From Brevundimonas subvibrioides (GTDB taxonomy: Bacteria; Pseudomonadota; Alphaproteobacteria; Caulobacterales; Caulobacteraceae): 64,000 bases of DNA. The notes under the pieces were generated by a model. The model saw only the letters and a program-made list of their open reading frames with translations, did no database searches and was not told the origin of the DNA. The stretch is from NCBI RefSeq assembly GCF_027271155.1, contig NZ_CP114542.1:2589001-2653000 (forward strand), in the 5' to 3' direction. Position numbers and translations under genes: made by a program. Positions within the stretch are counted from its first letter, which is position 1; each line of letters opens with the position of its first letter. Shown in pieces: positions 1-64,000 of this stretch.

Positions 1-3000
1 TCGCGCGCGAGGAGCAGACATTCGGTCCCAACCACCCTAAGGTGGCCGAAACATTGAGTATTCTCGGTTTAGCGCTATACAACATGCAGCGCTATCCTGA
101 GGCTGAACGTCTTGTTCGACGCGCGCTCACGATCAATGAAATCGTGTTCGGGGATTATAGTCGTATCGCGGCAATGAGTTCTAATAGTCTTGCGGTTATT
201 GTTTCTCTTCAAAACCAGTACGACGAAGCCCAAATCTTATTCGAACGTGCTTTGATTATTCTCAATTCGGAGGCTGATCCTGACACTGCAAACATAGCGG
301 TAATAATTAATAACTTGGGCCGAAATCTCCAAGCGATGGGAAGAAATGATGAAGCCCAAACCATGCTTGAACATGCACTGTTACTTAGACAGGGCACCCT
401 TGATGAAAATGATCAAGAAATTGCTACCAGCTTCAACAACTTAGCCGGTATCCTAGAAACTCAGTATAAATATCGCGAAGCCCAATTACTGTATGAGCGC
501 GCGCTAGAGATGCGCGTTTCTTTGCTGGGAACCAGTCATCCTGACACGATAATCAGCCTTCACAATCTCACTTCAAATCTCAATTCACAAGGAAAATATA
601 GCGAGGCATTGAACGTCATTCTAGGAATTCAAGGCACAAACGACCTTACAAGCGCGTTGAACGATCCCGCAACTGCGGACAGGCTTAACGATTTCGGTTT
701 CAGCTTGAACGCCTTGGGCCGCTACTACGAGGCCCAGCCATTTTACGAACGTGCCCTCATGATCAGGGAGGCCACACTCCCGCGAGACCATCCAGACATC
801 GCCACCGGCCTCAACAACCTAGCAAGCAATCTATACGACCAAGGTCGATACGACGAGGCCCAGCCTCTCTATGAACGGGCCTTAGCGATACAGGAGGCTG
901 TCCTCAGACCCAACCATCCCGACACCGCCACCAGCCTTAGCAACCTCGCCGTCAACCTCAACGCCCAGCACCTCTATACCGAGGCCCAACCCCTCCTCGA
1001 GCGAGCGCTCAGGATCAACGAAGCAGCCTTAGGACGAGACCATTTTACAACAGCAGCCCGCCTCGACAATCTGGCCTCAAACCTCGATGCCCAAGGTCGA
1101 TACACCCAAGCCCAACCCCTCCACGAGCGCGCTCGAAGGATCGTTGAGGACACAGTTGGACCAGACCATCCAGAAGCCGCCCTCAGCCTAAACAACCAAG
1201 CCTACAATCAATACTTCCAAAGCCACTACGCCGAGGCCCGGCTCCTTTTCGAGCGAGCGCTCGTGATCAGGCAAGCCGCCCTCGGACCGCACCATCCCGA
1301 CACCGCCTTTTCGGCGGAGAACACAGCGATCTCGGCTTTGGGGTCCGGTATGGCCTTGGCCGCGCTCACACCCGCCCGTCAGGCCCTGGAGATCCGACGA
1401 ACCCTGGCGCTGCGGGAGGGTGGCAACCGAGATGAGGCCTCCCAGGTTCGTCTCGCCGATGCGACGGGTAACGCCGCCGTGGTCTTCACCCGCGCGGCCT
1501 GGTCGGTGGATCGGTCGGGCGCGGGCGATGACGCCCTGAGGGCCGAGGCCTTCCAGGCCGTGCAGTGGCAGGAGGGGTCCTCGGCCGGCCGCGCCCAGGT
1601 GCGGGCGGCGGCGCGCCGGGCGCTCAGCCCGGCAGGGCAGGCCTTGGCGCGGGAGTGGGAGACGGCACTCGAGGAGCGTGCCGGTCTGGACCGCCAGTTC
1701 TCCGCCGCCGCCGGCGGAACCGATGAAGCGGCCCGGACCCGGCAGGCCGATCTGGTCCGCCGGCGCGATACGCTGGACGCCCGGATCACAGATCTGACGA
1801 CGCAGCTTGAGCGGGATTACCCGCAGTACCTCGAACTGCTCAACCCCTCGTCCCTGTCTGTGGCGGACCTCCAGCCCCTGCTGCATGAGAGCGAGGCCCT
1901 GGTGCTGGTCTCGCCGGGGGATGCACGCATGCCCGAGGGTCAGCGTCGGGGGATCGTGTTCGTGGTGACCCGCGAGGGCTTCGACTGGGCCGAGGTGGGC
2001 ATGGAGCCGGATGACCTTGAGGCCCGCATCGGGGTTCTGCGGGACGAGCTCAAGCCAGACGGCGGGCGCGGGCCCGACAGCGGCGGCAGTGCGACCGTCG
2101 GCCAGGGCGGCCGGGGCTTCGACCGCAGCCGGGCCTATGAGCTCTATCAGGCCCTGTTCGGTGATGAACGGATCGCCGCCCTGCTGGCCGACAAGGAGGA
2201 CTGGATCCTGAGCCCCCAGGGGTCCTTGCTGTCCCTGCCCTTCGCCGCCCTGCCCATGGCCGAGCCCGTGGGCGACGACGCCGATCCCCGGGCCCTGATC
2301 GACACCCCCTGGCTGGGCACTACCCGGGCCCTCAGCGTCCTGCCCAACCTGTCCACCCTGCGTCAGGTCCGGGGTGAGGACCGGCGGGAGGCCCCGAGCG
2401 CGCCCGACCCCTTCCGCGGCTTCGGCTTCGCCACCTACAATGCCGGCCGCACCATCCAGCCCGAGGAGGGCCGCTTCCTCACCCGGGCCCAGTTGCGCGC
2501 CAATAGGGTCCGCACCCTCGATCCCCTGGACAGCACAGGCGACGAACTGTTCGCCATCGCCGCGGCCCTGGACGCCGACCCGGCCACAACCCTCGACTTC
2601 ACGACGGACGCCACCGAGGCCCGGGTCCAGGCCCTGAGCGCCGACGGTACCCTGGCCCGCGCCCGGGTCATTGTCTTCGCCACCCACGGCCTGATCCCGC
2701 CCGAGCTCGGCCTCGATCAGGCGGCCCTGGCCTTCAGCCCACCCGGTCAGCCCGAGGGTGACGACGACGGCCTGCTCACCGCCGCCGAGGCTGCGGGCCT
2801 TCGGCTCAATGCCGACTGGGTCATCCTCTCGGCCTGCAACACCGCCTCCAGCAATGCGCAGGCCGGGTCCGAAGCCCTCGCCGGCCTCGCCCGCGCCTTC
2901 TTCTTCGCCGGTGCCCGATCCCTGCTCGTCTCCCACTGGAAGGTCGGGGACACCGACGCCACCGCCCTCACCACCTCCACTGTCAGGCTGCAGCAGGGTC

Positions 3001-3137
3001 AGGGCCTCTCGCGCACCCGCGCCCTCCAGCGCTCCATGCAGGACCTCCTGAACACGCCAGGCACTGCGGATCGTCCATTCCCCAATGCGCATCCCACTCA
3101 TTGGGCGCCATTCATCCTCGTGGGGGCAGAGCGATGA
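1..3137 (+). CDS. TPR-CHAT protease-like protein, copy A (5' end outside window)
   Basis: The reading frame is open from the first bases (codons in phase from base 3), so the true start is upstream; the GTG at 42 is only the first start codon inside the window. About ten TPR units of roughly 42 residues are visible, of the kinesin-light-chain type (YxEAxPLxERAL, then GPxHPxT). From about 1311 the C-terminal CHAT region follows, with the expected catalytic pair: His in FATHG (codon 2685-2687) and Cys in LSACNT (codon 2835-2837). CHAT is a caspase-fold peptidase domain; TPRs usually bind partners or substrates. The first 700 bp are clearly poorer in GC than the rest. Export cannot be judged without the N-terminus, but copy B has a clear signal peptide. 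The caspase gene starts 43 bp downstream. Substrate unknown. Confidence 0.9.
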   Translation, partial: AREEQTFGPNHPKVAETLSILGLALYNMQRYPEAERLVRRALTINEIVFGDYSRIAAMSSNSLAVIVSLQNQYDEAQILFERALIILNSEADPDTANIAVIINNLGRNLQAMGRNDEAQTMLEHALLLRQGTLDENDQEIATSFNNLAGILETQYKYREAQLLYERALEMRVSLLGTSHPDTIISLHNLTSNLNSQGKYSEALNVILGIQGTNDLTSALNDPATADRLNDFGFSLNALGRYYEAQPFYERALMIREATLPRDHPDIATGLNNLASNLYDQGRYDEAQPLYERALAIQEAVLRPNHPDTATSLSNLAVNLNAQHLYTEAQPLLERALRINEAALGRDHFTTAARLDNLASNLDAQGRYTQAQPLHERARRIVEDTVGPDHPEAALSLNNQAYNQYFQSHYAEARLLFERALVIRQAALGPHHPDTAFSAENTAISALGSGMALAALTPARQALEIRRTLALREGGNRDEASQVRLADATGNAAVVFTRAAWSVDRSGAGDDALRAEAFQAVQWQEGSSAGRAQVRAAARRALSPAGQALAREWETALEERAGLDRQFSAAAGGTDEAARTRQADLVRRRDTLDARITDLTTQLERDYPQYLELLNPSSLSVADLQPLLHESEALVLVSPGDARMPEGQRRGIVFVVTREGFDWAEVGMEPDDLEARIGVLRDELKPDGGRGPDSGGSATVGQGGRGFDRSRAYELYQALFGDERIAALLADKEDWILSPQGSLLSLPFAALPMAEPVGDDADPRALIDTPWLGTTRALSVLPNLSTLRQVRGEDRREAPSAPDPFRGFGFATYNAGRTIQPEEGRFLTRAQLRANRVRTLDPLDSTGDELFAIAAALDADPATTLDFTTDATEARVQALSADGTLARARVIVFATHGLIPPELGLDQAALAFSPPGQPEGDDDGLLTAAEAAGLRLNADWVILSACNTASSNAQAGSEALAGLARAFFFAGARSLLVSHWKVGDTDATALTTSTVRLQQGQGLSRTRALQRSMQDLLNTPGTADRPFPNAHPTHWAPFILVGAER
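1311..2996 (+). repeat. CHAT-half repeat, copy A (identical by eye to 16780-18465)
   Basis: By eye the sequence matches 16780-18465 base for base with a constant offset of 15469 and no indel. The inner part, 1494-2560, also matches 8013-9079 at offset 6519. The tract covers the TPR-to-CHAT linker and most of the CHAT domain. At about 2997 copy A departs from copies B and C and encodes a different C-terminal tail. Confidence 0.85.
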
Positions 3138-3180
3138 CGGGGACGGTGGGCCGAGCGGTGGCCGTACGTCGTTCCAGCTC

Positions 3181-5475
3181 ATGACGACCCTGCAGGCCCG
3201 CGCTCTGGCTTCAGCCGTGGTCGGCATTTGGGCGCTCATCATGGCGTCCATGCCCGCTGCGGCCCAGACCGCCGACCCAGCCAACCGACACGCCCTGCTG
3301 GTCGCCGTCAGCGGCTATCCCGGACTGAGATCGGACGGCCGCTCCAGGGCGCTGGCCGGTACGCCCAATGACGTCGCCCTGCTTTACCGCACCCTGATCG
3401 AGTCCGATGTCCCGGCAGGCAACATCCGCGTCCTCGCTGACATCATCGGGCCCGACGCCGGTCCCGCGCCGCCGGTTTCCGCAGGGGACCCCACCCGCGC
3501 GGCCATCCTGGCCGAGCTCGACGACCTGATCGACCGGGCCAAGCCCGGCGAAGAGGTCATGATCTATCTCGCCGGCCACGGCTCCTTTGTCCCCGAAACG
3601 GCCAAAACCGACGGGCCGGGCGAGCCGGACGGGAATGACGAAATCTTCCTGCCGCTGGACATCGGCGTCTGGAACACGGCCGGTGCCCAAGTGGACAACC
3701 AGATCCTGGACGACGAATTCGGCGAGCGGGTCTCCCGGCTGGTCGATCAAGGCACCTTCGTCTGGTTCGTGCTGGACGCCTGCCATTCCGGAACCGGCGT
3801 GCGGAGCGGTGATACCGACATCGTCACGCGCGACATTGCCCCCACAGATCTGGGCGTGCCGACGGTACCGGCCCCGGCCGGGACGCGGTCGCCTCGCGCC
3901 GACGATCGGCGGATCGCCGGGTTCGACCTGACGCGGTCGCGCCCGGGCGGCGGATTGGTCGCCTTCTATGCGGTCCAGCCGGAACAACTGGCCCTTGAGC
4001 GCCCCTTGCCGCTAGAGCTCCCCGCCGATGAACGCCGTCAGCACGGCCTGATGACCTGGTCGCTGGTCCAGGCCATCCGTTCGGGCCGCAGCGAGACCTA
4101 TGGCGATCTGGCCCAGACCATCATGGCCGAATACTGGGAGAACGGCGGCGGCGTCCGGACGCCGCTGTTCGAAGGGGATCTGGGACGACGAACTTTCCTC
4201 GGCGGCGAGGGCGAGCGCAGCTGGCGGCTGGAAAACATCGACGGCGCGCTCAGCGTCCGCGCCGGTCTCCTCGACGATGTCGGAGAGGGCGCGATCTTCG
4301 CCGTCGGTCGCCGCACGGTCGGTTCGGGCGAGGCACCGATCTTCTACGGCCGGGTCACCCGATCCCGCCTGGAGCGGGCCGATCTGGAGATCCTGCGCGA
4401 TCCGGCCTTTCCCGACCGGCTGGACGAGGTCCTGGCGGCCCGCGGGCTGCGGAGAGATCAGCTGGAGGCCTGGCTGGCGAACACGGCCCCGGCTCTGGAG
4501 GCGCGGCTGGTCCAGAGGGTGCCGTCCTTTGTCCTGCGTGTCGCAGTCTCTCCAGGCACCGCGTCGGGACGCCCGGGCGAGGCGGTGGCAGCGATCCGCG
4601 ACACGGCGTCCGGAGATCTCCCCCTCGCAATCGACTGGGTTCAGGAGACAGGGCCCGCCGATCTTCGCCTGATGGTCGCGGAGGATCGCCTGTGGTTCGT
4701 CCCTGACACAACTGCCCTCCAGACGACCGGTCCCGCCCAGCCCTATTCCATGCCGGTGGAGGACGTGACGCCCGAGACCCTGATCCGCGCCTTGCGGGCC
4801 GTCGCCCGCACCCGCAACCTGATCGGCGTGGCCTCGGCCTATCGGGACTCCCCGATCTCGCGGGCGCTCGCGGTCACCGTGGCCATCGCCCCGGCCCTGC
4901 CCCGCATCGAAGAGCGATGCCAGCCGCACGTCCCCTCTCGCCAGATTCCCGCCGAGGCGGTCATAATGTCCGATGCTGCCGCGGCCTCCGCCACTCTGAT
5001 CCGCCCGGCGGACTGTGAGCGGGTCTATCTGACCGTGCGCAACACCGGCGACCAGACGCTGGACATCACCCCTCTGTACCTGGACGCCTGGAACCAGACG
5101 ACCTTCCTCAGCGGCTATCCGCGCGGTCGGTATGAGGGTCTGCGCCTGCCGGCAGGGGCCGAGGCGGTGGTGTCGTATACCGAGGTCGCGCCGCCTCCGG
5201 GTGCGCGAGGCGCGATCGGGACGGGCCGGATCGTTCTGCTCGCCGTGGAGGCCCGCCCCGGAGCATCGATCGCGGCCGACTTCCGGGATCTGGCCGGGGG
5301 ACTTCCATCCGCGTCGCGCAACGCAGGACCGCGAACGGGCTTTGCAGCCCTGCTGGAGGCGGCTACGCTCGGTTACGGGACGGTGCGGAGCGGTCCGATG
5401 GACCTCACCGAGCGCGGCGGCGCGCGGGTGGTCCTCTTCGAGACGTTTGCGACGGTTGGGGGACCGGGGCGATGA
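3181..5475 (+). CDS. Exported caspase-like (peptidase C14) protein
   Basis: This 764-residue protein starts best at the ATG at 3181, because that start gives a clean signal peptide (hydrophobic core ending MASMPAAAQ, cleavage near residue 29); an in-frame ATG at 3085 lies inside the preceding gene. A C14 caspase/metacaspase domain fills about residues 36-350, with catalytic His133 in YLAGHGS and Cys201 in LDACHSG. An acidic motif (DGNDE) precedes the large-subunit end. The C-terminal third (about 600-720) looks like a beta-rich DUF4384-type domain often fused to bacterial caspases; that match is from memory. Its stop overlaps the start of the next TPR-CHAT gene (ATGA), so the two are probably translated together. 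Two peptidases of the same fold as direct neighbours suggest a proteolytic cascade, which is inference. Confidence 0.88.
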   Translation: MTTLQARALASAVVGIWALIMASMPAAAQTADPANRHALLVAVSGYPGLRSDGRSRALAGTPNDVALLYRTLIESDVPAGNIRVLADIIGPDAGPAPPVSAGDPTRAAILAELDDLIDRAKPGEEVMIYLAGHGSFVPETAKTDGPGEPDGNDEIFLPLDIGVWNTAGAQVDNQILDDEFGERVSRLVDQGTFVWFVLDACHSGTGVRSGDTDIVTRDIAPTDLGVPTVPAPAGTRSPRADDRRIAGFDLTRSRPGGGLVAFYAVQPEQLALERPLPLELPADERRQHGLMTWSLVQAIRSGRSETYGDLAQTIMAEYWENGGGVRTPLFEGDLGRRTFLGGEGERSWRLENIDGALSVRAGLLDDVGEGAIFAVGRRTVGSGEAPIFYGRVTRSRLERADLEILRDPAFPDRLDEVLAARGLRRDQLEAWLANTAPALEARLVQRVPSFVLRVAVSPGTASGRPGEAVAAIRDTASGDLPLAIDWVQETGPADLRLMVAEDRLWFVPDTTALQTTGPAQPYSMPVEDVTPETLIRALRAVARTRNLIGVASAYRDSPISRALAVTVAIAPALPRIEERCQPHVPSRQIPAEAVIMSDAAAASATLIRPADCERVYLTVRNTGDQTLDITPLYLDAWNQTTFLSGYPRGRYEGLRLPAGAEAVVSYTEVAPPPGARGAIGTGRIVLLAVEARPGASIAADFRDLAGGLPSASRNAGPRTGFAALLEAATLGYGTVRSGPMDLTERGGARVVLFETFATVGGPGR

Positions 5476-8400
5476 CCGACAGACGAACGAATGCACCGTC
5501 CGGCCACCCGCTGAGGGTGATCGCGGCCGCATCGGTATCGGCGATTGCTTTGGCGCTGCACGCTGGAGGCGCGCTCGCGCAGGTCGATCAAAGGTTCGCG
5601 GATCCCGTGGCACAAGCGACGCCCGCCCAGCCAGTGATCCCGCCGGCCATCCGGCCGATGACGGCCGAAGAGAAGACGCAATACGAAGCCTGGGTGGCGG
5701 AGGCACTGGCAGCGACGAACGAACGCCGCTTCGACGAGGCGCAACGTCTCTTGACCCTGATCCTCGACATCGAGCAGAGGACCTTAGGACCTGATCACCC
5801 GGAGGCTGCGGGAATCTTGGGCTGGATGGCCAACAACCTGAACGCCCAGGGCCAGTACCGTGAGGCATGGCCTCTCTACGAACGCGCCCTCAGGATCACC
5901 GAGGCCGCACTCGGACCCGACCATCCAACTACCGCGAACCGCCTCAACAACCTGGCACTCAACCTCAACGCCCAGGGCCGGTATGCCGAGGCTCGGCCCC
6001 TCCATGAGCGCGCCCTCAGGATCAGGGAGGCCGCACTCGGACCCGACCATCCCGATACCGCGCAAAGCCTCAACAACCTGGCCTTAAACCTTGGCGCCCA
6101 GGGCCAGTACGCCGAGGCCCGCCCCCTCTATGAGCGCGCTCTCAGGATCACCGAGGTCGCCTTGGGACCCGACCATCCCGACACCGCCGACGGCCTCAAC
6201 AACCTGGCCGCAAACCTCAACGACCAGGGCCTCTATGCAGAGGCCCAGCCCCTCAATGAGCGCGCCCTCCGGATCAGGGAGGCCAGACTCGGCCCCGACC
6301 ATCCCGACACCGCGCAAAGCCTCAATAACCTCGCCAATAACCTCAGCGCCCGGGGCCAGTACGGCGAGGCCCGGCCCCTCCTTGAGCGCGTCCTCAGTAT
6401 CACCGAGGCCACACTCGGACCGGATCATCCCGACACCGCGACCAGCCTCAACAACCTGGCCGCAAACCTCAACGCCCAGGGCCAGTACGCCGAGGCCCGG
6501 CGCCTACTTGAGCGCGCCCTCAGGATCAACGAGGCAGCCTTCGGACCGGACCATCCAAGCACCGCGATAAGTCTCCACAACCTGGCCTCCAATCTCAACG
6601 CCCGGGGCCTCTATGCCGATGCCCAGCCCCTCTACGAACGCGCCCTTAGGATCCGGGAGGCCGCCCTCGGACCCGACCATCCAGACACAGCCGGCATCCT
6701 CGATAACCTCTCTCAAAACCTCAAAGCCCAGGGCCTCTATGCCGAGGCCCGGCCCCTCCTTGAGCGCGCTCTGAGGATCAAGGAGACCGCGCTGGGAGTC
6801 GACCATCCGGACACCGCCACCAGCCTCAACAACCTGGCCTTCAACCTCAACGCCCTGGGCCTTTATGTCGAGGCCCAGCCCCTCTTTGAGCGCGCCCTCA
6901 GGATCAGGGAGGCCGCACTCGGACCGGACCATCCCGACACCGCCGACGGCCTCAGCAACCTGGCCGCAAACCTCGACGACCGGGGCCTCTATGCAGACGC
7001 CCAGCCCCTCCATGAGCGCGCCCTCAGGATCCGGGAAGCCGCCCTCGGACCCGACCATCCAGACACAGCCGCCAGCCTCAGCAACCTGGCCCTCAATCTC
7101 GACGCCCAAGGCCTCTATACCGAGGCCCAGCCTCTCTATGAGCGCGCCCTCAGGATCGCAGCGTCCAGACTTGGACCAGACCATCCCGACATCGCCAGAG
7201 GCCTCAACAACCTGGCCTACAACCTCAACGCCCGGGGCCGGTACGGCGAGGCCCGGCCACTATTCGAGCGCGCCCTCAGGATCACCGAGGCCGCGCTGGG
7301 ACCCGACCATCCCGACACCGCGACCAGCCTCAACAACCTGGCCGCAAACCTCAACGCCCAGGGCCAGTTCGCCGAGGCCCGGCGCCTACTTGAGCGCGCC
7401 CTCAGGATCAACGAGGCCGCGCTGGGTCCCGAACATCCGCGCACCGCACTTGGCCTGAACAACCTCGCCTTCAACCTCAACGCCCAGGGCCTCTATGCCG
7501 ATGCCCAGCCCCTCTACGAGCGTGCCCTCACGATCAACGAGACCGCACTCGGACCCGACCATCCCGACACCGCGCGCAGCCTGAACAACCTGGCTGAAAA
7601 CATCAGAGCTCAGGGCCGCTACACCGAGGCCCAGCCCCGCTTTAACCGCGCCATTGGCATCTGGGAGGCCGCGCTGGGACCCGACCATCCAACCACCGCC
7701 CTCGGCCTGAACAACCTGGCCGTCAACCTTATCGCCCAGGGCCTCTATGCAGAGGCTCGCCCCCTGAATGAGCGCGGCCTCAGGATCACCGAGGCCGCGC
7801 TGGGACCCAGCCATCCTACGACTGCCGGAACGGCGGAGAACACAGCCCTTGCTGCCTTGGGGTCCGGCGCGGCCTCCGACGCCCTGACCCCGGCGCGGCA
7901 GGCCCTGGAGATTCGCCGCACCGTGGCGCTGCGGGAGGGTGGCAACCGAGATGAGGCCTCCCAAGTCCGTCTCGCCGGTGCGACGGGAACCGCCGCCGTG
8001 ATTTTCACCCGTGCGGCCTGGTCGGTGGATCGGTCGGGCGCGGGCGATGACGCCCTGAGGGCCGAGGCCTTCCAGGCCGTGCAGTGGCAGGAGGGGTCCT
8101 CGGCCGGCCGCGCCCAGGTGCGGGCGGCGGCGCGCCGGGCGCTCAGCCCGGCAGGGCAGGCCTTGGCGCGGGAGTGGGAGACGGCACTCGAGGAGCGTGC
8201 CGGTCTGGACCGCCAGTTCTCCGCCGCCGCCGGCGGAACCGATGAAGCGGCCCGGACCCGGCAGGCCGATCTGGTCCGCCGGCGCGATACGCTGGACGCC
8301 CGGATCACAGATCTGACGACGCAGCTTGAGCGGGATTACCCGCAGTACCTCGAACTGCTCAACCCCTCGTCCCTGTCTGTGGCGGACCTCCAGCCCCTGC

Positions 8401-9635
8401 TGCATGAGAGCGAGGCCCTGGTGCTGGTCTCGCCGGGGGATGCACGCATGCCCGAGGGTCAGCGTCGGGGGATCGTGTTCGTGGTGACCCGCGAGGGCTT
8501 CGACTGGGCCGAGGTGGGCATGGAGCCGGATGACCTTGAGGCCCGCATCGGGGTTCTGCGGGACGAGCTCAAGCCAGACGGCGGGCGCGGGCCCGACAGC
8601 GGCGGCAGTGCGACCGTCGGCCAGGGCGGCCGGGGCTTCGACCGCAGCCGGGCCTATGAGCTCTATCAGGCCCTGTTCGGTGATGAACGGATCGCCGCCC
8701 TGCTGGCCGACAAGGAGGACTGGATCCTGAGCCCCCAGGGGTCCTTGCTGTCCCTGCCCTTCGCCGCCCTGCCCATGGCCGAGCCCGTGGGCGACGACGC
8801 CGATCCCCGGGCCCTGATCGACACCCCCTGGCTGGGCACTACCCGGGCCCTCAGCGTCCTGCCCAACCTGTCCACCCTGCGTCAGGTCCGGGGTGAGGAC
8901 CGGCGGGAGGCCCCGAGCGCGCCCGACCCCTTCCGCGGCTTCGGCTTCGCCACCTACAATGCCGGCCGCACCATCCAGCCCGAGGAGGGCCGCTTCCTCA
9001 CCCGGGCCCAGTTGCGCGCCAATAGGGTCCGCACCCTCGATCCCCTGGACAGCACAGGCGACGAACTGTTCGCCATCGCTGCGGCATTGGGCGACGAGAA
9101 AGGCGAGACCCTCTCCTTCCAGACCGATGCCACGGAGGCCCGGGTCAAGGCCCTGAGCGACGACGGCACCCTGGCCCGCGCCCGGGTCATTGCCTTCGCC
9201 ACCCACGGCCTGATCCCGCCCGAGCTCGGCCTCGATCAGGCGGCCCTGGCCTTCAGCCCGCCCGGTCGGCCCGAAGGCGACGACGACGGCCTGCTCACCG
9301 CCGCCGAGGCCGCAGGCCTTCGGCTCAATGCCGACTGGGTCATCCTCTCAGCCTGCAACACCGCCTCCAGCGACCAGGACGCCGGCTCCGAAGCCCTCGC
9401 CGGCCTCGCCCGCGCCTTCTTCTTCGCCGGTGCCCGCTCCCTGCTCGTCTCCCACTGGAAGGTCGGAGACACCGACGCCACCGCCCTCACCACCTCCGCC
9501 GTCAGGCTGCAGCAGCAGGACCCCGCCCTCTCCAGGGCCCGGGCCATGCAGCAGTCCATGCAGGACCTCATGCAGAACCCGAACACGGCTCACCCCACAC
9601 ACTGGGCTCCCTTCATCCTCGTCGGGGCAGAATGA
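5472..9635 (+). CDS. Exported TPR-CHAT protease-like protein, copy B
   Basis: A 1387-residue protein. The N-terminus has a signal peptide (hydrophobic stretch 17-34 ending GGALAQ), then a linker with IPPAIRPMT that recurs in copy C, one degenerate TPR, sixteen full 42-residue TPR units (codons 5808-7823) and the CHAT domain with His1245 (FATHG) and Cys1295 (LSACNT). The signal peptide argues for action in the periplasm or outside the cell, unlike TPR-CHAT proteins that work with type III-E CRISPR effectors in the cytoplasm. It overlaps the caspase gene upstream and the CHASE2 gene downstream by ATGA, so all three are probably one transcript. The enzymatic role rests on motif conservation only. 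Confidence 0.92.
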   Translation: MTDRRTNAPSGHPLRVIAAASVSAIALALHAGGALAQVDQRFADPVAQATPAQPVIPPAIRPMTAEEKTQYEAWVAEALAATNERRFDEAQRLLTLILDIEQRTLGPDHPEAAGILGWMANNLNAQGQYREAWPLYERALRITEAALGPDHPTTANRLNNLALNLNAQGRYAEARPLHERALRIREAALGPDHPDTAQSLNNLALNLGAQGQYAEARPLYERALRITEVALGPDHPDTADGLNNLAANLNDQGLYAEAQPLNERALRIREARLGPDHPDTAQSLNNLANNLSARGQYGEARPLLERVLSITEATLGPDHPDTATSLNNLAANLNAQGQYAEARRLLERALRINEAAFGPDHPSTAISLHNLASNLNARGLYADAQPLYERALRIREAALGPDHPDTAGILDNLSQNLKAQGLYAEARPLLERALRIKETALGVDHPDTATSLNNLAFNLNALGLYVEAQPLFERALRIREAALGPDHPDTADGLSNLAANLDDRGLYADAQPLHERALRIREAALGPDHPDTAASLSNLALNLDAQGLYTEAQPLYERALRIAASRLGPDHPDIARGLNNLAYNLNARGRYGEARPLFERALRITEAALGPDHPDTATSLNNLAANLNAQGQFAEARRLLERALRINEAALGPEHPRTALGLNNLAFNLNAQGLYADAQPLYERALTINETALGPDHPDTARSLNNLAENIRAQGRYTEAQPRFNRAIGIWEAALGPDHPTTALGLNNLAVNLIAQGLYAEARPLNERGLRITEAALGPSHPTTAGTAENTALAALGSGAASDALTPARQALEIRRTVALREGGNRDEASQVRLAGATGTAAVIFTRAAWSVDRSGAGDDALRAEAFQAVQWQEGSSAGRAQVRAAARRALSPAGQALAREWETALEERAGLDRQFSAAAGGTDEAARTRQADLVRRRDTLDARITDLTTQLERDYPQYLELLNPSSLSVADLQPLLHESEALVLVSPGDARMPEGQRRGIVFVVTREGFDWAEVGMEPDDLEARIGVLRDELKPDGGRGPDSGGSATVGQGGRGFDRSRAYELYQALFGDERIAALLADKEDWILSPQGSLLSLPFAALPMAEPVGDDADPRALIDTPWLGTTRALSVLPNLSTLRQVRGEDRREAPSAPDPFRGFGFATYNAGRTIQPEEGRFLTRAQLRANRVRTLDPLDSTGDELFAIAAALGDEKGETLSFQTDATEARVKALSDDGTLARARVIAFATHGLIPPELGLDQAALAFSPPGRPEGDDDGLLTAAEAAGLRLNADWVILSACNTASSDQDAGSEALAGLARAFFFAGARSLLVSHWKVGDTDATALTTSAVRLQQQDPALSRARAMQQSMQDLMQNPNTAHPTHWAPFILVGAE
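5808..7823 (+). repeat. Sixteen tandem 126-bp TPR-coding repeats
   Basis: Sixteen consecutive units of exactly 126 bp (42 codons) with no length variation, each encoding a TPR ending GPDHPxT. Units 6 (from 6438) and 13 (from 7320) are almost identical at DNA level and lie 882 bp, that is seven units, apart; the neighbouring units 5 and 12 also pair best. This suggests duplication or conversion of a block of units. It is a coding array, not a CRISPR. Confidence 0.9.
8013..9079 (+). repeat. CHAT-half repeat, copy B (three-way identical tract)
   Basis: By eye this 1067-bp tract equals 1494-2560 (copy A) and 16963-18029 (copy C) with no differences, whereas the flanks on both sides carry many synonymous and non-synonymous differences. 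The sharp edges fit gene conversion better than simple duplication. Confidence 0.85.
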
Positions 9636-10837
9636 AACTGCCGACTCCGAAAACCATGATTGAGGTCGCGAAGGTCGCGGCGACCGGGGTGCTCGCGGGT
9701 GGCTTCGCCATCCTTGCGATCAACTTGCTACCCCAATTTGTGAAGATCGAACATTCGATCACCGACCTGAGGACAGTCGCTTTCTCGGACAGGGCTCCCC
9801 AGACGAGCTTGGACGTGGCCATCGTCGGTATCGACGAGAAAAGCCTTGAAGGCGTGCCCTATCTGTCGCCGCTCGACCGGGGCTATCTCTCGGATGTGGT
9901 GACCGAAATCGCCGGGGCCGAACCCCGGGTCATTGTTCTGGACATCCTGTTCGACCGGACCACCGAGCCCAAAAAGGATGAGGCTCTCGAGCAGACGCTT
10001 CGGAACCTTCAGGTGCCCGTCGTTCTGATACGTTCGGGAGATCCTTTGGATCCGGCGTTCCAGAACCGCTTCCTCGCGTCCACATACAGACCGATCGGCG
10101 GTCCGCTGGTATCGGCTACTGTTGATGACGTGGTACGCCATATTCCGGTTTCGCCCGATGGAACCTGCAGCCTCTCAGAAGCAGCCAAGCTGGTACGTGA
10201 CAATCCGGGCCTCAGGACGCTGCCCCACTGCGACCGCGAGCGGCCCATCCGGATAGACTGGCTGCTGGAGCCTCCGGGTCAGGAGACCTTTACCTATATT
10301 CGAAGCTCCGAGCTGACAGGACCGGACGTCATGCCGCTCCAGCTTGCCCGGCTTCGCGGCAAGGTCGTTATCATCGGGGGTGTGTTTGATCTCATTGATC
10401 GACACAAGACCCCGCTCTCGGTCCTGCATGGTGACACCGCCGGTGTTCCAGGCACGCAGTCGAGCCTGAGCAACGGTGCGACATCCCCCGGCGTCCTGGT
10501 CCATGCCCAGGCCATGCAGCAACTCTTCGATGGCCGGGTGCGCCATGAACTGGGTGTGATCGGTGAAGCGATCCTCCTGCTGTTCTGCGGGCTCTCGGGT
10601 GCGATCCTCGGATCATTCTCGGAGATGCGCAAACGCAGGGGGATCGTCTTGTTCGTTGTCACGATCTCGCTGATTGTGATTGATATAACCCTGTTCAAGT
10701 TCGCTCGCTTCGTCCTTCCAGGCGATGCGGCGGGGTTCGCCGTATTTCTGGGTTTCCTGTTCAACAGCATGCGTCTCAATTATCGCATCGGCGGCCTTCC
10801 CAGTGCCGGAAAGACGCTAGGAGAAACAATCCTATGA
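9632..10837 (+). CDS. CHASE2-domain membrane sensor without an output domain
   Basis: A 401-residue protein. One transmembrane helix near residues 15-33 is followed by a large extracytoplasmic region typical of CHASE2 (DVAIVGIDEKSL near the start, then VIVLDILFD, later LRGKVVIIGG), then three closely spaced helices at about 316-385. CHASE2 domains normally sit in front of adenylate cyclase, GGDEF or kinase domains; here the protein ends soon after the last helix with no catalytic domain. The start overlaps the stop of CHAT copy B (ATGA) and its own stop overlaps the next start, so it is tightly coupled. A plausible role is to sense an envelope signal and pass it to the peptidases or to the kinase at 13541; that is inference. 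Confidence 0.85.
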   Translation: MKLPTPKTMIEVAKVAATGVLAGGFAILAINLLPQFVKIEHSITDLRTVAFSDRAPQTSLDVAIVGIDEKSLEGVPYLSPLDRGYLSDVVTEIAGAEPRVIVLDILFDRTTEPKKDEALEQTLRNLQVPVVLIRSGDPLDPAFQNRFLASTYRPIGGPLVSATVDDVVRHIPVSPDGTCSLSEAAKLVRDNPGLRTLPHCDRERPIRIDWLLEPPGQETFTYIRSSELTGPDVMPLQLARLRGKVVIIGGVFDLIDRHKTPLSVLHGDTAGVPGTQSSLSNGATSPGVLVHAQAMQQLFDGRVRHELGVIGEAILLLFCGLSGAILGSFSEMRKRRGIVLFVVTISLIVIDITLFKFARFVLPGDAAGFAVFLGFLFNSMRLNYRIGGLPSAGKTLGETIL

Positions 10838-11631
10838 AGTCACCAAAACTGCTGATTACGGCGGCGTTGACGGTGGTCACGCTTGCAACCGCGACGGAAG
10901 CCTCGGCGCGCCAACAGACAAATCCCGATGGATCAATAACATGGGTCACAGACGGTCGAACGGTCCGGCCCATTCGCTTGATGGGGCCAAACGCAGTCAT
11001 CACTCTGGGGTCCAACCAGACGCTTATGTTCATTGGCGCTGATCGCAGCGAAGCCGCGTACGCGGGACCGTTCAGAGGGACGTTGGCTCAGGCAAGAGCG
11101 CGCGAAGGCCAAAGCCAGAGCTTCGTGGGACGCGCCTTGGCCTTTCTGCAACAGACCCGAAACTCCTTCCGAAACGGCGGTGTTCGCAGCTTCTCGGATT
11201 CATCGGATGTGTCTGTGGAAGGCGCGACCATCACTTCGCTCGACCAGATCCCTCCCATCGTCGTGCTCGGATCTCAGGCCTTGGGTCCCCAGTGCGTTGC
11301 GAGAGGGCAACAGCCGCAGCTTTCGAGGGCTTCCAGTTCGCGACGGGAAACCATAGAGATCACGGTCGCCAACGAAAGCCACACCGTTGTGTTCGAGCCT
11401 GGCGAAGCACATGCGGTCTGGCCTCTCGCACGACCGGAGGCGGCTGGCGGACAAGCCGCGGTAGTGACGCCCGGCCGGCCATATTCAGCGACCAGTTTCG
11501 CTGTCGTGACCATAGACTCCATCTCGGGAGACGACCTGTTGCCGGTCCTGACCGATGCGGGCTGCCTCGAACAGGCGCAGTCGGTCATGGACTATATCTG
11601 GAAAACCCAGACCGAGATCCTGACCGAGTGA
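10834..11631 (+). CDS. Small exported protein of unknown function
   Basis: 265 residues with a signal peptide (hydrophobic 6-20, cleavage near ATEASA). The segment after it (VRPIRLMGPNAVITLGSNQ, then LMFIGADRSEAAYAGPFRG) resembles the short beta-rich region around FecR-like domains, but I would not assign it. Two cysteines (CVARG and GCLEQ) could form a disulfide. The start overlaps the CHASE2 stop (ATGA) and the stop overlaps the next gene by one base (TGATG). It is probably a periplasmic partner, substrate or inhibitor of the neighbouring peptidases; only context supports this. Confidence 0.7.
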   Translation: MKSPKLLITAALTVVTLATATEASARQQTNPDGSITWVTDGRTVRPIRLMGPNAVITLGSNQTLMFIGADRSEAAYAGPFRGTLAQARAREGQSQSFVGRALAFLQQTRNSFRNGGVRSFSDSSDVSVEGATITSLDQIPPIVVLGSQALGPQCVARGQQPQLSRASSSRRETIEITVANESHTVVFEPGEAHAVWPLARPEAAGGQAAVVTPGRPYSATSFAVVTIDSISGDDLLPVLTDAGCLEQAQSVMDYIWKTQTEILTE

Positions 11632-12278
11632 TGTCGTCCGCCCTGCTCATCGTCTTGGCTCTGTTCGCTTCGAGTCCGGCTCCTGTGAGCATCCAGGACG
11701 GGCAGACGTCGATCCCCACAGCGGTCCAGCGGCTCGAGCGCGCCGAAGATGTCGCGGACTGGGCGCGTGCAGAGCGTGACCCCCTGGCCATGGTGGTGGC
11801 CGCCCGAATGAGCCGGGGGGTTGGGATCGATGACCCCCTCGCCCCCGAACGTCTGCTCGCCGAGGCTCGCCTGATGGCTCGGGGCGATGCCACTGTTCTG
11901 GCCGTCGTGGCCGAGGAGGAGGCGGCAGAGGACAGGGGAGTCTGCGTCGGCCCCACCCGCAGCGAGGGTCTCCTGTCCCCCGGACAAAGACAGTCCGTCC
12001 GGCTTCGGGTCGCAGGCGGCGAGATCGCGGACGCGGCCCTGCGGCTTCCGGCCGGGGCACCCGGCGGAGCCGACCTCGACCTGATTGTCACCGACATGCA
12101 GGGCCGGCGCATTGCCGCCCTGACAGGCCCAGATTCGGGGGTTGCGGGGCGGGCGGCCTATGTCCAGTGGAGGCCGGATTACCCGTCGGACGTCGACGTC
12201 TCTGTGCTGAACGTCAGCCGCGTCTCGACAACCTATCGACTGACGCTCGCCCCGTCCCAGGGCGGGCGGTGTCGCTAG
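11631..12278 (+). CDS. Small exported protein of unknown function
   Basis: 215 residues from the ATG at 11631, which overlaps the previous stop by one base. The frame is open much further upstream inside the preceding gene, but only this start gives a short signal peptide (MSSALLIVLALFASSPAPV). The middle is alpha-helical and alanine-rich; the C-terminal half (from about 115) looks like a small beta-sandwich with pre-peptidase-like features (GADLDLIVTDMQGRRIA, later YRLTLAPS), which is often found in secreted peptidase systems. I do not recognise a named family. It is the last gene before a hairpin and a 230-bp gap. Confidence 0.7.
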   Translation: MSSALLIVLALFASSPAPVSIQDGQTSIPTAVQRLERAEDVADWARAERDPLAMVVAARMSRGVGIDDPLAPERLLAEARLMARGDATVLAVVAEEEAAEDRGVCVGPTRSEGLLSPGQRQSVRLRVAGGEIADAALRLPAGAPGGADLDLIVTDMQGRRIAALTGPDSGVAGRAAYVQWRPDYPSDVDVSVLNVSRVSTTYRLTLAPSQGGRCR

Positions 12279-12299
12279 GCCCGATCCGCGATCGGGGCC
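12278..12299 (+). terminator. Strong hairpin just after the stop codon
   Basis: Arms GGCCCGATC and GATCGGGGCC with a 3-nt loop begin at the last base of the stop codon at 12276-12278. There is no T-run after it, so it may be a weak or Rho-assisted terminator or an mRNA-stabilising stem. It separates the A/caspase/B/CHASE2 run from the regulator genes. The rest of the 12300-12507 gap shows nothing else I can name. Confidence 0.4.
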
Positions 12300-12507
12300 T
12301 CGCGCCGTCTGCGTCTCGATCCGAACCTGCACGCGCGGCTCCCCGTCATCCTTCCTGCAGGCGCGACGATGACAGACAATGTCACCCGCCCTCCAACAGG
12401 GGTTGATAGACAGCCCTCGTGAAACAGACGTCGCTCCACCGTGAACCTTGGCGAAGCCTTTGCGGCACGCGGGTGGATGTCGTCACCCTGACCAGGACAT
12501 CCCGGCC

Positions 12508-13548
12508 TTGACCCCCGGTTCCAGGATCCGGCTGGTCTCGGCCCAGACTGCGATTATCGCCCTCGTCCGCAAGGCGCTGCAGGGATCGGCCTGTGAACTG
12601 GCCGTGGAACGCGATGAAGCGACGTCACAGCTGGCCGACGTCGATCTGGTGATTGCCGATGCCCGGGCATGGCCCGAGGCTCAGACGGTCGCCTGGATGA
12701 CCGCAACGACCGGCCCGCGCCTCGTCATCGTCGACGATCTCAGCAGCCCCAACCGGGCGGTCCTGAGAACGCTTAGAGAGGCAGAAGTCGTCTTCTCCGA
12801 CGTCCAGGCAACGGAGCTTCGCACACGGGTGGAAGCCCTGCTTCAGAGGACGTCCGGGCCAAGCCTTCTCCTGGTAGAGGACGAACCCCGGCTCGCCGAT
12901 CAGATCGCCACCCTGATCGGGTCCGCCGGCTATGGTGTGTCCGTCGTCGGTACGATCGCGGCGGCGGCCGAGGCCGTAGCGGCTCGCCCCTTCGACATCC
13001 TCGTGCTCGATCGGGGGCTGCCGGACGGCGACGGGCTACTGTTCCTCAAGCGGCTGAGGGCAGAGGGGACATCGACGCCCGCGCTGATCCTGAGCGCCTG
13101 GGGCGAGACCGTCCAGCGGATCGACGGTCTGCGGGGCGGAGCCAACGATTACATGGTCAAACCCTTCGAGCCCGATGAGCTTCTGGCGAGGATCGAGGTC
13201 CTGGTCCGTCCGGTGCTGGAGAGCGACCTTCAGCGGATTGGAGCGCTGGAGCTGCAACGTAACGACCGGATCGCCCGCTGGAAGGGCCGGCGGATCGACC
13301 TTACGGACACCGAATTTCGCCTCCTGGCCTATATGGCCGGCCGGCCGGGGCTCGTCCTCCCGGCATCGATGCTTCGGTCCGACGTGTGGGACATCCGCCG
13401 CCAGCACACCGAGACCAATATCGTCGCGGCCGGCATCCGCCGCCTCCGACGCAAGCTGGAGGAGGCCGGCACGCCCGAGGCCATCTCGACGCACAGCCAG
13501 GGATACCGGTTCGACCTCCAACTCCTGCTGGCGGCCGGCGATGGCTGA
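12508..13548 (+). CDS. OmpR/PhoB-type response regulator with an extra N-terminal receiver-like domain
   Basis: 346 residues from a TTG at 12508; a TTG at 12448 in the same frame is the alternative and no ATG is available. Residues 1-115 look like a receiver fold that lost the acidic pair (RLVSAQT in strand 1), so probably a pseudo-receiver. A normal receiver follows: LLLVEDEP, phosphoacceptor Asp in LVLDRGLPDGDG, LSAW, and Lys in MVKPFEPDE. The C-terminal 100 residues are a winged-helix DNA-binding domain (RIDLTDTEFRLLAYMAGRPG, QGYRFDL). It overlaps the kinase gene by 8 bp, so they are a two-component pair. Likely target: this CHAT locus. Confidence 0.85.
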   Translation: MTPGSRIRLVSAQTAIIALVRKALQGSACELAVERDEATSQLADVDLVIADARAWPEAQTVAWMTATTGPRLVIVDDLSSPNRAVLRTLREAEVVFSDVQATELRTRVEALLQRTSGPSLLLVEDEPRLADQIATLIGSAGYGVSVVGTIAAAAEAVAARPFDILVLDRGLPDGDGLLFLKRLRAEGTSTPALILSAWGETVQRIDGLRGGANDYMVKPFEPDELLARIEVLVRPVLESDLQRIGALELQRNDRIARWKGRRIDLTDTEFRLLAYMAGRPGLVLPASMLRSDVWDIRRQHTETNIVAAGIRRLRRKLEEAGTPEAISTHSQGYRFDLQLLLAAGDG

Positions 13549-14941
13549 CTTCGTCGCTCATCGCATGACCCGCTGGCTCCGCGCGTTCGGCCTGCCGCTT
13601 CTGTTCGTGGCCGCCGCAGTGCCCGCAGCGGCGTTTTCCAACGGACTGCTGTCGGCAGCCCGGTCTGCGGCCATCGATTCCCTCGACGCCCGGCTGGACG
13701 GCCTGGTCGCAGTGCTTCGCTATGGGGATCTGCCCTTTCTGCGGCTGGAGATTGATCGTCAGGAACAATCCCTGCCAGCCGAAGGTCGTATCGCTGCCCT
13801 TGCCGACGGAGGCATGGTGCTCGGCGACTTTGGCTCCTTGCAGGACCGGGAGAGGCTCGGCCGGATTTCGGCGGATGGTCCTTCGATCATCGAACTCTCG
13901 ACCGGACCAGTGCTCGCGCGCCGACTGGATCTCGGACAAACACCGATCGTCGGCCTTGAAGAGGTTCGCGACCTCTCGCTCTATGTGGCGGATCCCTTTC
14001 CCGGCCCGGCCGAACAGGCCACACGTCTGGCGGTCACGCTCGGCTGGTCCGGTTTCGCCGCAGCGGTTCTGGTCTCCATCGGCCTGCAACTCTGGTACCG
14101 GCGTCAGTACCGCACGCGCCTAGACCGTTTGAACCAAAGGCTGCGGACCATCGGCCAGGGTGACCTATCGGACCTCGAGCCCGAGCCCGACGCCCCCGGG
14201 GAACTGGCCGAACTCCGAACCCATATCAATCTGATGCTGGGCGACCTCAGGGACCTCGTCTTCGGTCTGAATGCCTTTGTGGAGACAGTGGCGCATGAGT
14301 TGCGTACCCCCCTGACCCGGATGCGGCTCTCGGCGGATCAACTCCTGAAGGACACGACGGCGGACAGACTGCAGGAGGTGGAAAGGCTGAAGGGCGACGT
14401 CATCGATCTGTCCCGCCTGTTCGAAAGCCTGGTCGATCTGGCCAAGGCCCGGGCCGGTCGGTTCGACCGGTCGGCCTTCGTTCCCGTCGATCTTTCGCGG
14501 CTGCTGAGTGAGATACGCGAGGATCAGGAGGAAGACCTGGCTCTGGTCGGCCATCCCCTGGTCACCGACATCGCAGCCGACATCCGGGTTCTGGGCGACG
14601 CCTCCCTGATCCGTCGACTGGTCGAAAACCTGCTGGACAACGCCCGGAAATTTTCCGACCCGGGCGGGTCCGTGTCCCTCCTGCTGGTTTCGGACGACGA
14701 CCGGTTCCGGTTGGCGGTCCAGAACCCCGGGCCGCCGTTTCCCCAAACACTTGTCACAAAATCGGGGGAAGCTTTGCCGATCAAGAGGTCGGGCCAGGGG
14801 CTTGGTCTCGGTCTCGGTCTCGGCATCGTCCGCGCCATCGCCCTGAAGCACGGATGGGCGCTCCGGGTGTCATACGTAGATGGCATGGCTGTCGTCGAAC
14901 TCCAAGGCAAACTCAAGACTGAGGTCATCGCAATCCCATGA
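13541..14941 (+). CDS. Membrane sensor histidine kinase
   Basis: 466 residues. The ATG at 13541 overlaps the regulator stop by 8 bp and gives a first transmembrane helix at about 12-32; a second lies at about 165-185 and encloses a periplasmic domain of about 130 residues. A HAMP-like linker follows, then the H-box (VAHELRTPLTRMR, His252), N-box (LVENLLDNARKFSDPGG) and a glycine-rich G2 box (GLGLGLGLGIV). The usual DxGxG of the G1 box reads NPGPPFP, so the adenine-contacting Asp is missing; some QseC-like kinases share this, so activity is not excluded. The stop overlaps the start of CHAT copy C (ATGA), which ties the kinase to the peptidases. Confidence 0.88.
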   Translation: MADFVAHRMTRWLRAFGLPLLFVAAAVPAAAFSNGLLSAARSAAIDSLDARLDGLVAVLRYGDLPFLRLEIDRQEQSLPAEGRIAALADGGMVLGDFGSLQDRERLGRISADGPSIIELSTGPVLARRLDLGQTPIVGLEEVRDLSLYVADPFPGPAEQATRLAVTLGWSGFAAAVLVSIGLQLWYRRQYRTRLDRLNQRLRTIGQGDLSDLEPEPDAPGELAELRTHINLMLGDLRDLVFGLNAFVETVAHELRTPLTRMRLSADQLLKDTTADRLQEVERLKGDVIDLSRLFESLVDLAKARAGRFDRSAFVPVDLSRLLSEIREDQEEDLALVGHPLVTDIAADIRVLGDASLIRRLVENLLDNARKFSDPGGSVSLLLVSDDDRFRLAVQNPGPPFPQTLVTKSGEALPIKRSGQGLGLGLGLGIVRAIALKHGWALRVSYVDGMAVVELQGKLKTEVIAIP

Positions 14942-17900
14942 ATGAGAGAGGCGAAACTGCTAACAGAACAGCGAAAGCTATGGCGATCCTGAACCTCATG
15001 CTTGCCGCCCTTGCCCCAAGCGAGGGGTTGGCCCTGTCGGTTCGTGAAAATGAAATAGCTTCGTCTCTCCAGTCGTCGATTGTGCCGACGGTCCCCCCAG
15101 CGATCCGGGACATGACGACACCGGAACACGCGGAGTACGTCGCTTGGCTGGCAGAGGCTGATTCAGCCCTTGGCGAGAGTCGTTTCGAGGATGCCAAGGC
15201 CATTCTTGAACGGGTCCTCGACCGGGAGGAGCAGACGTTCGGTCCCGACCACCCGCTGGTCGCAGTCACTGTTAGCAAACTCGCCGCCAGCCTATACTTC
15301 GAAGGTCGCTACGGCGATGCCCTGCCCTACAATGAGCGCGCCCTCAAGATCTACGAAAGCTGGGAAAGGCCGGAAGGTGGTGCCACCGCCATTAGCCGCA
15401 GCAACCTTGCCATAAACCTCGACGCCCAGGGACGTTATGGCCAAGCCCAACCCCTGCATGAGAGCGCTCTCACGTTTTTCTCTGCGGTGTTGGGGCCAAA
15501 CCATCCCCTGACCGCCAGCGGGCTTTTGGCTCTCGCCAACAATCTCAATGAGCAACGCCAATACGCCTTGGCCCAATCCCTTTATGAGCGCGCTCTCGGG
15601 ATAATGGAGGCTGAGTTTGGGTCGGAAGCTTTAGTCACCGGCACCAGCCTCAACGTCCTCGCCAATAACCTCTACGACCAGCGCCAATATGACTTCGCAC
15701 AATCCCTCTATGAGCGCGCTTTAAACATCGTTTCTGAGGTGACGGGACCAAATAGTCCAGAAACCGCGAATGTACTTTACAATTTGGCCCAAAATCTCGA
15801 CGGCCTTGGTCGACATGTAGACGCTCAAACCTTCTATGAGCGCGCGCTCAGGATCAACGAGACCGTGTCAGGGCTGAACCATCCTAAAACAGCGAGTAGC
15901 CTAAACGGCCTCGCCCTCAACCTTTACGCCCAAGGCCGCTACGCCGAGGCCCAGCTCCTCTTGGAACGCGCACTCAGCATCAACAAGGCCACCCTCGGAC
16001 CGGAGCATCCCGACACCACCGAGGTCACCTACAACCTCGCTGAAAACCTCAGAGTGCAGGGATTATATGTGCAGGCCCAGCCACTCTTTGAGCGCGCGCT
16101 CGAGATCAATGAGACCATGTTGGGGCTGAACCACCCCAAAACAGCAAGTAGCCTAAGCGGCCTCGCCCTCAACCTTTACGGCCAAGGCCTATATGGCGAG
16201 GCCCAGCCACTCTTCGAATGCGCACTCAGGATAGATGAAACAATATTGGGACCAGACGATCCGGACACCGCCAACAGCCTTAGCAACCTAGCAACCAACT
16301 TCCATGCCCAAGGTCAATACGACGAGGCCCAGCCCCTCTATGAACGGGCCTTAGCGATACGGGAGGCTGTCCTCAGACCCAACCATCCCGACACCGCCAC
16401 CAGCCTTAGCAACCTGGCAGGCAACTTCTCCAGCCAAGGCCAATACGGCCTAGCACAACCCCTCTTTGAAAGAGCCCTCAGAATCAGAGAGGCCGCGCTG
16501 GGACCCAACCATCCCGACACCGCCGAAAGCCTCTCGCGTTTCGCCCTCAACCTCAGAGACCGAAGTCGACTTGCCGAGGCCCACCCCATCCTCGAGCGCG
16601 CTCTCCGGATCAACGAGACCGTGTTGGGCCGAGACCATCCCTATACCGTCGATAGCCTGAATAGCCTCGCTTTCAACCTCTACGGCCAAGGCCGCTACGC
16701 CGAGGCCCAACCGCTCTCCGAGCGCGCCCTCAGGATCAGCGAGACCTCCCTCGGGCCCGACCATCCGACGACTGCACTTTCGGCGGAGAACACAGCGATC
16801 TCGGCTTTGGGGTCCGGTATGGCCTTGGCCGCGCTCACACCCGCCCGTCAGGCCCTGGAGATCCGACGAACCCTGGCGCTGCGGGAGGGTGGCAACCGAG
16901 ATGAGGCCTCCCAGGTTCGTCTCGCCGATGCGACGGGTAACGCCGCCGTGGTCTTCACCCGCGCGGCCTGGTCGGTGGATCGGTCGGGCGCGGGCGATGA
17001 CGCCCTGAGGGCCGAGGCCTTCCAGGCCGTGCAGTGGCAGGAGGGGTCCTCGGCCGGCCGCGCCCAGGTGCGGGCGGCGGCGCGCCGGGCGCTCAGCCCG
17101 GCAGGGCAGGCCTTGGCGCGGGAGTGGGAGACGGCACTCGAGGAGCGTGCCGGTCTGGACCGCCAGTTCTCCGCCGCCGCCGGCGGAACCGATGAAGCGG
17201 CCCGGACCCGGCAGGCCGATCTGGTCCGCCGGCGCGATACGCTGGACGCCCGGATCACAGATCTGACGACGCAGCTTGAGCGGGATTACCCGCAGTACCT
17301 CGAACTGCTCAACCCCTCGTCCCTGTCTGTGGCGGACCTCCAGCCCCTGCTGCATGAGAGCGAGGCCCTGGTGCTGGTCTCGCCGGGGGATGCACGCATG
17401 CCCGAGGGTCAGCGTCGGGGGATCGTGTTCGTGGTGACCCGCGAGGGCTTCGACTGGGCCGAGGTGGGCATGGAGCCGGATGACCTTGAGGCCCGCATCG
17501 GGGTTCTGCGGGACGAGCTCAAGCCAGACGGCGGGCGCGGGCCCGACAGCGGCGGCAGTGCGACCGTCGGCCAGGGCGGCCGGGGCTTCGACCGCAGCCG
17601 GGCCTATGAGCTCTATCAGGCCCTGTTCGGTGATGAACGGATCGCCGCCCTGCTGGCCGACAAGGAGGACTGGATCCTGAGCCCCCAGGGGTCCTTGCTG
17701 TCCCTGCCCTTCGCCGCCCTGCCCATGGCCGAGCCCGTGGGCGACGACGCCGATCCCCGGGCCCTGATCGACACCCCCTGGCTGGGCACTACCCGGGCCC
17801 TCAGCGTCCTGCCCAACCTGTCCACCCTGCGTCAGGTCCGGGGTGAGGACCGGCGGGAGGCCCCGAGCGCGCCCGACCCCTTCCGCGGCTTCGGCTTCGC

Positions 17901-18585
17901 CACCTACAATGCCGGCCGCACCATCCAGCCCGAGGAGGGCCGCTTCCTCACCCGGGCCCAGTTGCGCGCCAATAGGGTCCGCACCCTCGATCCCCTGGAC
18001 AGCACAGGCGACGAACTGTTCGCCATCGCCGCGGCCCTGGACGCCGACCCGGCCACAACCCTCGACTTCACGACGGACGCCACCGAGGCCCGGGTCCAGG
18101 CCCTGAGCGCCGACGGTACCCTGGCCCGCGCCCGGGTCATTGTCTTCGCCACCCACGGCCTGATCCCGCCCGAGCTCGGCCTCGATCAGGCGGCCCTGGC
18201 CTTCAGCCCACCCGGTCAGCCCGAGGGTGACGACGACGGCCTGCTCACCGCCGCCGAGGCTGCGGGCCTTCGGCTCAATGCCGACTGGGTCATCCTCTCG
18301 GCCTGCAACACCGCCTCCAGCAATGCGCAGGCCGGGTCCGAAGCCCTCGCCGGCCTCGCCCGCGCCTTCTTCTTCGCCGGTGCCCGATCCCTGCTCGTCT
18401 CCCACTGGAAGGTCGGGGACACCGACGCCACCGCCCTCACCACCTCCACTGTCAGGCTGCAGCAGCAAGACCCCGCCCTCTCCAGGGCCCGGGCCATGCA
18501 GCAGTCCATGCAGGGCCTCATGCAGAACCCGAACACGGCTCACCCCACACACTGGGCTCCCTTCATCCTCGTCGGGGCAGAATGA
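14938..18585 (+). CDS. TPR-CHAT protease-like protein, copy C
   Basis: 1215 residues. The N-terminus has a less convincing signal or anchor (AMAILNLMLAALAP), then the linker VPPAIRDMT shared with copy B, about twelve TPR units, and a CHAT domain with His1073 (FATHG) and Cys1123 (LSACNT). The TPR region is more diverged between units than in copy B. The CHAT half equals copy A up to 18465, after which the last 120 bp follow copy B with two differences, so the gene is a mosaic. It overlaps the kinase stop by ATGA and is followed by a hairpin. Confidence 0.9.
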   Translation: MNERGETANRTAKAMAILNLMLAALAPSEGLALSVRENEIASSLQSSIVPTVPPAIRDMTTPEHAEYVAWLAEADSALGESRFEDAKAILERVLDREEQTFGPDHPLVAVTVSKLAASLYFEGRYGDALPYNERALKIYESWERPEGGATAISRSNLAINLDAQGRYGQAQPLHESALTFFSAVLGPNHPLTASGLLALANNLNEQRQYALAQSLYERALGIMEAEFGSEALVTGTSLNVLANNLYDQRQYDFAQSLYERALNIVSEVTGPNSPETANVLYNLAQNLDGLGRHVDAQTFYERALRINETVSGLNHPKTASSLNGLALNLYAQGRYAEAQLLLERALSINKATLGPEHPDTTEVTYNLAENLRVQGLYVQAQPLFERALEINETMLGLNHPKTASSLSGLALNLYGQGLYGEAQPLFECALRIDETILGPDDPDTANSLSNLATNFHAQGQYDEAQPLYERALAIREAVLRPNHPDTATSLSNLAGNFSSQGQYGLAQPLFERALRIREAALGPNHPDTAESLSRFALNLRDRSRLAEAHPILERALRINETVLGRDHPYTVDSLNSLAFNLYGQGRYAEAQPLSERALRISETSLGPDHPTTALSAENTAISALGSGMALAALTPARQALEIRRTLALREGGNRDEASQVRLADATGNAAVVFTRAAWSVDRSGAGDDALRAEAFQAVQWQEGSSAGRAQVRAAARRALSPAGQALAREWETALEERAGLDRQFSAAAGGTDEAARTRQADLVRRRDTLDARITDLTTQLERDYPQYLELLNPSSLSVADLQPLLHESEALVLVSPGDARMPEGQRRGIVFVVTREGFDWAEVGMEPDDLEARIGVLRDELKPDGGRGPDSGGSATVGQGGRGFDRSRAYELYQALFGDERIAALLADKEDWILSPQGSLLSLPFAALPMAEPVGDDADPRALIDTPWLGTTRALSVLPNLSTLRQVRGEDRREAPSAPDPFRGFGFATYNAGRTIQPEEGRFLTRAQLRANRVRTLDPLDSTGDELFAIAAALDADPATTLDFTTDATEARVQALSADGTLARARVIVFATHGLIPPELGLDQAALAFSPPGQPEGDDDGLLTAAEAAGLRLNADWVILSACNTASSNAQAGSEALAGLARAFFFAGARSLLVSHWKVGDTDATALTTSTVRLQQQDPALSRARAMQQSMQGLMQNPNTAHPTHWAPFILVGAE
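16780..18465 (+). repeat. CHAT-half repeat, copy C (identical by eye to 1311-2996)
   Basis: 1686 bp without visible differences from copy A. The inner 16963-18029 also equals copy B. At 18466 similarity switches to copy B (9516-9635), with only two mismatches in 120 bp. Confidence 0.85.
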
Positions 18586-18590
18586 TGAGA

Positions 18591-18613
18591 AGGATGACGG
18601 ACACTGTCATCCT
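18591..18613 (+). terminator. Perfect 8-bp hairpin after CHAT copy C
   Basis: Arms AGGATGAC and GTCATCCT with a 7-nt loop lie 6 bp after the stop codon. There is no T-run, so a terminator role is only likely from position. Confidence 0.4.
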
Positions 18614-18702
18614 AACGCGATCCAGCATTGTTAGCTTGGACATCAACGGCCGTTCGCCGAGGCGGTAGCCGAGATCAGACGGTCTGGTTCAAGGGGTAAG
18701 AC

Positions 18703-19755
18703 ATGAAGGTGGTTGGCCGCGTTTTCGGATTCCTGTTCCAGGCCTTGATGTTCCTGGTCTCGCTCGGCATCCTGGCCGGCTTCGGCCTGGTCCTGCTGGG
18801 TGGGCTGGACGATCCCTTTCTGGAGATGAGACGCGGGTACTGGACCCTGGTCACGGCGGCGGGGGTAATCTTGGCGCTGGTCGTCAATCCGGTCATCTGG
18901 CGTTTGCTGAAGGGGCGCGTGCCGACCTTGTTGTTCCTGGCCCTCGGTCTCGGGCTGCCTGTCGGACTCTTCACCCTGGCTGCGTGGACGCCCTACGGCC
19001 TTTATCTGCGCTCGGGCTTGGACGGGAATGGGGAAGAAACTGATCTCGCGGTGGACGCCGAGGCGGGCTCATCCCAAGTGCCCGCGATCTCCTCAACGTT
19101 GCGACTGGCGGCAGAAAGGGGGGATCCTGAAGCTCAACTCGAGCTTGCCCAGCAGCTCGTCAAAACAGAAGGCGCTTCCACCGATGAAGGTCTCGCCAGT
19201 CTGCGCGACGCTGCATCCGCCGGCAGCGCGGATGCCCAGGCGCTCCTGGCGGTCCTGCAGATGGGACAATCGTTCGAGGGACGTGTCGTCTTGCAGCGCA
19301 ACGACCCCGAAGCCTGCAACACCATGCTGGCCCTTCAGTCGCCCCCATTCACCGGACAGGAGATCGATGCTGGCTGGGAGCGCATTCTCGAGGATGCATC
19401 CCGCTATCGAGGCTGGCGCCGAGCCGATGAGCCTGGCGAGCCCCTGAGGTGCGAACGGGCCAGCTTGAATCCGAAAACCGATACCCTGATCTTCGTGGAA
19501 GAGAATACGAGTTCCATTCCGGCCCGGTTCAACGCCTTCACGAACCTGAAAGCTGAAATGTCATGCACTGTTACCGCCGACCTCAGGTTGGACAACTGCA
19601 CGGTCTTGACTGCGTGGCCTGCGGGCCAAGGCGTCGATCGGTGGGGACTGGACGGAGCGTCGCGCGTTCGCCTGGCCCCCAAGGACATCTACGGGTACCC
19701 CGTTGCGGGACGTGAAATCATCTTCACGATCACACCAGAGGACGAGACTAGCTGA
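18703..19755 (+). CDS. Membrane protein with Sel1-like repeats and a TonB-C-like end
   Basis: 350 residues; the ATG at 18703 has AAGGGG about 8 bp upstream. Three or four transmembrane helices fill residues 5-105. Residues about 128-185 hold two Sel1-like repeats (AAERGDPEAQLELAQQL and AASAGSADAQALLAVLQ). The last 70 residues (CTVTADLRLDNCTV, then WPAGQGVDRWGLDG, then GYPVAGREIIFTI) resemble the TonB C-terminal fold seen in Caulobacterales exported proteins; this is from memory. It follows CHAT copy C on the same strand 117 bp later and may belong to the same system. The IS element begins 22 bp after its stop. Confidence 0.75.
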   Translation: MKVVGRVFGFLFQALMFLVSLGILAGFGLVLLGGLDDPFLEMRRGYWTLVTAAGVILALVVNPVIWRLLKGRVPTLLFLALGLGLPVGLFTLAAWTPYGLYLRSGLDGNGEETDLAVDAEAGSSQVPAISSTLRLAAERGDPEAQLELAQQLVKTEGASTDEGLASLRDAASAGSADAQALLAVLQMGQSFEGRVVLQRNDPEACNTMLALQSPPFTGQEIDAGWERILEDASRYRGWRRADEPGEPLRCERASLNPKTDTLIFVEENTSSIPARFNAFTNLKAEMSCTVTADLRLDNCTVLTAWPAGQGVDRWGLDGASRVRLAPKDIYGYPVAGREIIFTITPEDETS

Positions 19756-19776
19756 CGCACAAGAGACGGGTCTGAC

Positions 19777-20590
19777 GGGCCTGTCAGGTAACTTCCCCAA
19801 GTCGAAAAGCCCCCTACCCTGGGCTCGATCAGGCCACGGCGGCCGCCATAGCAGCATCGGCTTCGGCCTGGAAACGCCGAAGGGTTGGTCTGCTGATCAG
19901 GTGGCGCTGGACATTGAAGGTGATGTAGAACGCCGCGTGGGTGGTGAAAAATCTCTGGGCTGAAGCCTTGGACTTGAACCGCTGCTGCTGCCGCTCCCTT
20001 CGTCGGATCGGACGGTGGGAGTTCTCCGCCCGATTGTTCTCCCGAAGCCGACCCGGCCAGTGCAAATGCCTGAGATCCAGCTGATCCAGAGCCGCGCCGT
20101 ATGAGGCCAGGTCGTCGGTCGTGATCGTCTGCGGCTCGGTCGGCTGGTTGTGTAGCAGGCGTCGGAGAAGCCTCAGCGCGGCCTCCGTATCCCCCCGGCG
20201 CTGGACCAGGAGGTCCAGGATCTCGCCTTCATCATCGACCGCGCGCCACGGATACATCCGCCTGCCGCCGATCCAGCAGACCATCTCGTCCAGGTACCAG
20301 CGTGGGGACGGCGGGCCGCGCCGCTTTTTAAATCGCCTGGCGATCAGCGGTCCGAACGTGATCGTCCAGCACCGGATCGTCTCGTAGCTCACGTCGATCC
20401 CGCGTTGCGCCAGGAGCGCCTCGACGTTACGAAAACAAAGACTGAAGCGGAAGGACAGCAAGACGGCGTGACGGATCACATCGGCCGGAAAACGGTGGCG
20501 CTTGAACGAAATCGGCTTCACGAAATATCATCCCCGTCAGTGGCTTATACCACACATACCGGAGACCTTTATCGTTCGCCTGACAGTACC
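19777..20590 (-). mobile_element. IS6-type insertion sequence (type 1), near complete
   Basis: About 814 bp. The ends carry short imperfect inverted repeats: GGGCCTGTCAGG at the left and GGTACTGTCAGGCG read inwards from the right. The length fits IS6 (about 0.8 kb). No 8-bp target duplication is visible (GGTCTGAC on one side, CTCACGGC on the other), so the element may have recombined. Related fragments are at 21251, 29964, 31085 and 31177. Confidence 0.8.
19829..20521 (-). CDS. IS6-type DDE transposase
   Basis: 230 residues from a GTG start ([19 protein letters not shown]). Catalytic-region motifs are visible: WYLDEMV (first Asp), TTDDLASYG (second Asp) and [19 protein letters not shown] (Glu). 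The length is normal for IS6, and no frameshift is seen, so it may be active. Among the IS6 copies here it is the only intact one. Confidence 0.88.
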   Translation of the reverse strand: MKPISFKRHRFPADVIRHAVLLSFRFSLCFRNVEALLAQRGIDVSYETIRCWTITFGPLIARRFKKRRGPPSPRWYLDEMVCWIGGRRMYPWRAVDDEGEILDLLVQRRGDTEAALRLLRRLLHNQPTEPQTITTDDLASYGAALDQLDLRHLHWPGRLRENNRAENSHRPIRRRERQQQRFKSKASAQRFFTTHAAFYITFNVQRHLISRPTLRRFQAEADAAMAAAVA

Positions 20591-20597
20591 CTCACGG

Positions 20598-21056
20598 CTA
20601 TCTTTGTCCGTAACTTGGATCTTCCGGGAGCGGTGGCATTTCCCTAAGACAGCCAATACGGCCTCGTTCAGCATGAGAAAGCTGCGGAACCATTCTATAG
20701 TAGATTTCCACGAATGGCCTTATCTCTTCAAATGAATCTAATTCATGGAGCCGCTTGGAGCGCTCCGCCCAACTGGCATAGGCCATCACATATAATGTAC
20801 TGAGGCCATCTTCGGTCGGATTTTTCATTGAATATTCGGTTGAATATGCCATTGCGGCAGCACATAAGTCGGAATACTCAATGGAGTCTATCGGTGGGAA
20901 AAGGCCGTCCTGTAGGTCTTCCAGCGACACCGAAGCCTGCGCCATCGCGCCAGTGGCGGAGACGAGAAGGGCGCCGGCTACCAAGCCGCCCGCAATGCGG
21001 ACTTTTCGCGTAAAACGCTCAAGTACTCGCGTGGTCATCGTTTCAGCAACGGGCAT
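20598..21056 (-). CDS. Small exported protein of unknown function
   Basis: 152 residues; the ATG at 21056 has GGGAGGT 6-8 bp upstream. The signal peptide runs to about ATGAMAQA. The mature part has two cysteines (YSDLCAAAM and RIGCLREM) and no family I recognise. Its stop lies only 8 bp from the end of the IS6 copy, so the C-terminus may have been altered by the insertion. Confidence 0.6.
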   Translation of the reverse strand: MPVAETMTTRVLERFTRKVRIAGGLVAGALLVSATGAMAQASVSLEDLQDGLFPPIDSIEYSDLCAAAMAYSTEYSMKNPTEDGLSTLYVMAYASWAERSKRLHELDSFEEIRPFVEIYYRMVPQLSHAERGRIGCLREMPPLPEDPSYGQR

Positions 21057-21250
21057 GACAGACCTCCCGGTTCCGGAGCAAGACAGAATTCGGATTGGGC
21101 GTATTCAATAAGAACTCGCGCCTTATACGAGGTGGTGGAGAGTGTGGCAAGTTCGCCTGGGGCAACAGGTGCCAGCTCGGCGGGCTGTCACGTAGCAGCC
21201 AGAGCGCGCGACCGACTCGGTACGCCACGTTGAGCGGGTCCCCACCCGTC

Positions 21251-21347
21251 GGGTCTGTCAGGGCAACCGAGCAAAGTTGAAACGTCCCCTACCCCGCCCA
21301 GTTTCAGACAATCGCAGCCACCCAAGCGGCATCGGCTTCGGCCCGGA
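21251..21347 (-). mobile_element. Type 1 IS6 fragment (left end only)
   Basis: Begins GGGTCTGTCAGGG and matches the left end of the element at 31177, including the last codons of its transposase. It stops abruptly where the type 2 element begins, so the type 2 element inserted into or recombined with it. Confidence 0.75.
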
Positions 21348-22172
21348 GGTCTTGTCAGGCCAAAGAGGTTGCGCCCGTGATCGGGTCGGATAGCGTGGCC
21401 AGATGGCCAAGTCCGACAACCCGTTTCGATGGTTCGATAGCTCATCCGAAGTGATCCGAACGGTCGTCATGATGTACGTCCGCTTCCCGCTATCGCTGCG
21501 TCAGGTCGAGGACCTTCTTGCGGAACGCGGCATCGACATCTGCGACGAGACGGTGCGGCTGTGGTGGAACCGGTTCGGCCCGATGTTCGCCGGCGAAATC
21601 CGCAGGAAGCGGGTTCAGGCGATGCGCTCCTTCACCCATTGGCGCTGGCATCTCGATGAAGTCTTCGTTCGGATTAACGGCGAGCGTCACTACCTCTGGC
21701 GCGCCGTCGATCACGAAGGGGAGATCCTGGAATCATTTGTCACCAAGACACGCGATAAGGCTTCAGCACTGAAATTCATCAGGAAAGCTATGCGTCGGCA
21801 CGGCTCGCCGAAGGCCACCGTCACTGATGGCCTGAAGTCTTGTCGGGCCGCTTGAAGGATCTGAAGGCGACCCGAAAACAGGAAATGGGTCGCTGGCTCA
21901 ACAACCGCGTCGAGAATTCACATCTCCCGTTTCGACGACGAGAACGTGCCATGCAGCGCTTTCGCCAGATGAAGACCTTGCAGAAATTCAGCGGCGTCCA
22001 CGCCGCCTTCCACAACCACTTCAACCTGGAGCGCCACCTCATCAGCAGGCCCGATTTCAAAGCCCAACGCTCGGCGGCATTAGCCGAGTGGAAGTCGCTC
22101 GCCATCTGATGATCACCTCACCTGCCCTCGCTCCGCCCGCTGGAGACAAGTTCTCATTGGACTGACACCACC
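21348..22172 (+). mobile_element. IS6-type insertion sequence (type 2) with a broken transposase
   Basis: About 825 bp bounded by related ends: GGTCTTGTCAGGCCAA at the left and, read inwards from the right, GGTGGTGTCAGTCCAA. No target duplication is visible. The 19 bp after the right end (starting GCCACACACCCCC) recur after the same IS end near 31156, so this end and its flank were copied together. Confidence 0.8.
21403..22109 (+). pseudogene. Frameshifted IS6-type transposase (type 2)
   Basis: The first part (FRWFDSSSEVIRTVVMMYV to ATVTDGLKS, with HLDEVFV and TVTDG) runs to a stop at 21853-21855. The rest (KDLKATRKQEMGRWLNN, RVENSHLPFRRRERAM, to the end at 22109) continues in another frame. 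Compared with the fragment at 23448, one base is missing near 21851, so a single deletion explains the break. Confidence 0.85.
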
Positions 22173-23447
22173 GCCACACACCCCCGGCACCGTGCTCTGA
22201 TCTGACGCCGGTCATGCAAGGCCCCGTAACGCCGGGGCTATTCGCCGCCAAACGCCCGCACAGGTAGCCATTCGATGCGGACGGGAGCGGGGTCATGACC
22301 GGCCCGGGCCGCCCGGTGGCACTGACAGGTAACGAGGCGGCGTCGAGACGCCCCTCCCCCATCTCGATCCAGGCAGCGGCGCTTGCACCGTTGGCCCTGC
22401 CCGCCCCGGAGACTCCGCCGGCCCCGGACGATCCCTGTGCGGGGGCCCCGGTCAGGCGCTGAGAATCCGGTCCGCGTGGCGTCGGCGTGTCAATCGCTTC
22501 GTGGCGTTTCGATACCGGGAACAATGTACCCCAGGCCGCGACGGCTAAAACGTGCTGCCATGGCAACAGGTTATGACGACCTTTTGATCCCGGCCTCAAC
22601 GAGTCCCGACCCGCACAGTTGGACTCGAAAAAACCGGGTCCACCGCGTGCAATCCGGCCTGAAGCCTTTGCCGTTCAACGGCTTGGGGTTGGACTCGAGA
22701 CGGGCGCGAGTCTCACGGAGTCCACGCGCCAGGAACGGAACAGAGCCCGGCCGGGCCTTACCGGGCCCCGCCAACCTGCCCTCGATACAAGGGAAGGCCG
22801 GGCCGGGGATTCAAGGGGCCCGGGCGGGGATGCGCGATTTTTTCGGCGGCGCGAGGATGCGGGTGCTGTCCGCATCGGCACCGACGCCGTCGGCGGGGCT
22901 GGCGTCCGTCTGCGGGCCTGAGGGCCCTGTCATCCCCTCCAGGCGCTCGACCGAACCTCGCGCCGGGCGGCCGTTGGGGTCTCGTCAGCCGCATGGAGGC
23001 CCCCTTGTTCTACGCCCTGTCCCCCATCATCGCTCTTGTCTTCGTCGCCACCCTCGCGCCGGGTACCGGCATCGCAAGGTGGCTGGAGAAAACCCCGCGC
23101 GATCGCCACCGGGCGCAGCGACAGGTCGACCTCAAGCCCTGATCACGCCGGCCAGTGCCGACGACACCCGCTCGGGCCACCACGGCCAAGCCTGTCAGAC
23201 AATGCCGGCGCAAAGCGTATCCTGCCCTCGTCCGTCACAGCCGTAAAACAGGCAACTCAGGGCAAGCCGTTGGGGGCGCAAAGATCGATGGCGAAGCAAG
23301 AGGTTACGGCACCCCTTTTGTCTTGCTCCAACCCTTACACCGTTCGCTATCTGCCTCAGTGTACCGCTCAGCGTTGGCAGAGAGCTACTGATCGAAAGCC
23401 CATTCCGATCCAACTACCGCGATCGAACCTCCGGCACTGAAGTCGAA
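22173..23447. other. 1.3-kb GC-rich stretch between IS fragments, mostly unexplained
   Basis: No recognisable gene except a possible 49-codon frame at 22993. Long open frames exist on both strands, but their translations are arginine- and proline-rich without family signals. A small hairpin (GCCCCG and CGGGGC, 22221-22238) and several GC-palindromic runs around 22740-22840 are visible. It may be remnant host sequence between transposition events. Confidence 0.5.
22993..23142 (+). CDS. Possible small membrane protein
   Basis: A 49-codon frame starting MEAPLFYALSPIIALVFVAT with one convincing transmembrane helix and a basic tail (RDRHRAQRQVDLKP). There is no good ribosome site. The amphipathic layout looks more like a real small inner-membrane protein than the surrounding open frames, but evidence is thin. 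Confidence 0.35.
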   Translation: MEAPLFYALSPIIALVFVATLAPGTGIARWLEKTPRDRHRAQRQVDLKP

Positions 23448-23798
23448 ACTGATGGCCTGAAGTCTTATCGGGCCGCCTTTAAGGATCTGACGGCGACCCG
23501 AAAACAGGAAATGGGTCGCCGGCTCAACAACCGCGTCGAGAATTCACACCTCCCGTTTCGACGACGAGAACGTGCCATGCAGCGCTTTCGCCAGATGAAG
23601 ACCCTGCAGAAATTCAGCGGCGTCCACGCCGCCTCCCACAATCACTTCAACCTGGAGCGCCACCTCATCAGCAGGCCCGATTTCAAAGCCCAACGCTCGG
23701 CCGCATTGGCCGAGTGGAAGTCGCTCGCCATCTGATGATCACCTCACCTGCCCTCGCTCCGCCCGCTGGAGACAAGTTCTCATTGGACTGACACCACC
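23448..23798 (+). mobile_element. Type 2 IS6 fragment (right part)
   Basis: Carries the last third of the type 2 transposase (DGLKSYRAAFKDL to KSLAI, stop 23735) in the unbroken frame and the right end ending TTGGACTGACACCACC. It is almost identical to 21830-22172. It flanks the Rhs cassette on its downstream side. Confidence 0.8.
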
Positions 23799-23827
23799 CG
23801 GCGTGAATCCCTGAATTTCGATTGCTT

Positions 23828-24259
23828 CTAGTCCAATACAGCGAAGATTTGACCGGAAAGCACAAAAAAGCGGTCGGTGCTTGATTGTTCTAAATCATTA
23901 ACTCCGGCCGAAATAAGAGTTCCCGGATCGGGATCTAAAGAGATATAATATCTTCCGTTCTTTAGATGCAGGAACTTTAGGTCCGATACATTGAGAAATA
24001 CATCATCGCTATTATAATCTATACTAAAGCTCTCTACTTTAAGGAATAAGAGTTTTATTTTGTTAAAATCGGAGCCTGTTCTGGCTTGAAAGGAGAATTG
24101 TACGATAGGTAATCCATTTTCTGACGTCACTAAAACTTCAGTTAATGTAGAATCTCGGAGCGTGTTAATTGTTGACAGCAACTCGATAACATCATTGCCA
24201 TCTATCGCGCGTTCTTGGTCGAACAAAACGTCGGCAGGGCTCGTAATCATCTTCACCAT
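23828..24259 (-). CDS. Probable immunity protein of the Rhs toxin
   Basis: 143 residues, cytoplasmic (no signal peptide). The ATG at 24257-24259 overlaps the stop region of the Rhs gene by 7 bp and has AGGAGA just upstream. It is strikingly AT-rich compared with all neighbours, a usual trait of toxin-tail and immunity genes that move between strains. No family recognised; the immunity role rests on position (directly after a variable Rhs tail), size and base composition. Confidence 0.6.
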
Positions 24260-26877
24260 CTCCTGGTTCCGGTACCTGGTCTCATCGGTGTCGGTTCCTC
24301 GACAGAATTCTGACCCGTGAGATCACCGGGCCTATCCGGTGCGCGCGCACCACCACGCCGTGGCGGCGTACCCGGTGGGGCTTGGGGTCGCGGCTCCCAA
24401 TCGTGAACATGGGGCTCGTCTCCTGGCGAAGGATGGCCTGGGTGCCCGTCATTCCATTCCTGTTCCACCCAACCATCCTCACCATACTTCTTCTGTGTAG
24501 TACCTGGCCCATTGGTCGCTATGGTTCCTGGCTCACCTCTATCTGGCACATGATTTGGACGCGCTTCATTCCGCGATATCGTTGGCTGACTGACCCAGAT
24601 GATTGGTGCACCAGGGCCCCCAGTTAGCCAACGCCACCCTTCTCCGATCGCATGGCCTAGATTTCGCACACAGTCGGTCTGGCGGCAGGTTTCGACAGCG
24701 GCGACGGACCCTGCGTAAGCAGCAAGAAGTACGGTTCCCTCGACCACGCAACCGTCCCAGAAACACTTCCCGCTCGGATCGGTGTGGTTCACCGGATCGT
24801 TTGCGACATAGGCATACAGATTGATCTGATCCGCGTAGCCGATCGGATCCGTCTGCAGGAACCGGCCCAGGGTTGGGGAGTAGATGCGGGCCTTGTAGTG
24901 GTATATGCCCAGCTCGGGCAGCCAGGCCTGACCGGTGTACTGGAAGCGGCCGGTGTTGGTGGCGTTGGGGATGCCGTATTCGTCATAGGCGTTGACGTTT
25001 GTGACGGTGCCCGCGGCATTGGTGCGGGCCACGATCGAGCCCTGATGGTCGGCATAGAGGTATTGCGGCGCGGTGGTGCCGGTGCCCTCATAGACCACCA
25101 GCGGCGTGTCCGAGCCGTCGGCGTGGACATAGCGGCGCAGCAGGGTGTTCGAGGCGTTGTACTCGGCAATCAGCTTGTCGCCGTCATAGGTGTAGCGCGT
25201 CGCGCCATAGGTGTTGCTGGAGCTCTGGAACAGTCGACCCAGCGGATCCCAGACCAGGGTCGCGCCGTTGGGCCCGCTGATCAGCCGGTTCTCCACGTCA
25301 TAGACATAGGTCCCCCCCACCCCGTCCGAGGTCAGGTTGCCGTTGGCGTCATAGGTGAAGCTGGCCGGGCCAGCCGTGGTGTACTGGTTCAGGCCATTGA
25401 CCGCATAGGTCCGGCTGACGTTGGCCAGGCCGGTGAAGCGATAGGCGTCGTTGGACTGGCTGCGGCTGACCACCTGGCTGGCCGGGTTGTAGGCAAAGCC
25501 CGTGGTGATGTCCTGGGCCGTGCCTGCTGGATCGTGGATCAGCGAGGTCAGGCGCGAGGCCCCGTCGTAGCCATAGCTGGTCGGCGATCCCCAGTTGGCG
25601 CCATTCGCACGGTACAGGGCCGAGGTCCGGCCCAGAGTGTCATACCGCGGATCGAAGATCCTGGTCACGCCGTTGAGGGTCGTGGAATCGATCCGGCCCA
25701 GGCCGTCGCGGGTGTAGGTGACGTACTGAAGGTCCGGGTACGTCGTGCGGGTCAAAGCCCCGCTGGCATCGTAGAGATGGCCGATGGTGCGGCTGGCCCC
25801 GGCCATGGTCGTGGTCGACGACCTCAACCGGCCCAGGCCGTCCCAGTCGTTGGTGACCCCCTCGCCGGTCGCGCTGTCGAACCGGGCATAGGTCTGAAGA
25901 CCCCTGAGGTCGTAGCCATAGTAGACGTCGCGCGTCGCCGAGGCCGGGAGCCCGCTCCCGTCCGGCACGATCTTGGTCGTCATCCGGTTCAGGGCATCAT
26001 AGGTAAAGGTCAGGGTGCGGCCGTCGCGCTTTCTCAAGGACGTCCGGTTGCCGTTGGCGTCGTAGCCATAAAGCTCACGATCATTGACATTTGAGGGCGC
26101 GGCCGTTTCGGAGGCGCGCTGCGCATTTGCACCATTGAAGCCCGCCGGAAGGCCCGTCTGGGGCATCTCAATCTGCTTAAGACGCCCGAAGCCGTCATAC
26201 CGGAACGTCGTTCGATTGCCGTTGGCGTCGATGAGTTGACCGGGCTTGCCAAGGGCGAAATAGCTTTGGGTTTGCGTGCTCTGGACAAGCGGGGTACCCA
26301 CGCCCGAACGCACTTGAATGATGCGACCGAGAGCATCGTATTCGTTCTGGGAAATCCGGTCCGCGCCAAAACTGCCTGGATTCCCCTGATCGCAGGCTGA
26401 AGTAGGGAGCGATGCATATACCGAAGGGTTCATCCTCCGAGCCGTACAGTTCAACCGCCCCAAGCTGTCGTAACTGTATTGAGTGACGCCCAGGACTGTA
26501 GTGCCGCTCAGCCTCGTTTCAGAAAGACGCCGCCCCCTGTTGTCATAGGCGTATTCGAGGCGCTCAGAGACGGTGAACCCCGACCAGGCCGATGGCGGCA
26601 CGCTCGCTGCCTGCCACGCTGCGAGATAACCGGTCTCGACCCGCGTCAGTTGACCTTGGCCATCGTAGGTGCTGCGGGAAGCCAGATACGGCAAGCCGGC
26701 CACGATTGGGTTTGGGCTGATGGTGCCGATCGGGCGTCGGGCAGAATCGTATCGTATACTCGACGTATAGTTTTGCAGAGGCGTCTGAGCCAATGCGCCA
26801 CTACTGAAGAGGGCTACTGCAACCCCAAGCCACGAAAGCGTCTTCGCAATATACGGACGGTGCCAGCTCATGAGCAT
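24253..26877 (-). CDS. Secreted Rhs/YD-repeat protein with variable C-terminal (toxin-like) tail
   Basis: 874 residues with a Sec signal peptide (core [13 protein letters not shown]). Many YD repeats follow (YDxxGRL, YDANGNL types) and then the Rhs core end ([20 protein letters not shown]) closing with DPSG at about residue 700. The last 170 residues are unrelated to the core and contain a His-rich end ([15 protein letters not shown]), which recalls nuclease-like polymorphic toxin tails; I cannot name the family. The start overlaps the upstream Rhs part by 10 bp. The Sec signal suggests export without a type VI apparatus. The AT-rich gene downstream is the likely immunity gene. Confidence 0.82.
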
Positions 26878-28688
26878 ACCGCCAAACCGGCCATCGGCGA
26901 GGTTTCGCTAATCCGATTTCCATCTTCATCGTACCCGTAGCAGGTCCGAAGACGTAAACCGGCCGCGTCCTCGACCTTGCCGCGCAGCAAGAGATTGTTC
27001 ACGCCACTGTTTGATCCATAGTCGTATTCGGTGACCTGCTCATCTCCCGCAATGGCGCATCCAGTCGCAGGCGCGGCTGCTGGAGACCCCGTCCGGCACA
27101 TCCGCTCGCGAACGAGAAGCCAGACCGGCGTGGGCGCGCTTACCACCACCCCGCCACCGTCCAGGTACCGCGCACATCGCTGCTCATATTCATACCTCAC
27201 CTGCCGAAGCACACCGTTCACGGCCGGTCCGGTTGATGTCAGAACACCGCCATGCGCCGCGTCATAGGTGAACTCGGTGCGGTTGCCGTTGCGATCCTCG
27301 ACCCAGAGAGGCTTGTTGCATCGCCGACGTTCCGGTTCAGGACATGTTTCGGGATAGCCCGCCCTTTCATAGGCAATCGGGTCAGTCGATCCTGTTCTGG
27401 GGGTGAACTCGGTCTGCGTGACGTTTCCTCGCGCATCGTAGGAATACCTCGCAGTCCAGCCCTCAGGTGACATGAACATGCTGATCCTGTTTTCCGCTCC
27501 ACCCGAGAACGTAAAGGTCCCTTCAGGCCCGGTAAAATGTGTTTGCACATAGGTCGGCTCAGATCGTGCGGTACGGATGATCCCCGTAGGCCCGGTGGAG
27601 TTCCGGATCAAAATATAGGGATTCGGCGTCACCATTCCGTAAGTCCATGTATTGCCGTCACTTACCGCGCTCAGCACAAAGTTTTGCACAGTATAGGTAT
27701 CTGGTGGAGCACCGACCTGCGGCCACTTGTAGACAGTGCAATCGAATGTGTAGACGGGACACTGTCGATACGAAAATGTGTCCGTCGAACTCCCCGGCAG
27801 CTTGATTGACGTTATCCGGAATGGTGCCGGAGGATTGGAATAACGAATCATTGTGAAGCGGGTCTGCTGTCCTCCGGAGTCTGTTACCGTGTAAACATCG
27901 GCTGCTTGGCTCGTTTCATAGACGTGACTGGCTTGAGGCCAGGCTCGACCCACAAAACTACATTCAGAAACTGAATCACCGCACGCAAGGAAAGCAGCAT
28001 TATAACCCACAACTCTTCTCAAATCTGTCCAAGAGGTGCTTACCCCTGCAGTGGGGGCATACTTGTATTGCAGCCTCCAACCAAGATTATTTGATACATT
28101 ATGGACACGACAATAATTCTGAGGGGATTTTTCGAACGATATCGTAACAACTTTTCCATCTGGATAAACAATCTCACGCGCGGGAGCCCAGACTTGCCCC
28201 GCGAAGCATGACGACATTTTAATCACAATCCCGCTTTTAGTCGTCAGGACGAAATCATTGCTGCCTTGAGAGACTAGCGTTGATCCGTCGCCGGATACAT
28301 TTGAATAAATGCCATTGGACACCGAAAAGCAGCTCGAGCCTTCAATATGGGTAACCTGCTGGCGCGTAGGTCCCCACTCTGGATCGCTCTGGCATGTTCC
28401 GACAGGAGACCACACCATTCCTTTGATCCACCCGTCTTGTAGCGGCGGAATAGCCCCACCGATGGACGAAAAGGAATGGGACAGGCCACCCCCTGCCGGG
28501 CCGATGCTCACGTCGGTATTCTCGTACACGACCGACGTGGACAGGACATCGACGTAGGCCTCATCGATAGTGCGATAGCTAGGGAATGCAGGTGGCTCAA
28601 TCTGCGCGTTTGCCACGCGGCCTGGCCCCAGAACAATCAAGACCGCTATTGCGGCGGCGACCCAACGCTGCACCTTGATCGCAAACAT
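26868..28688 (-). CDS. Secreted Rhs-family body protein (N-terminal part of a split Rhs)
   Basis: 606 residues from the ATG at 28688, chosen for GAGGA about 6 bp upstream and a good signal peptide ([18 protein letters not shown] to ANAQ). An ATG at 28760 in the same frame overlaps the upstream stop (ATGA) and is the alternative. The N-terminal part looks like the start of Rhs proteins ([19 protein letters not shown]); YD-type repeats appear late ([41 protein letters not shown]). The protein stops there, and the next gene takes up the YD repeats with its own signal peptide, so one Rhs shell may be built from two chains. Confidence 0.78.
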
Positions 28689-28756
28689 GCCATCCTCAGT
28701 AAAATCAGACGCCTGATGGGCCAGGATAAACCCGCCTAAGGCTTGCCACATTCTGT

Positions 28757-29773
28757 TCATCGGTAGCCCACCCAGTTGAGGACGACATTGGCGTTGCGGT
28801 GGAAGTAGGTTCGGTATTCGAGGGCGTGGCCGGCCCGGGCGGGGTCGAGCGCGAAGGGGATCTCGAACAGCTGGAACTGACTGGCCTGCTTCCAGTCCTG
28901 ACGCTTCAGGGTCCGCGTGCCCAGGGACTGCCCCGCGCTGGCGTCCCAGATGTCGATCGTGACGATCGGTGAGGTATCGGGGCTGGTGTTGTCGTTGATG
29001 CGCATCCGCCAGATCGCAGTGCGCGCGCCAACCGGGGCGGCCGCATAGGGCCCGTAGGTCATGTGCCCCGCCGGGTCCGTAACGCTGGCAGCCCACCCGT
29101 CAGCGGCCGCGCGACCGACGACGTGATAGATCGAACTGTCCGTCCCGGACCAGGCCGAACCGGCACGGCGGTACCCGAGAGCGTCTACCCCGACCGTCGC
29201 CCGTCCCGTGGACCAGGTCCGGAACTCCAGCTGGTGCCCGCTCGACGCAGCCACGAGCGCGAAGGGCACGTCCAGATACTGATAGGTGTCGCTGGCCGTG
29301 AATGCGCGGCGATCAAAGCCCGCGGACCCGAGGCTGACCCCGGCGGTGGCGTCCCAGATGTCCAGCGCCACCACATCGCCCGTGTCGGGGTAGGTGTGGC
29401 TGTCGACCTTGATGCGCCAGCTGGCGATGTTCAGACCCGTCGGCGTCGCGGGCGTATAGGGGCCGTAGGTCATGAAGCCCGAACCGAGCCCGGCCGAGGC
29501 CTCCCAGCCTCCCGGAATCCCGTAGCCGATGACGTGGGGAAGGCTTTCTGCCTGCCAGACGGCCTCCATCTGATTGAGCGTGGTGACCGTGGTCCGGTTG
29601 CCCGCAGCATCGTAGCGATAGGCGGTGTTGGTCTGGGACGAGCGATCGACGGCGATCAGCCGACCAAGGCTGTCATATCCATACTGCTCGACCGCCTGCG
29701 CCAAACCCACCCCAGGCAGACTGCCAAGGACCCATGCGGCAAGCACAGCCCGGACCGGAACCCGGGGCCTCAC
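28757..29773 (-). CDS. Exported protein with one YD repeat and two beta-sandwich-like repeats
   Basis: About 338 residues from a GTG at 29773 (signal peptide PVRAVLAAWVLGSLPGVGLA, GGAG upstream); a GTG at 29800 is also possible. After one YD unit (YGYDSLGRLIAVDRS, YRYDAAGNRTTV) come two related domains of about 120 residues, each with MTYGPY, then (V/D)ALDIWDA or TIDIWDA, then LGxR or LGYR near the end. They look like carbohydrate- or surface-binding beta-sandwiches. It is the first gene of the leftward Rhs run, and its stop overlaps a possible start of the next gene. Confidence 0.7.
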   Translation of the reverse strand: MRPRVPVRAVLAAWVLGSLPGVGLAQAVEQYGYDSLGRLIAVDRSSQTNTAYRYDAAGNRTTVTTLNQMEAVWQAESLPHVIGYGIPGGWEASAGLGSGFMTYGPYTPATPTGLNIASWRIKVDSHTYPDTGDVVALDIWDATAGVSLGSAGFDRRAFTASDTYQYLDVPFALVAASSGHQLEFRTWSTGRATVGVDALGYRRAGSAWSGTDSSIYHVVGRAAADGWAASVTDPAGHMTYGPYAAAPVGARTAIWRMRINDNTSPDTSPIVTIDIWDASAGQSLGTRTLKRQDWKQASQFQLFEIPFALDPARAGHALEYRTYFHRNANVVLNWVGYR

Positions 29774-29963
29774 AGACCCGCTCCGTCGCCCGGGCACCAC
29801 CCCCTCAGGGGGAAACGGAACTCAAGCCCCAACCAGCGCATGCTAAGCCCCCCGTTCGAGAACGAGGGTTGGCCAATCCCGCCAACGCGTCAAGCGCGAT
29901 TCCGGCGGTCGGGCCGTCTCTCTCATCGACGGGCCGCCGCGTGGGCGTTTTAAACCTGGTAGT

Positions 29964-30130
29964 TGTCGTCAAGCCGACCCGGCTGATCCAGATGCCTCAG
30001 ATCCAGCCGATCCAGAGCTGCCCCATATGACGCCAGCCCGTCGGTGGTGAGAGTCTGTGCCTCGACCGGCTGATTGAAAAAGAGATGCCTGAGCCGCTTC
30101 AAGGCGGCCTTTCCAAGATTCCGTCGCCGC
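29964..30130 (-). mobile_element. Degraded type 1 IS6 transposase fragment
   Basis: Clearly related to 20040-20200 inside the intact type 1 element (CGACCCGG, then the region of [10 protein letters not shown] in antisense), with several substitutions and small gaps. Neither end is visible. It lies between the two divergent YD genes and with 23448-23798 brackets the Rhs cassette. The rest of the 29774-30453 gap shows only scattered hairpins and no gene I can support. Confidence 0.65.
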
Positions 30131-30453
30131 AGAAGCGATGGACCCGACCGTCTACCTTGACGTGCCCCGGGGAATGAACAACCCTCGACAGGCTTTCAGT
30201 TTGGTTTGGTGCCGGGTCTGTTGATCGGATGCGTCGTCTCTGGCGAATGGGTGGCCAGTAGGCAAGGGAACGGTCTTGAAGCTTCGAGAGGAGTGACGTT
30301 GACTTGGCAGAACTCTCCCCGGCTTTGGCTGCGGCAGCCCCAGCGACGCAACCATTTATGAACAGATACACGCGCCCGCATGACGTTCAGGGCGACTCCG
30401 GATTCACTTTACTCAGTACATTACCAACTCAGCACGCACATACAGTCAAGCAC

Positions 30454-31029
30454 ATGCAATGGCGTCCGGTCCGATCTCTTCCGCAAGCAGCATTCGCCGC
30501 CGCTCTTGTTCTGGCCCCGTCAGCGCATGCCCAACAGATTACCTTTTATGCCTACGATAGCCTGGGACGACTGACCAACGCCGGAGCAAATAGCGCCGAC
30601 ACCCGCTACTACATCCTGGACAATGCCGGCAACCGGGCGAAAATCCGATGCTGCGACGCCATCGGCGGATGGCAGGTCAAGGATGACGGGTTCGATCCCT
30701 ACTTCTATCTCCAGACTTATCCTGACATTGCTACGGCAGGAATCGATCCCTATCAGCACTGGCTGCAATGGGGCGCGAGCGAGAACCGTTGGCCAAACAG
30801 ATATTTTAATACGGCCTGGTACCGCGCCACCTATGGTGTGCCAGCGGGGGTGAACCCGCTCACCGAGTATCACACCTCAGGATGGCAAGCCGGCAGAAAT
30901 CCCTCACCCGAATTCTCCACCAGTCGGTACAGATCCACGTACCCCGACATATTGAACGCCAACGTCGATCCGCTTCAGCACTATTTGCGATGGGGCTATG
31001 GCGAGGGCCGATCGGCGTTCCCAGCATAG
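30454..31029 (+). CDS. Exported YD-fragment protein with repeated aromatic motifs
   Basis: 191 residues; the ATG at 30454 gives a signal peptide (LPQAAFAAALVLAPSAHAQ), while the longer open frame from 30304 does not. One YD-like unit (FYAYDSLGRLTNAG, YYILDNAGNRAK) is followed by three repeats of about 38 residues with the pattern YPDI, DP, HYLRWG, EGR. This repeat is known from alphaproteobacterial RTX-like and glycosyltransferase-associated surface proteins. Probably a truncated or reduced surface protein related to the Rhs cassette but on the other strand. Confidence 0.65.
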   Translation: MQWRPVRSLPQAAFAAALVLAPSAHAQQITFYAYDSLGRLTNAGANSADTRYYILDNAGNRAKIRCCDAIGGWQVKDDGFDPYFYLQTYPDIATAGIDPYQHWLQWGASENRWPNRYFNTAWYRATYGVPAGVNPLTEYHTSGWQAGRNPSPEFSTSRYRSTYPDILNANVDPLQHYLRWGYGEGRSAFPA

Positions 31030-31084
31030 CAAGACTGACAACGCGGCTCGATCCGTCAGAACTCCTCTGAAAGCTATATTGACG

Positions 31085-31155
31085 CTAACGAGAAATCGGC
31101 TTCACGGAACACCACGGCCTGCAGTGGAGAAAAGTTAGCGTTGGACTGACAGCAC
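31085..31155. mobile_element. Hybrid IS6 end fragment
   Basis: The left part (GAAATCGGCTTCACGGAACA) matches the transposase start region of the type 1 element; the right part (TTGGACTGACAGCACC) matches the right end of type 2. Two element types have been joined here. Confidence 0.6.
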
Positions 31156-31176
31156 CGCCACACACCCCCGGCACCT

Positions 31177-31755
31177 GGGTCTGTCAGGGCAGCTGAGCCA
31201 AGTTGAAACGTCCCCTACCCTGCCCAGTTTCAGACAACCGCAGCCGCCCGAGCGGCATCGGCTTCGGCCCGGAAAAGCCGAAGGGTTGGTCTGCTGATCA
31301 GATGGCGCTGGACGTTGAAGGTGTTGTAGATCGCCGCGTGGGTGGTGAGGAATCTCCGGGCTGAGGCCTGGGATTTGAACCGCTGCTGCTGTCGCTCTCG
31401 TCGTCGGATCGGCAGATGGGAGTTCTCTGCCCGATTGTTCTCCCGAAGCCGGCCGGGTCGATGCAGATGACTCAGATCCACGACATCGAGCGCCGCGCCA
31501 TAGGAGGCCAGGCCGTCAGTCGTGATCGTCCAGCACCGGATCGTCTCATAGCTGACGTCGATACCCCGTTGCGCGAGCAGTTCCTCGACGTCACGAAAAC
31601 TGAGGCTGAAACGAAAGTACAGCCAGACGGCATGGCGGATAACACCTGCCGGAAACCGGTGACGCTTGAACGAAATCGCCTTCACGGAACATGATCCCCG
31701 TCAGTGGCTTGCGCCAAAAAAACCGGAGACCTTTTATCGTCCGCCTGACAGCACC
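31177..31755 (-). mobile_element. Type 1 IS6 element with an internal deletion
   Basis: 579 bp, with GGGTCTGTCAGGG at the left and GGTGCTGTCAGGCGG read inwards from the right. It is about 240 bp shorter than the copy at 19777 because of the deletion inside the transposase. It could be mobilised only by a transposase supplied from elsewhere. Confidence 0.78.
31230..31685 (-). pseudogene. IS6-type transposase with an in-frame deletion
   Basis: 151 residues against 230 in the intact copy. After ETIRCWTI it jumps to TTDGLASYG, so the segment with the first catalytic Asp is lost and the protein cannot be active. In the intact copy the sequence CGTGATCGTC occurs at both edges of the lost segment (about 20117 and 20356), so slippage between direct repeats explains the deletion. 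Confidence 0.85.
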
Positions 31756-31797
31756 ATTTCGGCAACCCAGAGATGAGAGAAAATTCTCTGCAAGCGC

Positions 31798-33240
31798 TCA
31801 GCTCCAGGAGTAGCTGGTCTTGGTCTGGGTGTAGAACTCGACGGCGGCGAAGCCCTGTTCACGTGAGCCGTAGCTGGAGGCTTTCGAGCCCCCGAACGGC
31901 ACGTGATAGTCGACCCCGGCGGTGGCGAGATTGACCATGGTCATGCCGGCGCGGGCACGGCGCTGGAAGTCGCGGGCGTGCTTCAGGCTGGTGGTGACGA
32001 TGCCGGCCGAGAGGCCGAATTCGGTGCCGTTGGCGACGGCGAGGGCCTCTTCGTAGTCCCTGACCCGGATCGTCGAGGCGACGGGGCCGAAGACCTCTTC
32101 GGTGTTGATCCGCATGGTGGGATCGGTGTCGGCGATCAGGGTCGGCTGGACGTACCAGCCGGGGGTGGGGAGGCTCAGCCGCTCGCCGCCGGTGACGATG
32201 CGGCCGCCCGCCGCGCGGGCAATGTCGATGTATCGGTAGCTGGTCTCCATCTGCGCCTCCGACACCGCCGGACCCATCTGGGTGTCCGGGTCCAGCGCGT
32301 CGCCGACCCGCAGGGCCGCGACCCTCTCGGCCAGCAGAGCCACGAACCGGTCGTGGATGGCATCGGTGACGATCAGGCGGCTGGAGGCCGTGCAGCGCTG
32401 ACCCGTGGCGAAGAACGATCCGTCCAGCGCGATGGCGACCGCGCGTTCCAGATCGGCATCGTCCAGCACGATCAGCGGATTCTTGCCGCCCATCTCCAGC
32501 TGCACCCGTGCCTGACGCTTGATGGCCCCGAGCGCCACGCCCGCGCCCACGCTCTGCGACCCCGTGAAAGACAGGCCGTCGACGTCGGGATGATCGACGA
32601 TGGCCTGGCCGACGCCGCCGCGACCGATCACGAGGTTGAACACGCCCGCCGGGACGCCAGCCTCGACGAGGATATCGGCGAGCGCCGAGGCCGTCGCCGG
32701 CGTCGGTCCCGCCGGTTTCATCACCACCGTATTGCCGAACGCCAGGGCGGGTGCCGCCTTCCAGGCCGGGATGGCGATGGGAAAGTTCCAGGGCGTGATC
32801 AGGCCATAGACGCCGACCGCCTGACGATAGGTCTGGATCTCGACCCCCGGGCGGACGCTGTCCAGGTTCTGGCCGTGACGACGCAGGGCCTCGCCGGCGA
32901 AATACTTCAGGATGCGCCCGGCGCGGACGGTCTCGCCGATGCCTTCGGCCAGGGTCTTGCCTTCCTCGCGAGACAGCAGGCGCCCCAGCTGCTCGCGTCG
33001 CTCCATGACAAGGGCCCCCGCACGGTCCAGCACATCGGAGCGGACTTCGGGCGAGGCCTCCGACCAGGCCGGGAAGGCAGCCCTGGCGGCGGCCACGGCG
33101 GCGTCGACCTCGGCCTGACCGCCATCGGGGGTGCGGGCGACGATCTCGTTTGTGTTCGATGGATTGTGGCTCTCGCCCGGCCGGGCCACCTCCGCACGCT
33201 CGCCGTCGATCAGGTGGCAGAGGTTCAGGGTCTCGGTCAT
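31798..33240 (-). CDS. NAD(P)-dependent aldehyde dehydrogenase, probably 2-oxoglutarate semialdehyde dehydrogenase
   Basis: 480 residues, typical of the aldehyde dehydrogenase superfamily: ITPWNFPIAIPAWK near residue 150, SFTGS, catalytic Glu249 in LEMGGKNP, nucleophile Cys283 in GQRCTASS, and EEVFGP. The divergent neighbour makes 2-oxoglutarate semialdehyde from 5-dehydro-4-deoxyglucarate, so oxidation of that aldehyde to 2-oxoglutarate (EC 1.2.1.26) is the natural assignment. Sequence alone does not separate it from succinate semialdehyde dehydrogenases. It shares a 250-bp divergent promoter region with the dehydratase. Confidence 0.85.
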   Translation of the reverse strand: MTETLNLCHLIDGERAEVARPGESHNPSNTNEIVARTPDGGQAEVDAAVAAARAAFPAWSEASPEVRSDVLDRAGALVMERREQLGRLLSREEGKTLAEGIGETVRAGRILKYFAGEALRRHGQNLDSVRPGVEIQTYRQAVGVYGLITPWNFPIAIPAWKAAPALAFGNTVVMKPAGPTPATASALADILVEAGVPAGVFNLVIGRGGVGQAIVDHPDVDGLSFTGSQSVGAGVALGAIKRQARVQLEMGGKNPLIVLDDADLERAVAIALDGSFFATGQRCTASSRLIVTDAIHDRFVALLAERVAALRVGDALDPDTQMGPAVSEAQMETSYRYIDIARAAGGRIVTGGERLSLPTPGWYVQPTLIADTDPTMRINTEEVFGPVASTIRVRDYEEALAVANGTEFGLSAGIVTTSLKHARDFQRRARAGMTMVNLATAGVDYHVPFGGSKASSYGSREQGFAAVEFYTQTKTSYSWS

Positions 33241-33368
33241 GGGGCGGTCCTGCTACTATCGGAGCGGTTTAAGGCCTGATCCATGCCTTACGAACACCGA
33301 AACTGGCATCGATCGCGTCTGAAATCGCATCGATACAGAGCTGAAACGCGCTAGCTGAAGTCGATCAA

Positions 33369-33402
33369 GCCAAATTGCGTATCGGTCGATAGCCCATTTG
33401 GC
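33369..33402. promoter_or_regulatory. 34-bp nested dyad, likely operator
   Basis: Outer arms GCCAAAT (33369-33375) and ATTTGGC (33396-33402) and inner arms TATCG and CGATA (33380-33391) share exactly the same centre, at 33385.5. It sits between the divergent dehydrogenase and dehydratase genes, a typical place for LysR-type control; the LysR gene at 34507 is the best candidate. A related half occurs at 40366-40388. Confidence 0.65.
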
Positions 33403-33492
33403 TTAGACCCGCATCGAACCCCCCGATACCCTTCAGGCGAGGCGCAGCAATGGCGCTGGGCGGCCCTGCCGTCGAACAGTGAAGGGAACTCC

Positions 33493-34437
33493 ATGTCCAG
33501 AATGACGCCTGCGGAAATGGCCGCAACGATCGGTGGTGGCCTGCTGTCGTTCCCTGTGACCCATTTCGACGCCCGGCATCAGTTCGTGGAAAAGGATTAT
33601 CGCGAGCATTGCGCATGGATGCTGCAGTACGAACTGGCCGGCCTGTTTGCAGCGGGTGGTACGGGCGAGTTCTTCTCCCTGACGCCCGCAGAGGTGGTCA
33701 CCGTCGTCAAGGCAGCGGTTGAGGAAACAGCGGGCAAGACGCCGGTCGTGGCCGGCTGCGGATATGGCACAGCCATCGCGGTCGATCTGGCGAAGTCCGC
33801 CGAGGCCAGTGGGGCTGACGGCATCCTGCTGCTGCCGCCCTATCTGATGGTGCCCGGGCAGGAAGGCCTGGCAGCTCACGTCGAGGCAGTCTGCAAGGCC
33901 ACCCATCTGGGCGTCATCGTCTACAACCGCGATAACGCCGTGCTGAACGAGGACACCCTCGAAGGGCTGTGCGATCGCAATCCGAACCTCGTGGGGTTCA
34001 AGGACGGCGTGGGCGACATCGAGCTGATGATGAAGGTCTTCGCGCGGATGGGTGACCGGTTGACCTATGTCGGAGGCCTGCCGACGGCCGAGACCTTCGC
34101 CCCAGCCTATCTGGAAATGGGCGTCACGACCTATTCGTCAGCGATCTTCAACTTCATGCCGGAGTTCGCGTTGGACTTCTACAAGGCGGTCCGCGCGCGG
34201 GATCACGCGACGATCATGGCTGGCCTGCGCGATTTCGTGCTGCCGTACATCGCCCTTCGCAACAAGGGGAAAGGCTATGCGGTGTCGATCGTCAAGGCGG
34301 GTATGACCGCCATCGGACGGACCGCCGGGCCGGTCCGGACCCCGCTGGTCGATTTGTCGGACGTCGAGCTGGCCGAGCTGTCTTCGCTGATCGCACGCGT
34401 TCTGCCGGCGGCACCGAAGCTGGCGGCGAACGGCTAG
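33493..34437 (+). CDS. kdgD: 5-dehydro-4-deoxyglucarate dehydratase
   Basis: 314 residues, close to the usual 303 or so for the family. It belongs to the DapA/NAL class I aldolase-like fold: [12 protein letters not shown] near residue 55, Tyr144 in VIVYNRDN, and the Schiff-base Lys170 in VGFKDGVGD. Family enzymes dehydrate and decarboxylate 5-dehydro-4-deoxy-D-glucarate to 2-oxoglutarate semialdehyde (EC 4.2.1.41) in D-glucarate/galactarate breakdown. GAAGGGA lies upstream of the ATG. The aldehyde dehydrogenase next door would complete the path to 2-oxoglutarate. Glucarate dehydratase itself is not in the window. Confidence 0.9.
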
Positions 34438-34506
34438 GCAGTGTGGCCTGTCCGGCCCGGCCCGGAGCGCCTAGCATCGTCCGCCTGAAAGAAGGCGGGA
34501 CGGGTC

Positions 34507-35409
34507 ATGTTTGAGTTGAGCCAGCTTCGGTGCTTCGTCGCCGTCGCCGAGGAACTGCATTTTGGTCGGGCCGCACAGCGGCTGAACATGACGCAGCCGC
34601 CACTGAGCCGTCAGGTGCAGTTGCTTGAGCGGATCCTCGGCGTCGTTCTGCTGGACCGGACGAGTCGCTCGGTACGGCTAACGCCCGCTGGGCGCTCGTT
34701 CTTGATTGAGGCCAAACGCATCCTGAGGCTGGCCGAGAGCGCGGCTCTGGCGACACGGCGCATCGGCAAGGGGGACGCGGGCCGGGTGGCCATCGGCTTC
34801 ACGGCGGCCTCGGGCTACAGCTTCCTGCCCAGCCTCGTGGATCTGGCGCGGACCAGACTGCCCAATGTCGACCTGACCCTGAGGGAGCTGGTGTCCGGCG
34901 AGCAGGTCGAGGCCCTGCTGACGGGCCGGATCGATCTCGGGCTGGTGCGGCCGCCTCTGACCCGGCCGGAGTTCGACAAGGTGAGGGTGCTGACCGAGCC
35001 CCTGGTCGCGGCCCTGCCGGGCGGCGATCCCCGGCTGGAGAAAGACCGGCTGACCCTGGCCGATTTCGATGCCCTGCCCATGATCACCTATGCGCCCGAG
35101 GGTGCCGGCTATTTCCATGCCATGCTGACGGCCATGTTCGACGAGGCCGGGGTGTCGCCGAACTACGTCCAGTACATGGCCCAGATCCACTCGATCCTGG
35201 CCCTGGTCCACGCCCGGATCGGGGCGGCGGCGGTGCCCGAGGCTGCCACCAAACTGCATTTCGAGGGGGTGGCGTTCCGCCCGCTGGAGACCTTCCCCCC
35301 GCGCCCGGTTGAGCTGTTTGTGGCCTGGCGCAAGGACAACGACAACCCGAGCCTGAAGCCGTTGCTGGACCTTATCTCGGCCCAGGTAGCGGACTTGCCG
35401 GCCGGCTAG
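34507..35409 (+). CDS. LysR-type transcriptional regulator
   Basis: 300 residues. The N-terminal winged helix is typical (FELSQLRCFVAVAEELHFGRAAQRLNM broken over residues 2-28, then QPPLSRQVQLLE), followed by the two-lobed effector-binding domain (residues 90-295). It lies 70 bp after kdgD and 11 bp before the esterase on the same strand. It probably controls the aldarate genes, binding at the dyad at 33369 and perhaps at 40366; the ligand is likely an aldarate or its derivative. That target is inferred from position. Confidence 0.9.
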   Translation: MFELSQLRCFVAVAEELHFGRAAQRLNMTQPPLSRQVQLLERILGVVLLDRTSRSVRLTPAGRSFLIEAKRILRLAESAALATRRIGKGDAGRVAIGFTAASGYSFLPSLVDLARTRLPNVDLTLRELVSGEQVEALLTGRIDLGLVRPPLTRPEFDKVRVLTEPLVAALPGGDPRLEKDRLTLADFDALPMITYAPEGAGYFHAMLTAMFDEAGVSPNYVQYMAQIHSILALVHARIGAAAVPEAATKLHFEGVAFRPLETFPPRPVELFVAWRKDNDNPSLKPLLDLISAQVADLPAG

Positions 35410-35420
35410 GAGAACCACCG

Positions 35421-36995
35421 ATGCCCACCCGCCGCAGCGTCGTTGCCGGATCGGTTGCTCTGGCGACGCTCTTGCCCGGAGGCGTTCACGCAGAGGGGTC
35501 AGCGCCGGTGGCCATGACACGGCACGGACCGGTGAGGGGGTTCCTCGATCGCGACATCAGGGTCTTCAAGGGCATCCGCTACGGAGCCGATTCGGCGCCA
35601 AGGCGGTTCCAGCCGGCAGTGGTCCCCGAGCGTTGGACGGATGTGCTGGAGACTACAGCCTATGGCGCTGCCAGCCCGCAGAAATCCGAAGAGGCGAACC
35701 AGTCGGAGGATTGTCTATTCTTGAACGTCTGGACCCCGGCGCTGGCCGATGTGGGCCATTCTGGTCGAGCGGGCCGACCCGTCATGGTCTATGTCCACGG
35801 CGGAGCCCACGCCAACGGGTCGGGTTCGAGCCCACTGTATGACGGCGTCGCCCTGTGTCGGCGAGGGGACGTGGTCGTGGTGACCCTGAACCACCGGCTG
35901 AACGTCTTCGGCTACAACGGGCTGGGGCAGTTGACGAGCGACTTCGCCCGGTCAGGCAGCGTGGGCAACCTCGACATCATGCTGGCGCTGGAATGGGTCC
36001 GGGACAGTATCGCGGCCTTCGGTGGCGACCCGGAGAATGTCACCGTCTTCGGCCAGTCAGGGGGCGGGGCCAAGCTGGTGACCCTGATGGCCATGCCGTC
36101 GGCGGCGGGCCTGTTTCACAAGGTCATCACCATGAGCGGCCAACATGTAACGGCCATGGGGCCGCAGCATGCCGAACTCAGGATGCGGGCTTTCCTCGAT
36201 CATCTGGGCCTGACGCCGGAGCGGGCCGGGGAGCTGGCGACCCTGCCCATGGGACGGCTGGTCGAGGCTCTTGCGATGGACGATCCGATCGAGAAGGGTG
36301 GCATCTATTTCTGGTCTGTGATGGACCACGACACCTTGCCGAGGCATCCGTTCGTTCCCGATGCGCCGAGAGAGAGCGCGCATATTCCGATGATCATCGG
36401 CAATACCCACGACGAGGCACGGGCCTTCACGGCAAGCGATGGGCGGAACTTCAGCCTGACCTGGGACACGGTAGCGGCCAAGCTTGCGCCCGAGTTCGTC
36501 GTCGACCTCAACGCGCAATATGTCGTAGAATGGTACAGGGCGAGGTTCCCCCAGATGTCGCCGGTCGACGTCTTCTTCGCCGCCGCGACCTGCGGCCGGT
36601 CACGTCCGGGGCATCTGATTCAGGCACAGGAGCGGGCACGCCTCGGGGACAGGACCTGGATGTACCAACTGGATTTTGGTTCGCCGGTCGAACCGCGTTT
36701 GGGGGCCTACCATGCGTTCGACATCGCCCTGGCCTTCGACAACTGCCACCAACCCACGTCGAAGACAGGGACCGGGCCCGAGGCTCTGGAGGTCGCGCGG
36801 CGGATGAGCGAGACCTTCATCGCCTTCGCTCGCACCGGCGATCCCAACAATGCCGCTATCCCGACGTGGGCGCCCTATGATCTGGAACGGCGGCCGACGA
36901 TGATCTTCGACGTCGAGACTCGGCCGATGGACGATCCTCGCGCAGACGAGCGGCGTCTGTTCCAGGTCGCACCTTTCCTGAAGCCGGGGACCTGA
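35421..36995 (+). CDS. Exported type-B carboxylesterase
   Basis: 524 residues. The N-terminus (PTRRSVVAGSVALATLLPG) looks like a Tat or Sec signal ending near VHAEG. Carboxylesterase type B features: EDCLFLNVWTP, the oxyanion segment VYVHGGAHANGSG, nucleophile Ser213 in FGQSGGGAK, an acidic residue in NTHDEAR, and His in GAYHAFDIAL. AGGAG precedes the ATG. The gene is 11 bp after the LysR gene and so probably co-transcribed. In this context it may release a uronic or aldaric acid from an ester outside the cytoplasm, which is inference. Confidence 0.87.
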   Translation: MPTRRSVVAGSVALATLLPGGVHAEGSAPVAMTRHGPVRGFLDRDIRVFKGIRYGADSAPRRFQPAVVPERWTDVLETTAYGAASPQKSEEANQSEDCLFLNVWTPALADVGHSGRAGRPVMVYVHGGAHANGSGSSPLYDGVALCRRGDVVVVTLNHRLNVFGYNGLGQLTSDFARSGSVGNLDIMLALEWVRDSIAAFGGDPENVTVFGQSGGGAKLVTLMAMPSAAGLFHKVITMSGQHVTAMGPQHAELRMRAFLDHLGLTPERAGELATLPMGRLVEALAMDDPIEKGGIYFWSVMDHDTLPRHPFVPDAPRESAHIPMIIGNTHDEARAFTASDGRNFSLTWDTVAAKLAPEFVVDLNAQYVVEWYRARFPQMSPVDVFFAAATCGRSRPGHLIQAQERARLGDRTWMYQLDFGSPVEPRLGAYHAFDIALAFDNCHQPTSKTGTGPEALEVARRMSETFIAFARTGDPNNAAIPTWAPYDLERRPTMIFDVETRPMDDPRADERRLFQVAPFLKPGT

Positions 36996-37004
36996 CCCGG
37001 CGCG

Positions 37005-38855
37005 TCAGCGATCCCAGGGGAAGCGAAGCGTCGGTGGATTGGCGTAGCGGTCCATCGTGAGGATGAGGCGTGCCCCGCAACCTGGCGCGAGGGCGAGGGT
37101 CAAGGTCGCGGCATTCACGGCCTGAGACGAGTCGCCGACTGTGACGGAGCGGATCTGGTGCTCGCCGTAGCCCCCCCCCTGAATGGTGACTTTCCGCGAT
37201 CGGGTGACGTTGAGGTTGACGAGGGTGACGGCGGTCTCGTCGTCGGTCATGCGGTCGACGAGGGCGGCGACATCCTCGGGCACGCCGGCACGGCGGGTGT
37301 CGGGATCGAAGTAGCGCAGGCGGGCGTACAACGGTGAGCCGCCGGCGTTGGCTGTCGTGGGAGACCAGCCCGGGCGGCTGATGTGGATGGCGCCCATCAT
37401 GGTCTGCATCAGGGCCGTGACGCGCGCCGGATTGATGTCGAGGCAGGCGTCGGCGAGGCGGGTGTCGGGCGTCGTTGTATCCTGGCGCTGGAGCTCGGCG
37501 CGGGCGGCGACCTGGGTCAGGCCGTCGCGCAGGGCGGTCTCGGGCCAGTCGGGGTTGCGACCCTCGAGGAAGGCGACCCAGGGATGGTCCGGGGCGCGGG
37601 CGCGGTCGGACGCCTTCATCGAGAACCACCAGATGTCGAGGCTGTTGGTCTGGTGCAGGCCGGTCTTCCAGCCGTACCAGCCGTCGGGGCCGTACATGGT
37701 CGGGGTCTGGACCTGGCCGTCGACGGTGCGTTTCGCAGCGTTGAGGCGGTCGGCCTGTTTCCGCCAGGTGTCGAGATACTTGTCGTCGCCGGTCAGCAGA
37801 TAGGCATTGAAGAAGCCGAGGATGGTGCGCAGCACGCGGCTGCGGTCCTCGCGCAGGCCGGTGACGGGATTGACCGGGGAGAAGCCCCAGCCGTAGGTCC
37901 CGCCCCACCAGTTTCCGTCCGCGGCCGAACCGATGACGCCGTCGAGCCCTACATTGGACGGTAGCAGGTCGTCGTTCTGTTTCGCCCGCTCGGCCCAGGC
38001 GTCGACATAGCCGATGAGCCAGTCGCGATACTTCGGCTCGTGGTCGATCATGAAGGCGTTGAGCGCCAGGGTCGTAGCGAACAGGTTCAGCGGATGGTCG
38101 CCAACCACGTCGGTGTATTCGTCGTAGTGATGCAGGGTCTCATCGTAGGTGTCCTCGCCGTGCTCCATGAAGAAGCCTGAGGTGTCGAACGGGTCGCCGG
38201 CCCAGTCCAGGGCCGTGGCCTTTCGCAGCATCGGGCCGCGCGAACCGTTCATCAGGCTCTTGATGATCTTGTGCTCGGGATCGTAGTTCGGAGCGTCGGG
38301 GGCCTCGCCCATGTAGAGGGCGCTGAACCGGCGGGCGCGGTCGTGGAAGCGGGGATTGTTCGGGTCCGACAGGCCCTGGACGTGGAACAGCGTCATCTCC
38401 TCGGCATGGTGCTGCCAATCGAGCTGGACGTTGAATTCCTTGTAGAACATGCCCTCGCGGGCGATCTCGACCTCGGTGGTCTTCGCCGCTGTGAACTGGC
38501 GCAGGTGGCCTTCCCAGCCCTGGGTGTACATCGTCTTGACGATCTCGGCGCCGCCCAGGGCATGGAGCAGGGGCCAGTCGTTGAAGTTCTCGATAGCGTC
38601 GTCGGGGCCGTCGTTGGCGCCCCAGCGCTCGAAGCAGAGGAAGTAGCCACGCTCGTCGAAATAGCGGGCGTAGAAGGCCTGACAGGCCTCGGCGTTGGCA
38701 CGCAGAAGCTCGCGCTGAAGCAGGGCCCAGGCCGGCGGGGACATGGGGGTGGAGACGGTCAGGCGGGACGTCGCCGCCCTGGCACAGGGCACGGCGGCGA
38801 GGGCGAGCGCCCCTACGGCCGCGCCGCCGAGCACCGACCTGCGGCTGGAAGCCAT
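37005..38855 (-). CDS. Tat-exported protein of unknown function, possibly a carbohydrate-active alpha-helical barrel
   Basis: 616 residues from the ATG at 38855, which overlaps the transporter stop by one base; a longer open frame exists but only this start gives the twin-arginine signal (ASSRRSVLGGAAVGALALAA, cut near CARA). The mature part is helix-rich with many Trp, Tyr and His (FNDWPLLHALGG, QLDWQHHAEEMTLFHV, GNWWGGTYGWGFSPV, GWYGWKTGLHQTNSLDIWW), a pattern typical of alpha/alpha toroid lyases and hydrolases. The last 100 residues look like a beta domain (TAVTLVNLNVTRSRKVTI). I cannot name the family. Coupling to a glucarate-type transporter suggests a role in sugar-acid use. Confidence 0.7.
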   Translation of the reverse strand: MASSRRSVLGGAAVGALALAAVPCARAATSRLTVSTPMSPPAWALLQRELLRANAEACQAFYARYFDERGYFLCFERWGANDGPDDAIENFNDWPLLHALGGAEIVKTMYTQGWEGHLRQFTAAKTTEVEIAREGMFYKEFNVQLDWQHHAEEMTLFHVQGLSDPNNPRFHDRARRFSALYMGEAPDAPNYDPEHKIIKSLMNGSRGPMLRKATALDWAGDPFDTSGFFMEHGEDTYDETLHHYDEYTDVVGDHPLNLFATTLALNAFMIDHEPKYRDWLIGYVDAWAERAKQNDDLLPSNVGLDGVIGSAADGNWWGGTYGWGFSPVNPVTGLREDRSRVLRTILGFFNAYLLTGDDKYLDTWRKQADRLNAAKRTVDGQVQTPTMYGPDGWYGWKTGLHQTNSLDIWWFSMKASDRARAPDHPWVAFLEGRNPDWPETALRDGLTQVAARAELQRQDTTTPDTRLADACLDINPARVTALMQTMMGAIHISRPGWSPTTANAGGSPLYARLRYFDPDTRRAGVPEDVAALVDRMTDDETAVTLVNLNVTRSRKVTIQGGGYGEHQIRSVTVGDSSQAVNAATLTLALAPGCGARLILTMDRYANPPTLRFPWDR

Positions 38856-40198
38856 CAGGCGGCGCTCACCGGCTTCAGCGTCAACCGCTCGATCTTGCCG
38901 ACGATCAGGAAATAGGCGGCGACCACGAGAATGCAGTGAAGCCCCACGAACCACAGGGCACCGTCGAAGGAGCCGGTGGCGGCGACGATGTAGCCGATGA
39001 CGATCGGGGTCACGATGCCGGCCGAGTTGCCGAAGGTGTTGAAGATGCCGCCTGTGACGCCGACCAGTTCCCTGGGCGAGGTGTCGGAGACCACGGCCCA
39101 GCCAAGCGAGGCGATGCCCTTGCCGAAGAAGGCGACGGCCATGACGACCACGATCAGCCACTCCTGCTGGATGTAGACGCAGGCGATGATGGTCGAGGCC
39201 AGGATCATGCCGATCAGGAGCGGCGTCTTGCGGGCCAGGGTCAGGGAGCCGGTGCGCTTCAGTATGGCGTCCGAAATGACGCCGCCCAGCACGCCGCCAA
39301 CGAAGCCGCAGAGCGCCGGGGCGGCGGCCGCGAACCCGGCCTCCAGGATGTTCAGACCGCGCTCCTTGACCAGATAGATCGGGAACCAGGTGACGAAGAA
39401 ATAGGTCAGGACGTTGATGCCGTACTGGCCGATGAAGACGCCGATCAGCATGCGGCTGGACAGGACCTGTCTGACGTTGGGCCAGGTGAAGGCGGAGGCC
39501 TTGACGACCTTGTCCTCCATACGGATCAGGCCGCCGCCGGCCTCGATATAGTCGAGCTCGGCCTGGTTCACCGACGGGTGCTCAACGGGGCTGTGAATCA
39601 GCTTCCAGAAGACGACGGCAGCGAGAAGGCCAAGTCCACCCATGACGAAGAAGACCGAGTGCCAGTCGTAGGTGTGCACCAGCCAGCCCATCAGGGGGGC
39701 GAAGACGACCAGGGAGAAATACTGGGCCGAGTTGAAGACGGCCGAGGCGAAGCCGCGCTCGGAGCCCGGGAACCAGGCGGCGACAAGGCGGGCGTTGCCG
39801 GGGAAGGAGGGGCTCTCGGCCAGGCCCACGGCGAAGCGCATCGCGAACAGGCCGGCGAAGATCGCGCCTCCGGTCAGGAAGCCGGAGAAGCCCTGGACCA
39901 GCGTGAAAAAGGACCAGGTAGCGATGGCAATGGCATAGATCAGCTTGGTGCCGAACCGGTCCAGAAGGGCCCCACCCGGAATCTGGCCCAGAACATAGGC
40001 CCACGCGAAGGCCGAAAGGATGTAGCCCATCTGGATCGGGTTCAGGCCCAAGTCGATTGATGCGGCATCCCCCGCGATCGAGAATGTTGAGCGGTCCGCA
40101 TAGTTGATGGTGGTCAACAGGAAGACCAGCAGCAGGATCAGAAAGCGGACGTGGGTTCGTTTGCCGCCGGTCGGCCTGGTTACGGGGGCGTCGGTCAT
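38855..40198 (-). CDS. MFS transporter of the anion:cation symporter type (glucarate/galactonate-like)
   Basis: 447 residues from the ATG at 40198 (AAGGAGGA about 10 bp upstream); an upstream extension to 40300 has no such site. Twelve transmembrane helices are expected. The first loop has the ACS family hallmark INYADRSTFSIAG, and AWAYVLGQIPGGALLDRFG follows, as in GudP and DgoT. The likely cargo is D-glucarate, galactarate or a related hexonate, taken up with protons across the inner membrane. The family call is strong, the substrate is from context. It is the first gene of a leftward pair with the Tat-exported protein. Confidence 0.87.
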   Translation of the reverse strand: MTDAPVTRPTGGKRTHVRFLILLLVFLLTTINYADRSTFSIAGDAASIDLGLNPIQMGYILSAFAWAYVLGQIPGGALLDRFGTKLIYAIAIATWSFFTLVQGFSGFLTGGAIFAGLFAMRFAVGLAESPSFPGNARLVAAWFPGSERGFASAVFNSAQYFSLVVFAPLMGWLVHTYDWHSVFFVMGGLGLLAAVVFWKLIHSPVEHPSVNQAELDYIEAGGGLIRMEDKVVKASAFTWPNVRQVLSSRMLIGVFIGQYGINVLTYFFVTWFPIYLVKERGLNILEAGFAAAAPALCGFVGGVLGGVISDAILKRTGSLTLARKTPLLIGMILASTIIACVYIQQEWLIVVVMAVAFFGKGIASLGWAVVSDTSPRELVGVTGGIFNTFGNSAGIVTPIVIGYIVAATGSFDGALWFVGLHCILVVAAYFLIVGKIERLTLKPVSAA

Positions 40199-40365
40199 GG
40201 TCGCGGCTCCTCCTTCGATGTGGCGGGAAGCGGCTGGACGGATGACGGAGCCGAAGCCCGACGCCTGAACGATTGCGTTTCCCGAGGTGCCGTGGGGCAC
40301 CGACCGCCGCCTCTGGGGGCGTTTTAATCCGGCCGACGTTAGAAGCCGCCCGGCGACCGGTCCAA

Positions 40366-40388
40366 GCCAATACCGCTATCGACCAATC
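40366..40388. promoter_or_regulatory. Half-operator related to the 33369 dyad
   Basis: Contains GCCAA, five to six bases, then GCTATCGACC and AAT. The reverse strand of the dyad at 33369-33402 has GCCAA, then GCTATCGACC and GAT at the same spacing; 17 of 23 positions agree. It lies about 170 bp upstream of the MFS start. A 6-bp palindrome (GCGCAT and ATGCGC, 40395-40408) adjoins it. Confidence 0.5.
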
Positions 40389-40472
40389 CAGAAGGCGCAT
40401 TGATGCGCGAGAAATGTAAGCTAATCGCTATGGATTAAACGCCGAGGAAGAGGCTCATCTATGCGCCAAACG

Positions 40473-40492
40473 CCAATCCGGGGCTGGATTGG
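40473..40492. promoter_or_regulatory. Perfect 7-bp inverted repeat in the transporter/receptor gap
   Basis: CCAATCC, six bases, GGATTGG. The same heptamer also occurs singly at 40383-40389 and as GATTGGGATTGG at 40519-40530. The spacing and position, between divergent genes, fit an operator for the receptor at 40661. The rest of the 40199-40660 gap shows no gene. Confidence 0.5.
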
Positions 40493-40660
40493 TTCACGTC
40501 CTGCATCGGTTCATGCCCGATTGGGATTGGCCTACGGCGGTCGCCCAACCCTATTGTCCGTTCGAAATTCAGCTGTCCTGCGGGCCGTCTGGATCACAGG
40601 CGCTTTTCGCGTCGGCCAATAACGATCCGCGACAGCGGGCGACATGGGGAGGTATCGACG

Positions 40661-43459
40661 ATGCGCACGACGCAGCAATTTCACGTTTCACTTCGCGCCG
40701 GAGCCTCGGCCCTGGTGCTCGCTTTCGCCGCCGCAGGGACCGCCCACGCCCAGACGTTGCCTGCACCTACCGACCGGCAGGACGATGAAACCCAGGTCGA
40801 TGAGATCGTCGTCACCGGCTTTCGCGCCAGCCTGCAGAGCGCGATCAGCGCCAAGCGAAACGAGAGCGGCGTCGTCGACGTCATCAGAGCGGAAGACATC
40901 GCCGACTTCCCCGACCTGAACCTCGCAGAGTCGCTGCAACGCGTTCCCGGCGTAGCGATCTCCCGTTCGAACGGCGAAGGCCGCCAGATCTCGGTGCGCG
41001 GACTGGGCTCGGAATACACCCGCGTCCGCGTCAACGGCATGGAGGCCATCGCCACCACCGGTGGCACGGTCAACTCGGGCGGCACCAACCGCACGCGCGG
41101 CTTCGACTTTAACATGTTCGCGTCCGAACTGTTCAACAGCCTGACGGTGCGCAAGACCGCCTCGGCCGATGTCGAGGAAGGTTCGCTGGGCGCTACCGTC
41201 GATCTTCAAACCGCTCGCCCCTTTGACTATCGTGATCCGACGCTCGTGATGGGCGTGCAGGGCAGCTACAATGACCTCGCACGCGAAGTGCAGCCTCGCT
41301 TGACCCTTCTGGCATCACACCAGTGGCTGGAGGGCCGCCTGGGTGCCCTGGTCTCCGTCGCCTACGAGAAGCGCCACATCCTGGAAGAAGGCGCCAACAT
41401 CACGCGCTGGACCTTCGGCGGTGCCAACGGTGGCTTCAACACCGCCTCGACCCTGAGCGGCTATACGATCAGCCAGATCAACGACACGAATACCGCGACG
41501 GCCCTGTATCACCCGCGCATCCCGGCCTACGTCCAGTACGACCACAACAGCGAGCGGCTTGGCGTTACCGGATCGTTCCAGTTCCGTCCGGACGACCAGA
41601 CGACCCTGACGCTCGACGTCCTCTATTCGGACGTCCAGTCGACCCGAGATGAATCCCAGATCCAGGCCATCGGCCTTAGCCGCGGGGGTGCCGGCAAGCC
41701 CCAGACCATCATCCGTTCGGGCGTGGTCGAGGGCCGCAACATCGTTCAGGCCAATCTGGACGCAGTCGATGTTCGCACCCAATCGGCCCACGACGAGCTG
41801 GAGACCGAGTTTCAGCAGTACACCTTCAGCGCCAACCGCAACTGGACCGATCGTTTCCGCACTGGCTTCTTGGCGGGCTATTCGCGTTCGAACTTCTCGA
41901 ACCCCGTCTCGACGATCGTGACCTTCGATCGCCAGAACACAAACGGCTTTTCCTACGATTTCCGCAGCCGGGCACCCGCGATCAACTGGGGCTTCGACGT
42001 CACGGATCCGGCCAACTGGTCGATGGTCAATGGCACCTCGGAAGTCCGGATTCGCCCGAATGAAGTGATCAATACCTTTTCGACCGCCAAGGCGTTCGGC
42101 GAGTTCGACGCCAACGACAACATCACGTTGAAGTTCGGCGTCGATTTCCGTCGCTTCCACTTCGACTCCGAGGGTCAATACCGGACCACCGAGACTGTAG
42201 TTCAAACGCTGAGCGCCGCCGAACTGGCTGCCGTTTCGAGGGTGTTTTCGGGCTTCGGCCGCAACCTCGGCCAGCCCTCGGGCAACGCCACGAGTTGGCT
42301 GGCACCCGACCTGGCCAAATTCATCGCGACCTACAATATCTACTCGAACACGGGCATCTACGCCTTGACCGGGCTGAATAACTCATCGGCGCGCGGCCAG
42401 TACATCACGGTCGATGAGAAGGACATGGGAGCCTACTTCCAGGCCGACTTCAACTTCGACGCCCTTGGTCTCTCCTGGCGTGGCGATGTCGGCGGGCGCT
42501 ACGTCCTCACCGAGCAGTATTCCGACGGCTTTGCCGCAGTCGGAACCTCGATCGAACTGGCCCGGGCGCGCCGCGACTACGACATGTTCCTGCCCTCGGC
42601 CAACCTGGCCGTCGACCTTACCGACACCGTGATCGCGCGCCTGTCGGCCGCCCAGACAATCGCCCGCCCGTCGATCTCTACCCTGACCCCCGGCGGTGAC
42701 GTCGGCATCCAGGGGGCGAACCGGAGCTTCTCGTCGGGCAACCCGAACATCGCCCCGACCAAGTCCGACAACGTCGACTTGTCGCTGGAATGGTATCCGG
42801 ATCGCGACAGCCTGTTCGCGGTCGGTATTTTCTACAAGAAATTCAATACGTTCGTTCAAACCTTGCGCCAGGACATTCCATTCAACCAACTGAACCTGCC
42901 CAATAGCCTACTGACCGGTACGACAGCCCTGCCGACCGACCTTTTCGTGGTGACCCAGCCGGTCAATTCTCCCGGCGGTACGCTGAAAGGCTTCGAGCTC
43001 AACGCCCAGAAGCGTCTCGATTTCCTGCCGGGGTGGCTTGAGAACTTTGGTGTCCAGGCCAACTACACATTCGTGGACTCCAACATCGAGTACCTGACAT
43101 CGGCCGTGCCAGGTGCTCCGACCATCAATGAGACCTTGGTCGGTCTATCAAAGAATGCGGCCAACTTGACCCTGTATTATGAGACCGATCGATTCGCGAT
43201 CCGCGGGTCGGCGGCCTATCGTCAAGGCTATCTGACCCAGGTCCCAGGCAACGACGGCAACACCGTTCATGGCACTAACGAGACGCTGAACTTCGACGCC
43301 CAGGCCTCCTACAACATTACTGACGCGCTGAAGGTCAGCATCGAAGGGATCAACCTGACCGACGAATTCAACGACCAGTACGTCGACGCTTCGAACCGCC
43401 TGAACGTCTATAGCCACACCGGCCGCCAGGTCTTCGCCGGACTCCGCTACACATTCTAG
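40661..43459 (+). CDS. TonB-dependent outer-membrane receptor (Xanthomonas/Caulobacter carbohydrate type)
   Basis: 932 residues. A signal peptide (ASALVLAFAAAGTAHAQ) is followed by the TonB box (VDEIVVTGFR), the plug (LAESLQRVPGVAISRSNGEG, ISVRGLGSEYTRVRVNGM) and a 22-strand barrel ending in YTF. The pattern fits the TonB-Xanth-Caul subfamily, whose studied members take up oligosaccharides or sugar acids. GGGGAGG lies upstream of the ATG. Position opposite the MFS gene suggests it imports the compound that the esterase, Tat protein and transporter handle. It ends before a hairpin terminator. Confidence 0.9.
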   Translation: MRTTQQFHVSLRAGASALVLAFAAAGTAHAQTLPAPTDRQDDETQVDEIVVTGFRASLQSAISAKRNESGVVDVIRAEDIADFPDLNLAESLQRVPGVAISRSNGEGRQISVRGLGSEYTRVRVNGMEAIATTGGTVNSGGTNRTRGFDFNMFASELFNSLTVRKTASADVEEGSLGATVDLQTARPFDYRDPTLVMGVQGSYNDLAREVQPRLTLLASHQWLEGRLGALVSVAYEKRHILEEGANITRWTFGGANGGFNTASTLSGYTISQINDTNTATALYHPRIPAYVQYDHNSERLGVTGSFQFRPDDQTTLTLDVLYSDVQSTRDESQIQAIGLSRGGAGKPQTIIRSGVVEGRNIVQANLDAVDVRTQSAHDELETEFQQYTFSANRNWTDRFRTGFLAGYSRSNFSNPVSTIVTFDRQNTNGFSYDFRSRAPAINWGFDVTDPANWSMVNGTSEVRIRPNEVINTFSTAKAFGEFDANDNITLKFGVDFRRFHFDSEGQYRTTETVVQTLSAAELAAVSRVFSGFGRNLGQPSGNATSWLAPDLAKFIATYNIYSNTGIYALTGLNNSSARGQYITVDEKDMGAYFQADFNFDALGLSWRGDVGGRYVLTEQYSDGFAAVGTSIELARARRDYDMFLPSANLAVDLTDTVIARLSAAQTIARPSISTLTPGGDVGIQGANRSFSSGNPNIAPTKSDNVDLSLEWYPDRDSLFAVGIFYKKFNTFVQTLRQDIPFNQLNLPNSLLTGTTALPTDLFVVTQPVNSPGGTLKGFELNAQKRLDFLPGWLENFGVQANYTFVDSNIEYLTSAVPGAPTINETLVGLSKNAANLTLYYETDRFAIRGSAAYRQGYLTQVPGNDGNTVHGTNETLNFDAQASYNITDALKVSIEGINLTDEFNDQYVDASNRLNVYSHTGRQVFAGLRYTF

Positions 43460-43493
43460 GTCTCGCAGGCTCTCTCCCAAGGCAAGCGATCTC

Positions 43494-43528
43494 AGGGCCG
43501 GCTCTCGCAAGAGGGCCGGCTCATTTTT
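43494..43528 (+). terminator. Rho-independent-like terminator after the receptor
   Basis: GCCGGCTCT, a short CGCA loop, AGAGGGCCGGC (two-base bulge) and then TCATTTTT. The T-run and position 35 bp after the stop support termination. Confidence 0.6.
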
Positions 43529-43616
43529 GCGGACGCATGCCGTGTCCGGCCTAGTCTGTGACGTGATGGAGTGGACGACCTCCACCCAACCAGCTGTTCT
43601 GGCGGTGCGGAGACCG

Positions 43617-43636
43617 TTTAGCGTTGGACTGACAAC
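43617..43636. mobile_element. Isolated IS6 type 2 end
   Basis: GCGTTGGACTGACAACACC is the right end of the type 2 element without the rest of it. The last codons and the stop of the hydrolase gene fall inside it. Confidence 0.65.
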
Positions 43637-44967
43637 ACCCCTTCCAGCCGCGGGCTGAAGCCGGGATCAATAAGGCATGGTTCGGCATGGCGTTCGACGA
43701 ACATCTCGCATAGTGCCAGGACATTCGATGCCGAGGGCTTTTCTCCGGTGTCCAGCCAATGAGTCATGGCGGCCAGTATTGCTGCGTATTGTGGAGCGCT
43801 CAGACGACTGTGTAGCGCCTCAGTCGTGAACACCTGGCTCAGGAGGTCGGATCGACCGGCCATGGCCACCGTGCGGGCGTAGATGGCTTCGTGGGACACC
43901 GACACGGTCGGATCATGGCGCGCATGGAGCGTCAGGGTCGGCAGGACGATGTTGCCGGTCAGGTCGGCGTCATAGGCGAGCGCCGCGACTGCGGCAGGGT
44001 CAGCCTCGAACCGATCCACTCCCTGGTTCAGGGCGACGTCGTCGTCCGCCCCCACATAGGTCGTGCCGGCGTTGGAAAAGGGGTTGGCACCGCCCAGCCG
44101 ATTCCAGACCAGGTCCTGGAACAGATTGGTAGCCCAGGCCAGATGAGCCACAAGGTTGTCGGCGGTCACGCCGGTCACCGACAGGATGTTGCGTAACGCC
44201 GTTGCCTGCGCTGGCGTGCGGGCCTCGGGAGCGAGGCTGAGCCCGGTGCATGCCTCGACCCGGGCCGACAGGTCTGCTCGTGACATGGAAGCCCCCTCGG
44301 GCAATCCCTGCCAGACCGGATACTGTGTTTCGTCCGGGCGCGGATGATTGTGGCAGTAGAACTGATAGACGGCGCGCAGATCGGCACGAAACGTATAGCC
44401 CCGCGTACCGCCGGCCAGCAGTCCGCTGGTCAGGATGACGCCGTCGTAGTTTCGGCTGCCGTCCGCTGCGACGGCATACAGTTCGGCCGCCTTCGCCGCG
44501 ACATTGCCGCCCCAGGACTGGCCATGAAGGATTGTGCGCCGAGGCTTGCCGAAATGGTCCCACACGATCTGACGAAGGTCGTCGGTGTCCCGCGCCGCCA
44601 TTCGCACGCCATACCCACCCCGACGATAGGTGGATCCGGCCCAGGCATAACCTGCACGCACCATCATGGAGAACCGGTCCAGATCCTCGACCGGATCGTC
44701 GCGCTGGGGCTCGCCTGTTCGCGGGCCGCCATGGGCGTGGACGATCAGGGTGCCGTTCCAGTCCCGGGGATAGGCGACCCAGTACCAGGCACCGTCGCTC
44801 GACCGGCCGGACGAGCAACTCGTCCCCTCCGGCAGACTGGAAGGACAGGTGGCCGGCTCCGGATCAACCGCCTGGGCGGAGGCGGGTGTGAACACACCCG
44901 CCCCTGTCAGGCCCGCGGCGGCCAGGATCGAAAGGACGACACGCATCGTTCCCGGCCGTCGCGACAT
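43618..44967 (-). CDS. Exported alpha/beta hydrolase
   Basis: 449 residues from the ATG at 44967; an ATG at 44946 in frame also gives a signal peptide (VVLSILAAAGLTGAGVF to ASAQA). Alpha/beta hydrolase motifs: LIVHAHGGPRTGEPQ, nucleophile elbow LHGQSWGGNVAAK, Asp in HARHDPTVSVSH and His in EALHSRLSAPQ. A long helical lid lies between residues 230 and 330. Cysteine pairs suggest disulfides in the periplasm. It starts 4 bp after the receptor stop, so it is co-transcribed. Its last residues (GVLSVQR) and stop codon come from an IS6 end, so the native C-terminus is probably lost. Confidence 0.83.
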   Translation of the reverse strand: MSRRPGTMRVVLSILAAAGLTGAGVFTPASAQAVDPEPATCPSSLPEGTSCSSGRSSDGAWYWVAYPRDWNGTLIVHAHGGPRTGEPQRDDPVEDLDRFSMMVRAGYAWAGSTYRRGGYGVRMAARDTDDLRQIVWDHFGKPRRTILHGQSWGGNVAAKAAELYAVAADGSRNYDGVILTSGLLAGGTRGYTFRADLRAVYQFYCHNHPRPDETQYPVWQGLPEGASMSRADLSARVEACTGLSLAPEARTPAQATALRNILSVTGVTADNLVAHLAWATNLFQDLVWNRLGGANPFSNAGTTYVGADDDVALNQGVDRFEADPAAVAALAYDADLTGNIVLPTLTLHARHDPTVSVSHEAIYARTVAMAGRSDLLSQVFTTEALHSRLSAPQYAAILAAMTHWLDTGEKPSASNVLALCEMFVERHAEPCLIDPGFSPRLEGVLSVQR

Positions 44968-44971
44968 GGAC

Positions 44972-47900
44972 TCAGAACTCCTTGGCCAGGCTGGCGTACC
45001 AGTAGCGGCCATAGGGGCGATAGAGAGAGCCGAGATAGCCGGATGAGGCCAGGGGCGGGGCTTCGTTGGTGATGTTGCGCACCCCCCAGCGAATGCGGCT
45101 GTTGGAAACGATGCCTGCGTCGTCTTCCCACTCATACTGGCCGTACAGATTGCCGGTGACCTGGCTCTCGACCTCCCAGGCGTTGCCGGCGGCGTCGAGG
45201 AAGCCCGTTTCGTCAACAGCCGAAATGTACTGGGTGAAGGCCCCGAACTGCCAGGGGCCCTGGCTCCAGGTCAGAGAGCCCGACAAACGCCATTCAGGCC
45301 GACCGTTCTGGGCCAGCAAGTCGCTGGAGTCCGGCAGTGGCGTGGCCGCATTGATGATCCCTGCCGTGCGAGCCGCATAGAGCTCGTCGACCGCAGGACC
45401 AGCCTCGCGGCCGAACTTGATCAGTTTGGCCGCATCGACATTGACCCGGAAATCACCCCACGGTGTACCGCGCAGACGCCAGTTGAAGCCGATGTCCAGA
45501 CCTTCCACGTCCTGGGGCAGCAGGTTCACGAACCGGTCGCTGATCGAGACGATCTGACCTGCCGGCGTGATGCCGGTGCCGGCGAACAGGGCAATGTCGT
45601 CGGCGTTGACCGGCGCGCGCGTCACGAGCGGATTGGACCGTCCCTGCACCCGTTCGGCGTAGTCCAGCACGACCGCGTTCGGGCCGCCGAACAGGCCGAC
45701 GATCTTCTCCTGCTGGATCCGCCAGCGATCGACGGTGAAGGTAAAGCTGCCCCATTCGGCCGGCAGGAACTGCGGCTGGAAGACGACGCCGTAGGACTGG
45801 TTCTTGCTCTCTTCCGGCTCGAGGTCCGGGTTGCCCGAGACGAGCAGCGACGCGCCGATCGACCGCGAACAGGCTCCGAAGGTAGCGATCCTCCGGGCCC
45901 GCAGGTCAGCCTCGCATCGGATATAGTCCGGATTGGTCGAGAGGCGGCCGTAGGTGGCGGTGTTGACCTGTTCCAGGTTCGGCGCGCGGAAGCCCTCTGA
46001 GTAGGAGCCCCGCAGGCGCAGGCCATCGAAAATGTCCCAGGCGGCAGCGATCTTGGGCTTGGCCACGTCGCCGAAGTCCGAATAGTGCTCTGCGCGCCCG
46101 GCGATCTGGACCTCCAGATTATGGACCAGCGGGATGTTCATCCCGGGCGAAACGACCGGCACGGCGAACTCGATATAGGCCGAGGTCACGGTCCGCTCGC
46201 CGTGCGTATCCGGGTTCTGGCTGACGGCGATGACGTTCGACTGCTGGACCGCGCCGGTGACGGAATCCCGGAACGGGTTCGTGCCGTCCAGATTGGCGTC
46301 CCGGTTGTCGTTCTGGGTTTCTTTCCGGGCCTCGAAGCCGAAGGCGACGCCGATGTCGCCAGCGGGCAATCTGAACAGATCCGCGCGCGAGACCTTGAAG
46401 TCGTACATCGTCAGGGTCGTGCGCGATTCCCGTTTCAGGCGGAAGGTGATGGCATCCAGGGCCGCCTGCGAACTGGGCGAACAGTCGCCGAAGCTCGGCT
46501 GGTTCACGCAACCCCCGCTGAACGGATTGTAGGCGTCGGGGGTGGACAGGGCGAGCGAGGCCTGCAGCGCGGTCGTGTTGACCGCGTCAGACTCATCAAC
46601 AGCCTCGGCCTCCGAATAGACCAGCGCCGTCTCCCAGTTAAAGCCGCGCCATTCGCCGCGCAGACCTGCCAGGGCCCGGGCCTGGTAGTTGGTGACGTCG
46701 ACGTGCTGATAGCCGGCATCGACGAAACGGTACTGGTTCAGGGTAATGGCCAGCCCCTGGACGGGAACATTGGTCAGGCCCGTGATGCGGTTGGGGTTCG
46801 CTCGGCCGTCGGCGAAGGTCACCGGGCCGAAGGGGTTCCAGTAGTTGGTTGTCGGGATGGTCAGGGTGTTCAGGTTGATCACTGGCGGCTGAATCCGCTG
46901 GGTGTCGGCGGTGTAGTAGCCCAGTTCACCGAAGGCCGTGATGCTGTCGGTCAGATCATAGTGACCGGTCAGGAACAGGTTCAACCGCTGGGTGTCCGGC
47001 AGAATGGTCGTGCCCGGTGCGGTATCGAACCGCAGGTCGCGCTGGACCCCGTTGAAGGTCAGGGCACCCGAGCCGAGGCAGATATCGCCATTGGGCACCA
47101 GGCATCCGGTCAGGGCAGTAGGCTGGATGTGGAAGGCACCGGCCGCGGTCGTCAGGGCGGTGGTGCCGCGACGGATCGCCGTCGTCGCCCCGACCACCGC
47201 CAGATTGGCCCAGGCTCCCCGCGTGTTGCGAGCGTCGGGCGTCAGGCTGGACGCGAAGTCCGGATCATTGGCGAACAGGAAACGCAGGTTGTCAGTGGCT
47301 GTGAACTGCTGGTCCTCGGCGCGCAGGGCCGTGCGATCCGTGTAGTCGATGAAGGCCGAGATGTTGCCGCGCTCGAAGTCCTTGCCGGCGAAGATGCCGA
47401 TGTTGAACTCGCGCAGGTGGGTACCCTCTGCCCCGCCGTACTGGGTGTTGATCTTCAGTCCGTCGAAGTCGTCCTGAAGCACGGTGTTGACCACGCCGGC
47501 CACGGCGTCGGCACCGTAGATCGCAGCCGCCCCGTCCAGCAGAACCTCCAGCCGCTCCAGACCCGTCACCGGGATGGCGTTGGAGTTGTAGGACAGCACC
47601 GGCACTGTGCCGGTGTCGGAGGTGCCCTGGCTTGTCGGGTGCTGCACGATCCGGCGGCCGTTCAGCAGTACCAGGGTATTGCCGACGCCGAGCGAGCGCA
47701 GGTTGACCGAGTTCACATCACCGCGCGCCGCATTCGAGGTCTGGGGGTTGTTGGCCGCACTGAACAGCACGTCACCCATCTGGGGGATCGAGCGCAGCAG
47801 GTCATCGCCGTTGACGGCACCGGTCGCCAGGATCTGTTCCTCGCTGAGCACCGTGACCGGCAGGGCGGCGGTGACGTCGGCACCCCGGATCTGGGAGCCG

Positions 47901-48106
47901 ACGACCACGATGTCGCCGACCGAGTCGCCAGCCTGGCCATTGTCCTCGGCCTGATCGGCGATCGACTGCGCCGCCTGCGACAGTTGGGTCGTCGAGGGCA
48001 CGGACGCGGGTGTCTGCGAGGTCGTCTGTGCCCAGGCTGCAGGAGCCAGGCTCAGCAGCGCAGCAGCGGCGGTGGTCGCCAGCATTGCAGTCTTTTTGGT
48101 GTTCAT
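44972..48106 (-). CDS. TonB-dependent outer-membrane receptor
   Basis: 1044 residues. The second ATG (48106) is preferred because GGGAGG lies 6 bp before it; the ATG at 48112 overlaps that site. A signal peptide (MLATTAAAALLSLAPAAWAQ) is followed by a Gln-rich linker, a TonB-box-like segment (GDIVVVGSQIRG), the plug (LLRSIPQMGDVLFSAANNP, NTLVLLNGRRIVQHP) and the barrel ending in AKEF. It lies 45 bp downstream of dctA on the same strand and 4 bp before the hydrolase, so a dctA-receptor-hydrolase transcript is likely. The ligand is unknown; a dicarboxylate-containing ester would fit the neighbours. Confidence 0.9.
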   Translation of the reverse strand: MNTKKTAMLATTAAAALLSLAPAAWAQTTSQTPASVPSTTQLSQAAQSIADQAEDNGQAGDSVGDIVVVGSQIRGADVTAALPVTVLSEEQILATGAVNGDDLLRSIPQMGDVLFSAANNPQTSNAARGDVNSVNLRSLGVGNTLVLLNGRRIVQHPTSQGTSDTGTVPVLSYNSNAIPVTGLERLEVLLDGAAAIYGADAVAGVVNTVLQDDFDGLKINTQYGGAEGTHLREFNIGIFAGKDFERGNISAFIDYTDRTALRAEDQQFTATDNLRFLFANDPDFASSLTPDARNTRGAWANLAVVGATTAIRRGTTALTTAAGAFHIQPTALTGCLVPNGDICLGSGALTFNGVQRDLRFDTAPGTTILPDTQRLNLFLTGHYDLTDSITAFGELGYYTADTQRIQPPVINLNTLTIPTTNYWNPFGPVTFADGRANPNRITGLTNVPVQGLAITLNQYRFVDAGYQHVDVTNYQARALAGLRGEWRGFNWETALVYSEAEAVDESDAVNTTALQASLALSTPDAYNPFSGGCVNQPSFGDCSPSSQAALDAITFRLKRESRTTLTMYDFKVSRADLFRLPAGDIGVAFGFEARKETQNDNRDANLDGTNPFRDSVTGAVQQSNVIAVSQNPDTHGERTVTSAYIEFAVPVVSPGMNIPLVHNLEVQIAGRAEHYSDFGDVAKPKIAAAWDIFDGLRLRGSYSEGFRAPNLEQVNTATYGRLSTNPDYIRCEADLRARRIATFGACSRSIGASLLVSGNPDLEPEESKNQSYGVVFQPQFLPAEWGSFTFTVDRWRIQQEKIVGLFGGPNAVVLDYAERVQGRSNPLVTRAPVNADDIALFAGTGITPAGQIVSISDRFVNLLPQDVEGLDIGFNWRLRGTPWGDFRVNVDAAKLIKFGREAGPAVDELYAARTAGIINAATPLPDSSDLLAQNGRPEWRLSGSLTWSQGPWQFGAFTQYISAVDETGFLDAAGNAWEVESQVTGNLYGQYEWEDDAGIVSNSRIRWGVRNITNEAPPLASSGYLGSLYRPYGRYWYASLAKEF

Positions 48107-48151
48107 GTTCATCCTCCCAAAGTCTTTTTTGTTTTCAGGCACGCGAAAGGT

Positions 48152-49543
48152 TCAGTCTTTCGCCAACACAAGATCGTCCCCCGGCCCGGCAGCCGGATCG
48201 GCGGCGGCGGCCAGCGGGCGGGGCGATCCGTCGAGCGCCTCGCGCAGCGCGTCGCGGTCCAGCTCGCCTTCCCAGCGCGCCACGACCAGGGTCGCCACCG
48301 CATTGCCGATGAAGTTGGTCAGGGCCCGGCACTCGCTCATGAACCGGTCGATGCCGAGGATCAGCGCCATGCCCGCGATGGGCACTGAGGGCACCACCGC
48401 CAGCGTCGCCGCCAGGGTGATGAAGCCCGCGCCCGTGATGCCCGCCGCCCCCTTGGAGGACAGCATGGCCACCAGCAGCAGCAGGATCTGGTCCTGCAGG
48501 CTCAGGTCGATGTTCAGCGCCTGGGCGATGAACAGGGCCGCCATGGTCATGTAGATGTTGGTGCCGTCCAGATTGAACGAATAACCCGTCGGCACGACCA
48601 GACCGACCACGGACTTGGAGGCGCCCGCCTGCTCCATCTTCTGCAGCAGACTGGGCAGGGCCGCCTCGGACGAGGAGGTGCCCAGCACCAGCAGCAGCTC
48701 CTCCTTCAGATAGCGGATCAGCTTGAAGATCGAAAAGCCGTTGGCGATCCCGACCAGGCCCAGCACCCCGACGACGAAGATGGCGGCGGTCAGATAGAAG
48801 GTGGCTACCAGCGCGATCAGGTTGGCGACCGTGGCGATGCCATAGGCCCCGATGGTGAAGGCAAAGGCCCCGAACGCCCCGATCGGCGCGGCCTTCATCA
48901 CGATGGACACCAGCTTGAAGAAGGCGGCGGATACGGCCTCAAGGAAGGTCAGCACCGGCCGGCCCGCGTCCCCGACGCCGGCCAGGGCGATGCCGAAGAT
49001 CACCGACACGAACAGCACCTGCAGGATGTTGCCGGTCGAAAAGGCGCTGACGAAGGTGTCGGGAATGACGCCCAGCAAAAAGCCGATCACCGTCGTCTCG
49101 TGCGCGGCGGTCGAATACTGGGACACGGCCGCCGGATCGAGGCTGGCCGGATCGATGTTCAGGCCCCGGCCCGGCTGGACCAGATTGCCGACGACCAGCC
49201 CGACGATCAGGGCCAGGGTCGAGAACACCAGGAAGTATGCGAACGCTTTGGCCGCCACCCGGCCCACCCGGCCGAGGTCCCGCATGCCGGCGATGCCCGT
49301 GACGATGGTCAGGAAGATCACCGGGGCGATCACCATCTTGACCAGCTTGATGAAGCCGTCGCCCAGCGGCTTCAGTTGAGCCCCGAGCCCTTCGACAACC
49401 TCCCCGTTTGCGTCGACGGTATTGGGAAAGAAATGCCCGATCAGCCCGCCCAGCAGGATCGCACCCAGAACCTGAACATACAGATGGCGGTACCAGGCGC
49501 GCTTAACGCCGGTCCCATGAACTTGATCGCTGGCGTGGATCAC
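48152..49543 (-). CDS. dctA: C4-dicarboxylate:cation symporter DctA
   Basis: 463 residues from the GTG at 49543, chosen for GGGGAG 6 bp upstream; upstream in-frame extension has no such site. DAACS family signatures are present: [20 protein letters not shown], the [19 protein letters not shown] segment, and [13 protein letters not shown]. Eight helices and two re-entrant loops are expected. It imports succinate, fumarate, malate or aspartate with protons or sodium across the inner membrane. It is divergent from dctB-dctD, whose products should control it. Confidence 0.93.
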
Positions 49544-49700
49544 CCGAACTCCCCTGCAACCATGGCTGCCGTTTCCTTCACGGTCTGACGCCGTGTCTTG
49601 AAGCAAGTGTGGCCGCAATTTCGCCGCATAAGAAGTCCGGGCCGAGGTCAGTTCAAGTCACGGTAAACAAAGATATAATTTCTGGTCTCGTCGCGATCCG

Positions 49701-49747
49701 TGCGGCTTTTCGCGTGAATATCTGGCTTGTTTGTGCGGAAAACCGCA
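49701..49747. promoter_or_regulatory. Pair of TGCGG dyads, candidate DctD sites
   Basis: TGCGGAAAACCGCA (49734-49747) is a perfect 5-bp dyad; TGCGGCTTTTCGCG (49701-49714) is an imperfect copy. Their centres are 33 bp apart, about three helical turns. Rhizobial DctD sites have a similar GTGCGG/CCGCAC form as I recall. They lie about 160-200 bp upstream of dctA, normal for an enhancer. A TATAAT at 49674-49679 on the plus strand may serve dctB. Confidence 0.55.
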
Positions 49748-49772
49748 TACCTTGCTCATGGCGAGGTCGGGC

Positions 49773-51599
49773 ATGGTTTCCCAGGGTTTTGTGTGGCGCG
49801 TGAGGTATTCGCCCCTCTGGATCGGGCTGGTTCTGGCGTGGCTGATGGCCACAGGCCTTGCGATGACGGTCGCCGGCGAGGTGGCAAGGCAGGGGGCCCA
49901 GGCCGATCTGGCCCGCCAGGCCGAGGCCGGCGCCGCGCTCCATGCAGCCGTCCTGCGCAGCGAACTGGAGAAGCATCGGTCGTTTCCCCTGGTGCTGTCA
50001 CAGGATCCCGCTGTGATCGCCATGCTGGACAGCCCCGATCGCGAAAGGGCGGATGCGGTCAGCGCGAAGCTTCAGACCCTGGCCCAGCAGGCTCGCGCTG
50101 CCGCCATCTATGTGCTGGACGATCGTGGCGTCGCTCGCGCGGCGAGCAATTGGCGTGAGCCCACCAGTTTTGTCGGTTCCGACTACAGTTTCCGGCCCTA
50201 CTTCAGCGGAGCCATGCGCAATGGCTCGGCAGAGTTCTTCGCTCTCGGCACCGTCAGCGGTCGGCCCGGGCTCTATCTGGCGCGCCGGATCGGGCCGACG
50301 TCGGCTCCATTGGGGGTGGTGGTCGTCAAGGTCGAGTTTGACGCGCTGGAGGCGGAATGGAGAGGGTCGGGAGAGCCGGCCTATGTCACGGACGCGCGCG
50401 GGGTGGTTCTGGTCACCAGTATCCCGGAATGGCGCTTTCGCCGCAGCCGCCCGCTGACGGACGCCGAACGACGGGCGATCATGGCGGACCAGACCCTGAG
50501 CGGACAATCGCTGGCGCCCCTGCCGTTCGACCCTCCCGCAGTTGATGATCCCGCGATGGTTCGCGCGGCCGTCGATGGTCCTGAAGAAGACTGGATGGCG
50601 GCGCGGGCCGCCACCGATACCCCCGGCTGGACCTTGCATCTGCTCAGTCCGGTGGACGGGACGATCGTCGCCAATGTGGCCAGCGCCCGGGCCGTCGCCG
50701 GTCTTCTGGTGACCTTGCTGGCGGTCGGCGCGGGCGTGCTTCTTCGCCGCCGGCAGCAGTCCATGGCAAAAGCCCTGGCCGAGGAAGCGGCCCGCGCAGA
50801 ACTCGAAAGGCGAATCGACGAACGGACCACCGAGTTGCGGGCTGCCAACGCGCGGCTCAGCGAGGAGATCGACGAGCGGCAAAGGGCCGAAGCCAGCCGC
50901 GAGATCCTGCGCGAGGAACTGGTCCAGGCCAACAAGCTGGCCACCCTTGGACAAATCGCCGCCGGTGTCGCTCACGAGATCAATCAGCCCGTCGCGGCGA
51001 TCCGCACCCATGCGGAAACCGCCGTCGCCTATTCGGACCGGGGCGATGTCGAGGGGGTTCGACGCAACCTGGAGCGCGTCGCCGATCTCACCGAGCGGAT
51101 CGGCTCGATCACGGACGAACTGCGCGCCTTTTCGCGCAAGTCCAGCAAAGGCGTGTCGGCGGTCAATCCCTGCGAGGCGATCGATGGGGCCCTGCTCCTG
51201 ATGGGTGCCGGTCTCCGTGCGGGGATGGTCGATCTTGTTCGGACCGGCTTGCGTGATGTCCGCGTGCTGGCCGAGCCGATCAGGCTCGAGCAGGTCATCG
51301 TCAATCTCGTGCAGAATGCCTTCGAGGCCATGGTCGACCACGCCGTGAAGAGCCCGCAGGTCGTGATCGACGTGGCCCGACGCGACCAATGGGTCGAGAT
51401 CTCGATTTCCGACAATGGTCCGGGCGTAGATCCATCGGTCGCAGATGCTCTGTTTACCCCGTTCGTGACCACCAAGACCAAGGGGTTGGGCCTGGGGTTG
51501 GTGATCTGTCGCGACATCATCGCCGGGTTCGGCGGGGAACTGAACCTGCGGGCCGGCAAAGCCGGTGCGGACTTCGTTATCGCCTTGAGGCCGGCCTGA
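49773..51599 (+). CDS. dctB: C4-dicarboxylate sensor histidine kinase DctB
   Basis: 608 residues from the ATG at 49773 (GCGAGG before it); ATG 49758 and GTG 49731 are alternatives. Helix 1 is near residues 10-30, then a periplasmic double-PAS (dCache-like) sensor with DYSFRPYFSGAM and YLARRIGP, helix 2 near 305-325, a coiled coil (about 330-385), the H-box GVAHEINQPVAAI (His401), the N-box (IVNLVQNAFEAM), the G1 box SDNGPGV and the G2 box GLGLGLVICRDI. It should sense periplasmic dicarboxylates and phosphorylate DctD. The stop overlaps dctD by TGATG. Confidence 0.92.
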   Translation: MVSQGFVWRVRYSPLWIGLVLAWLMATGLAMTVAGEVARQGAQADLARQAEAGAALHAAVLRSELEKHRSFPLVLSQDPAVIAMLDSPDRERADAVSAKLQTLAQQARAAAIYVLDDRGVARAASNWREPTSFVGSDYSFRPYFSGAMRNGSAEFFALGTVSGRPGLYLARRIGPTSAPLGVVVVKVEFDALEAEWRGSGEPAYVTDARGVVLVTSIPEWRFRRSRPLTDAERRAIMADQTLSGQSLAPLPFDPPAVDDPAMVRAAVDGPEEDWMAARAATDTPGWTLHLLSPVDGTIVANVASARAVAGLLVTLLAVGAGVLLRRRQQSMAKALAEEAARAELERRIDERTTELRAANARLSEEIDERQRAEASREILREELVQANKLATLGQIAAGVAHEINQPVAAIRTHAETAVAYSDRGDVEGVRRNLERVADLTERIGSITDELRAFSRKSSKGVSAVNPCEAIDGALLLMGAGLRAGMVDLVRTGLRDVRVLAEPIRLEQVIVNLVQNAFEAMVDHAVKSPQVVIDVARRDQWVEISISDNGPGVDPSVADALFTPFVTTKTKGLGLGLVICRDIIAGFGGELNLRAGKAGADFVIALRPA

Positions 51600-52945
51600 T
51601 GAAATTCTGCCGCCCCCGCGCCGTCGCGCTGATCGATGACGACGGCGACTTTCGCGAAGCCTTGCACGAGCGTCTGGCGCTGGAGGCCTACGAGGTCCAG
51701 GCCTTCGGCTCGGCCGAAGCGGCGCTGAAACGGATCAGTCCCGACTTTCCCGGCGTCGTCGTCACCGATCTGCGCATGCCGGGCATCGATGGCCGTGCGC
51801 TGCTATCGCGGTTGCAGGCGATCGACGAGGGTCTGCCAGTCGTGATGATCACGGGGCATGGTGACATCGCCGAGGCGGTCGATGCCCTGGCCCAGGGTGC
51901 CTATGACTTCGTCGCCAAGCCTTTCGCGTTCGAGCGCCTCGCAACCAGCCTGAACCGTGCACTGGAAAAGCGTGGCCTCGTCCTCGACAACCGGGCGCTG
52001 GCGGCCGCTCTGCCGCCTCCGGAAGCCACGCTGGCCCTGCTCGGCGAGAGCCCGTCGATCGTCCGGCTTCGGGGGGTCATCGACCAGATCGCCGACGCGG
52101 GCATGGACGTCCTGATCGAAGGAGAGACAGGCGCGGGCAAGGAGGTCGTCGCCCGCGCCCTGCACAACAGTGGCCGTCGTCGGGTCCATCCGTTCGTCGC
52201 CGTCAACTGCGGCGCGCTGCCGGAGGGCCTGATCGAGACCGAACTGTTCGGCCATGAGCCCGGTGCCTTCCCTGGGGCCCTGCGCCGGCGGATCGGACTG
52301 GTTGAGCAGAGCCATCGCGGGACGCTGTTCCTCGACGAGATCGAGAGCATGCCGGAGCAGGCGCAGATCAAGCTGCTGCGTGTCGTCGAGCAGCGGGAAA
52401 TCCAGCCCCTCGGTGCCGGGCGCCCCCGGCCGCTGGACCTGCGCATTCTGGCGTCTTCGAAAACGGACCTCGAGGGTGCCGTCGCCCGCGGGGCCTTTCG
52501 TGAAGACCTGTTCTATCGGCTGAATGTCCTGAAGCTGGTCGTACCCCCGCTGCGTGAGCGTCGCGAAGACGTCAGCCTGCTATTCTCGCACTTTCTTTCG
52601 CGCGCTGCTGCAGCGCGGCAGCTGACGCCCCCCGCGATGACGCCGCGTGTCCGGCGTGTGCTCATGAATCACGACTGGCCCGGAAATGTCCGGGAACTGG
52701 CCCATTTCGCCGAACGGGTCTGTCTCGGGCTTGAGTCGACCGAAAACGACGCGACCGTCGCGGATGAAGGCAGCCTCGCCGACCGTATGGATCGATTCGA
52801 ACGCGAGTTGATCGAGGACGCACTGCGGCGACATCACGGGGATGTGGGCGCGATCACTGAGGCACTCCGGATTCCTCGCAAGACGCTATACGACAAATTC
52901 CAGCGCCATGGCCTGCGACCCGCCGAATTCCGACAGGTCGTTTAG
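51599..52945 (+). CDS. dctD: NtrC-family response regulator DctD with an altered sigma-54 loop
   Basis: 448 residues; the ATG at 51599 overlaps the dctB stop. Domains: receiver (acidic DDD near the start, Asp57 in VVTDLRMPG, Lys in FVAKPFAFE), AAA+ ATPase (Walker A EGETGAGKE, Walker B GTLFLDEIES, arginine finger region FREDLFYRLNV) and a Fis-type helix-turn-helix (GAITEALRIPRKTLYDKFQRHG, broken here for length). The loop that contacts sigma-54 reads GAFPGA at residues 222-227, with Pro225 in place of the Thr of GAFTGA. It should activate dctA, perhaps through another sigma factor. Confidence 0.9.
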   Translation: MKFCRPRAVALIDDDGDFREALHERLALEAYEVQAFGSAEAALKRISPDFPGVVVTDLRMPGIDGRALLSRLQAIDEGLPVVMITGHGDIAEAVDALAQGAYDFVAKPFAFERLATSLNRALEKRGLVLDNRALAAALPPPEATLALLGESPSIVRLRGVIDQIADAGMDVLIEGETGAGKEVVARALHNSGRRRVHPFVAVNCGALPEGLIETELFGHEPGAFPGALRRRIGLVEQSHRGTLFLDEIESMPEQAQIKLLRVVEQREIQPLGAGRPRPLDLRILASSKTDLEGAVARGAFREDLFYRLNVLKLVVPPLRERREDVSLLFSHFLSRAAAARQLTPPAMTPRVRRVLMNHDWPGNVRELAHFAERVCLGLESTENDATVADEGSLADRMDRFERELIEDALRRHHGDVGAITEALRIPRKTLYDKFQRHGLRPAEFRQVV

Positions 52946-52997
52946 CTGCCCCAGCGCTGCCAACATGGCCTTGACAGGTCAACCAGACGAGGCTCTG

Positions 52998-53108
52998 TCA
53001 ATCCAAACCGTCTGCAGAGCCACCGCCCGGCACCCTGGCCTTGCCCGACAGCAGAGGCTCGATCCGGGACCACTGAGCCTCATCCAGTTCATAACGCTTC
53101 ACACCCAT
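52998..53108 (-). pseudogene. N-terminal remnant of an IS5-type transposase
   Basis: A 36-codon frame starting MGVKRYELDEAQWSRIEPLL, the usual N-terminus of IS5/IS427-type transposases, then a quick stop. No other part of the element is seen. It marks a second IS family at this site. Confidence 0.7.
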
Positions 53109-53198
53109 CGCTGACCTCCGCCAAAGCGGAGAACCATGAATCAGGCATCAGGCAGCGCGTGAATCCCTGGATGTCGATTGGACCTGGGGGAGACGAGT

Positions 53199-53528
53199 TT
53201 TCATTGGACTGACAGCATCATTCCGACGGGCACCCGGCCTGCAGCCATGGCGCAATCGGCCAACCCGTCCCACTACTTCGGCAGCTCGCCGGAGGTGATG
53301 CGGACGTGGTCTGGTGTACGTGAAGGCCCCGCAGTCGGTCTGGAATGTGGAGGACCTGCCGGCCGGCGTGCGGCTGTTGTGGACCCGCTTCGGCCCGATG
53401 TTCGCCGCCGTTATTCGTCGCAAGCGGGTGTGGGGGGACGTGCTCCCTCTATCGACCGCGCCCGGCCTCGCCATACCCGTGTTTGACCTGCCGTCAGAAA
53501 GCTGGCGCTATCGGGACTGACAACAACC
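53199..53528 (+). mobile_element. IS6 type 2-like relic with broken transposase
   Basis: Starts with an end-like TTGGACTGACA (53204-53214) and closes with GGGACTGACAACAACC. Between them a transposase start (SANPSHYFGSSPEVMRTW, from ATG 53247) shifts frame to SVWNVEDLPAG and LLWTRFGPMFAAVIRRKRV, matching residues 1-70 of the type 2 protein with an internal gap. The stretch 52946-53539 otherwise contains only the IS5 remnant. Confidence 0.7.
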
Positions 53529-53539
53529 CCCGGGGCCGC

Positions 53540-55105
53540 ATGCGACACCTGTTGATCCTCCTCGTACTGGCCTGGAGCTCGCTTTTCCCGGCCTGCGCTA
53601 GTGCCGCCCAGGTCGATCTTCTTCTCCGGAACGGCCGCGTCTTCACCGGCGATCCCTCTCACCCCTGGGCCTCCAGCATCGCCATTTCCGGGGAGCGGAT
53701 CGTCGCCCTCTCTGACGATCCGCTCGGCGCTGACCTGTCGATGCAGCCAGCACGAGCGATCGACCTTGAGGGCCGGTTTGTGATGGCGGGAGTGAACGAC
53801 GCTCACGATCACGTCGGCGGCGTGCCGTTCGGACAGGTCGTGACGACCCCGACGCCGGCCATGCGCAACCCGCCCATGTCGGAAGTCCGGGCCGCCCTGG
53901 TCGCGGCGGCCGGTGCCGCTGCTCCGGGGACCTGGCTTCACCTCGTGGCGGGTCCGCTGGTTCTGGCGGATCCGACGACGCCGTCGATGCTGGACGAAGC
54001 GGCCGGCGATCATCCGGCGATCATCAGCGCCTGGTGGGGACATGGCGTCGTCATCAACGCCATCGGGCGTCGGCGGCTCAACCTGTCCGACGATTCCCCC
54101 GAAATCCCGGGAGGCCTGCTGGTTCGGGATCCCGAGGGGAGGCTGACGGGCCAGCTTGACGAATATGCCGGCTGGTCCGTGTTGAAGGCGCTTCATTCCT
54201 CGGCGGGGGTTGAAGCGACCGCAGACTATCTGACGGCCTATGCACAGCGGCGGCTGGCCGAAGGCGTGACCACCGTCCAGATCATGGAAGGGAATCAATC
54301 CCCCGACGTCTTTCTCGCGGCCGTTCGACGCGCAGACGTGCCTCTGCGCCTTCGCATCATCCGATTTCCGATCACCAACCTGGATGGCTCGACCGACAAC
54401 TGGATTGCGAGCGACCTGCCAGCGCGCGCGCGCGTCTCGGGCGTCAAATGGGTGCTCGATGGGACTCCGATAGACGGGCTCGCGTATCGGACCACCCCCT
54501 ATGAGGGGCGGGGCGATTGGCGGGGGCGACTGAACTTCGACCCTGAACATCTGCGGGCACAGCTTCGCCTCGCTCTGGATCAAAACGAACCCCTGGTGCT
54601 TCATGCCGTCGGTGACGCGACGGCCAGGCTCGTACTGGACCAGATGGAAGCCATGGCCGCGGCGGAGCAGTGGCGACAGCGGCGGGTCCGGATCGAGCAT
54701 GCCAACGGCATCACCGGGGCGCAGGTCGCGCGAGCCGCGGCCCTGGGGATCGTGATCGGACAACCCCGGCCCACGTCACCCATCCGTTCCTGGCGTGAGG
54801 CGGGCATCCCCGTCGCCTATGGTTCGGATGGCGGGTTTCCTCCATTTGTCGCCTTCGCCCAAGTCACCGACCCTGCCAATCCGCACAGCGTGTCGCGCGA
54901 GGAAGCGATCGGCCTGCTGACGACAGGACCCGCGCTCGGCGAATTCGCCGAAGCCGAGCTCGGCCGCCTGGTGCCTGGAATGCTGGCCGATATTGTCGTG
55001 CTGTCGCAGGATATCACGACCGCGCCGCAGACGAGTCTGGCGGAGACACGCAGCGTCCTGACAATCGTTGGCGGACAGATCGCCTTCGACGGTCGCGCGC
55101 CATAG
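53540..55105 (+). CDS. Exported amidohydrolase (YtcJ-like, amidohydrolase 3 family)
   Basis: 521 residues from the ATG at 53540, where a signal peptide begins (LLILLVLAWSSLFPACASA); the frame is open upstream into the IS relic, but that part is not homologous. Family features: VDLLLRNGRVFTGDP, the metal motif VNDAHDHVGG (usually HxH), Lys region VKWVLDGTPIDG, His in LHAVGDATA, His in RIEHANG and Asp in AYGSDGGFPP. The C-terminus has the standard LVPGMLADIVVL. These enzymes hydrolyse amides or similar bonds; substrate unknown. It lies 80 bp before manD on the same strand. Confidence 0.88.
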   Translation: MRHLLILLVLAWSSLFPACASAAQVDLLLRNGRVFTGDPSHPWASSIAISGERIVALSDDPLGADLSMQPARAIDLEGRFVMAGVNDAHDHVGGVPFGQVVTTPTPAMRNPPMSEVRAALVAAAGAAAPGTWLHLVAGPLVLADPTTPSMLDEAAGDHPAIISAWWGHGVVINAIGRRRLNLSDDSPEIPGGLLVRDPEGRLTGQLDEYAGWSVLKALHSSAGVEATADYLTAYAQRRLAEGVTTVQIMEGNQSPDVFLAAVRRADVPLRLRIIRFPITNLDGSTDNWIASDLPARARVSGVKWVLDGTPIDGLAYRTTPYEGRGDWRGRLNFDPEHLRAQLRLALDQNEPLVLHAVGDATARLVLDQMEAMAAAEQWRQRRVRIEHANGITGAQVARAAALGIVIGQPRPTSPIRSWREAGIPVAYGSDGGFPPFVAFAQVTDPANPHSVSREEAIGLLTTGPALGEFAEAELGRLVPGMLADIVVLSQDITTAPQTSLAETRSVLTIVGGQIAFDGRAP

Positions 55106-55186
55106 GCGGCGGCCCAAAGTTCGCCACCGGGATCCGCAGGTGCACGAAGAAACTGCTAGATCGCGGCGAAGGATCGAGGAACCGAG

Positions 55187-56395
55187 ATGAAGATCGAGTC
55201 GGCGAAAGTCATTGTCACGTGTCCCGGGCGTAACTTCGTGACGCTCAAGATCACGACCGATCAGGGAGTCTACGGCATCGGCGACGCCACATTGAATGGT
55301 CGCGAACTGCCGGTGGTGTCCTATCTTGAGGACCATGTCATCCCGTGCCTTGTGGGAAAGGATCCGCGCCGGATCGAGGACATCTGGCAGTATCTCTATC
55401 GGGGCGGGTACTGGCGTCGCGGCCCGGTGACCATGTCCGCCATCTCTGCGGTCGACACAGCGCTCTGGGACATCAAGGCCAAGATGGCCGGCATGCCGCT
55501 TTACGACCTTCTGGGCGGCAGGAGCCGCGAGGGGGTCATGGTCTATGGCCATGCAAACGGCATCGATCTGGCCGAAACCGTGGACGAGGTCGGTCGCTAT
55601 ATCGACATGGGCTACCGGGCCATTCGCGCCCAATCCGGCGTGCCGGGCATCAAGGACGCCTACGGCGTTGGCCGGGGCAAGATGTATTATGAGCCGGCGG
55701 ACGCCGCCCTTCCGTCCGAGACGGTCTGGGATACGAGCAGATACCTCAATTTCGTGCCCCGGCTTTTTGACAAACTTCGCGATACCTATGGCTTCGACCA
55801 ACACCTGCTGCACGACGCCCACCACCGGTTGACCCCGATCGAGGCCGGATCGCTGGGTCGCCGACTGGAGCCCTATCAGCTGTTCTGGCTCGAAGATGCG
55901 ACGCCGGCTGAAAACCAGGAGGCGTTCAAGCTGATCCGCCAGCATACGACGACGCCCCTGGCCGTCGGCGAGATCTTCAACACGATCTGGGACGCCAAGG
56001 ACCTGATCCAGAACCAGCTCATCGACTATATCCGCACAACGGTCGTCAGGGCCGGCGGGATCACCCACCTGCGCCGGATCGCGGACTTTGCCGGCGTCTG
56101 GCAGGTCCGGACCGGCTGCCACGGCGCGACCGACCTGTCGCCCGTGACCATGGGCGCGGCCCTGCATTTCGATGCCTGGGTCCCGAATTTCGGCATCCAG
56201 GAATACATGCGTCACACGCCGGAGACGGACGCGGTCTTCCCGCATGACTACACCTTCGAAAAGGGCTTCCTCTATCCGGGCGAGACGCCGGGCCACGGGG
56301 TCGATATCGACGAAGCCGAGGCCGCCAAATACCCCTACAAGCCCGCCTACCTGCCCGTCGCGCGGCTGGAAGATGGCAGTATGTGGAACTGGTAA
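55187..56395 (+). CDS. manD: D-mannonate dehydratase (enolase superfamily)
   Basis: 402 residues, the exact usual length of the ManD subgroup. Key residues sit at the numbers I remember for the Novosphingobium enzyme: metal ligands Asp210, Glu236 and Glu262, catalytic Tyr159, Arg147 and His212. All are present ([37 protein letters not shown]). It converts D-mannonate to 2-keto-3-deoxygluconate (EC 4.2.1.8) in glucuronate breakdown. Some relatives are slow enzymes that also act on D-gluconate. GAGGAACCGAG precedes the ATG. No uronate isomerase or KDG kinase is nearby, so it is an orphan here. Confidence 0.9.
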
Positions 56396-56497
56396 GGGCG
56401 AAGCCGTCATGACGCCGGCTCACCGATCTGCCAACCGCCCTCGCTTGAAGGGCCGGTGATCGGAGGTCCGAACTTCGTCGTTCGGCACCCGATGGAG

Positions 56498-57934
56498 TCA
56501 CAACCGTCGTCGATACGACGTTGAGCCTGACGTCGGTGCCACCGTATCGACATCGCGCCATCCGGCACCCAATGCCAGCTGTGCCGATATCCAGGCCTGA
56601 AGTTCATCGGACTGCGCCTGAAGGGCGTTGATCTGGACCGACAAGGCGTCCGCTTCGGCCTGCAGACGCGCCAGACGCGAAGCCTGCCCGGCGCTCTCGC
56701 GGACGACCACCAGATCACGTCGGCTGTCGGAAGCGTCCATGGCACTCAGAGCCAGGCGCGCGGCCTCTCTGCGGCTCTGCCAGACATCCAGGGCGCCGTC
56801 GGCTTCTTCCAGGGCGGCCAGGGTCGTGCCTTCCCAGCGGGCGAGCGCCGCTTCGGATCGAGCGTCGGCCGCGACCACGCGCTGACGCAGTCGGGGCATG
56901 TCAAACAAGCCCCAGGTGAGCGACGGCCCGACAGAAAAGCCCGTCGCGCCGGCATCGCCCAGGCGATCGGGATCCGCCGTGAGATTGACGTTGCCCGCCA
57001 GACTTATGCGCGGATAGAGGTCCGCGACCGCCACCCTCGCCTGCGCCGCCGCGGCGGCGAACTGTCGTTCTGCGGCCGCAACATCCGGCCTGCGCCGCAG
57101 CATGCCGGCCGGATCGCCGGCCGCCAGCGTCGTGGGCACCTGTGGCAGACGCCCATCGGCCAATGTAGTGCCCGGCGCATCTCCGCTCAGCACGGCGATG
57201 CGACGGGCAGCATTGCGCTGCGCCGCGCCCACCGCAGGCAGTTCCGCCCGGGCCTGGTCCAGCGCCGCCCTGGCCGCCTCCGTATCGTATCGCGAAACCC
57301 CGCCGAGGGTTTCGGCCGTCTCCAGGCTGTCCAGGATCTGCTGCTGGACGTCCACGCGCCGTTGAATCCGCTCTTCGAGCGCGGACGCGTACCGATACTC
57401 GGCCCAGGCGCGGACGAGCGCAGCGGCGACGCCGGCTTCCACCTGACGACGCATCCAGCGCGCTTCGTCTGCCTGCGCTCGCGCCATGTCGAGGTTGGCG
57501 GCCAGACCCCCGAACAGATCGAGTTCCCAGGACAGACCGACGCCGACATTGGCGAGCGTCTGGGTCGACAGCCGTTCGGGCGTTCCCGGAACCGGGGGTT
57601 GAGACAATCCGGCGACGCGGGTCCGGGTAAGACCCGCCCCGACTTGACCGCCCGGCCCACGTGCCGCCAGCGACTCGCCCGCAAGGGCCTGTGTCGCTCG
57701 AAGATTGGCGTCCGCCGCCCTCAGATCGGCGTTGCGGCTCAAGGCGCGTTCGACGAGGCGATCCAGCGCCGGGTCGTTGAATCCGGTCCACCAGTCGAGA
57801 ACGACCTGCCCCTCCTGATCGTCTGCGACGCTCCACGTCGCCATGTTCGGCGTCGTCGGATCGCGGACCGGCAGGGACATGCAACCCCCTGCTGCGACAA
57901 GCGCCAGGGCGAGCGCTGAAATCTGGGCCTTCAT
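56498..57934 (-). CDS. RND efflux outer-membrane lipoprotein (OprM/NodT family)
   Basis: 478 residues from the ATG at 57934, which overlaps the RND stop (ATGA). The lipobox VAAGGC puts the lipidated Cys at 18. Two repeats of the TolC-like fold are seen (WWTGFNDPALDRLVERAL, RADLR-type segments, MLRRRPDVAAAERQ, YPRISLAG). It forms the outer-membrane channel of the pump encoded just upstream in the same operon. Confidence 0.92.
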   Translation of the reverse strand: MKAQISALALALVAAGGCMSLPVRDPTTPNMATWSVADDQEGQVVLDWWTGFNDPALDRLVERALSRNADLRAADANLRATQALAGESLAARGPGGQVGAGLTRTRVAGLSQPPVPGTPERLSTQTLANVGVGLSWELDLFGGLAANLDMARAQADEARWMRRQVEAGVAAALVRAWAEYRYASALEERIQRRVDVQQQILDSLETAETLGGVSRYDTEAARAALDQARAELPAVGAAQRNAARRIAVLSGDAPGTTLADGRLPQVPTTLAAGDPAGMLRRRPDVAAAERQFAAAAAQARVAVADLYPRISLAGNVNLTADPDRLGDAGATGFSVGPSLTWGLFDMPRLRQRVVAADARSEAALARWEGTTLAALEEADGALDVWQSRREAARLALSAMDASDSRRDLVVVRESAGQASRLARLQAEADALSVQINALQAQSDELQAWISAQLALGAGWRDVDTVAPTSGSTSYRRRL

Positions 57935-60900
57935 GACTGGATCTCCAAAGCGCTCGCAGGGCCGCGATGCCAGGTGGGTAAACGTTCGAACAGCAGGGCG
58001 TAGAGCGCCGGGATCAGCACGAGCGTGATCAGGGTGCCGAGCGCCAGCCCCCCCATCATCGCCGCCGCCATCGGTCTCCACAGATCGCCGCCGAACAGAA
58101 ACAGAGGGATCAGCCCGACGATGCACGTCAGCTTGGTCATGACGATCGGCCTCAATCGAACTTCAGCGGCGCGGGTGACGGCCTCGATATGACTTGCGCC
58201 GTCCCGTCGCTCTTCGATGACCCGTTCAAGAAGAAGAACGGCATTGTTGACGATGATGCCGGCCAGGGCGAGCAGGCCAAGGGTGGCCGTGAAGTTCATT
58301 TCCTGTCCCGTCAGGAACAGCCCCGCCGTGGCGCCGATCAGGACAAACGGTATGGAGGCCATGATGATGATCGTCTTGCGCACGCTTCCGAACTGCCAAA
58401 GGAACAGGCCCGCCATGCCAACCAGGGCCAGAGGAAAATACGTGGCCAGGCCCGAGTTCGCCTCGGCCGATTCCTCGATCTCGCCGCCCATTTCCAGCGT
58501 CTGCCCCGGCACCGGTTCCAGCCTGGCGACCGTCGGTGCGACGCGATCGGTGATCGCCTGGGACGTCATGGTCGGATGACGGGCCGACACCGTGATCGCG
58601 CTGCGTTGATCGCGACGATTGAGGACGCTGTCCTGGTCGGCGATCCGGATCGTGGCAATGTCCGCCAGGGCAACGCCCTCTCGAACCGGCGTCATTCCCA
58701 CACTCTCGGGTGCCAGCCGCATGGACGGGTCGGCGCGCAGGATGACGGGCGTCAGCAGGTCACCGCGCGAGAGGGTCGTCACCGTAACCCCTGAGTAGGC
58801 GGCCTGGAGCGCCTGCGCCGCGTCGATCGGCGTAACGCCGGCCGCTTCGGCGCGTGCGGGATCGATGTCGATCACCAGCCGTGGGATCAGACCCTCGGCA
58901 TCGTCTCTCACATCTTCGATACCCGGGATGTTTCGTAGTCCGGCCTTCAGGACATCGGCCGCACGTTCCAGGGCGGCGCGGTCAGGACCCGAGAGGATGA
59001 ATACGGCCTTGCCCGCCTCCGAGGCACCCAGAGAGAAGCGTTTCGGCTGAAGCCGCGCCTGCGGAAAGCGTTGGGCCAGATCGGAACGCAGCGCTTCCAC
59101 GGCGGCGTCGCGGTTCGTTCCAGGTGCCAGATTGACGATGGCATAGGCCCGGTGCGACGCCGGCGTCGGGGGGTTCAGCCCGAGGATGAAACGCGGCCCT
59201 CCATCGCCAACATAGATGACGTTGCCGACCACGTCAGGATGGACCGCCCTGTTGCCTATGCGGGCCGAGATCGCCTGGGCGAGATCCAATGTCGCGCGCG
59301 ACGACGAACCCGGCGAGAGTTCAATGGGAATCTGGACCTGATCGCGCTCGGACGGGGGCAACAGGCTTTGCGGAAGCAGGCTGTTCAGACCCACCGCAAG
59401 GGTCAGCAGCGCGGCCATGGCCAGAATGACGAGGCCCGGACGCGCCACGATGAGGCGCACCTTGCGGGCGTACCATGTCTTGATGCGGCCGATCCAATCG
59501 GTCTTCTCGTGGTCGCCGTGCGGCACCTTGATGTACATCCGGCACAGCAATGCGATCACCGTCAGCGCCAGAAACAGGGACAGCAGCAGGGTGATGCCCA
59601 GCACAATCGCCAGGCTGCGCATATACTCCGACACGCCATTGGAGCCGGCCACGAGCGGGGCAAAGGCCAGAATGATCGCCAGCGACGAAACCAGCAGAGG
59701 CGCGGCCATCGTGCGGCCGGCTGCGACCGCCGCCGACGTGGGTTGCTCGCCGTCGCCGATCCGCCTCTGGTAGTCTTCCACCACGACGATGGCGTTATCG
59801 ACGAAGATGCCGAGGGCGATGATGATGGCGCCGATCGAAACCTGGTGAAGCTCGATCTTGAGGGCACGCATGATCAGCATCGTGCCCAGGACCGTCAGCG
59901 GGACGATCACGCTGGTCACGAGACCGGCACGCCAACCGAGAAACACCACGACGACGCCAAGAACCACCGCCACGGTTTCGAGAAAGATTTTTCCGACCTT
60001 CATCAGACTGTGGGAGACGACGTCGGCCTGATCCGTGATGGGGGTGAGGCTCATTCCGACCGGCAGTTCGGCCTGGATCTCCTTGACCTCTGCGTTCACG
60101 GCCTGTGCGAACCCGATGACGTTCAGACCGGGCTGCATTGACACGCCGAGCACCACAGCCGGCTTGCCGTCCATGACGACGGCCGAAACGGGTGGATCCT
60201 GCGGTTGCTGTTTGATCGCGGCCAGGGTCGACAGCGGCACGGACGTTCCGTCGGCCAGGGCAACGGGCACCGCACCGACGGCAGAGGCGTCTGCAAGAGA
60301 TCCGCTGGCGTAAAGCGTCACTGTGCGGCCGGAGACGTCGATCTCTCCGGCAGCAGCCACCGCATTGCGATCCGAAATCGCCTTCACGATCGCATCCATT
60401 TTCAGGCCCGCTGTCGCCAGGGCCGATGGAGAAACCTCGACGTAGATCTGTTCCTCGCGCACGCCGTGCAGCGAAATCTGATCCACGCCCGGAACGGCTT
60501 GCAGGCGCAGGCGCGTCATCCGCGCGAATTCCTGCAACTGCCCCGCACTGTACTGTTCACCGCTCAGGGCCAGCGTCAGAACGGATACACGCCCCCAGGA
60601 GTCGTTGATGACGGGCCCGACCGTGCCCTGTGGAAACTGCCCGGCGGCCTCACCAGCCCGTGCTCTCAACTTCTGCCAGACAGCGTCGACGCGATCTGGA
60701 GGCGTCGCGGCGTGGAGCGTGACCGTCATGAAGAGGGCGCCCGGCCGAACCGTCGTCTCGATCTTCTTGACCTCCGCAACGGTGCGAATGCGTTCCTCGA
60801 GCGGCCTGGCGATGAGGCTTTCCATTCTTTGCGGCGTCGCGCCCGGCAGATAGGCTTCCACCGTGGCGGCGCGGAAGGGAACCGTCGGCTCCTCCGTCGC

Positions 60901-60999
60901 CGGAAAACCGAAAAGGGCGGCAAGTCCGGCGAGAAACAGCGCCAGGGCGGCGATGAGGGTAAAGCGCGAGCGCTTCACGGCGATTTGGGTCAGGGACAT
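57931..60999 (-). CDS. RND-family efflux transporter (inner-membrane pump)
   Basis: 1022 residues, normal for HAE-type RND pumps. Helix 1 (RFTLIAALALFLAGLAALFGF), a large periplasmic loop, helix 4 with the proton-relay acidic residue (GIFVDNAIVVVED, where many pumps have two Asp), and a repeat of the layout in the second half (ALAGIIVNNAVLLLER). It exports small hydrophobic or amphipathic compounds with proton entry. Start 15 bp after the adaptor gene. Substrate cannot be told from sequence. Confidence 0.93.
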   Translation of the reverse strand: MSLTQIAVKRSRFTLIAALALFLAGLAALFGFPATEEPTVPFRAATVEAYLPGATPQRMESLIARPLEERIRTVAEVKKIETTVRPGALFMTVTLHAATPPDRVDAVWQKLRARAGEAAGQFPQGTVGPVINDSWGRVSVLTLALSGEQYSAGQLQEFARMTRLRLQAVPGVDQISLHGVREEQIYVEVSPSALATAGLKMDAIVKAISDRNAVAAAGEIDVSGRTVTLYASGSLADASAVGAVPVALADGTSVPLSTLAAIKQQPQDPPVSAVVMDGKPAVVLGVSMQPGLNVIGFAQAVNAEVKEIQAELPVGMSLTPITDQADVVSHSLMKVGKIFLETVAVVLGVVVVFLGWRAGLVTSVIVPLTVLGTMLIMRALKIELHQVSIGAIIIALGIFVDNAIVVVEDYQRRIGDGEQPTSAAVAAGRTMAAPLLVSSLAIILAFAPLVAGSNGVSEYMRSLAIVLGITLLLSLFLALTVIALLCRMYIKVPHGDHEKTDWIGRIKTWYARKVRLIVARPGLVILAMAALLTLAVGLNSLLPQSLLPPSERDQVQIPIELSPGSSSRATLDLAQAISARIGNRAVHPDVVGNVIYVGDGGPRFILGLNPPTPASHRAYAIVNLAPGTNRDAAVEALRSDLAQRFPQARLQPKRFSLGASEAGKAVFILSGPDRAALERAADVLKAGLRNIPGIEDVRDDAEGLIPRLVIDIDPARAEAAGVTPIDAAQALQAAYSGVTVTTLSRGDLLTPVILRADPSMRLAPESVGMTPVREGVALADIATIRIADQDSVLNRRDQRSAITVSARHPTMTSQAITDRVAPTVARLEPVPGQTLEMGGEIEESAEANSGLATYFPLALVGMAGLFLWQFGSVRKTIIIMASIPFVLIGATAGLFLTGQEMNFTATLGLLALAGIIVNNAVLLLERVIEERRDGASHIEAVTRAAEVRLRPIVMTKLTCIVGLIPLFLFGGDLWRPMAAAMMGGLALGTLITLVLIPALYALLFERLPTWHRGPASALEIQS

Positions 61000-61014
61000 G
61001 TCACGAGCCGCAGA

Positions 61015-62103
61015 TCAGGAGGTGTAGGGAAGCGGACGAAGCTTCTGTCCGGGTTTGACCAGTTCGCCGCCCGCCGCGACGACGGACTGGCCGGCAACGA
61101 TCCGGCCGCGGACACGTGCGCCCCGGGAAGAGACATCGATCAGGGCGACCGGAGTCGCCGAGGCCCGACCCTGGTTGTCCAGAAGCAGGACGCGACGCCC
61201 GCCGGCGCGATCGGCCAACAGGGCCGACAATGGCACGGTCACATCTCCGGCCTGAGCATCACGTCCTGCCAGCCGAAGCTCCACGGCCGCCCCCTGGGGC
61301 GCCGCACCCGACACAATGAGGAAGCGCGACGATCGGGCGTCGACGCCGGCGGCGCGGGACGAGACACCCACCAGCCGCGCGACGCCCTCGGCACCGCCAA
61401 AGCGGAACGAGACGCTTTGGCCAGGCGTCATCTGATCCACCAGGGTGCCGGGAACCGACGCGACGATCTCGCGCGCTCCACCTGCATCCAACGAAAACAG
61501 GGCGGCACCGGCGGTCAGGACGGACGACAACTCGCCCTGACGGGCCGTGATCACGCCGTCGGCCGGCGCACGGACAGCGGTCTTGCCGAGGATGCGTGTC
61601 GCTTCTGCCGATTGGGCGGAGATGGCGTCAACCCGGCTTTCCGCCTGCTGCGCGGTCGTGCGCGCACTGTCCAGATCCTGCCGGGAAGCCGCTCCGGCCG
61701 CGACGAGGCCTTCCAGTCGCCCTGCTTCCCGTCTCGCGCCTTCCAGCGCAGTCTGGGCGGCCCTGAGTTCGGCCTGGACCTGAGCGACCTGCAGCCGCAT
61801 CGGCTCCGCATCCAGTTCGGCCAGGACCTGGCCGGCGTGCACACGGTCGCCCACATCGGCGTAGAGGCGAACGATCCGTCCGCCGGTCTCTACGGCCACC
61901 TCATGCGCGCCAAGAGACCGAACCGTGCCTACGACCAGCGCCTGCCCCTCGCCAGCGGCCATCGCCGGTGCCGCCAGAACGGTTCTGGGTGCGTCAGTCG
62001 GCGGCGACGGCTCTGCGCAGGCTGACAGCGAAAGGGCGGAGAGCGCGATCCATGCAGCGCTCACCGCCGTGGCGGATGGTTTTACGACTGATGACTTACT
62101 CAT
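61015..62103 (-). CDS. RND efflux periplasmic adaptor (membrane fusion) lipoprotein
   Basis: 362 residues from the ATG at 62103; the start at 62133 would extend the signal peptide without benefit. The lipobox (LSLSAC) places lipidated Cys at 29. Lipoyl halves (GGRIVRLYADVGDRVHAGQVL and KTAVRAPADGVITARQGEL, each broken in the fold) flank a short alpha hairpin; beta-barrel and membrane-proximal domains follow. It links the pump to the outer-membrane channel. It begins 58 bp after the TetR gene on the same strand. Confidence 0.91.
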   Translation of the reverse strand: MSKSSVVKPSATAVSAAWIALSALSLSACAEPSPPTDAPRTVLAAPAMAAGEGQALVVGTVRSLGAHEVAVETGGRIVRLYADVGDRVHAGQVLAELDAEPMRLQVAQVQAELRAAQTALEGARREAGRLEGLVAAGAASRQDLDSARTTAQQAESRVDAISAQSAEATRILGKTAVRAPADGVITARQGELSSVLTAGAALFSLDAGGAREIVASVPGTLVDQMTPGQSVSFRFGGAEGVARLVGVSSRAAGVDARSSRFLIVSGAAPQGAAVELRLAGRDAQAGDVTVPLSALLADRAGGRRVLLLDNQGRASATPVALIDVSSRGARVRGRIVAGQSVVAAGGELVKPGQKLRPLPYTS

Positions 62104-62161
62104 AAAATTGTCACAGCGGGACGTGGTTTGCATTGGATTTGTTCCTCCGAAGATTGGACGG

Positions 62162-62788
62162 CTAGGGCTTCGGCGCCGTCGCGCGACGCAAGAGTTTCAT
62201 CGTGGCGTCGACGAACGATCCACGGACGGCGGCAGGCAGGCAGAGGCGGCCGAATATGCCGTCGCAGAGGCAGCAGACGGCCGTTGCGAGTTCATCGGCG
62301 TCGATCTGCGGGTCGATCTGGCGGCGAGACTGCGCCACGAGGATCGCACGAACCATGGCAGCCTGCAGATGTTGCTCGGAGAAGGACAGACGGTCCGCGA
62401 CTGCAGACGAACGACTGGCCTCGGCGAGAATTTCCAGCCGCACCCGGGCCAACGCCTCGACCTGAGGGTCGTTTACGATCGTGTTCAGCAGGGTTTCGGC
62501 CGCCGCCATGAAGTCATCGCCTTCGAGCAGTCGATCAATCAGCGCCGCATTGAAGGCGAGATCCTGCTCGACGAGTTCCAGGATCAAATCCTCCTTGCTC
62601 GGGAAGTATTGATACAGACCGGCGATGCTGATTCCGGCTTCCGAGCTGATTTCCGCCGTGGTGGTGGCGTGGAAGCCCTTGCGAACGAAACACCGGTGCG
62701 CCGCCTGCAGAATCTGAAGGCGCCGCGCCGCGCGCGCCTCCGGATCGGCGGGCCGCCCTCGACCTTGAGATGATTGCTTCTGAGCCAT
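62162..62788 (-). CDS. TetR-family regulator of the efflux operon
   Basis: 208 residues from the ATG at 62788; ATG 62800 and 62842 are less likely because they overlap the promoter. The helix-turn-helix is typical (TTTAEISSEAGISIAGLYQYF, then PSKEDLI), followed by an all-helical ligand domain with cysteines. It is the first gene of the operon with the adaptor, pump and channel, so autoregulation is expected: it should repress the whole run until an exported compound binds. Confidence 0.9.
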   Translation of the reverse strand: MAQKQSSQGRGRPADPEARAARRLQILQAAHRCFVRKGFHATTTAEISSEAGISIAGLYQYFPSKEDLILELVEQDLAFNAALIDRLLEGDDFMAAAETLLNTIVNDPQVEALARVRLEILAEASRSSAVADRLSFSEQHLQAAMVRAILVAQSRRQIDPQIDADELATAVCCLCDGIFGRLCLPAAVRGSFVDATMKLLRRATAPKP

Positions 62789-62795
62789 GGTCGAT

Positions 62796-62824
62796 AACAT
62801 AACTAAGTGCTCAGTAAATGTAAA
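62796..62824 (-). promoter_or_regulatory. Promoter of the efflux operon with an embedded operator
   Basis: On the minus strand, TTTACA (62819-62824) and TATGTT (62796-62801) are separated by exactly 17 bp, a good housekeeping promoter. The spacer begins with an imperfect dyad (arms ACTGAG and CTTAGT, 62802-62815), a normal place for TetR repression. The TetR start codon lies 8 bp downstream of the -10 box, so the transcript may be nearly leaderless. Confidence 0.6.
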
Positions 62825-62983
62825 TACCCCTTGGAGCAGCACCGTCGGTTTATGTCGCGGGCTGAATAGCCACTGCCCTCACCGTGTTCAGCCAGCCGCC
62901 GTTGCCTGACCTTGGATCCTGCCGGGCAAGCCCGGACAGGACGCCGCGAGCCTGATCGCGACACGCGCCGGGGTTTGGCTTCG

Positions 62984-64000
62984 CTAGCCGGCCTTGGCGG
63001 AAAGGCCGATCAGCTTCTTCAACCGCGGCGTCACCATCGGGATCGTCAGCATGGTAGAGCCGACCGCCATCAGCAGCAGGGCGGTGAAGGTCTCGCTGGT
63101 GATGATCTGCCGGTCCAGCAGGATGTTGGCGAAGATGATCATGATCAGCGCCTTGGTCTGGAGCAGCCAGCCGATAATCGACGCCTCTCCCTTCTCCCAC
63201 TTCAGAATGCGACCCGCGAGACCGACGCCCGCCAGCTTGCCCGCCACCGAGGCGACCAGCAACGTGGCAGCGGCGGCGAACACGGCCACGCCCCCGACGT
63301 CCCATTGGGTCCGAAGGCCGGTCGACAGGAAGAAGACCGGCATGATCGCGAGCAGCACATGGTCGCGGAACAGGTCCATCTTCTTGCGGTCGAACCAGTT
63401 CCCCTCCAGCACGGCACCCGACAGGAAGGCTCCGACCATGAAATGCAGGCCCGCCCAGTCGGCCGCCAACCCGGATCCCGCCAGCCAGATCAAGGCGACG
63501 TACCAGCGATCCCGTTCCTGCAGGCGCTGCATCAGCGCGCGAACGGCCCATGTGGCGACAGTGAATCCCACCAGAAACCCGGCCTGGCGTCCGACCCGCT
63601 CCCAGTCCAGCAGGATCAGGGCGAGAACCCCCCAGATGGCGATGTCGTCCAGACTGGCATAGCGCAGCACTCGCTGGCCGAGGGGCTGGCGCAGGACGTC
63701 GAGCTTTTCCAGGAACAGCACGAGAATCGGCAGGGCCGTCACGGCGCAGGCCATGCCGATGCCCATAACCACCTGCCAGGGTTCGCCCTCGGGTCCCGCC
63801 CAACCCGGGAACTGAAGCATGCCGACCGCCACGATCGCACCGAAGGCCAGGGGAACCGCAAGGGCCAGGCCGGCCGTCACGCCCGTCTCGGAGCGACGGG
63901 CCCAGGCCTGTTTCAGATCCAGTTCCAGCCCGGCGATCCAGACGAAGATCATCACCGCCCACCAGGCGATGCCGTTCAGGGCCCCGATCACCTGCTGATT
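62984..64000 (-). CDS. CPA2-type cation:proton antiporter (5' end outside window)
   Basis: At least 335 residues; the frame stays open to the window edge, so the start is outside. Ten or more helices. The family motif region with acidic residues in the core is visible (WIAGLELDLKQAW, ASLDDIAIWGVLAL, FMVGAFLSGAVL). Relatives exchange Na+ or K+ for protons at the inner membrane. No KTN/RCK regulatory domain follows, so it is of the short NhaP/KefB-like membrane-only type. Gap 62843-62983 to the efflux operon shows nothing notable beyond the promoter. Confidence 0.85.
   Translation of the reverse strand, partial: NQQVIGALNGIAWWAVMIFVWIAGLELDLKQAWARRSETGVTAGLALAVPLAFGAIVAVGMLQFPGWAGPEGEPWQVVMGIGMACAVTALPILVLFLEKLDVLRQPLGQRVLRYASLDDIAIWGVLALILLDWERVGRQAGFLVGFTVATWAVRALMQRLQERDRWYVALIWLAGSGLAADWAGLHFMVGAFLSGAVLEGNWFDRKKMDLFRDHVLLAIMPVFFLSTGLRTQWDVGGVAVFAAAATLLVASVAGKLAGVGLAGRILKWEKGEASIIGWLLQTKALIMIIFANILLDRQIITSETFTALLLMAVGSTMLTIPMVTPRLKKLIGLSAKAG

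Follow-up and report, generated by a model that had tools for sequence, protein, structure and literature searches.

The locus examined here raises the question of whether a set of caspase-fold protease genes in Brevundimonas subvibrioides, encoded beside a CHASE2 membrane protein and a two-component pair, forms one system, and if so where its products act and what controls them. The window (64,000 bp; NZ_CP114542.1, positions 2,589,001 to 2,653,000) opens inside the cluster, which starts ~1.9 kb upstream with two further genes for predicted exported proteins (Table 1); the CHAT-A start codon lies 298 bases upstream of the window (L004:17703). Protein scans identified the Pfam families TPR plus CHAT (three times), Peptidase_C14, CHASE2, REC plus Trans_reg_C and HAMP/HisKA/HATPase, confirming the inventory of the preliminary description (three TPR-CHAT proteins, one C14 caspase, a CHASE2 protein lacking an output domain, and a kinase/regulator pair). 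On balance, we think it probable that the cluster is an inducible regulon of extracytoplasmic caspase-fold (caspase/CHAT) proteases.

Table 1 Features of the cluster (positions in the window; those prefixed L004 lie upstream of it).
Feature	Position	Strand	Description
Upstream gene 1	L004:16143-16730		predicted exported; precedes CHAT-A
Upstream gene 2	L004:16838-17572		predicted exported; precedes CHAT-A
CHAT-A	1..3137	+	TPR-CHAT, 1144 aa, Sec-type signal (predicted); CHAT His codon 2685, Cys codon 2835
Identical block, CHAT-A copy	1494..2560	+	
C14 caspase	3181..5475	+	predicted exported, 764 aa; dyad His133/Cys201
CHAT-B	5472..9635	+	predicted exported TPR-CHAT, 1387 aa; CHAT His1245/Cys1295
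Identical block, CHAT-B copy	8013..9079	+	
CHASE2 membrane protein	9632..10837	+	401 aa; 46% identity to L183 CHASE2 protein
10834 gene	10834..11631	+	predicted exported, 265 aa; neighbours CHASE2 gene
PPC2 (11631 gene)	11631..12278	+	small protein, N-terminal helices plus PPC-type beta-jelly roll
Operator-like palindrome TGACAGACAATGTCA	12370..12384		gap upstream of response regulator
Response regulator	12511..13548	+	OmpR-type; start 12511 or 12448, both TTG
Histidine kinase	13541..14941	+	HAMP sensor kinase, 466 aa
CHAT-C	14938..18585	+	TPR-CHAT, 1215 aa; CHAT His1073/Cys1123
Identical block, CHAT-C copy	16963..18029	+	
Operator-like palindrome TGACGGACACTGTCA	18595..18609		between CHAT-C and 18703 gene
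18703 gene	18703..19755	+	probable membrane protein, 350 aa, without Pfam family

The three TPR-CHAT proteins each match CHAT (PF12770) with an E value of about 1e-42, the His and Cys could be located in all of them, and they account for every CHAT match in the 2.97 Mb genome. A 1,067-base block is identical in all three, identity between CHAT-A and CHAT-C extending further (1309-2996 and 16778-18465, respectively), and their TPR arrays differ. CHAT-B carries 17 successive repeats of 42 aa each, of kinesin-light-chain type, and variation among TPR repeats falls on one face of helix A; some TPR profile matches in loci L109, L112 and L113 run antisense to CHAT and are possibly spurious. The caspase (Peptidase_C14, Pfam E 2.7e-14; the start at 3181 gives the 764-aa database form, P0001) has the p20 fold and His-Cys dyad of metacaspases/orthocaspases, with a metacaspase-like fold over residues ~33-349 and then an unassigned C-terminal part of ~400 aa; structure comparison was informative only to about residue 349, one domain filling the match list. 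Cys201, previously proposed as catalytic, is indeed the cysteine of the dyad. Read from alignment columns, the catalytic His-Cys pair is intact in 38/38 CHAT segments covering both positions and in 112/112 such caspase frames; a regular-expression motif check (passed by 32/45 CHAT and 78/112 caspase frames) was dropped as too strict.

Export was predicted with a simple Sec-signal rule of our own making, not SignalP. CHAT-A, CHAT-B, CHAT-C, the caspase, the 10834 protein and the products of both upstream genes pass it, in line with the signal peptides reported earlier for the caspase and CHAT-B, and the response regulator fails. Two small proteins had also been described as exported: the 10834 protein passes, but the 11631 protein (PPC2) does not, having no basic residue before its hydrophobic stretch. 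The CHASE2 protein, the histidine kinase and the 18703 protein pass through their membrane helices. Family-wide, 119/133 caspase, 39/44 CHAT and 52/55 PPC frames are positive compared with 7/33 response regulator frames, the last figure marking how crude the rule is. These N-termini would place the putative proteases in the periplasm.

The genes had been described as locked together by overlapping start and stop codons, which holds for six junctions (caspase/CHAT-B, CHAT-B/CHASE2, CHASE2/10834, 10834/11631, regulator/kinase and kinase/CHAT-C) but not for gaps of 43 bp (CHAT-A/caspase), 232 bp (11631 gene/regulator, with the regulator start taken as 12511) and 117 bp (CHAT-C/18703 gene), so that the cluster probably comprises several transcription units. 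The 18703 gene is counted with the cluster on the strength of the palindrome copy, discussed below, that lies upstream of it; the profile search with its product drifted, the top BLAST match has an E value of 0.09, and we claim no homologue.

Synteny, the check proposed in the preliminary description, revealed a conserved neighbourhood: caspase, CHAT, a PPC-like gene and a two-component pair occur together in the same genus, Maricaulaceae, Rhodobacterales and Hyphomicrobiales, with the PPC2 family and CHAT the most frequent neighbour families of these caspases. The refuting outcome named there, related genomes lacking such a neighbourhood, was therefore not observed. Comparison of 64 caspase loci with 37 partly dependent controls (L151 and L158 share ~12 kb of one contig) found CHAT in 30 versus 1, a PPC-fold gene in 30 versus 0, an HtrA-like protease (TRYP1) in 27 versus 2, a response regulator in 27 versus 7, and a histidine kinase in 20 versus 6 (p 0.074, not significant alone). 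With near-duplicates removed, CHAT remains in 24, PPC in 25, TRYP1 in 23 and the regulator in 23 of 54 caspase loci. Within caspase loci, both the regulator (24/30 with PPC versus 3/34 without) and TRYP1 (25/30 versus 2/34) follow PPC, the link between PPC and CHAT being weaker once duplicates are removed (14/25 versus 10/29, p 0.095). Since 34/64 loci lack PPC and 34/64 lack CHAT, the full set represents one elaborate form of a looser arrangement. Other caspase loci of the same genus have PPC in 8/8, CHAT in 7/8 and the regulator and kinase in 5/8, and one such genome (G111) has a comparable gene set in a different arrangement.

The PPC assignment comes from a structure model (mean pLDDT 82.6), for which Foldseek matches include Tk-SP (E 2.5e-7), KP-43, GOLD domains and the ColH collagen-binding domain. 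The modelled beta-jelly roll thus resembles C-terminal domains of secreted proteases, although other jelly rolls match as well, and the PPC Pfam model was unmatched in three family members scanned to E 5 (the sole hit, 0.041, being unrelated). The CHASE2 protein has the domain typical of CHASE2 receptors (PF05226, E 3.2e-25), and the Pfam scan found in it no second family and no output domain; those of L183, L166, L027 and L035 likewise lack one, and that of L191 has a guanylate cyclase. Homologues of the 10834 protein in L183 (33% identity, E 9e-27) and, more weakly, L191 (24%, E 3e-5) each sit between CHASE2 and TPR-CHAT genes; a search of 5.8 billion proteins returned the 10834 protein itself only. 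Its identification with a FecR-like family (‘e’) found beside CHASE2 in other caspase loci was rejected (hhalign probability 0.2, from one or two sequences); place and size are alike, an equivalence of position only. An iterated profile placed CHASE2 in 8/91 non-window loci (matches in 28 loci); a single-sequence profile found none in relatives but was discarded, as it missed the controls too (15 counted controls are CHASE2-centred). Among 20 CHAT loci of the same genus without a caspase, 19 are PPC-CHAT pairs, with no caspase, regulator, kinase or palindrome nearby, and one is a CHASE2-10834 homologue-TPR-CHAT locus, so that the window's cluster looks like two merged modules. The CHASE2 protein accordingly appears to belong to a separate CHASE2-10834-TPR-CHAT module, and not to be a sensor driving the transcription factor. 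Of the earlier proposal of an exported caspase-type system wired to a sensor and a transcription factor, that role for CHASE2 appears not to apply, and the rest is supported by the conserved neighbourhood, the predicted export and the shared palindrome.

Several known systems share parts of this layout. In the available portions of the Craspase/Csx29 papers (type III-E CRISPR; PMC9729208, PMC10028731) TPR repeats precede a CHAT protease domain, as here; the present proteins differ in their export signals, in their number (three, sharing an identical CHAT block) and in their caspase, PPC and two-component neighbours. The absence of a type III-E effector, already noted, was borne out, with no gRAMP/Cas7-11 or other Cas family in 28 protein scans of the cluster and neighbouring ORFs. 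Those sections available of a survey of prokaryotic metacaspases/orthocaspases (PMC3501461, Asplund-Samuelsson 2012) describe C14 caspase operons, part of which contain other proteolysis domains, and some caspases predicted to be extracellular; the term CHAT has zero occurrences in its main text, and the two-component pair, PPC partner and shared operator seen here were not met in those sections. As far as the accessible text goes, the BiofilmReg operon of Burkholderiales (PMC5192318) likewise combines a response regulator, an exported FecR-domain protein and a CHASE2 receptor, but has CHASE2 within a histidine kinase and no protease, and the Trichodesmium metacaspase-CHASE2 (PMC2853523) links the same two domains in a single fused cyanobacterial protein without a CHAT partner, whereas the window has separate genes. 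In line with the earlier statement that no such system was known, no described system with this layout was recognised in the open-access full-text literature, and the recurrence of related clusters in many other bacteria indicates that the system is real and apparently undescribed.

A role in conflict or anti-phage defence, in which the cell would be killed or arrested by caspase and CHAT attack on its own envelope proteins once the TPR arrays had sensed a product of an invader at the envelope, is possible but on present evidence unlikely. Bacterial conflict systems with CHAT and caspase effectors have been described (PMC8195603, PMC10907252, as far as available); in them, caspase-, CHAT- or trypsin-type effectors are grouped with sensor genes, a TRADD-N-linked component can bear CHASE2, and some sensors are predicted to be periplasmic or secreted; those systems, however, employ NTPase switches and adaptor domains, whereas the control genes here are a two-component pair. 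Pfam scans of the cluster proteins found no EAD, Death or TRADD-N adaptors and no STAND or MoxR NTPases, although Pfam and PADLOC may lack some adaptors. The surroundings also favour defence: the cluster adjoins a type II restriction-modification pair and MzaC/MzaD-like genes and is flanked by IS240 transposase and RHS genes (neighbouring defence genes were sought at this locus only). So do a close relative of the caspase in just 1/131 genomes of the genus, the location of relatives on plasmids, and the confinement of TPR variation to one helix A face while CHAT DNA is homogenised. Against this, PADLOC gave only weak generic matches for the cluster proteins (TPR, caspase, PDC-S39), and export and two-component control are atypical of such systems.

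Control by the linked pair is suggested by a common palindrome. The regulator (REC plus winged helix, with ~115 aa preceding REC) and kinase (HAMP, HisKA, HATPase) are of OmpR type, with phospho-acceptor motifs located. The palindrome, TGAC(R)N5(Y)GTCA, was derived from clusters of other genomes and has 21 copies in this one, four of them inside the cluster (p 1.6e-5) and all four in intergenic gaps, which make up 4.7% of it. There are 40 copies in 618 kb of loci with both PPC and regulator; the controls have 5 in 778 kb, and caspase loci lacking PPC have 6 in 940 kb. We prefer the figures for the 27 held-out sites outside the discovery regions (4.5 versus 0.6 per 100 kb) to the 26/40 sites near module starts (3.2 expected), a partly circular count with 13 sites from discovery regions. 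Fourteen of the 40 lie >250 bp from any script-scored start, 11 elsewhere and three in the window's cluster, where by eye they are upstream of the 16143, regulator and 18703 genes. A stricter TGTCA form, sought in five other genomes, has one in-cluster copy each in G143, G234 and G395 and none in the fetched clusters of G111 and G356, the majority of copies being outside fetched clusters. Shared between the gaps, the palindrome would tie the genes to one regulator, with binding deduced from sequence. That regulator could be a different one, the two-component pair being a mere neighbour, but we consider this rather doubtful. OmpR-family regulators usually bind direct repeats, and this site is palindromic; it is missing from 7/29 loci with PPC and regulator, including same-genus G111 and L167, which have both regulator and kinase, and three copies fall in loci with PPC and no regulator (response regulators being the only regulators profiled). 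Site density nevertheless tracks PPC plus regulator, and caspase loci that lack PPC show only the background level.

It is improbable that the set is an exoprotease regulon serving nutrition or the turnover of matrix, with the kinase sensing extracellular protein or biofilm material that the exported proteases digest: several relatives do carry in addition an S1 trypsin, an HtrA-like protease and a patatin lipase, but caspase-fold enzymes are normally sequence-specific processors ill-suited to bulk digestion, and HtrA with TPR adaptors suggests quality control or signalling. HtrA is paired with two-component systems in envelope-stress responses, and in many relatives the regulator/kinase pair adjoins an HtrA-like Trypsin_2 plus PDZ gene; the window's cluster has none by profile and differs from those systems in its caspase-fold proteases. 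A decayed or passenger island, gathered by transposition and without common function, can be set aside despite the flanking transposase and defence genes, given that the dyads are intact, genes overlap, all four palindromes lie in gaps, a similar set occurs rearranged in G111 and the neighbourhood is conserved relative to controls.

In the regulon that we favour, the linked kinase and regulator would activate the cluster promoters through TGAC(R)N5(Y)GTCA, and induction would yield the C14 caspase and TPR-CHAT proteases, exported by Sec. The exported PPC-fold protein may be a dedicated protease companion, most likely one that helps in targeting, folding or holding; the choice of bound protein would fall to the variable TPR arrays and its cutting to the near-constant CHAT domains, and the CHASE2-10834 pair would serve the TPR-CHAT proteins as receptor or anchor in the membrane. 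Such a system would most likely be used when the envelope is damaged or attacked. More tentatively, this may be a receptor-guided periplasmic caspase pathway of Gram-negative bacteria, in which two-component-induced, interchangeable TPR receptors sharing one gene-converted CHAT protease, together with the exported caspase and PPC partner, process envelope proteins on recognising damage or an invader. Bacterial caspase and CHAT proteases are mostly discussed as intracellular cell-death or CRISPR effectors, and such a pathway, if real, would to our knowledge be the first caspase cascade outside the bacterial cytoplasm. The palindrome, regulator, catalytic residues and plasmid-borne copies offer experimental handles. 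A gene set that is conserved, lies in part on plasmids, brings its own switch and control site and has products predicted to work beyond the cytoplasm would raise the question of what role regulated caspase-fold proteolysis has at the bacterial envelope.

In the 2.97 Mb contig from which the window is taken (bases 2589001-2653000), CHAT matches number three, all inside the cluster, and every protein type named in the preliminary description was confirmed by Pfam. The cluster starts upstream of the window, in the fetched stretch L004, where a palindrome copy precedes a gene whose 195-aa exported product lacks homologues among the searched loci. Overlapping start and stop codons, previously said to lock the genes together, are present at many junctions (few bases), but gaps of 396, 107, 130, 43, 232 and 117 bp separate others, so that the cluster probably comprises several transcription units, judging from gene spacing. 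The extension preceding the REC domain of the OmpR-type response regulator (RR) matched only itself when used as a query among the loci; the open frame of the regulator in another locus, L109, also has ~109 residues before REC, counting from the preceding stop. IS240-type DDE transposase genes lie directly downstream of the cluster, the one on the + strand covering only half of the Pfam profile, and three overlapping ORFs with RHS-repeat matches are possibly fragments of a single gene.

Coordinates of features in and around the cluster (window positions unless prefixed L004).
Feature	Position	Strand
Palindrome	L004 16054	
Exported gene, 195 aa	L004 16143-16730	
Palindrome	L004 16758	
PPC-like gene, 244 aa	L004 16838-17572	
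CHAT-A, start	L004 17703	
Palindrome	12370	
Response regulator, ~115 residues N-terminal to REC domain	12511-12870	
Palindrome	18595	
IS240-type transposase genes	19829-21855	
RHS-repeat matches	24253-29800	-

Searching GTDB genomes with a profile of 38 caspases gave 107 matching stretches; 94 of these passed confirmation, and the 80 best were retained. With 10 loci from genomes of the same order (seven of the same genus) these gave 90 caspase loci, set against 40 control regions (18 centred on a CHASE2 gene, 22 at arbitrary positions). Neighbours were called by profiles on six-frame ORFs, and counting was limited to loci of at least 17 kb (64 caspase; 37 control, 15 CHASE2-centred and 22 arbitrary). 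Recurrent neighbours are the exported PPC family, CHAT, TPR, RR, histidine kinase (HK) and an HtrA-like Trypsin_2+PDZ protein (TRYP1); many loci additionally contain an S1-type trypsin (TRYP2), a patatin or another caspase. The conserved synteny that was to be looked for, caspase with CHAT, does recur in other genomes, CHAT being found in 30/64 caspase loci vs 1/37 controls, with corresponding counts of 30 vs 0 for PPC, 27 vs 2 for TRYP1, 16 vs 0 for TRYP2, 11 vs 0 for patatin, 19 vs 3 for TPR, 27 vs 7 for RR and 20 vs 6 for HK (p 0.074). After removal of near-duplicates (54 loci), CHAT was present in 24, PPC in 25, TRYP1 in 23, RR in 23 and HK in 18. RR accompanies 24/30 PPC-positive vs 3/34 PPC-negative caspase loci, and TRYP1 25/30 vs 2/34.

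On one Pseudosulfitobacter plasmid, two caspases are accompanied by a two-component pair, a patatin and two each of CHAT genes, trypsin-type proteases and PPC frames; caspase matches occur on 46 plasmid records of this genus. In the Xanthobacter loci L044, L046 and L055, caspase and CHAT come first, then an S1 trypsin, another caspase, family e (FecR-like, exported) and CHASE2; neither PPC nor two-component profiles matched there. The caspase homologue P0062 (1132 aa) includes trypsin-type domains (precomputed) within the same protein, a domain make-up suggesting that the two kinds of protease are linked.

Among 131 same-genus genomes, caspase matches (E 1e-10 or better) were found in the genome under study and eight others. 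All eight of the latter loci have PPC, adjoining the caspase directly or with CHAT between; CHAT is present in seven (the eighth stops at a contig end just past the caspase), and RR and HK in five. In G111 the order, on a single strand, is CHASE2, family e, TRYP1, PPC, CHAT, RR, HK, PPC, caspase, TPR. CHAT was found in 49/131 genomes, and 20 CHAT loci were hand-picked among stronger matches without a caspase match: 19 contain a PPC-CHAT pair, the profiles for caspase, RR and HK matched in none of the 20, and the three palindromes present are all distant from the pair.

In the twentieth locus, L183, the 10834 protein has a homologue (33%, E 9e-27), accompanied by a CHASE2 protein with 46% identity to that of the window and by a TPR-CHAT protein (40% across 978 columns). 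L191, from a second genus of the family, combines a TPR-CHAT with a CHASE2-guanylate cyclase and a protein weakly related to 10834 (24%, E 3e-5); the CHASE2 receptor of the window's module is without an output domain. The window thus looks like two modules joined, a PPC-caspase/CHAT set with the two-component pair and a CHASE2-10834-TPR-CHAT set. Used as a query against 398 genomes of the order, the L183 protein matched only in the present genome and G462; G071 (the source of L183) evidently lay outside the sample. An iterated CHASE2 profile matched 8/91 non-window loci, with weak scores throughout (E 6e-20 to 4e-5), and family e is present in exactly these eight; frames were inspected in six, and the three proteins domain-scanned (G111, L027, L035) contain no output domain. 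On gene content CHASE2 is accessory, since it was not found in G005, G008, G010 and G024 despite their caspase-CHAT clusters.

Signal-like starts, by our own simple rule (basic n-region, 11-residue hydrophobic core, small residues at -3/-1; 5'-cut frames of 3 caspases, 2 PPC, 1 CHAT and 2 HK excluded), were found in 119/133 caspase, 52/55 PPC, 39/44 CHAT, 32/38 TPR, 26/34 TRYP1, 19/22 TRYP2, 12/14 patatin and 7/8 family e frames; 7/33 RR frames passed, as did 19/24 HK frames owing to membrane helices. The 11631 protein is modelled as helices plus a beta-jelly roll (mean pLDDT 82.6) resembling, in predicted structure, C-terminal domains of secreted subtilases; as it has no Pfam PPC match, the label PPC is given by fold.

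CHAT-B has 17 consecutive 42-aa repeats (67% mean pairwise identity), with kinesin light chains the closest solved relatives. When repeats from all three proteins are pooled (27 in total), the most variable columns of helix A (columns 7-21) are 10, 13, 17 and 20, which share one face (permutation p 0.02), although many repeat proteins are variable at their exposed positions. The TPR halves of the three genes differ, whereas the CHAT half includes 1,067 identical bases common to all three and 1,688 between A and C, likely reflecting gene conversion or very recent copying; an assembly effect may also account for these blocks.

Divergent TRYP1/PPC intergenic regions have the palindrome TGAC(A/G)N5(T/C)GTCA in common. 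Genome-wide there are 21 sites per strand (reversed control pattern, one), four of them inside the 22-kb cluster (p 1.6e-5), each in the intergenic gap preceding a cluster gene, gaps making up 4.7% of the cluster. All four end in TGTCA, while 16/17 non-cluster sites have the form TGACG...CGTCA. Loci with both PPC and RR contain 40 sites in 618 kb, spread over 22/29 loci, vs six in 940 kb of PPC-negative caspase loci and five in 778 kb of controls; no comparable excess was seen for six further palindromes built alike. Discovery regions hold 13 of the 40, and the 27 sites outside them still correspond to 4.5 vs 0.6 per 100 kb (p 2.2e-6). Two observations count against the association. No site was found in G111 or L167, both with RR and HK. 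In whole genomes of five relatives, most copies of the stricter TGTCA form lie outside the fetched cluster, which contains one copy each in G143, G234 and G395 and none in G111 and G356. From the co-occurrence of sites with PPC and RR we infer that the response regulator would be the palindrome-binding protein.

Taken together, conservation, export signals, intact dyads and the palindrome common to these genes are best explained, with moderate confidence, by a predicted regulon of caspase/CHAT proteases that would be inducible and extracytoplasmic. For its purpose, defence and a response to envelope damage are the favoured candidates.
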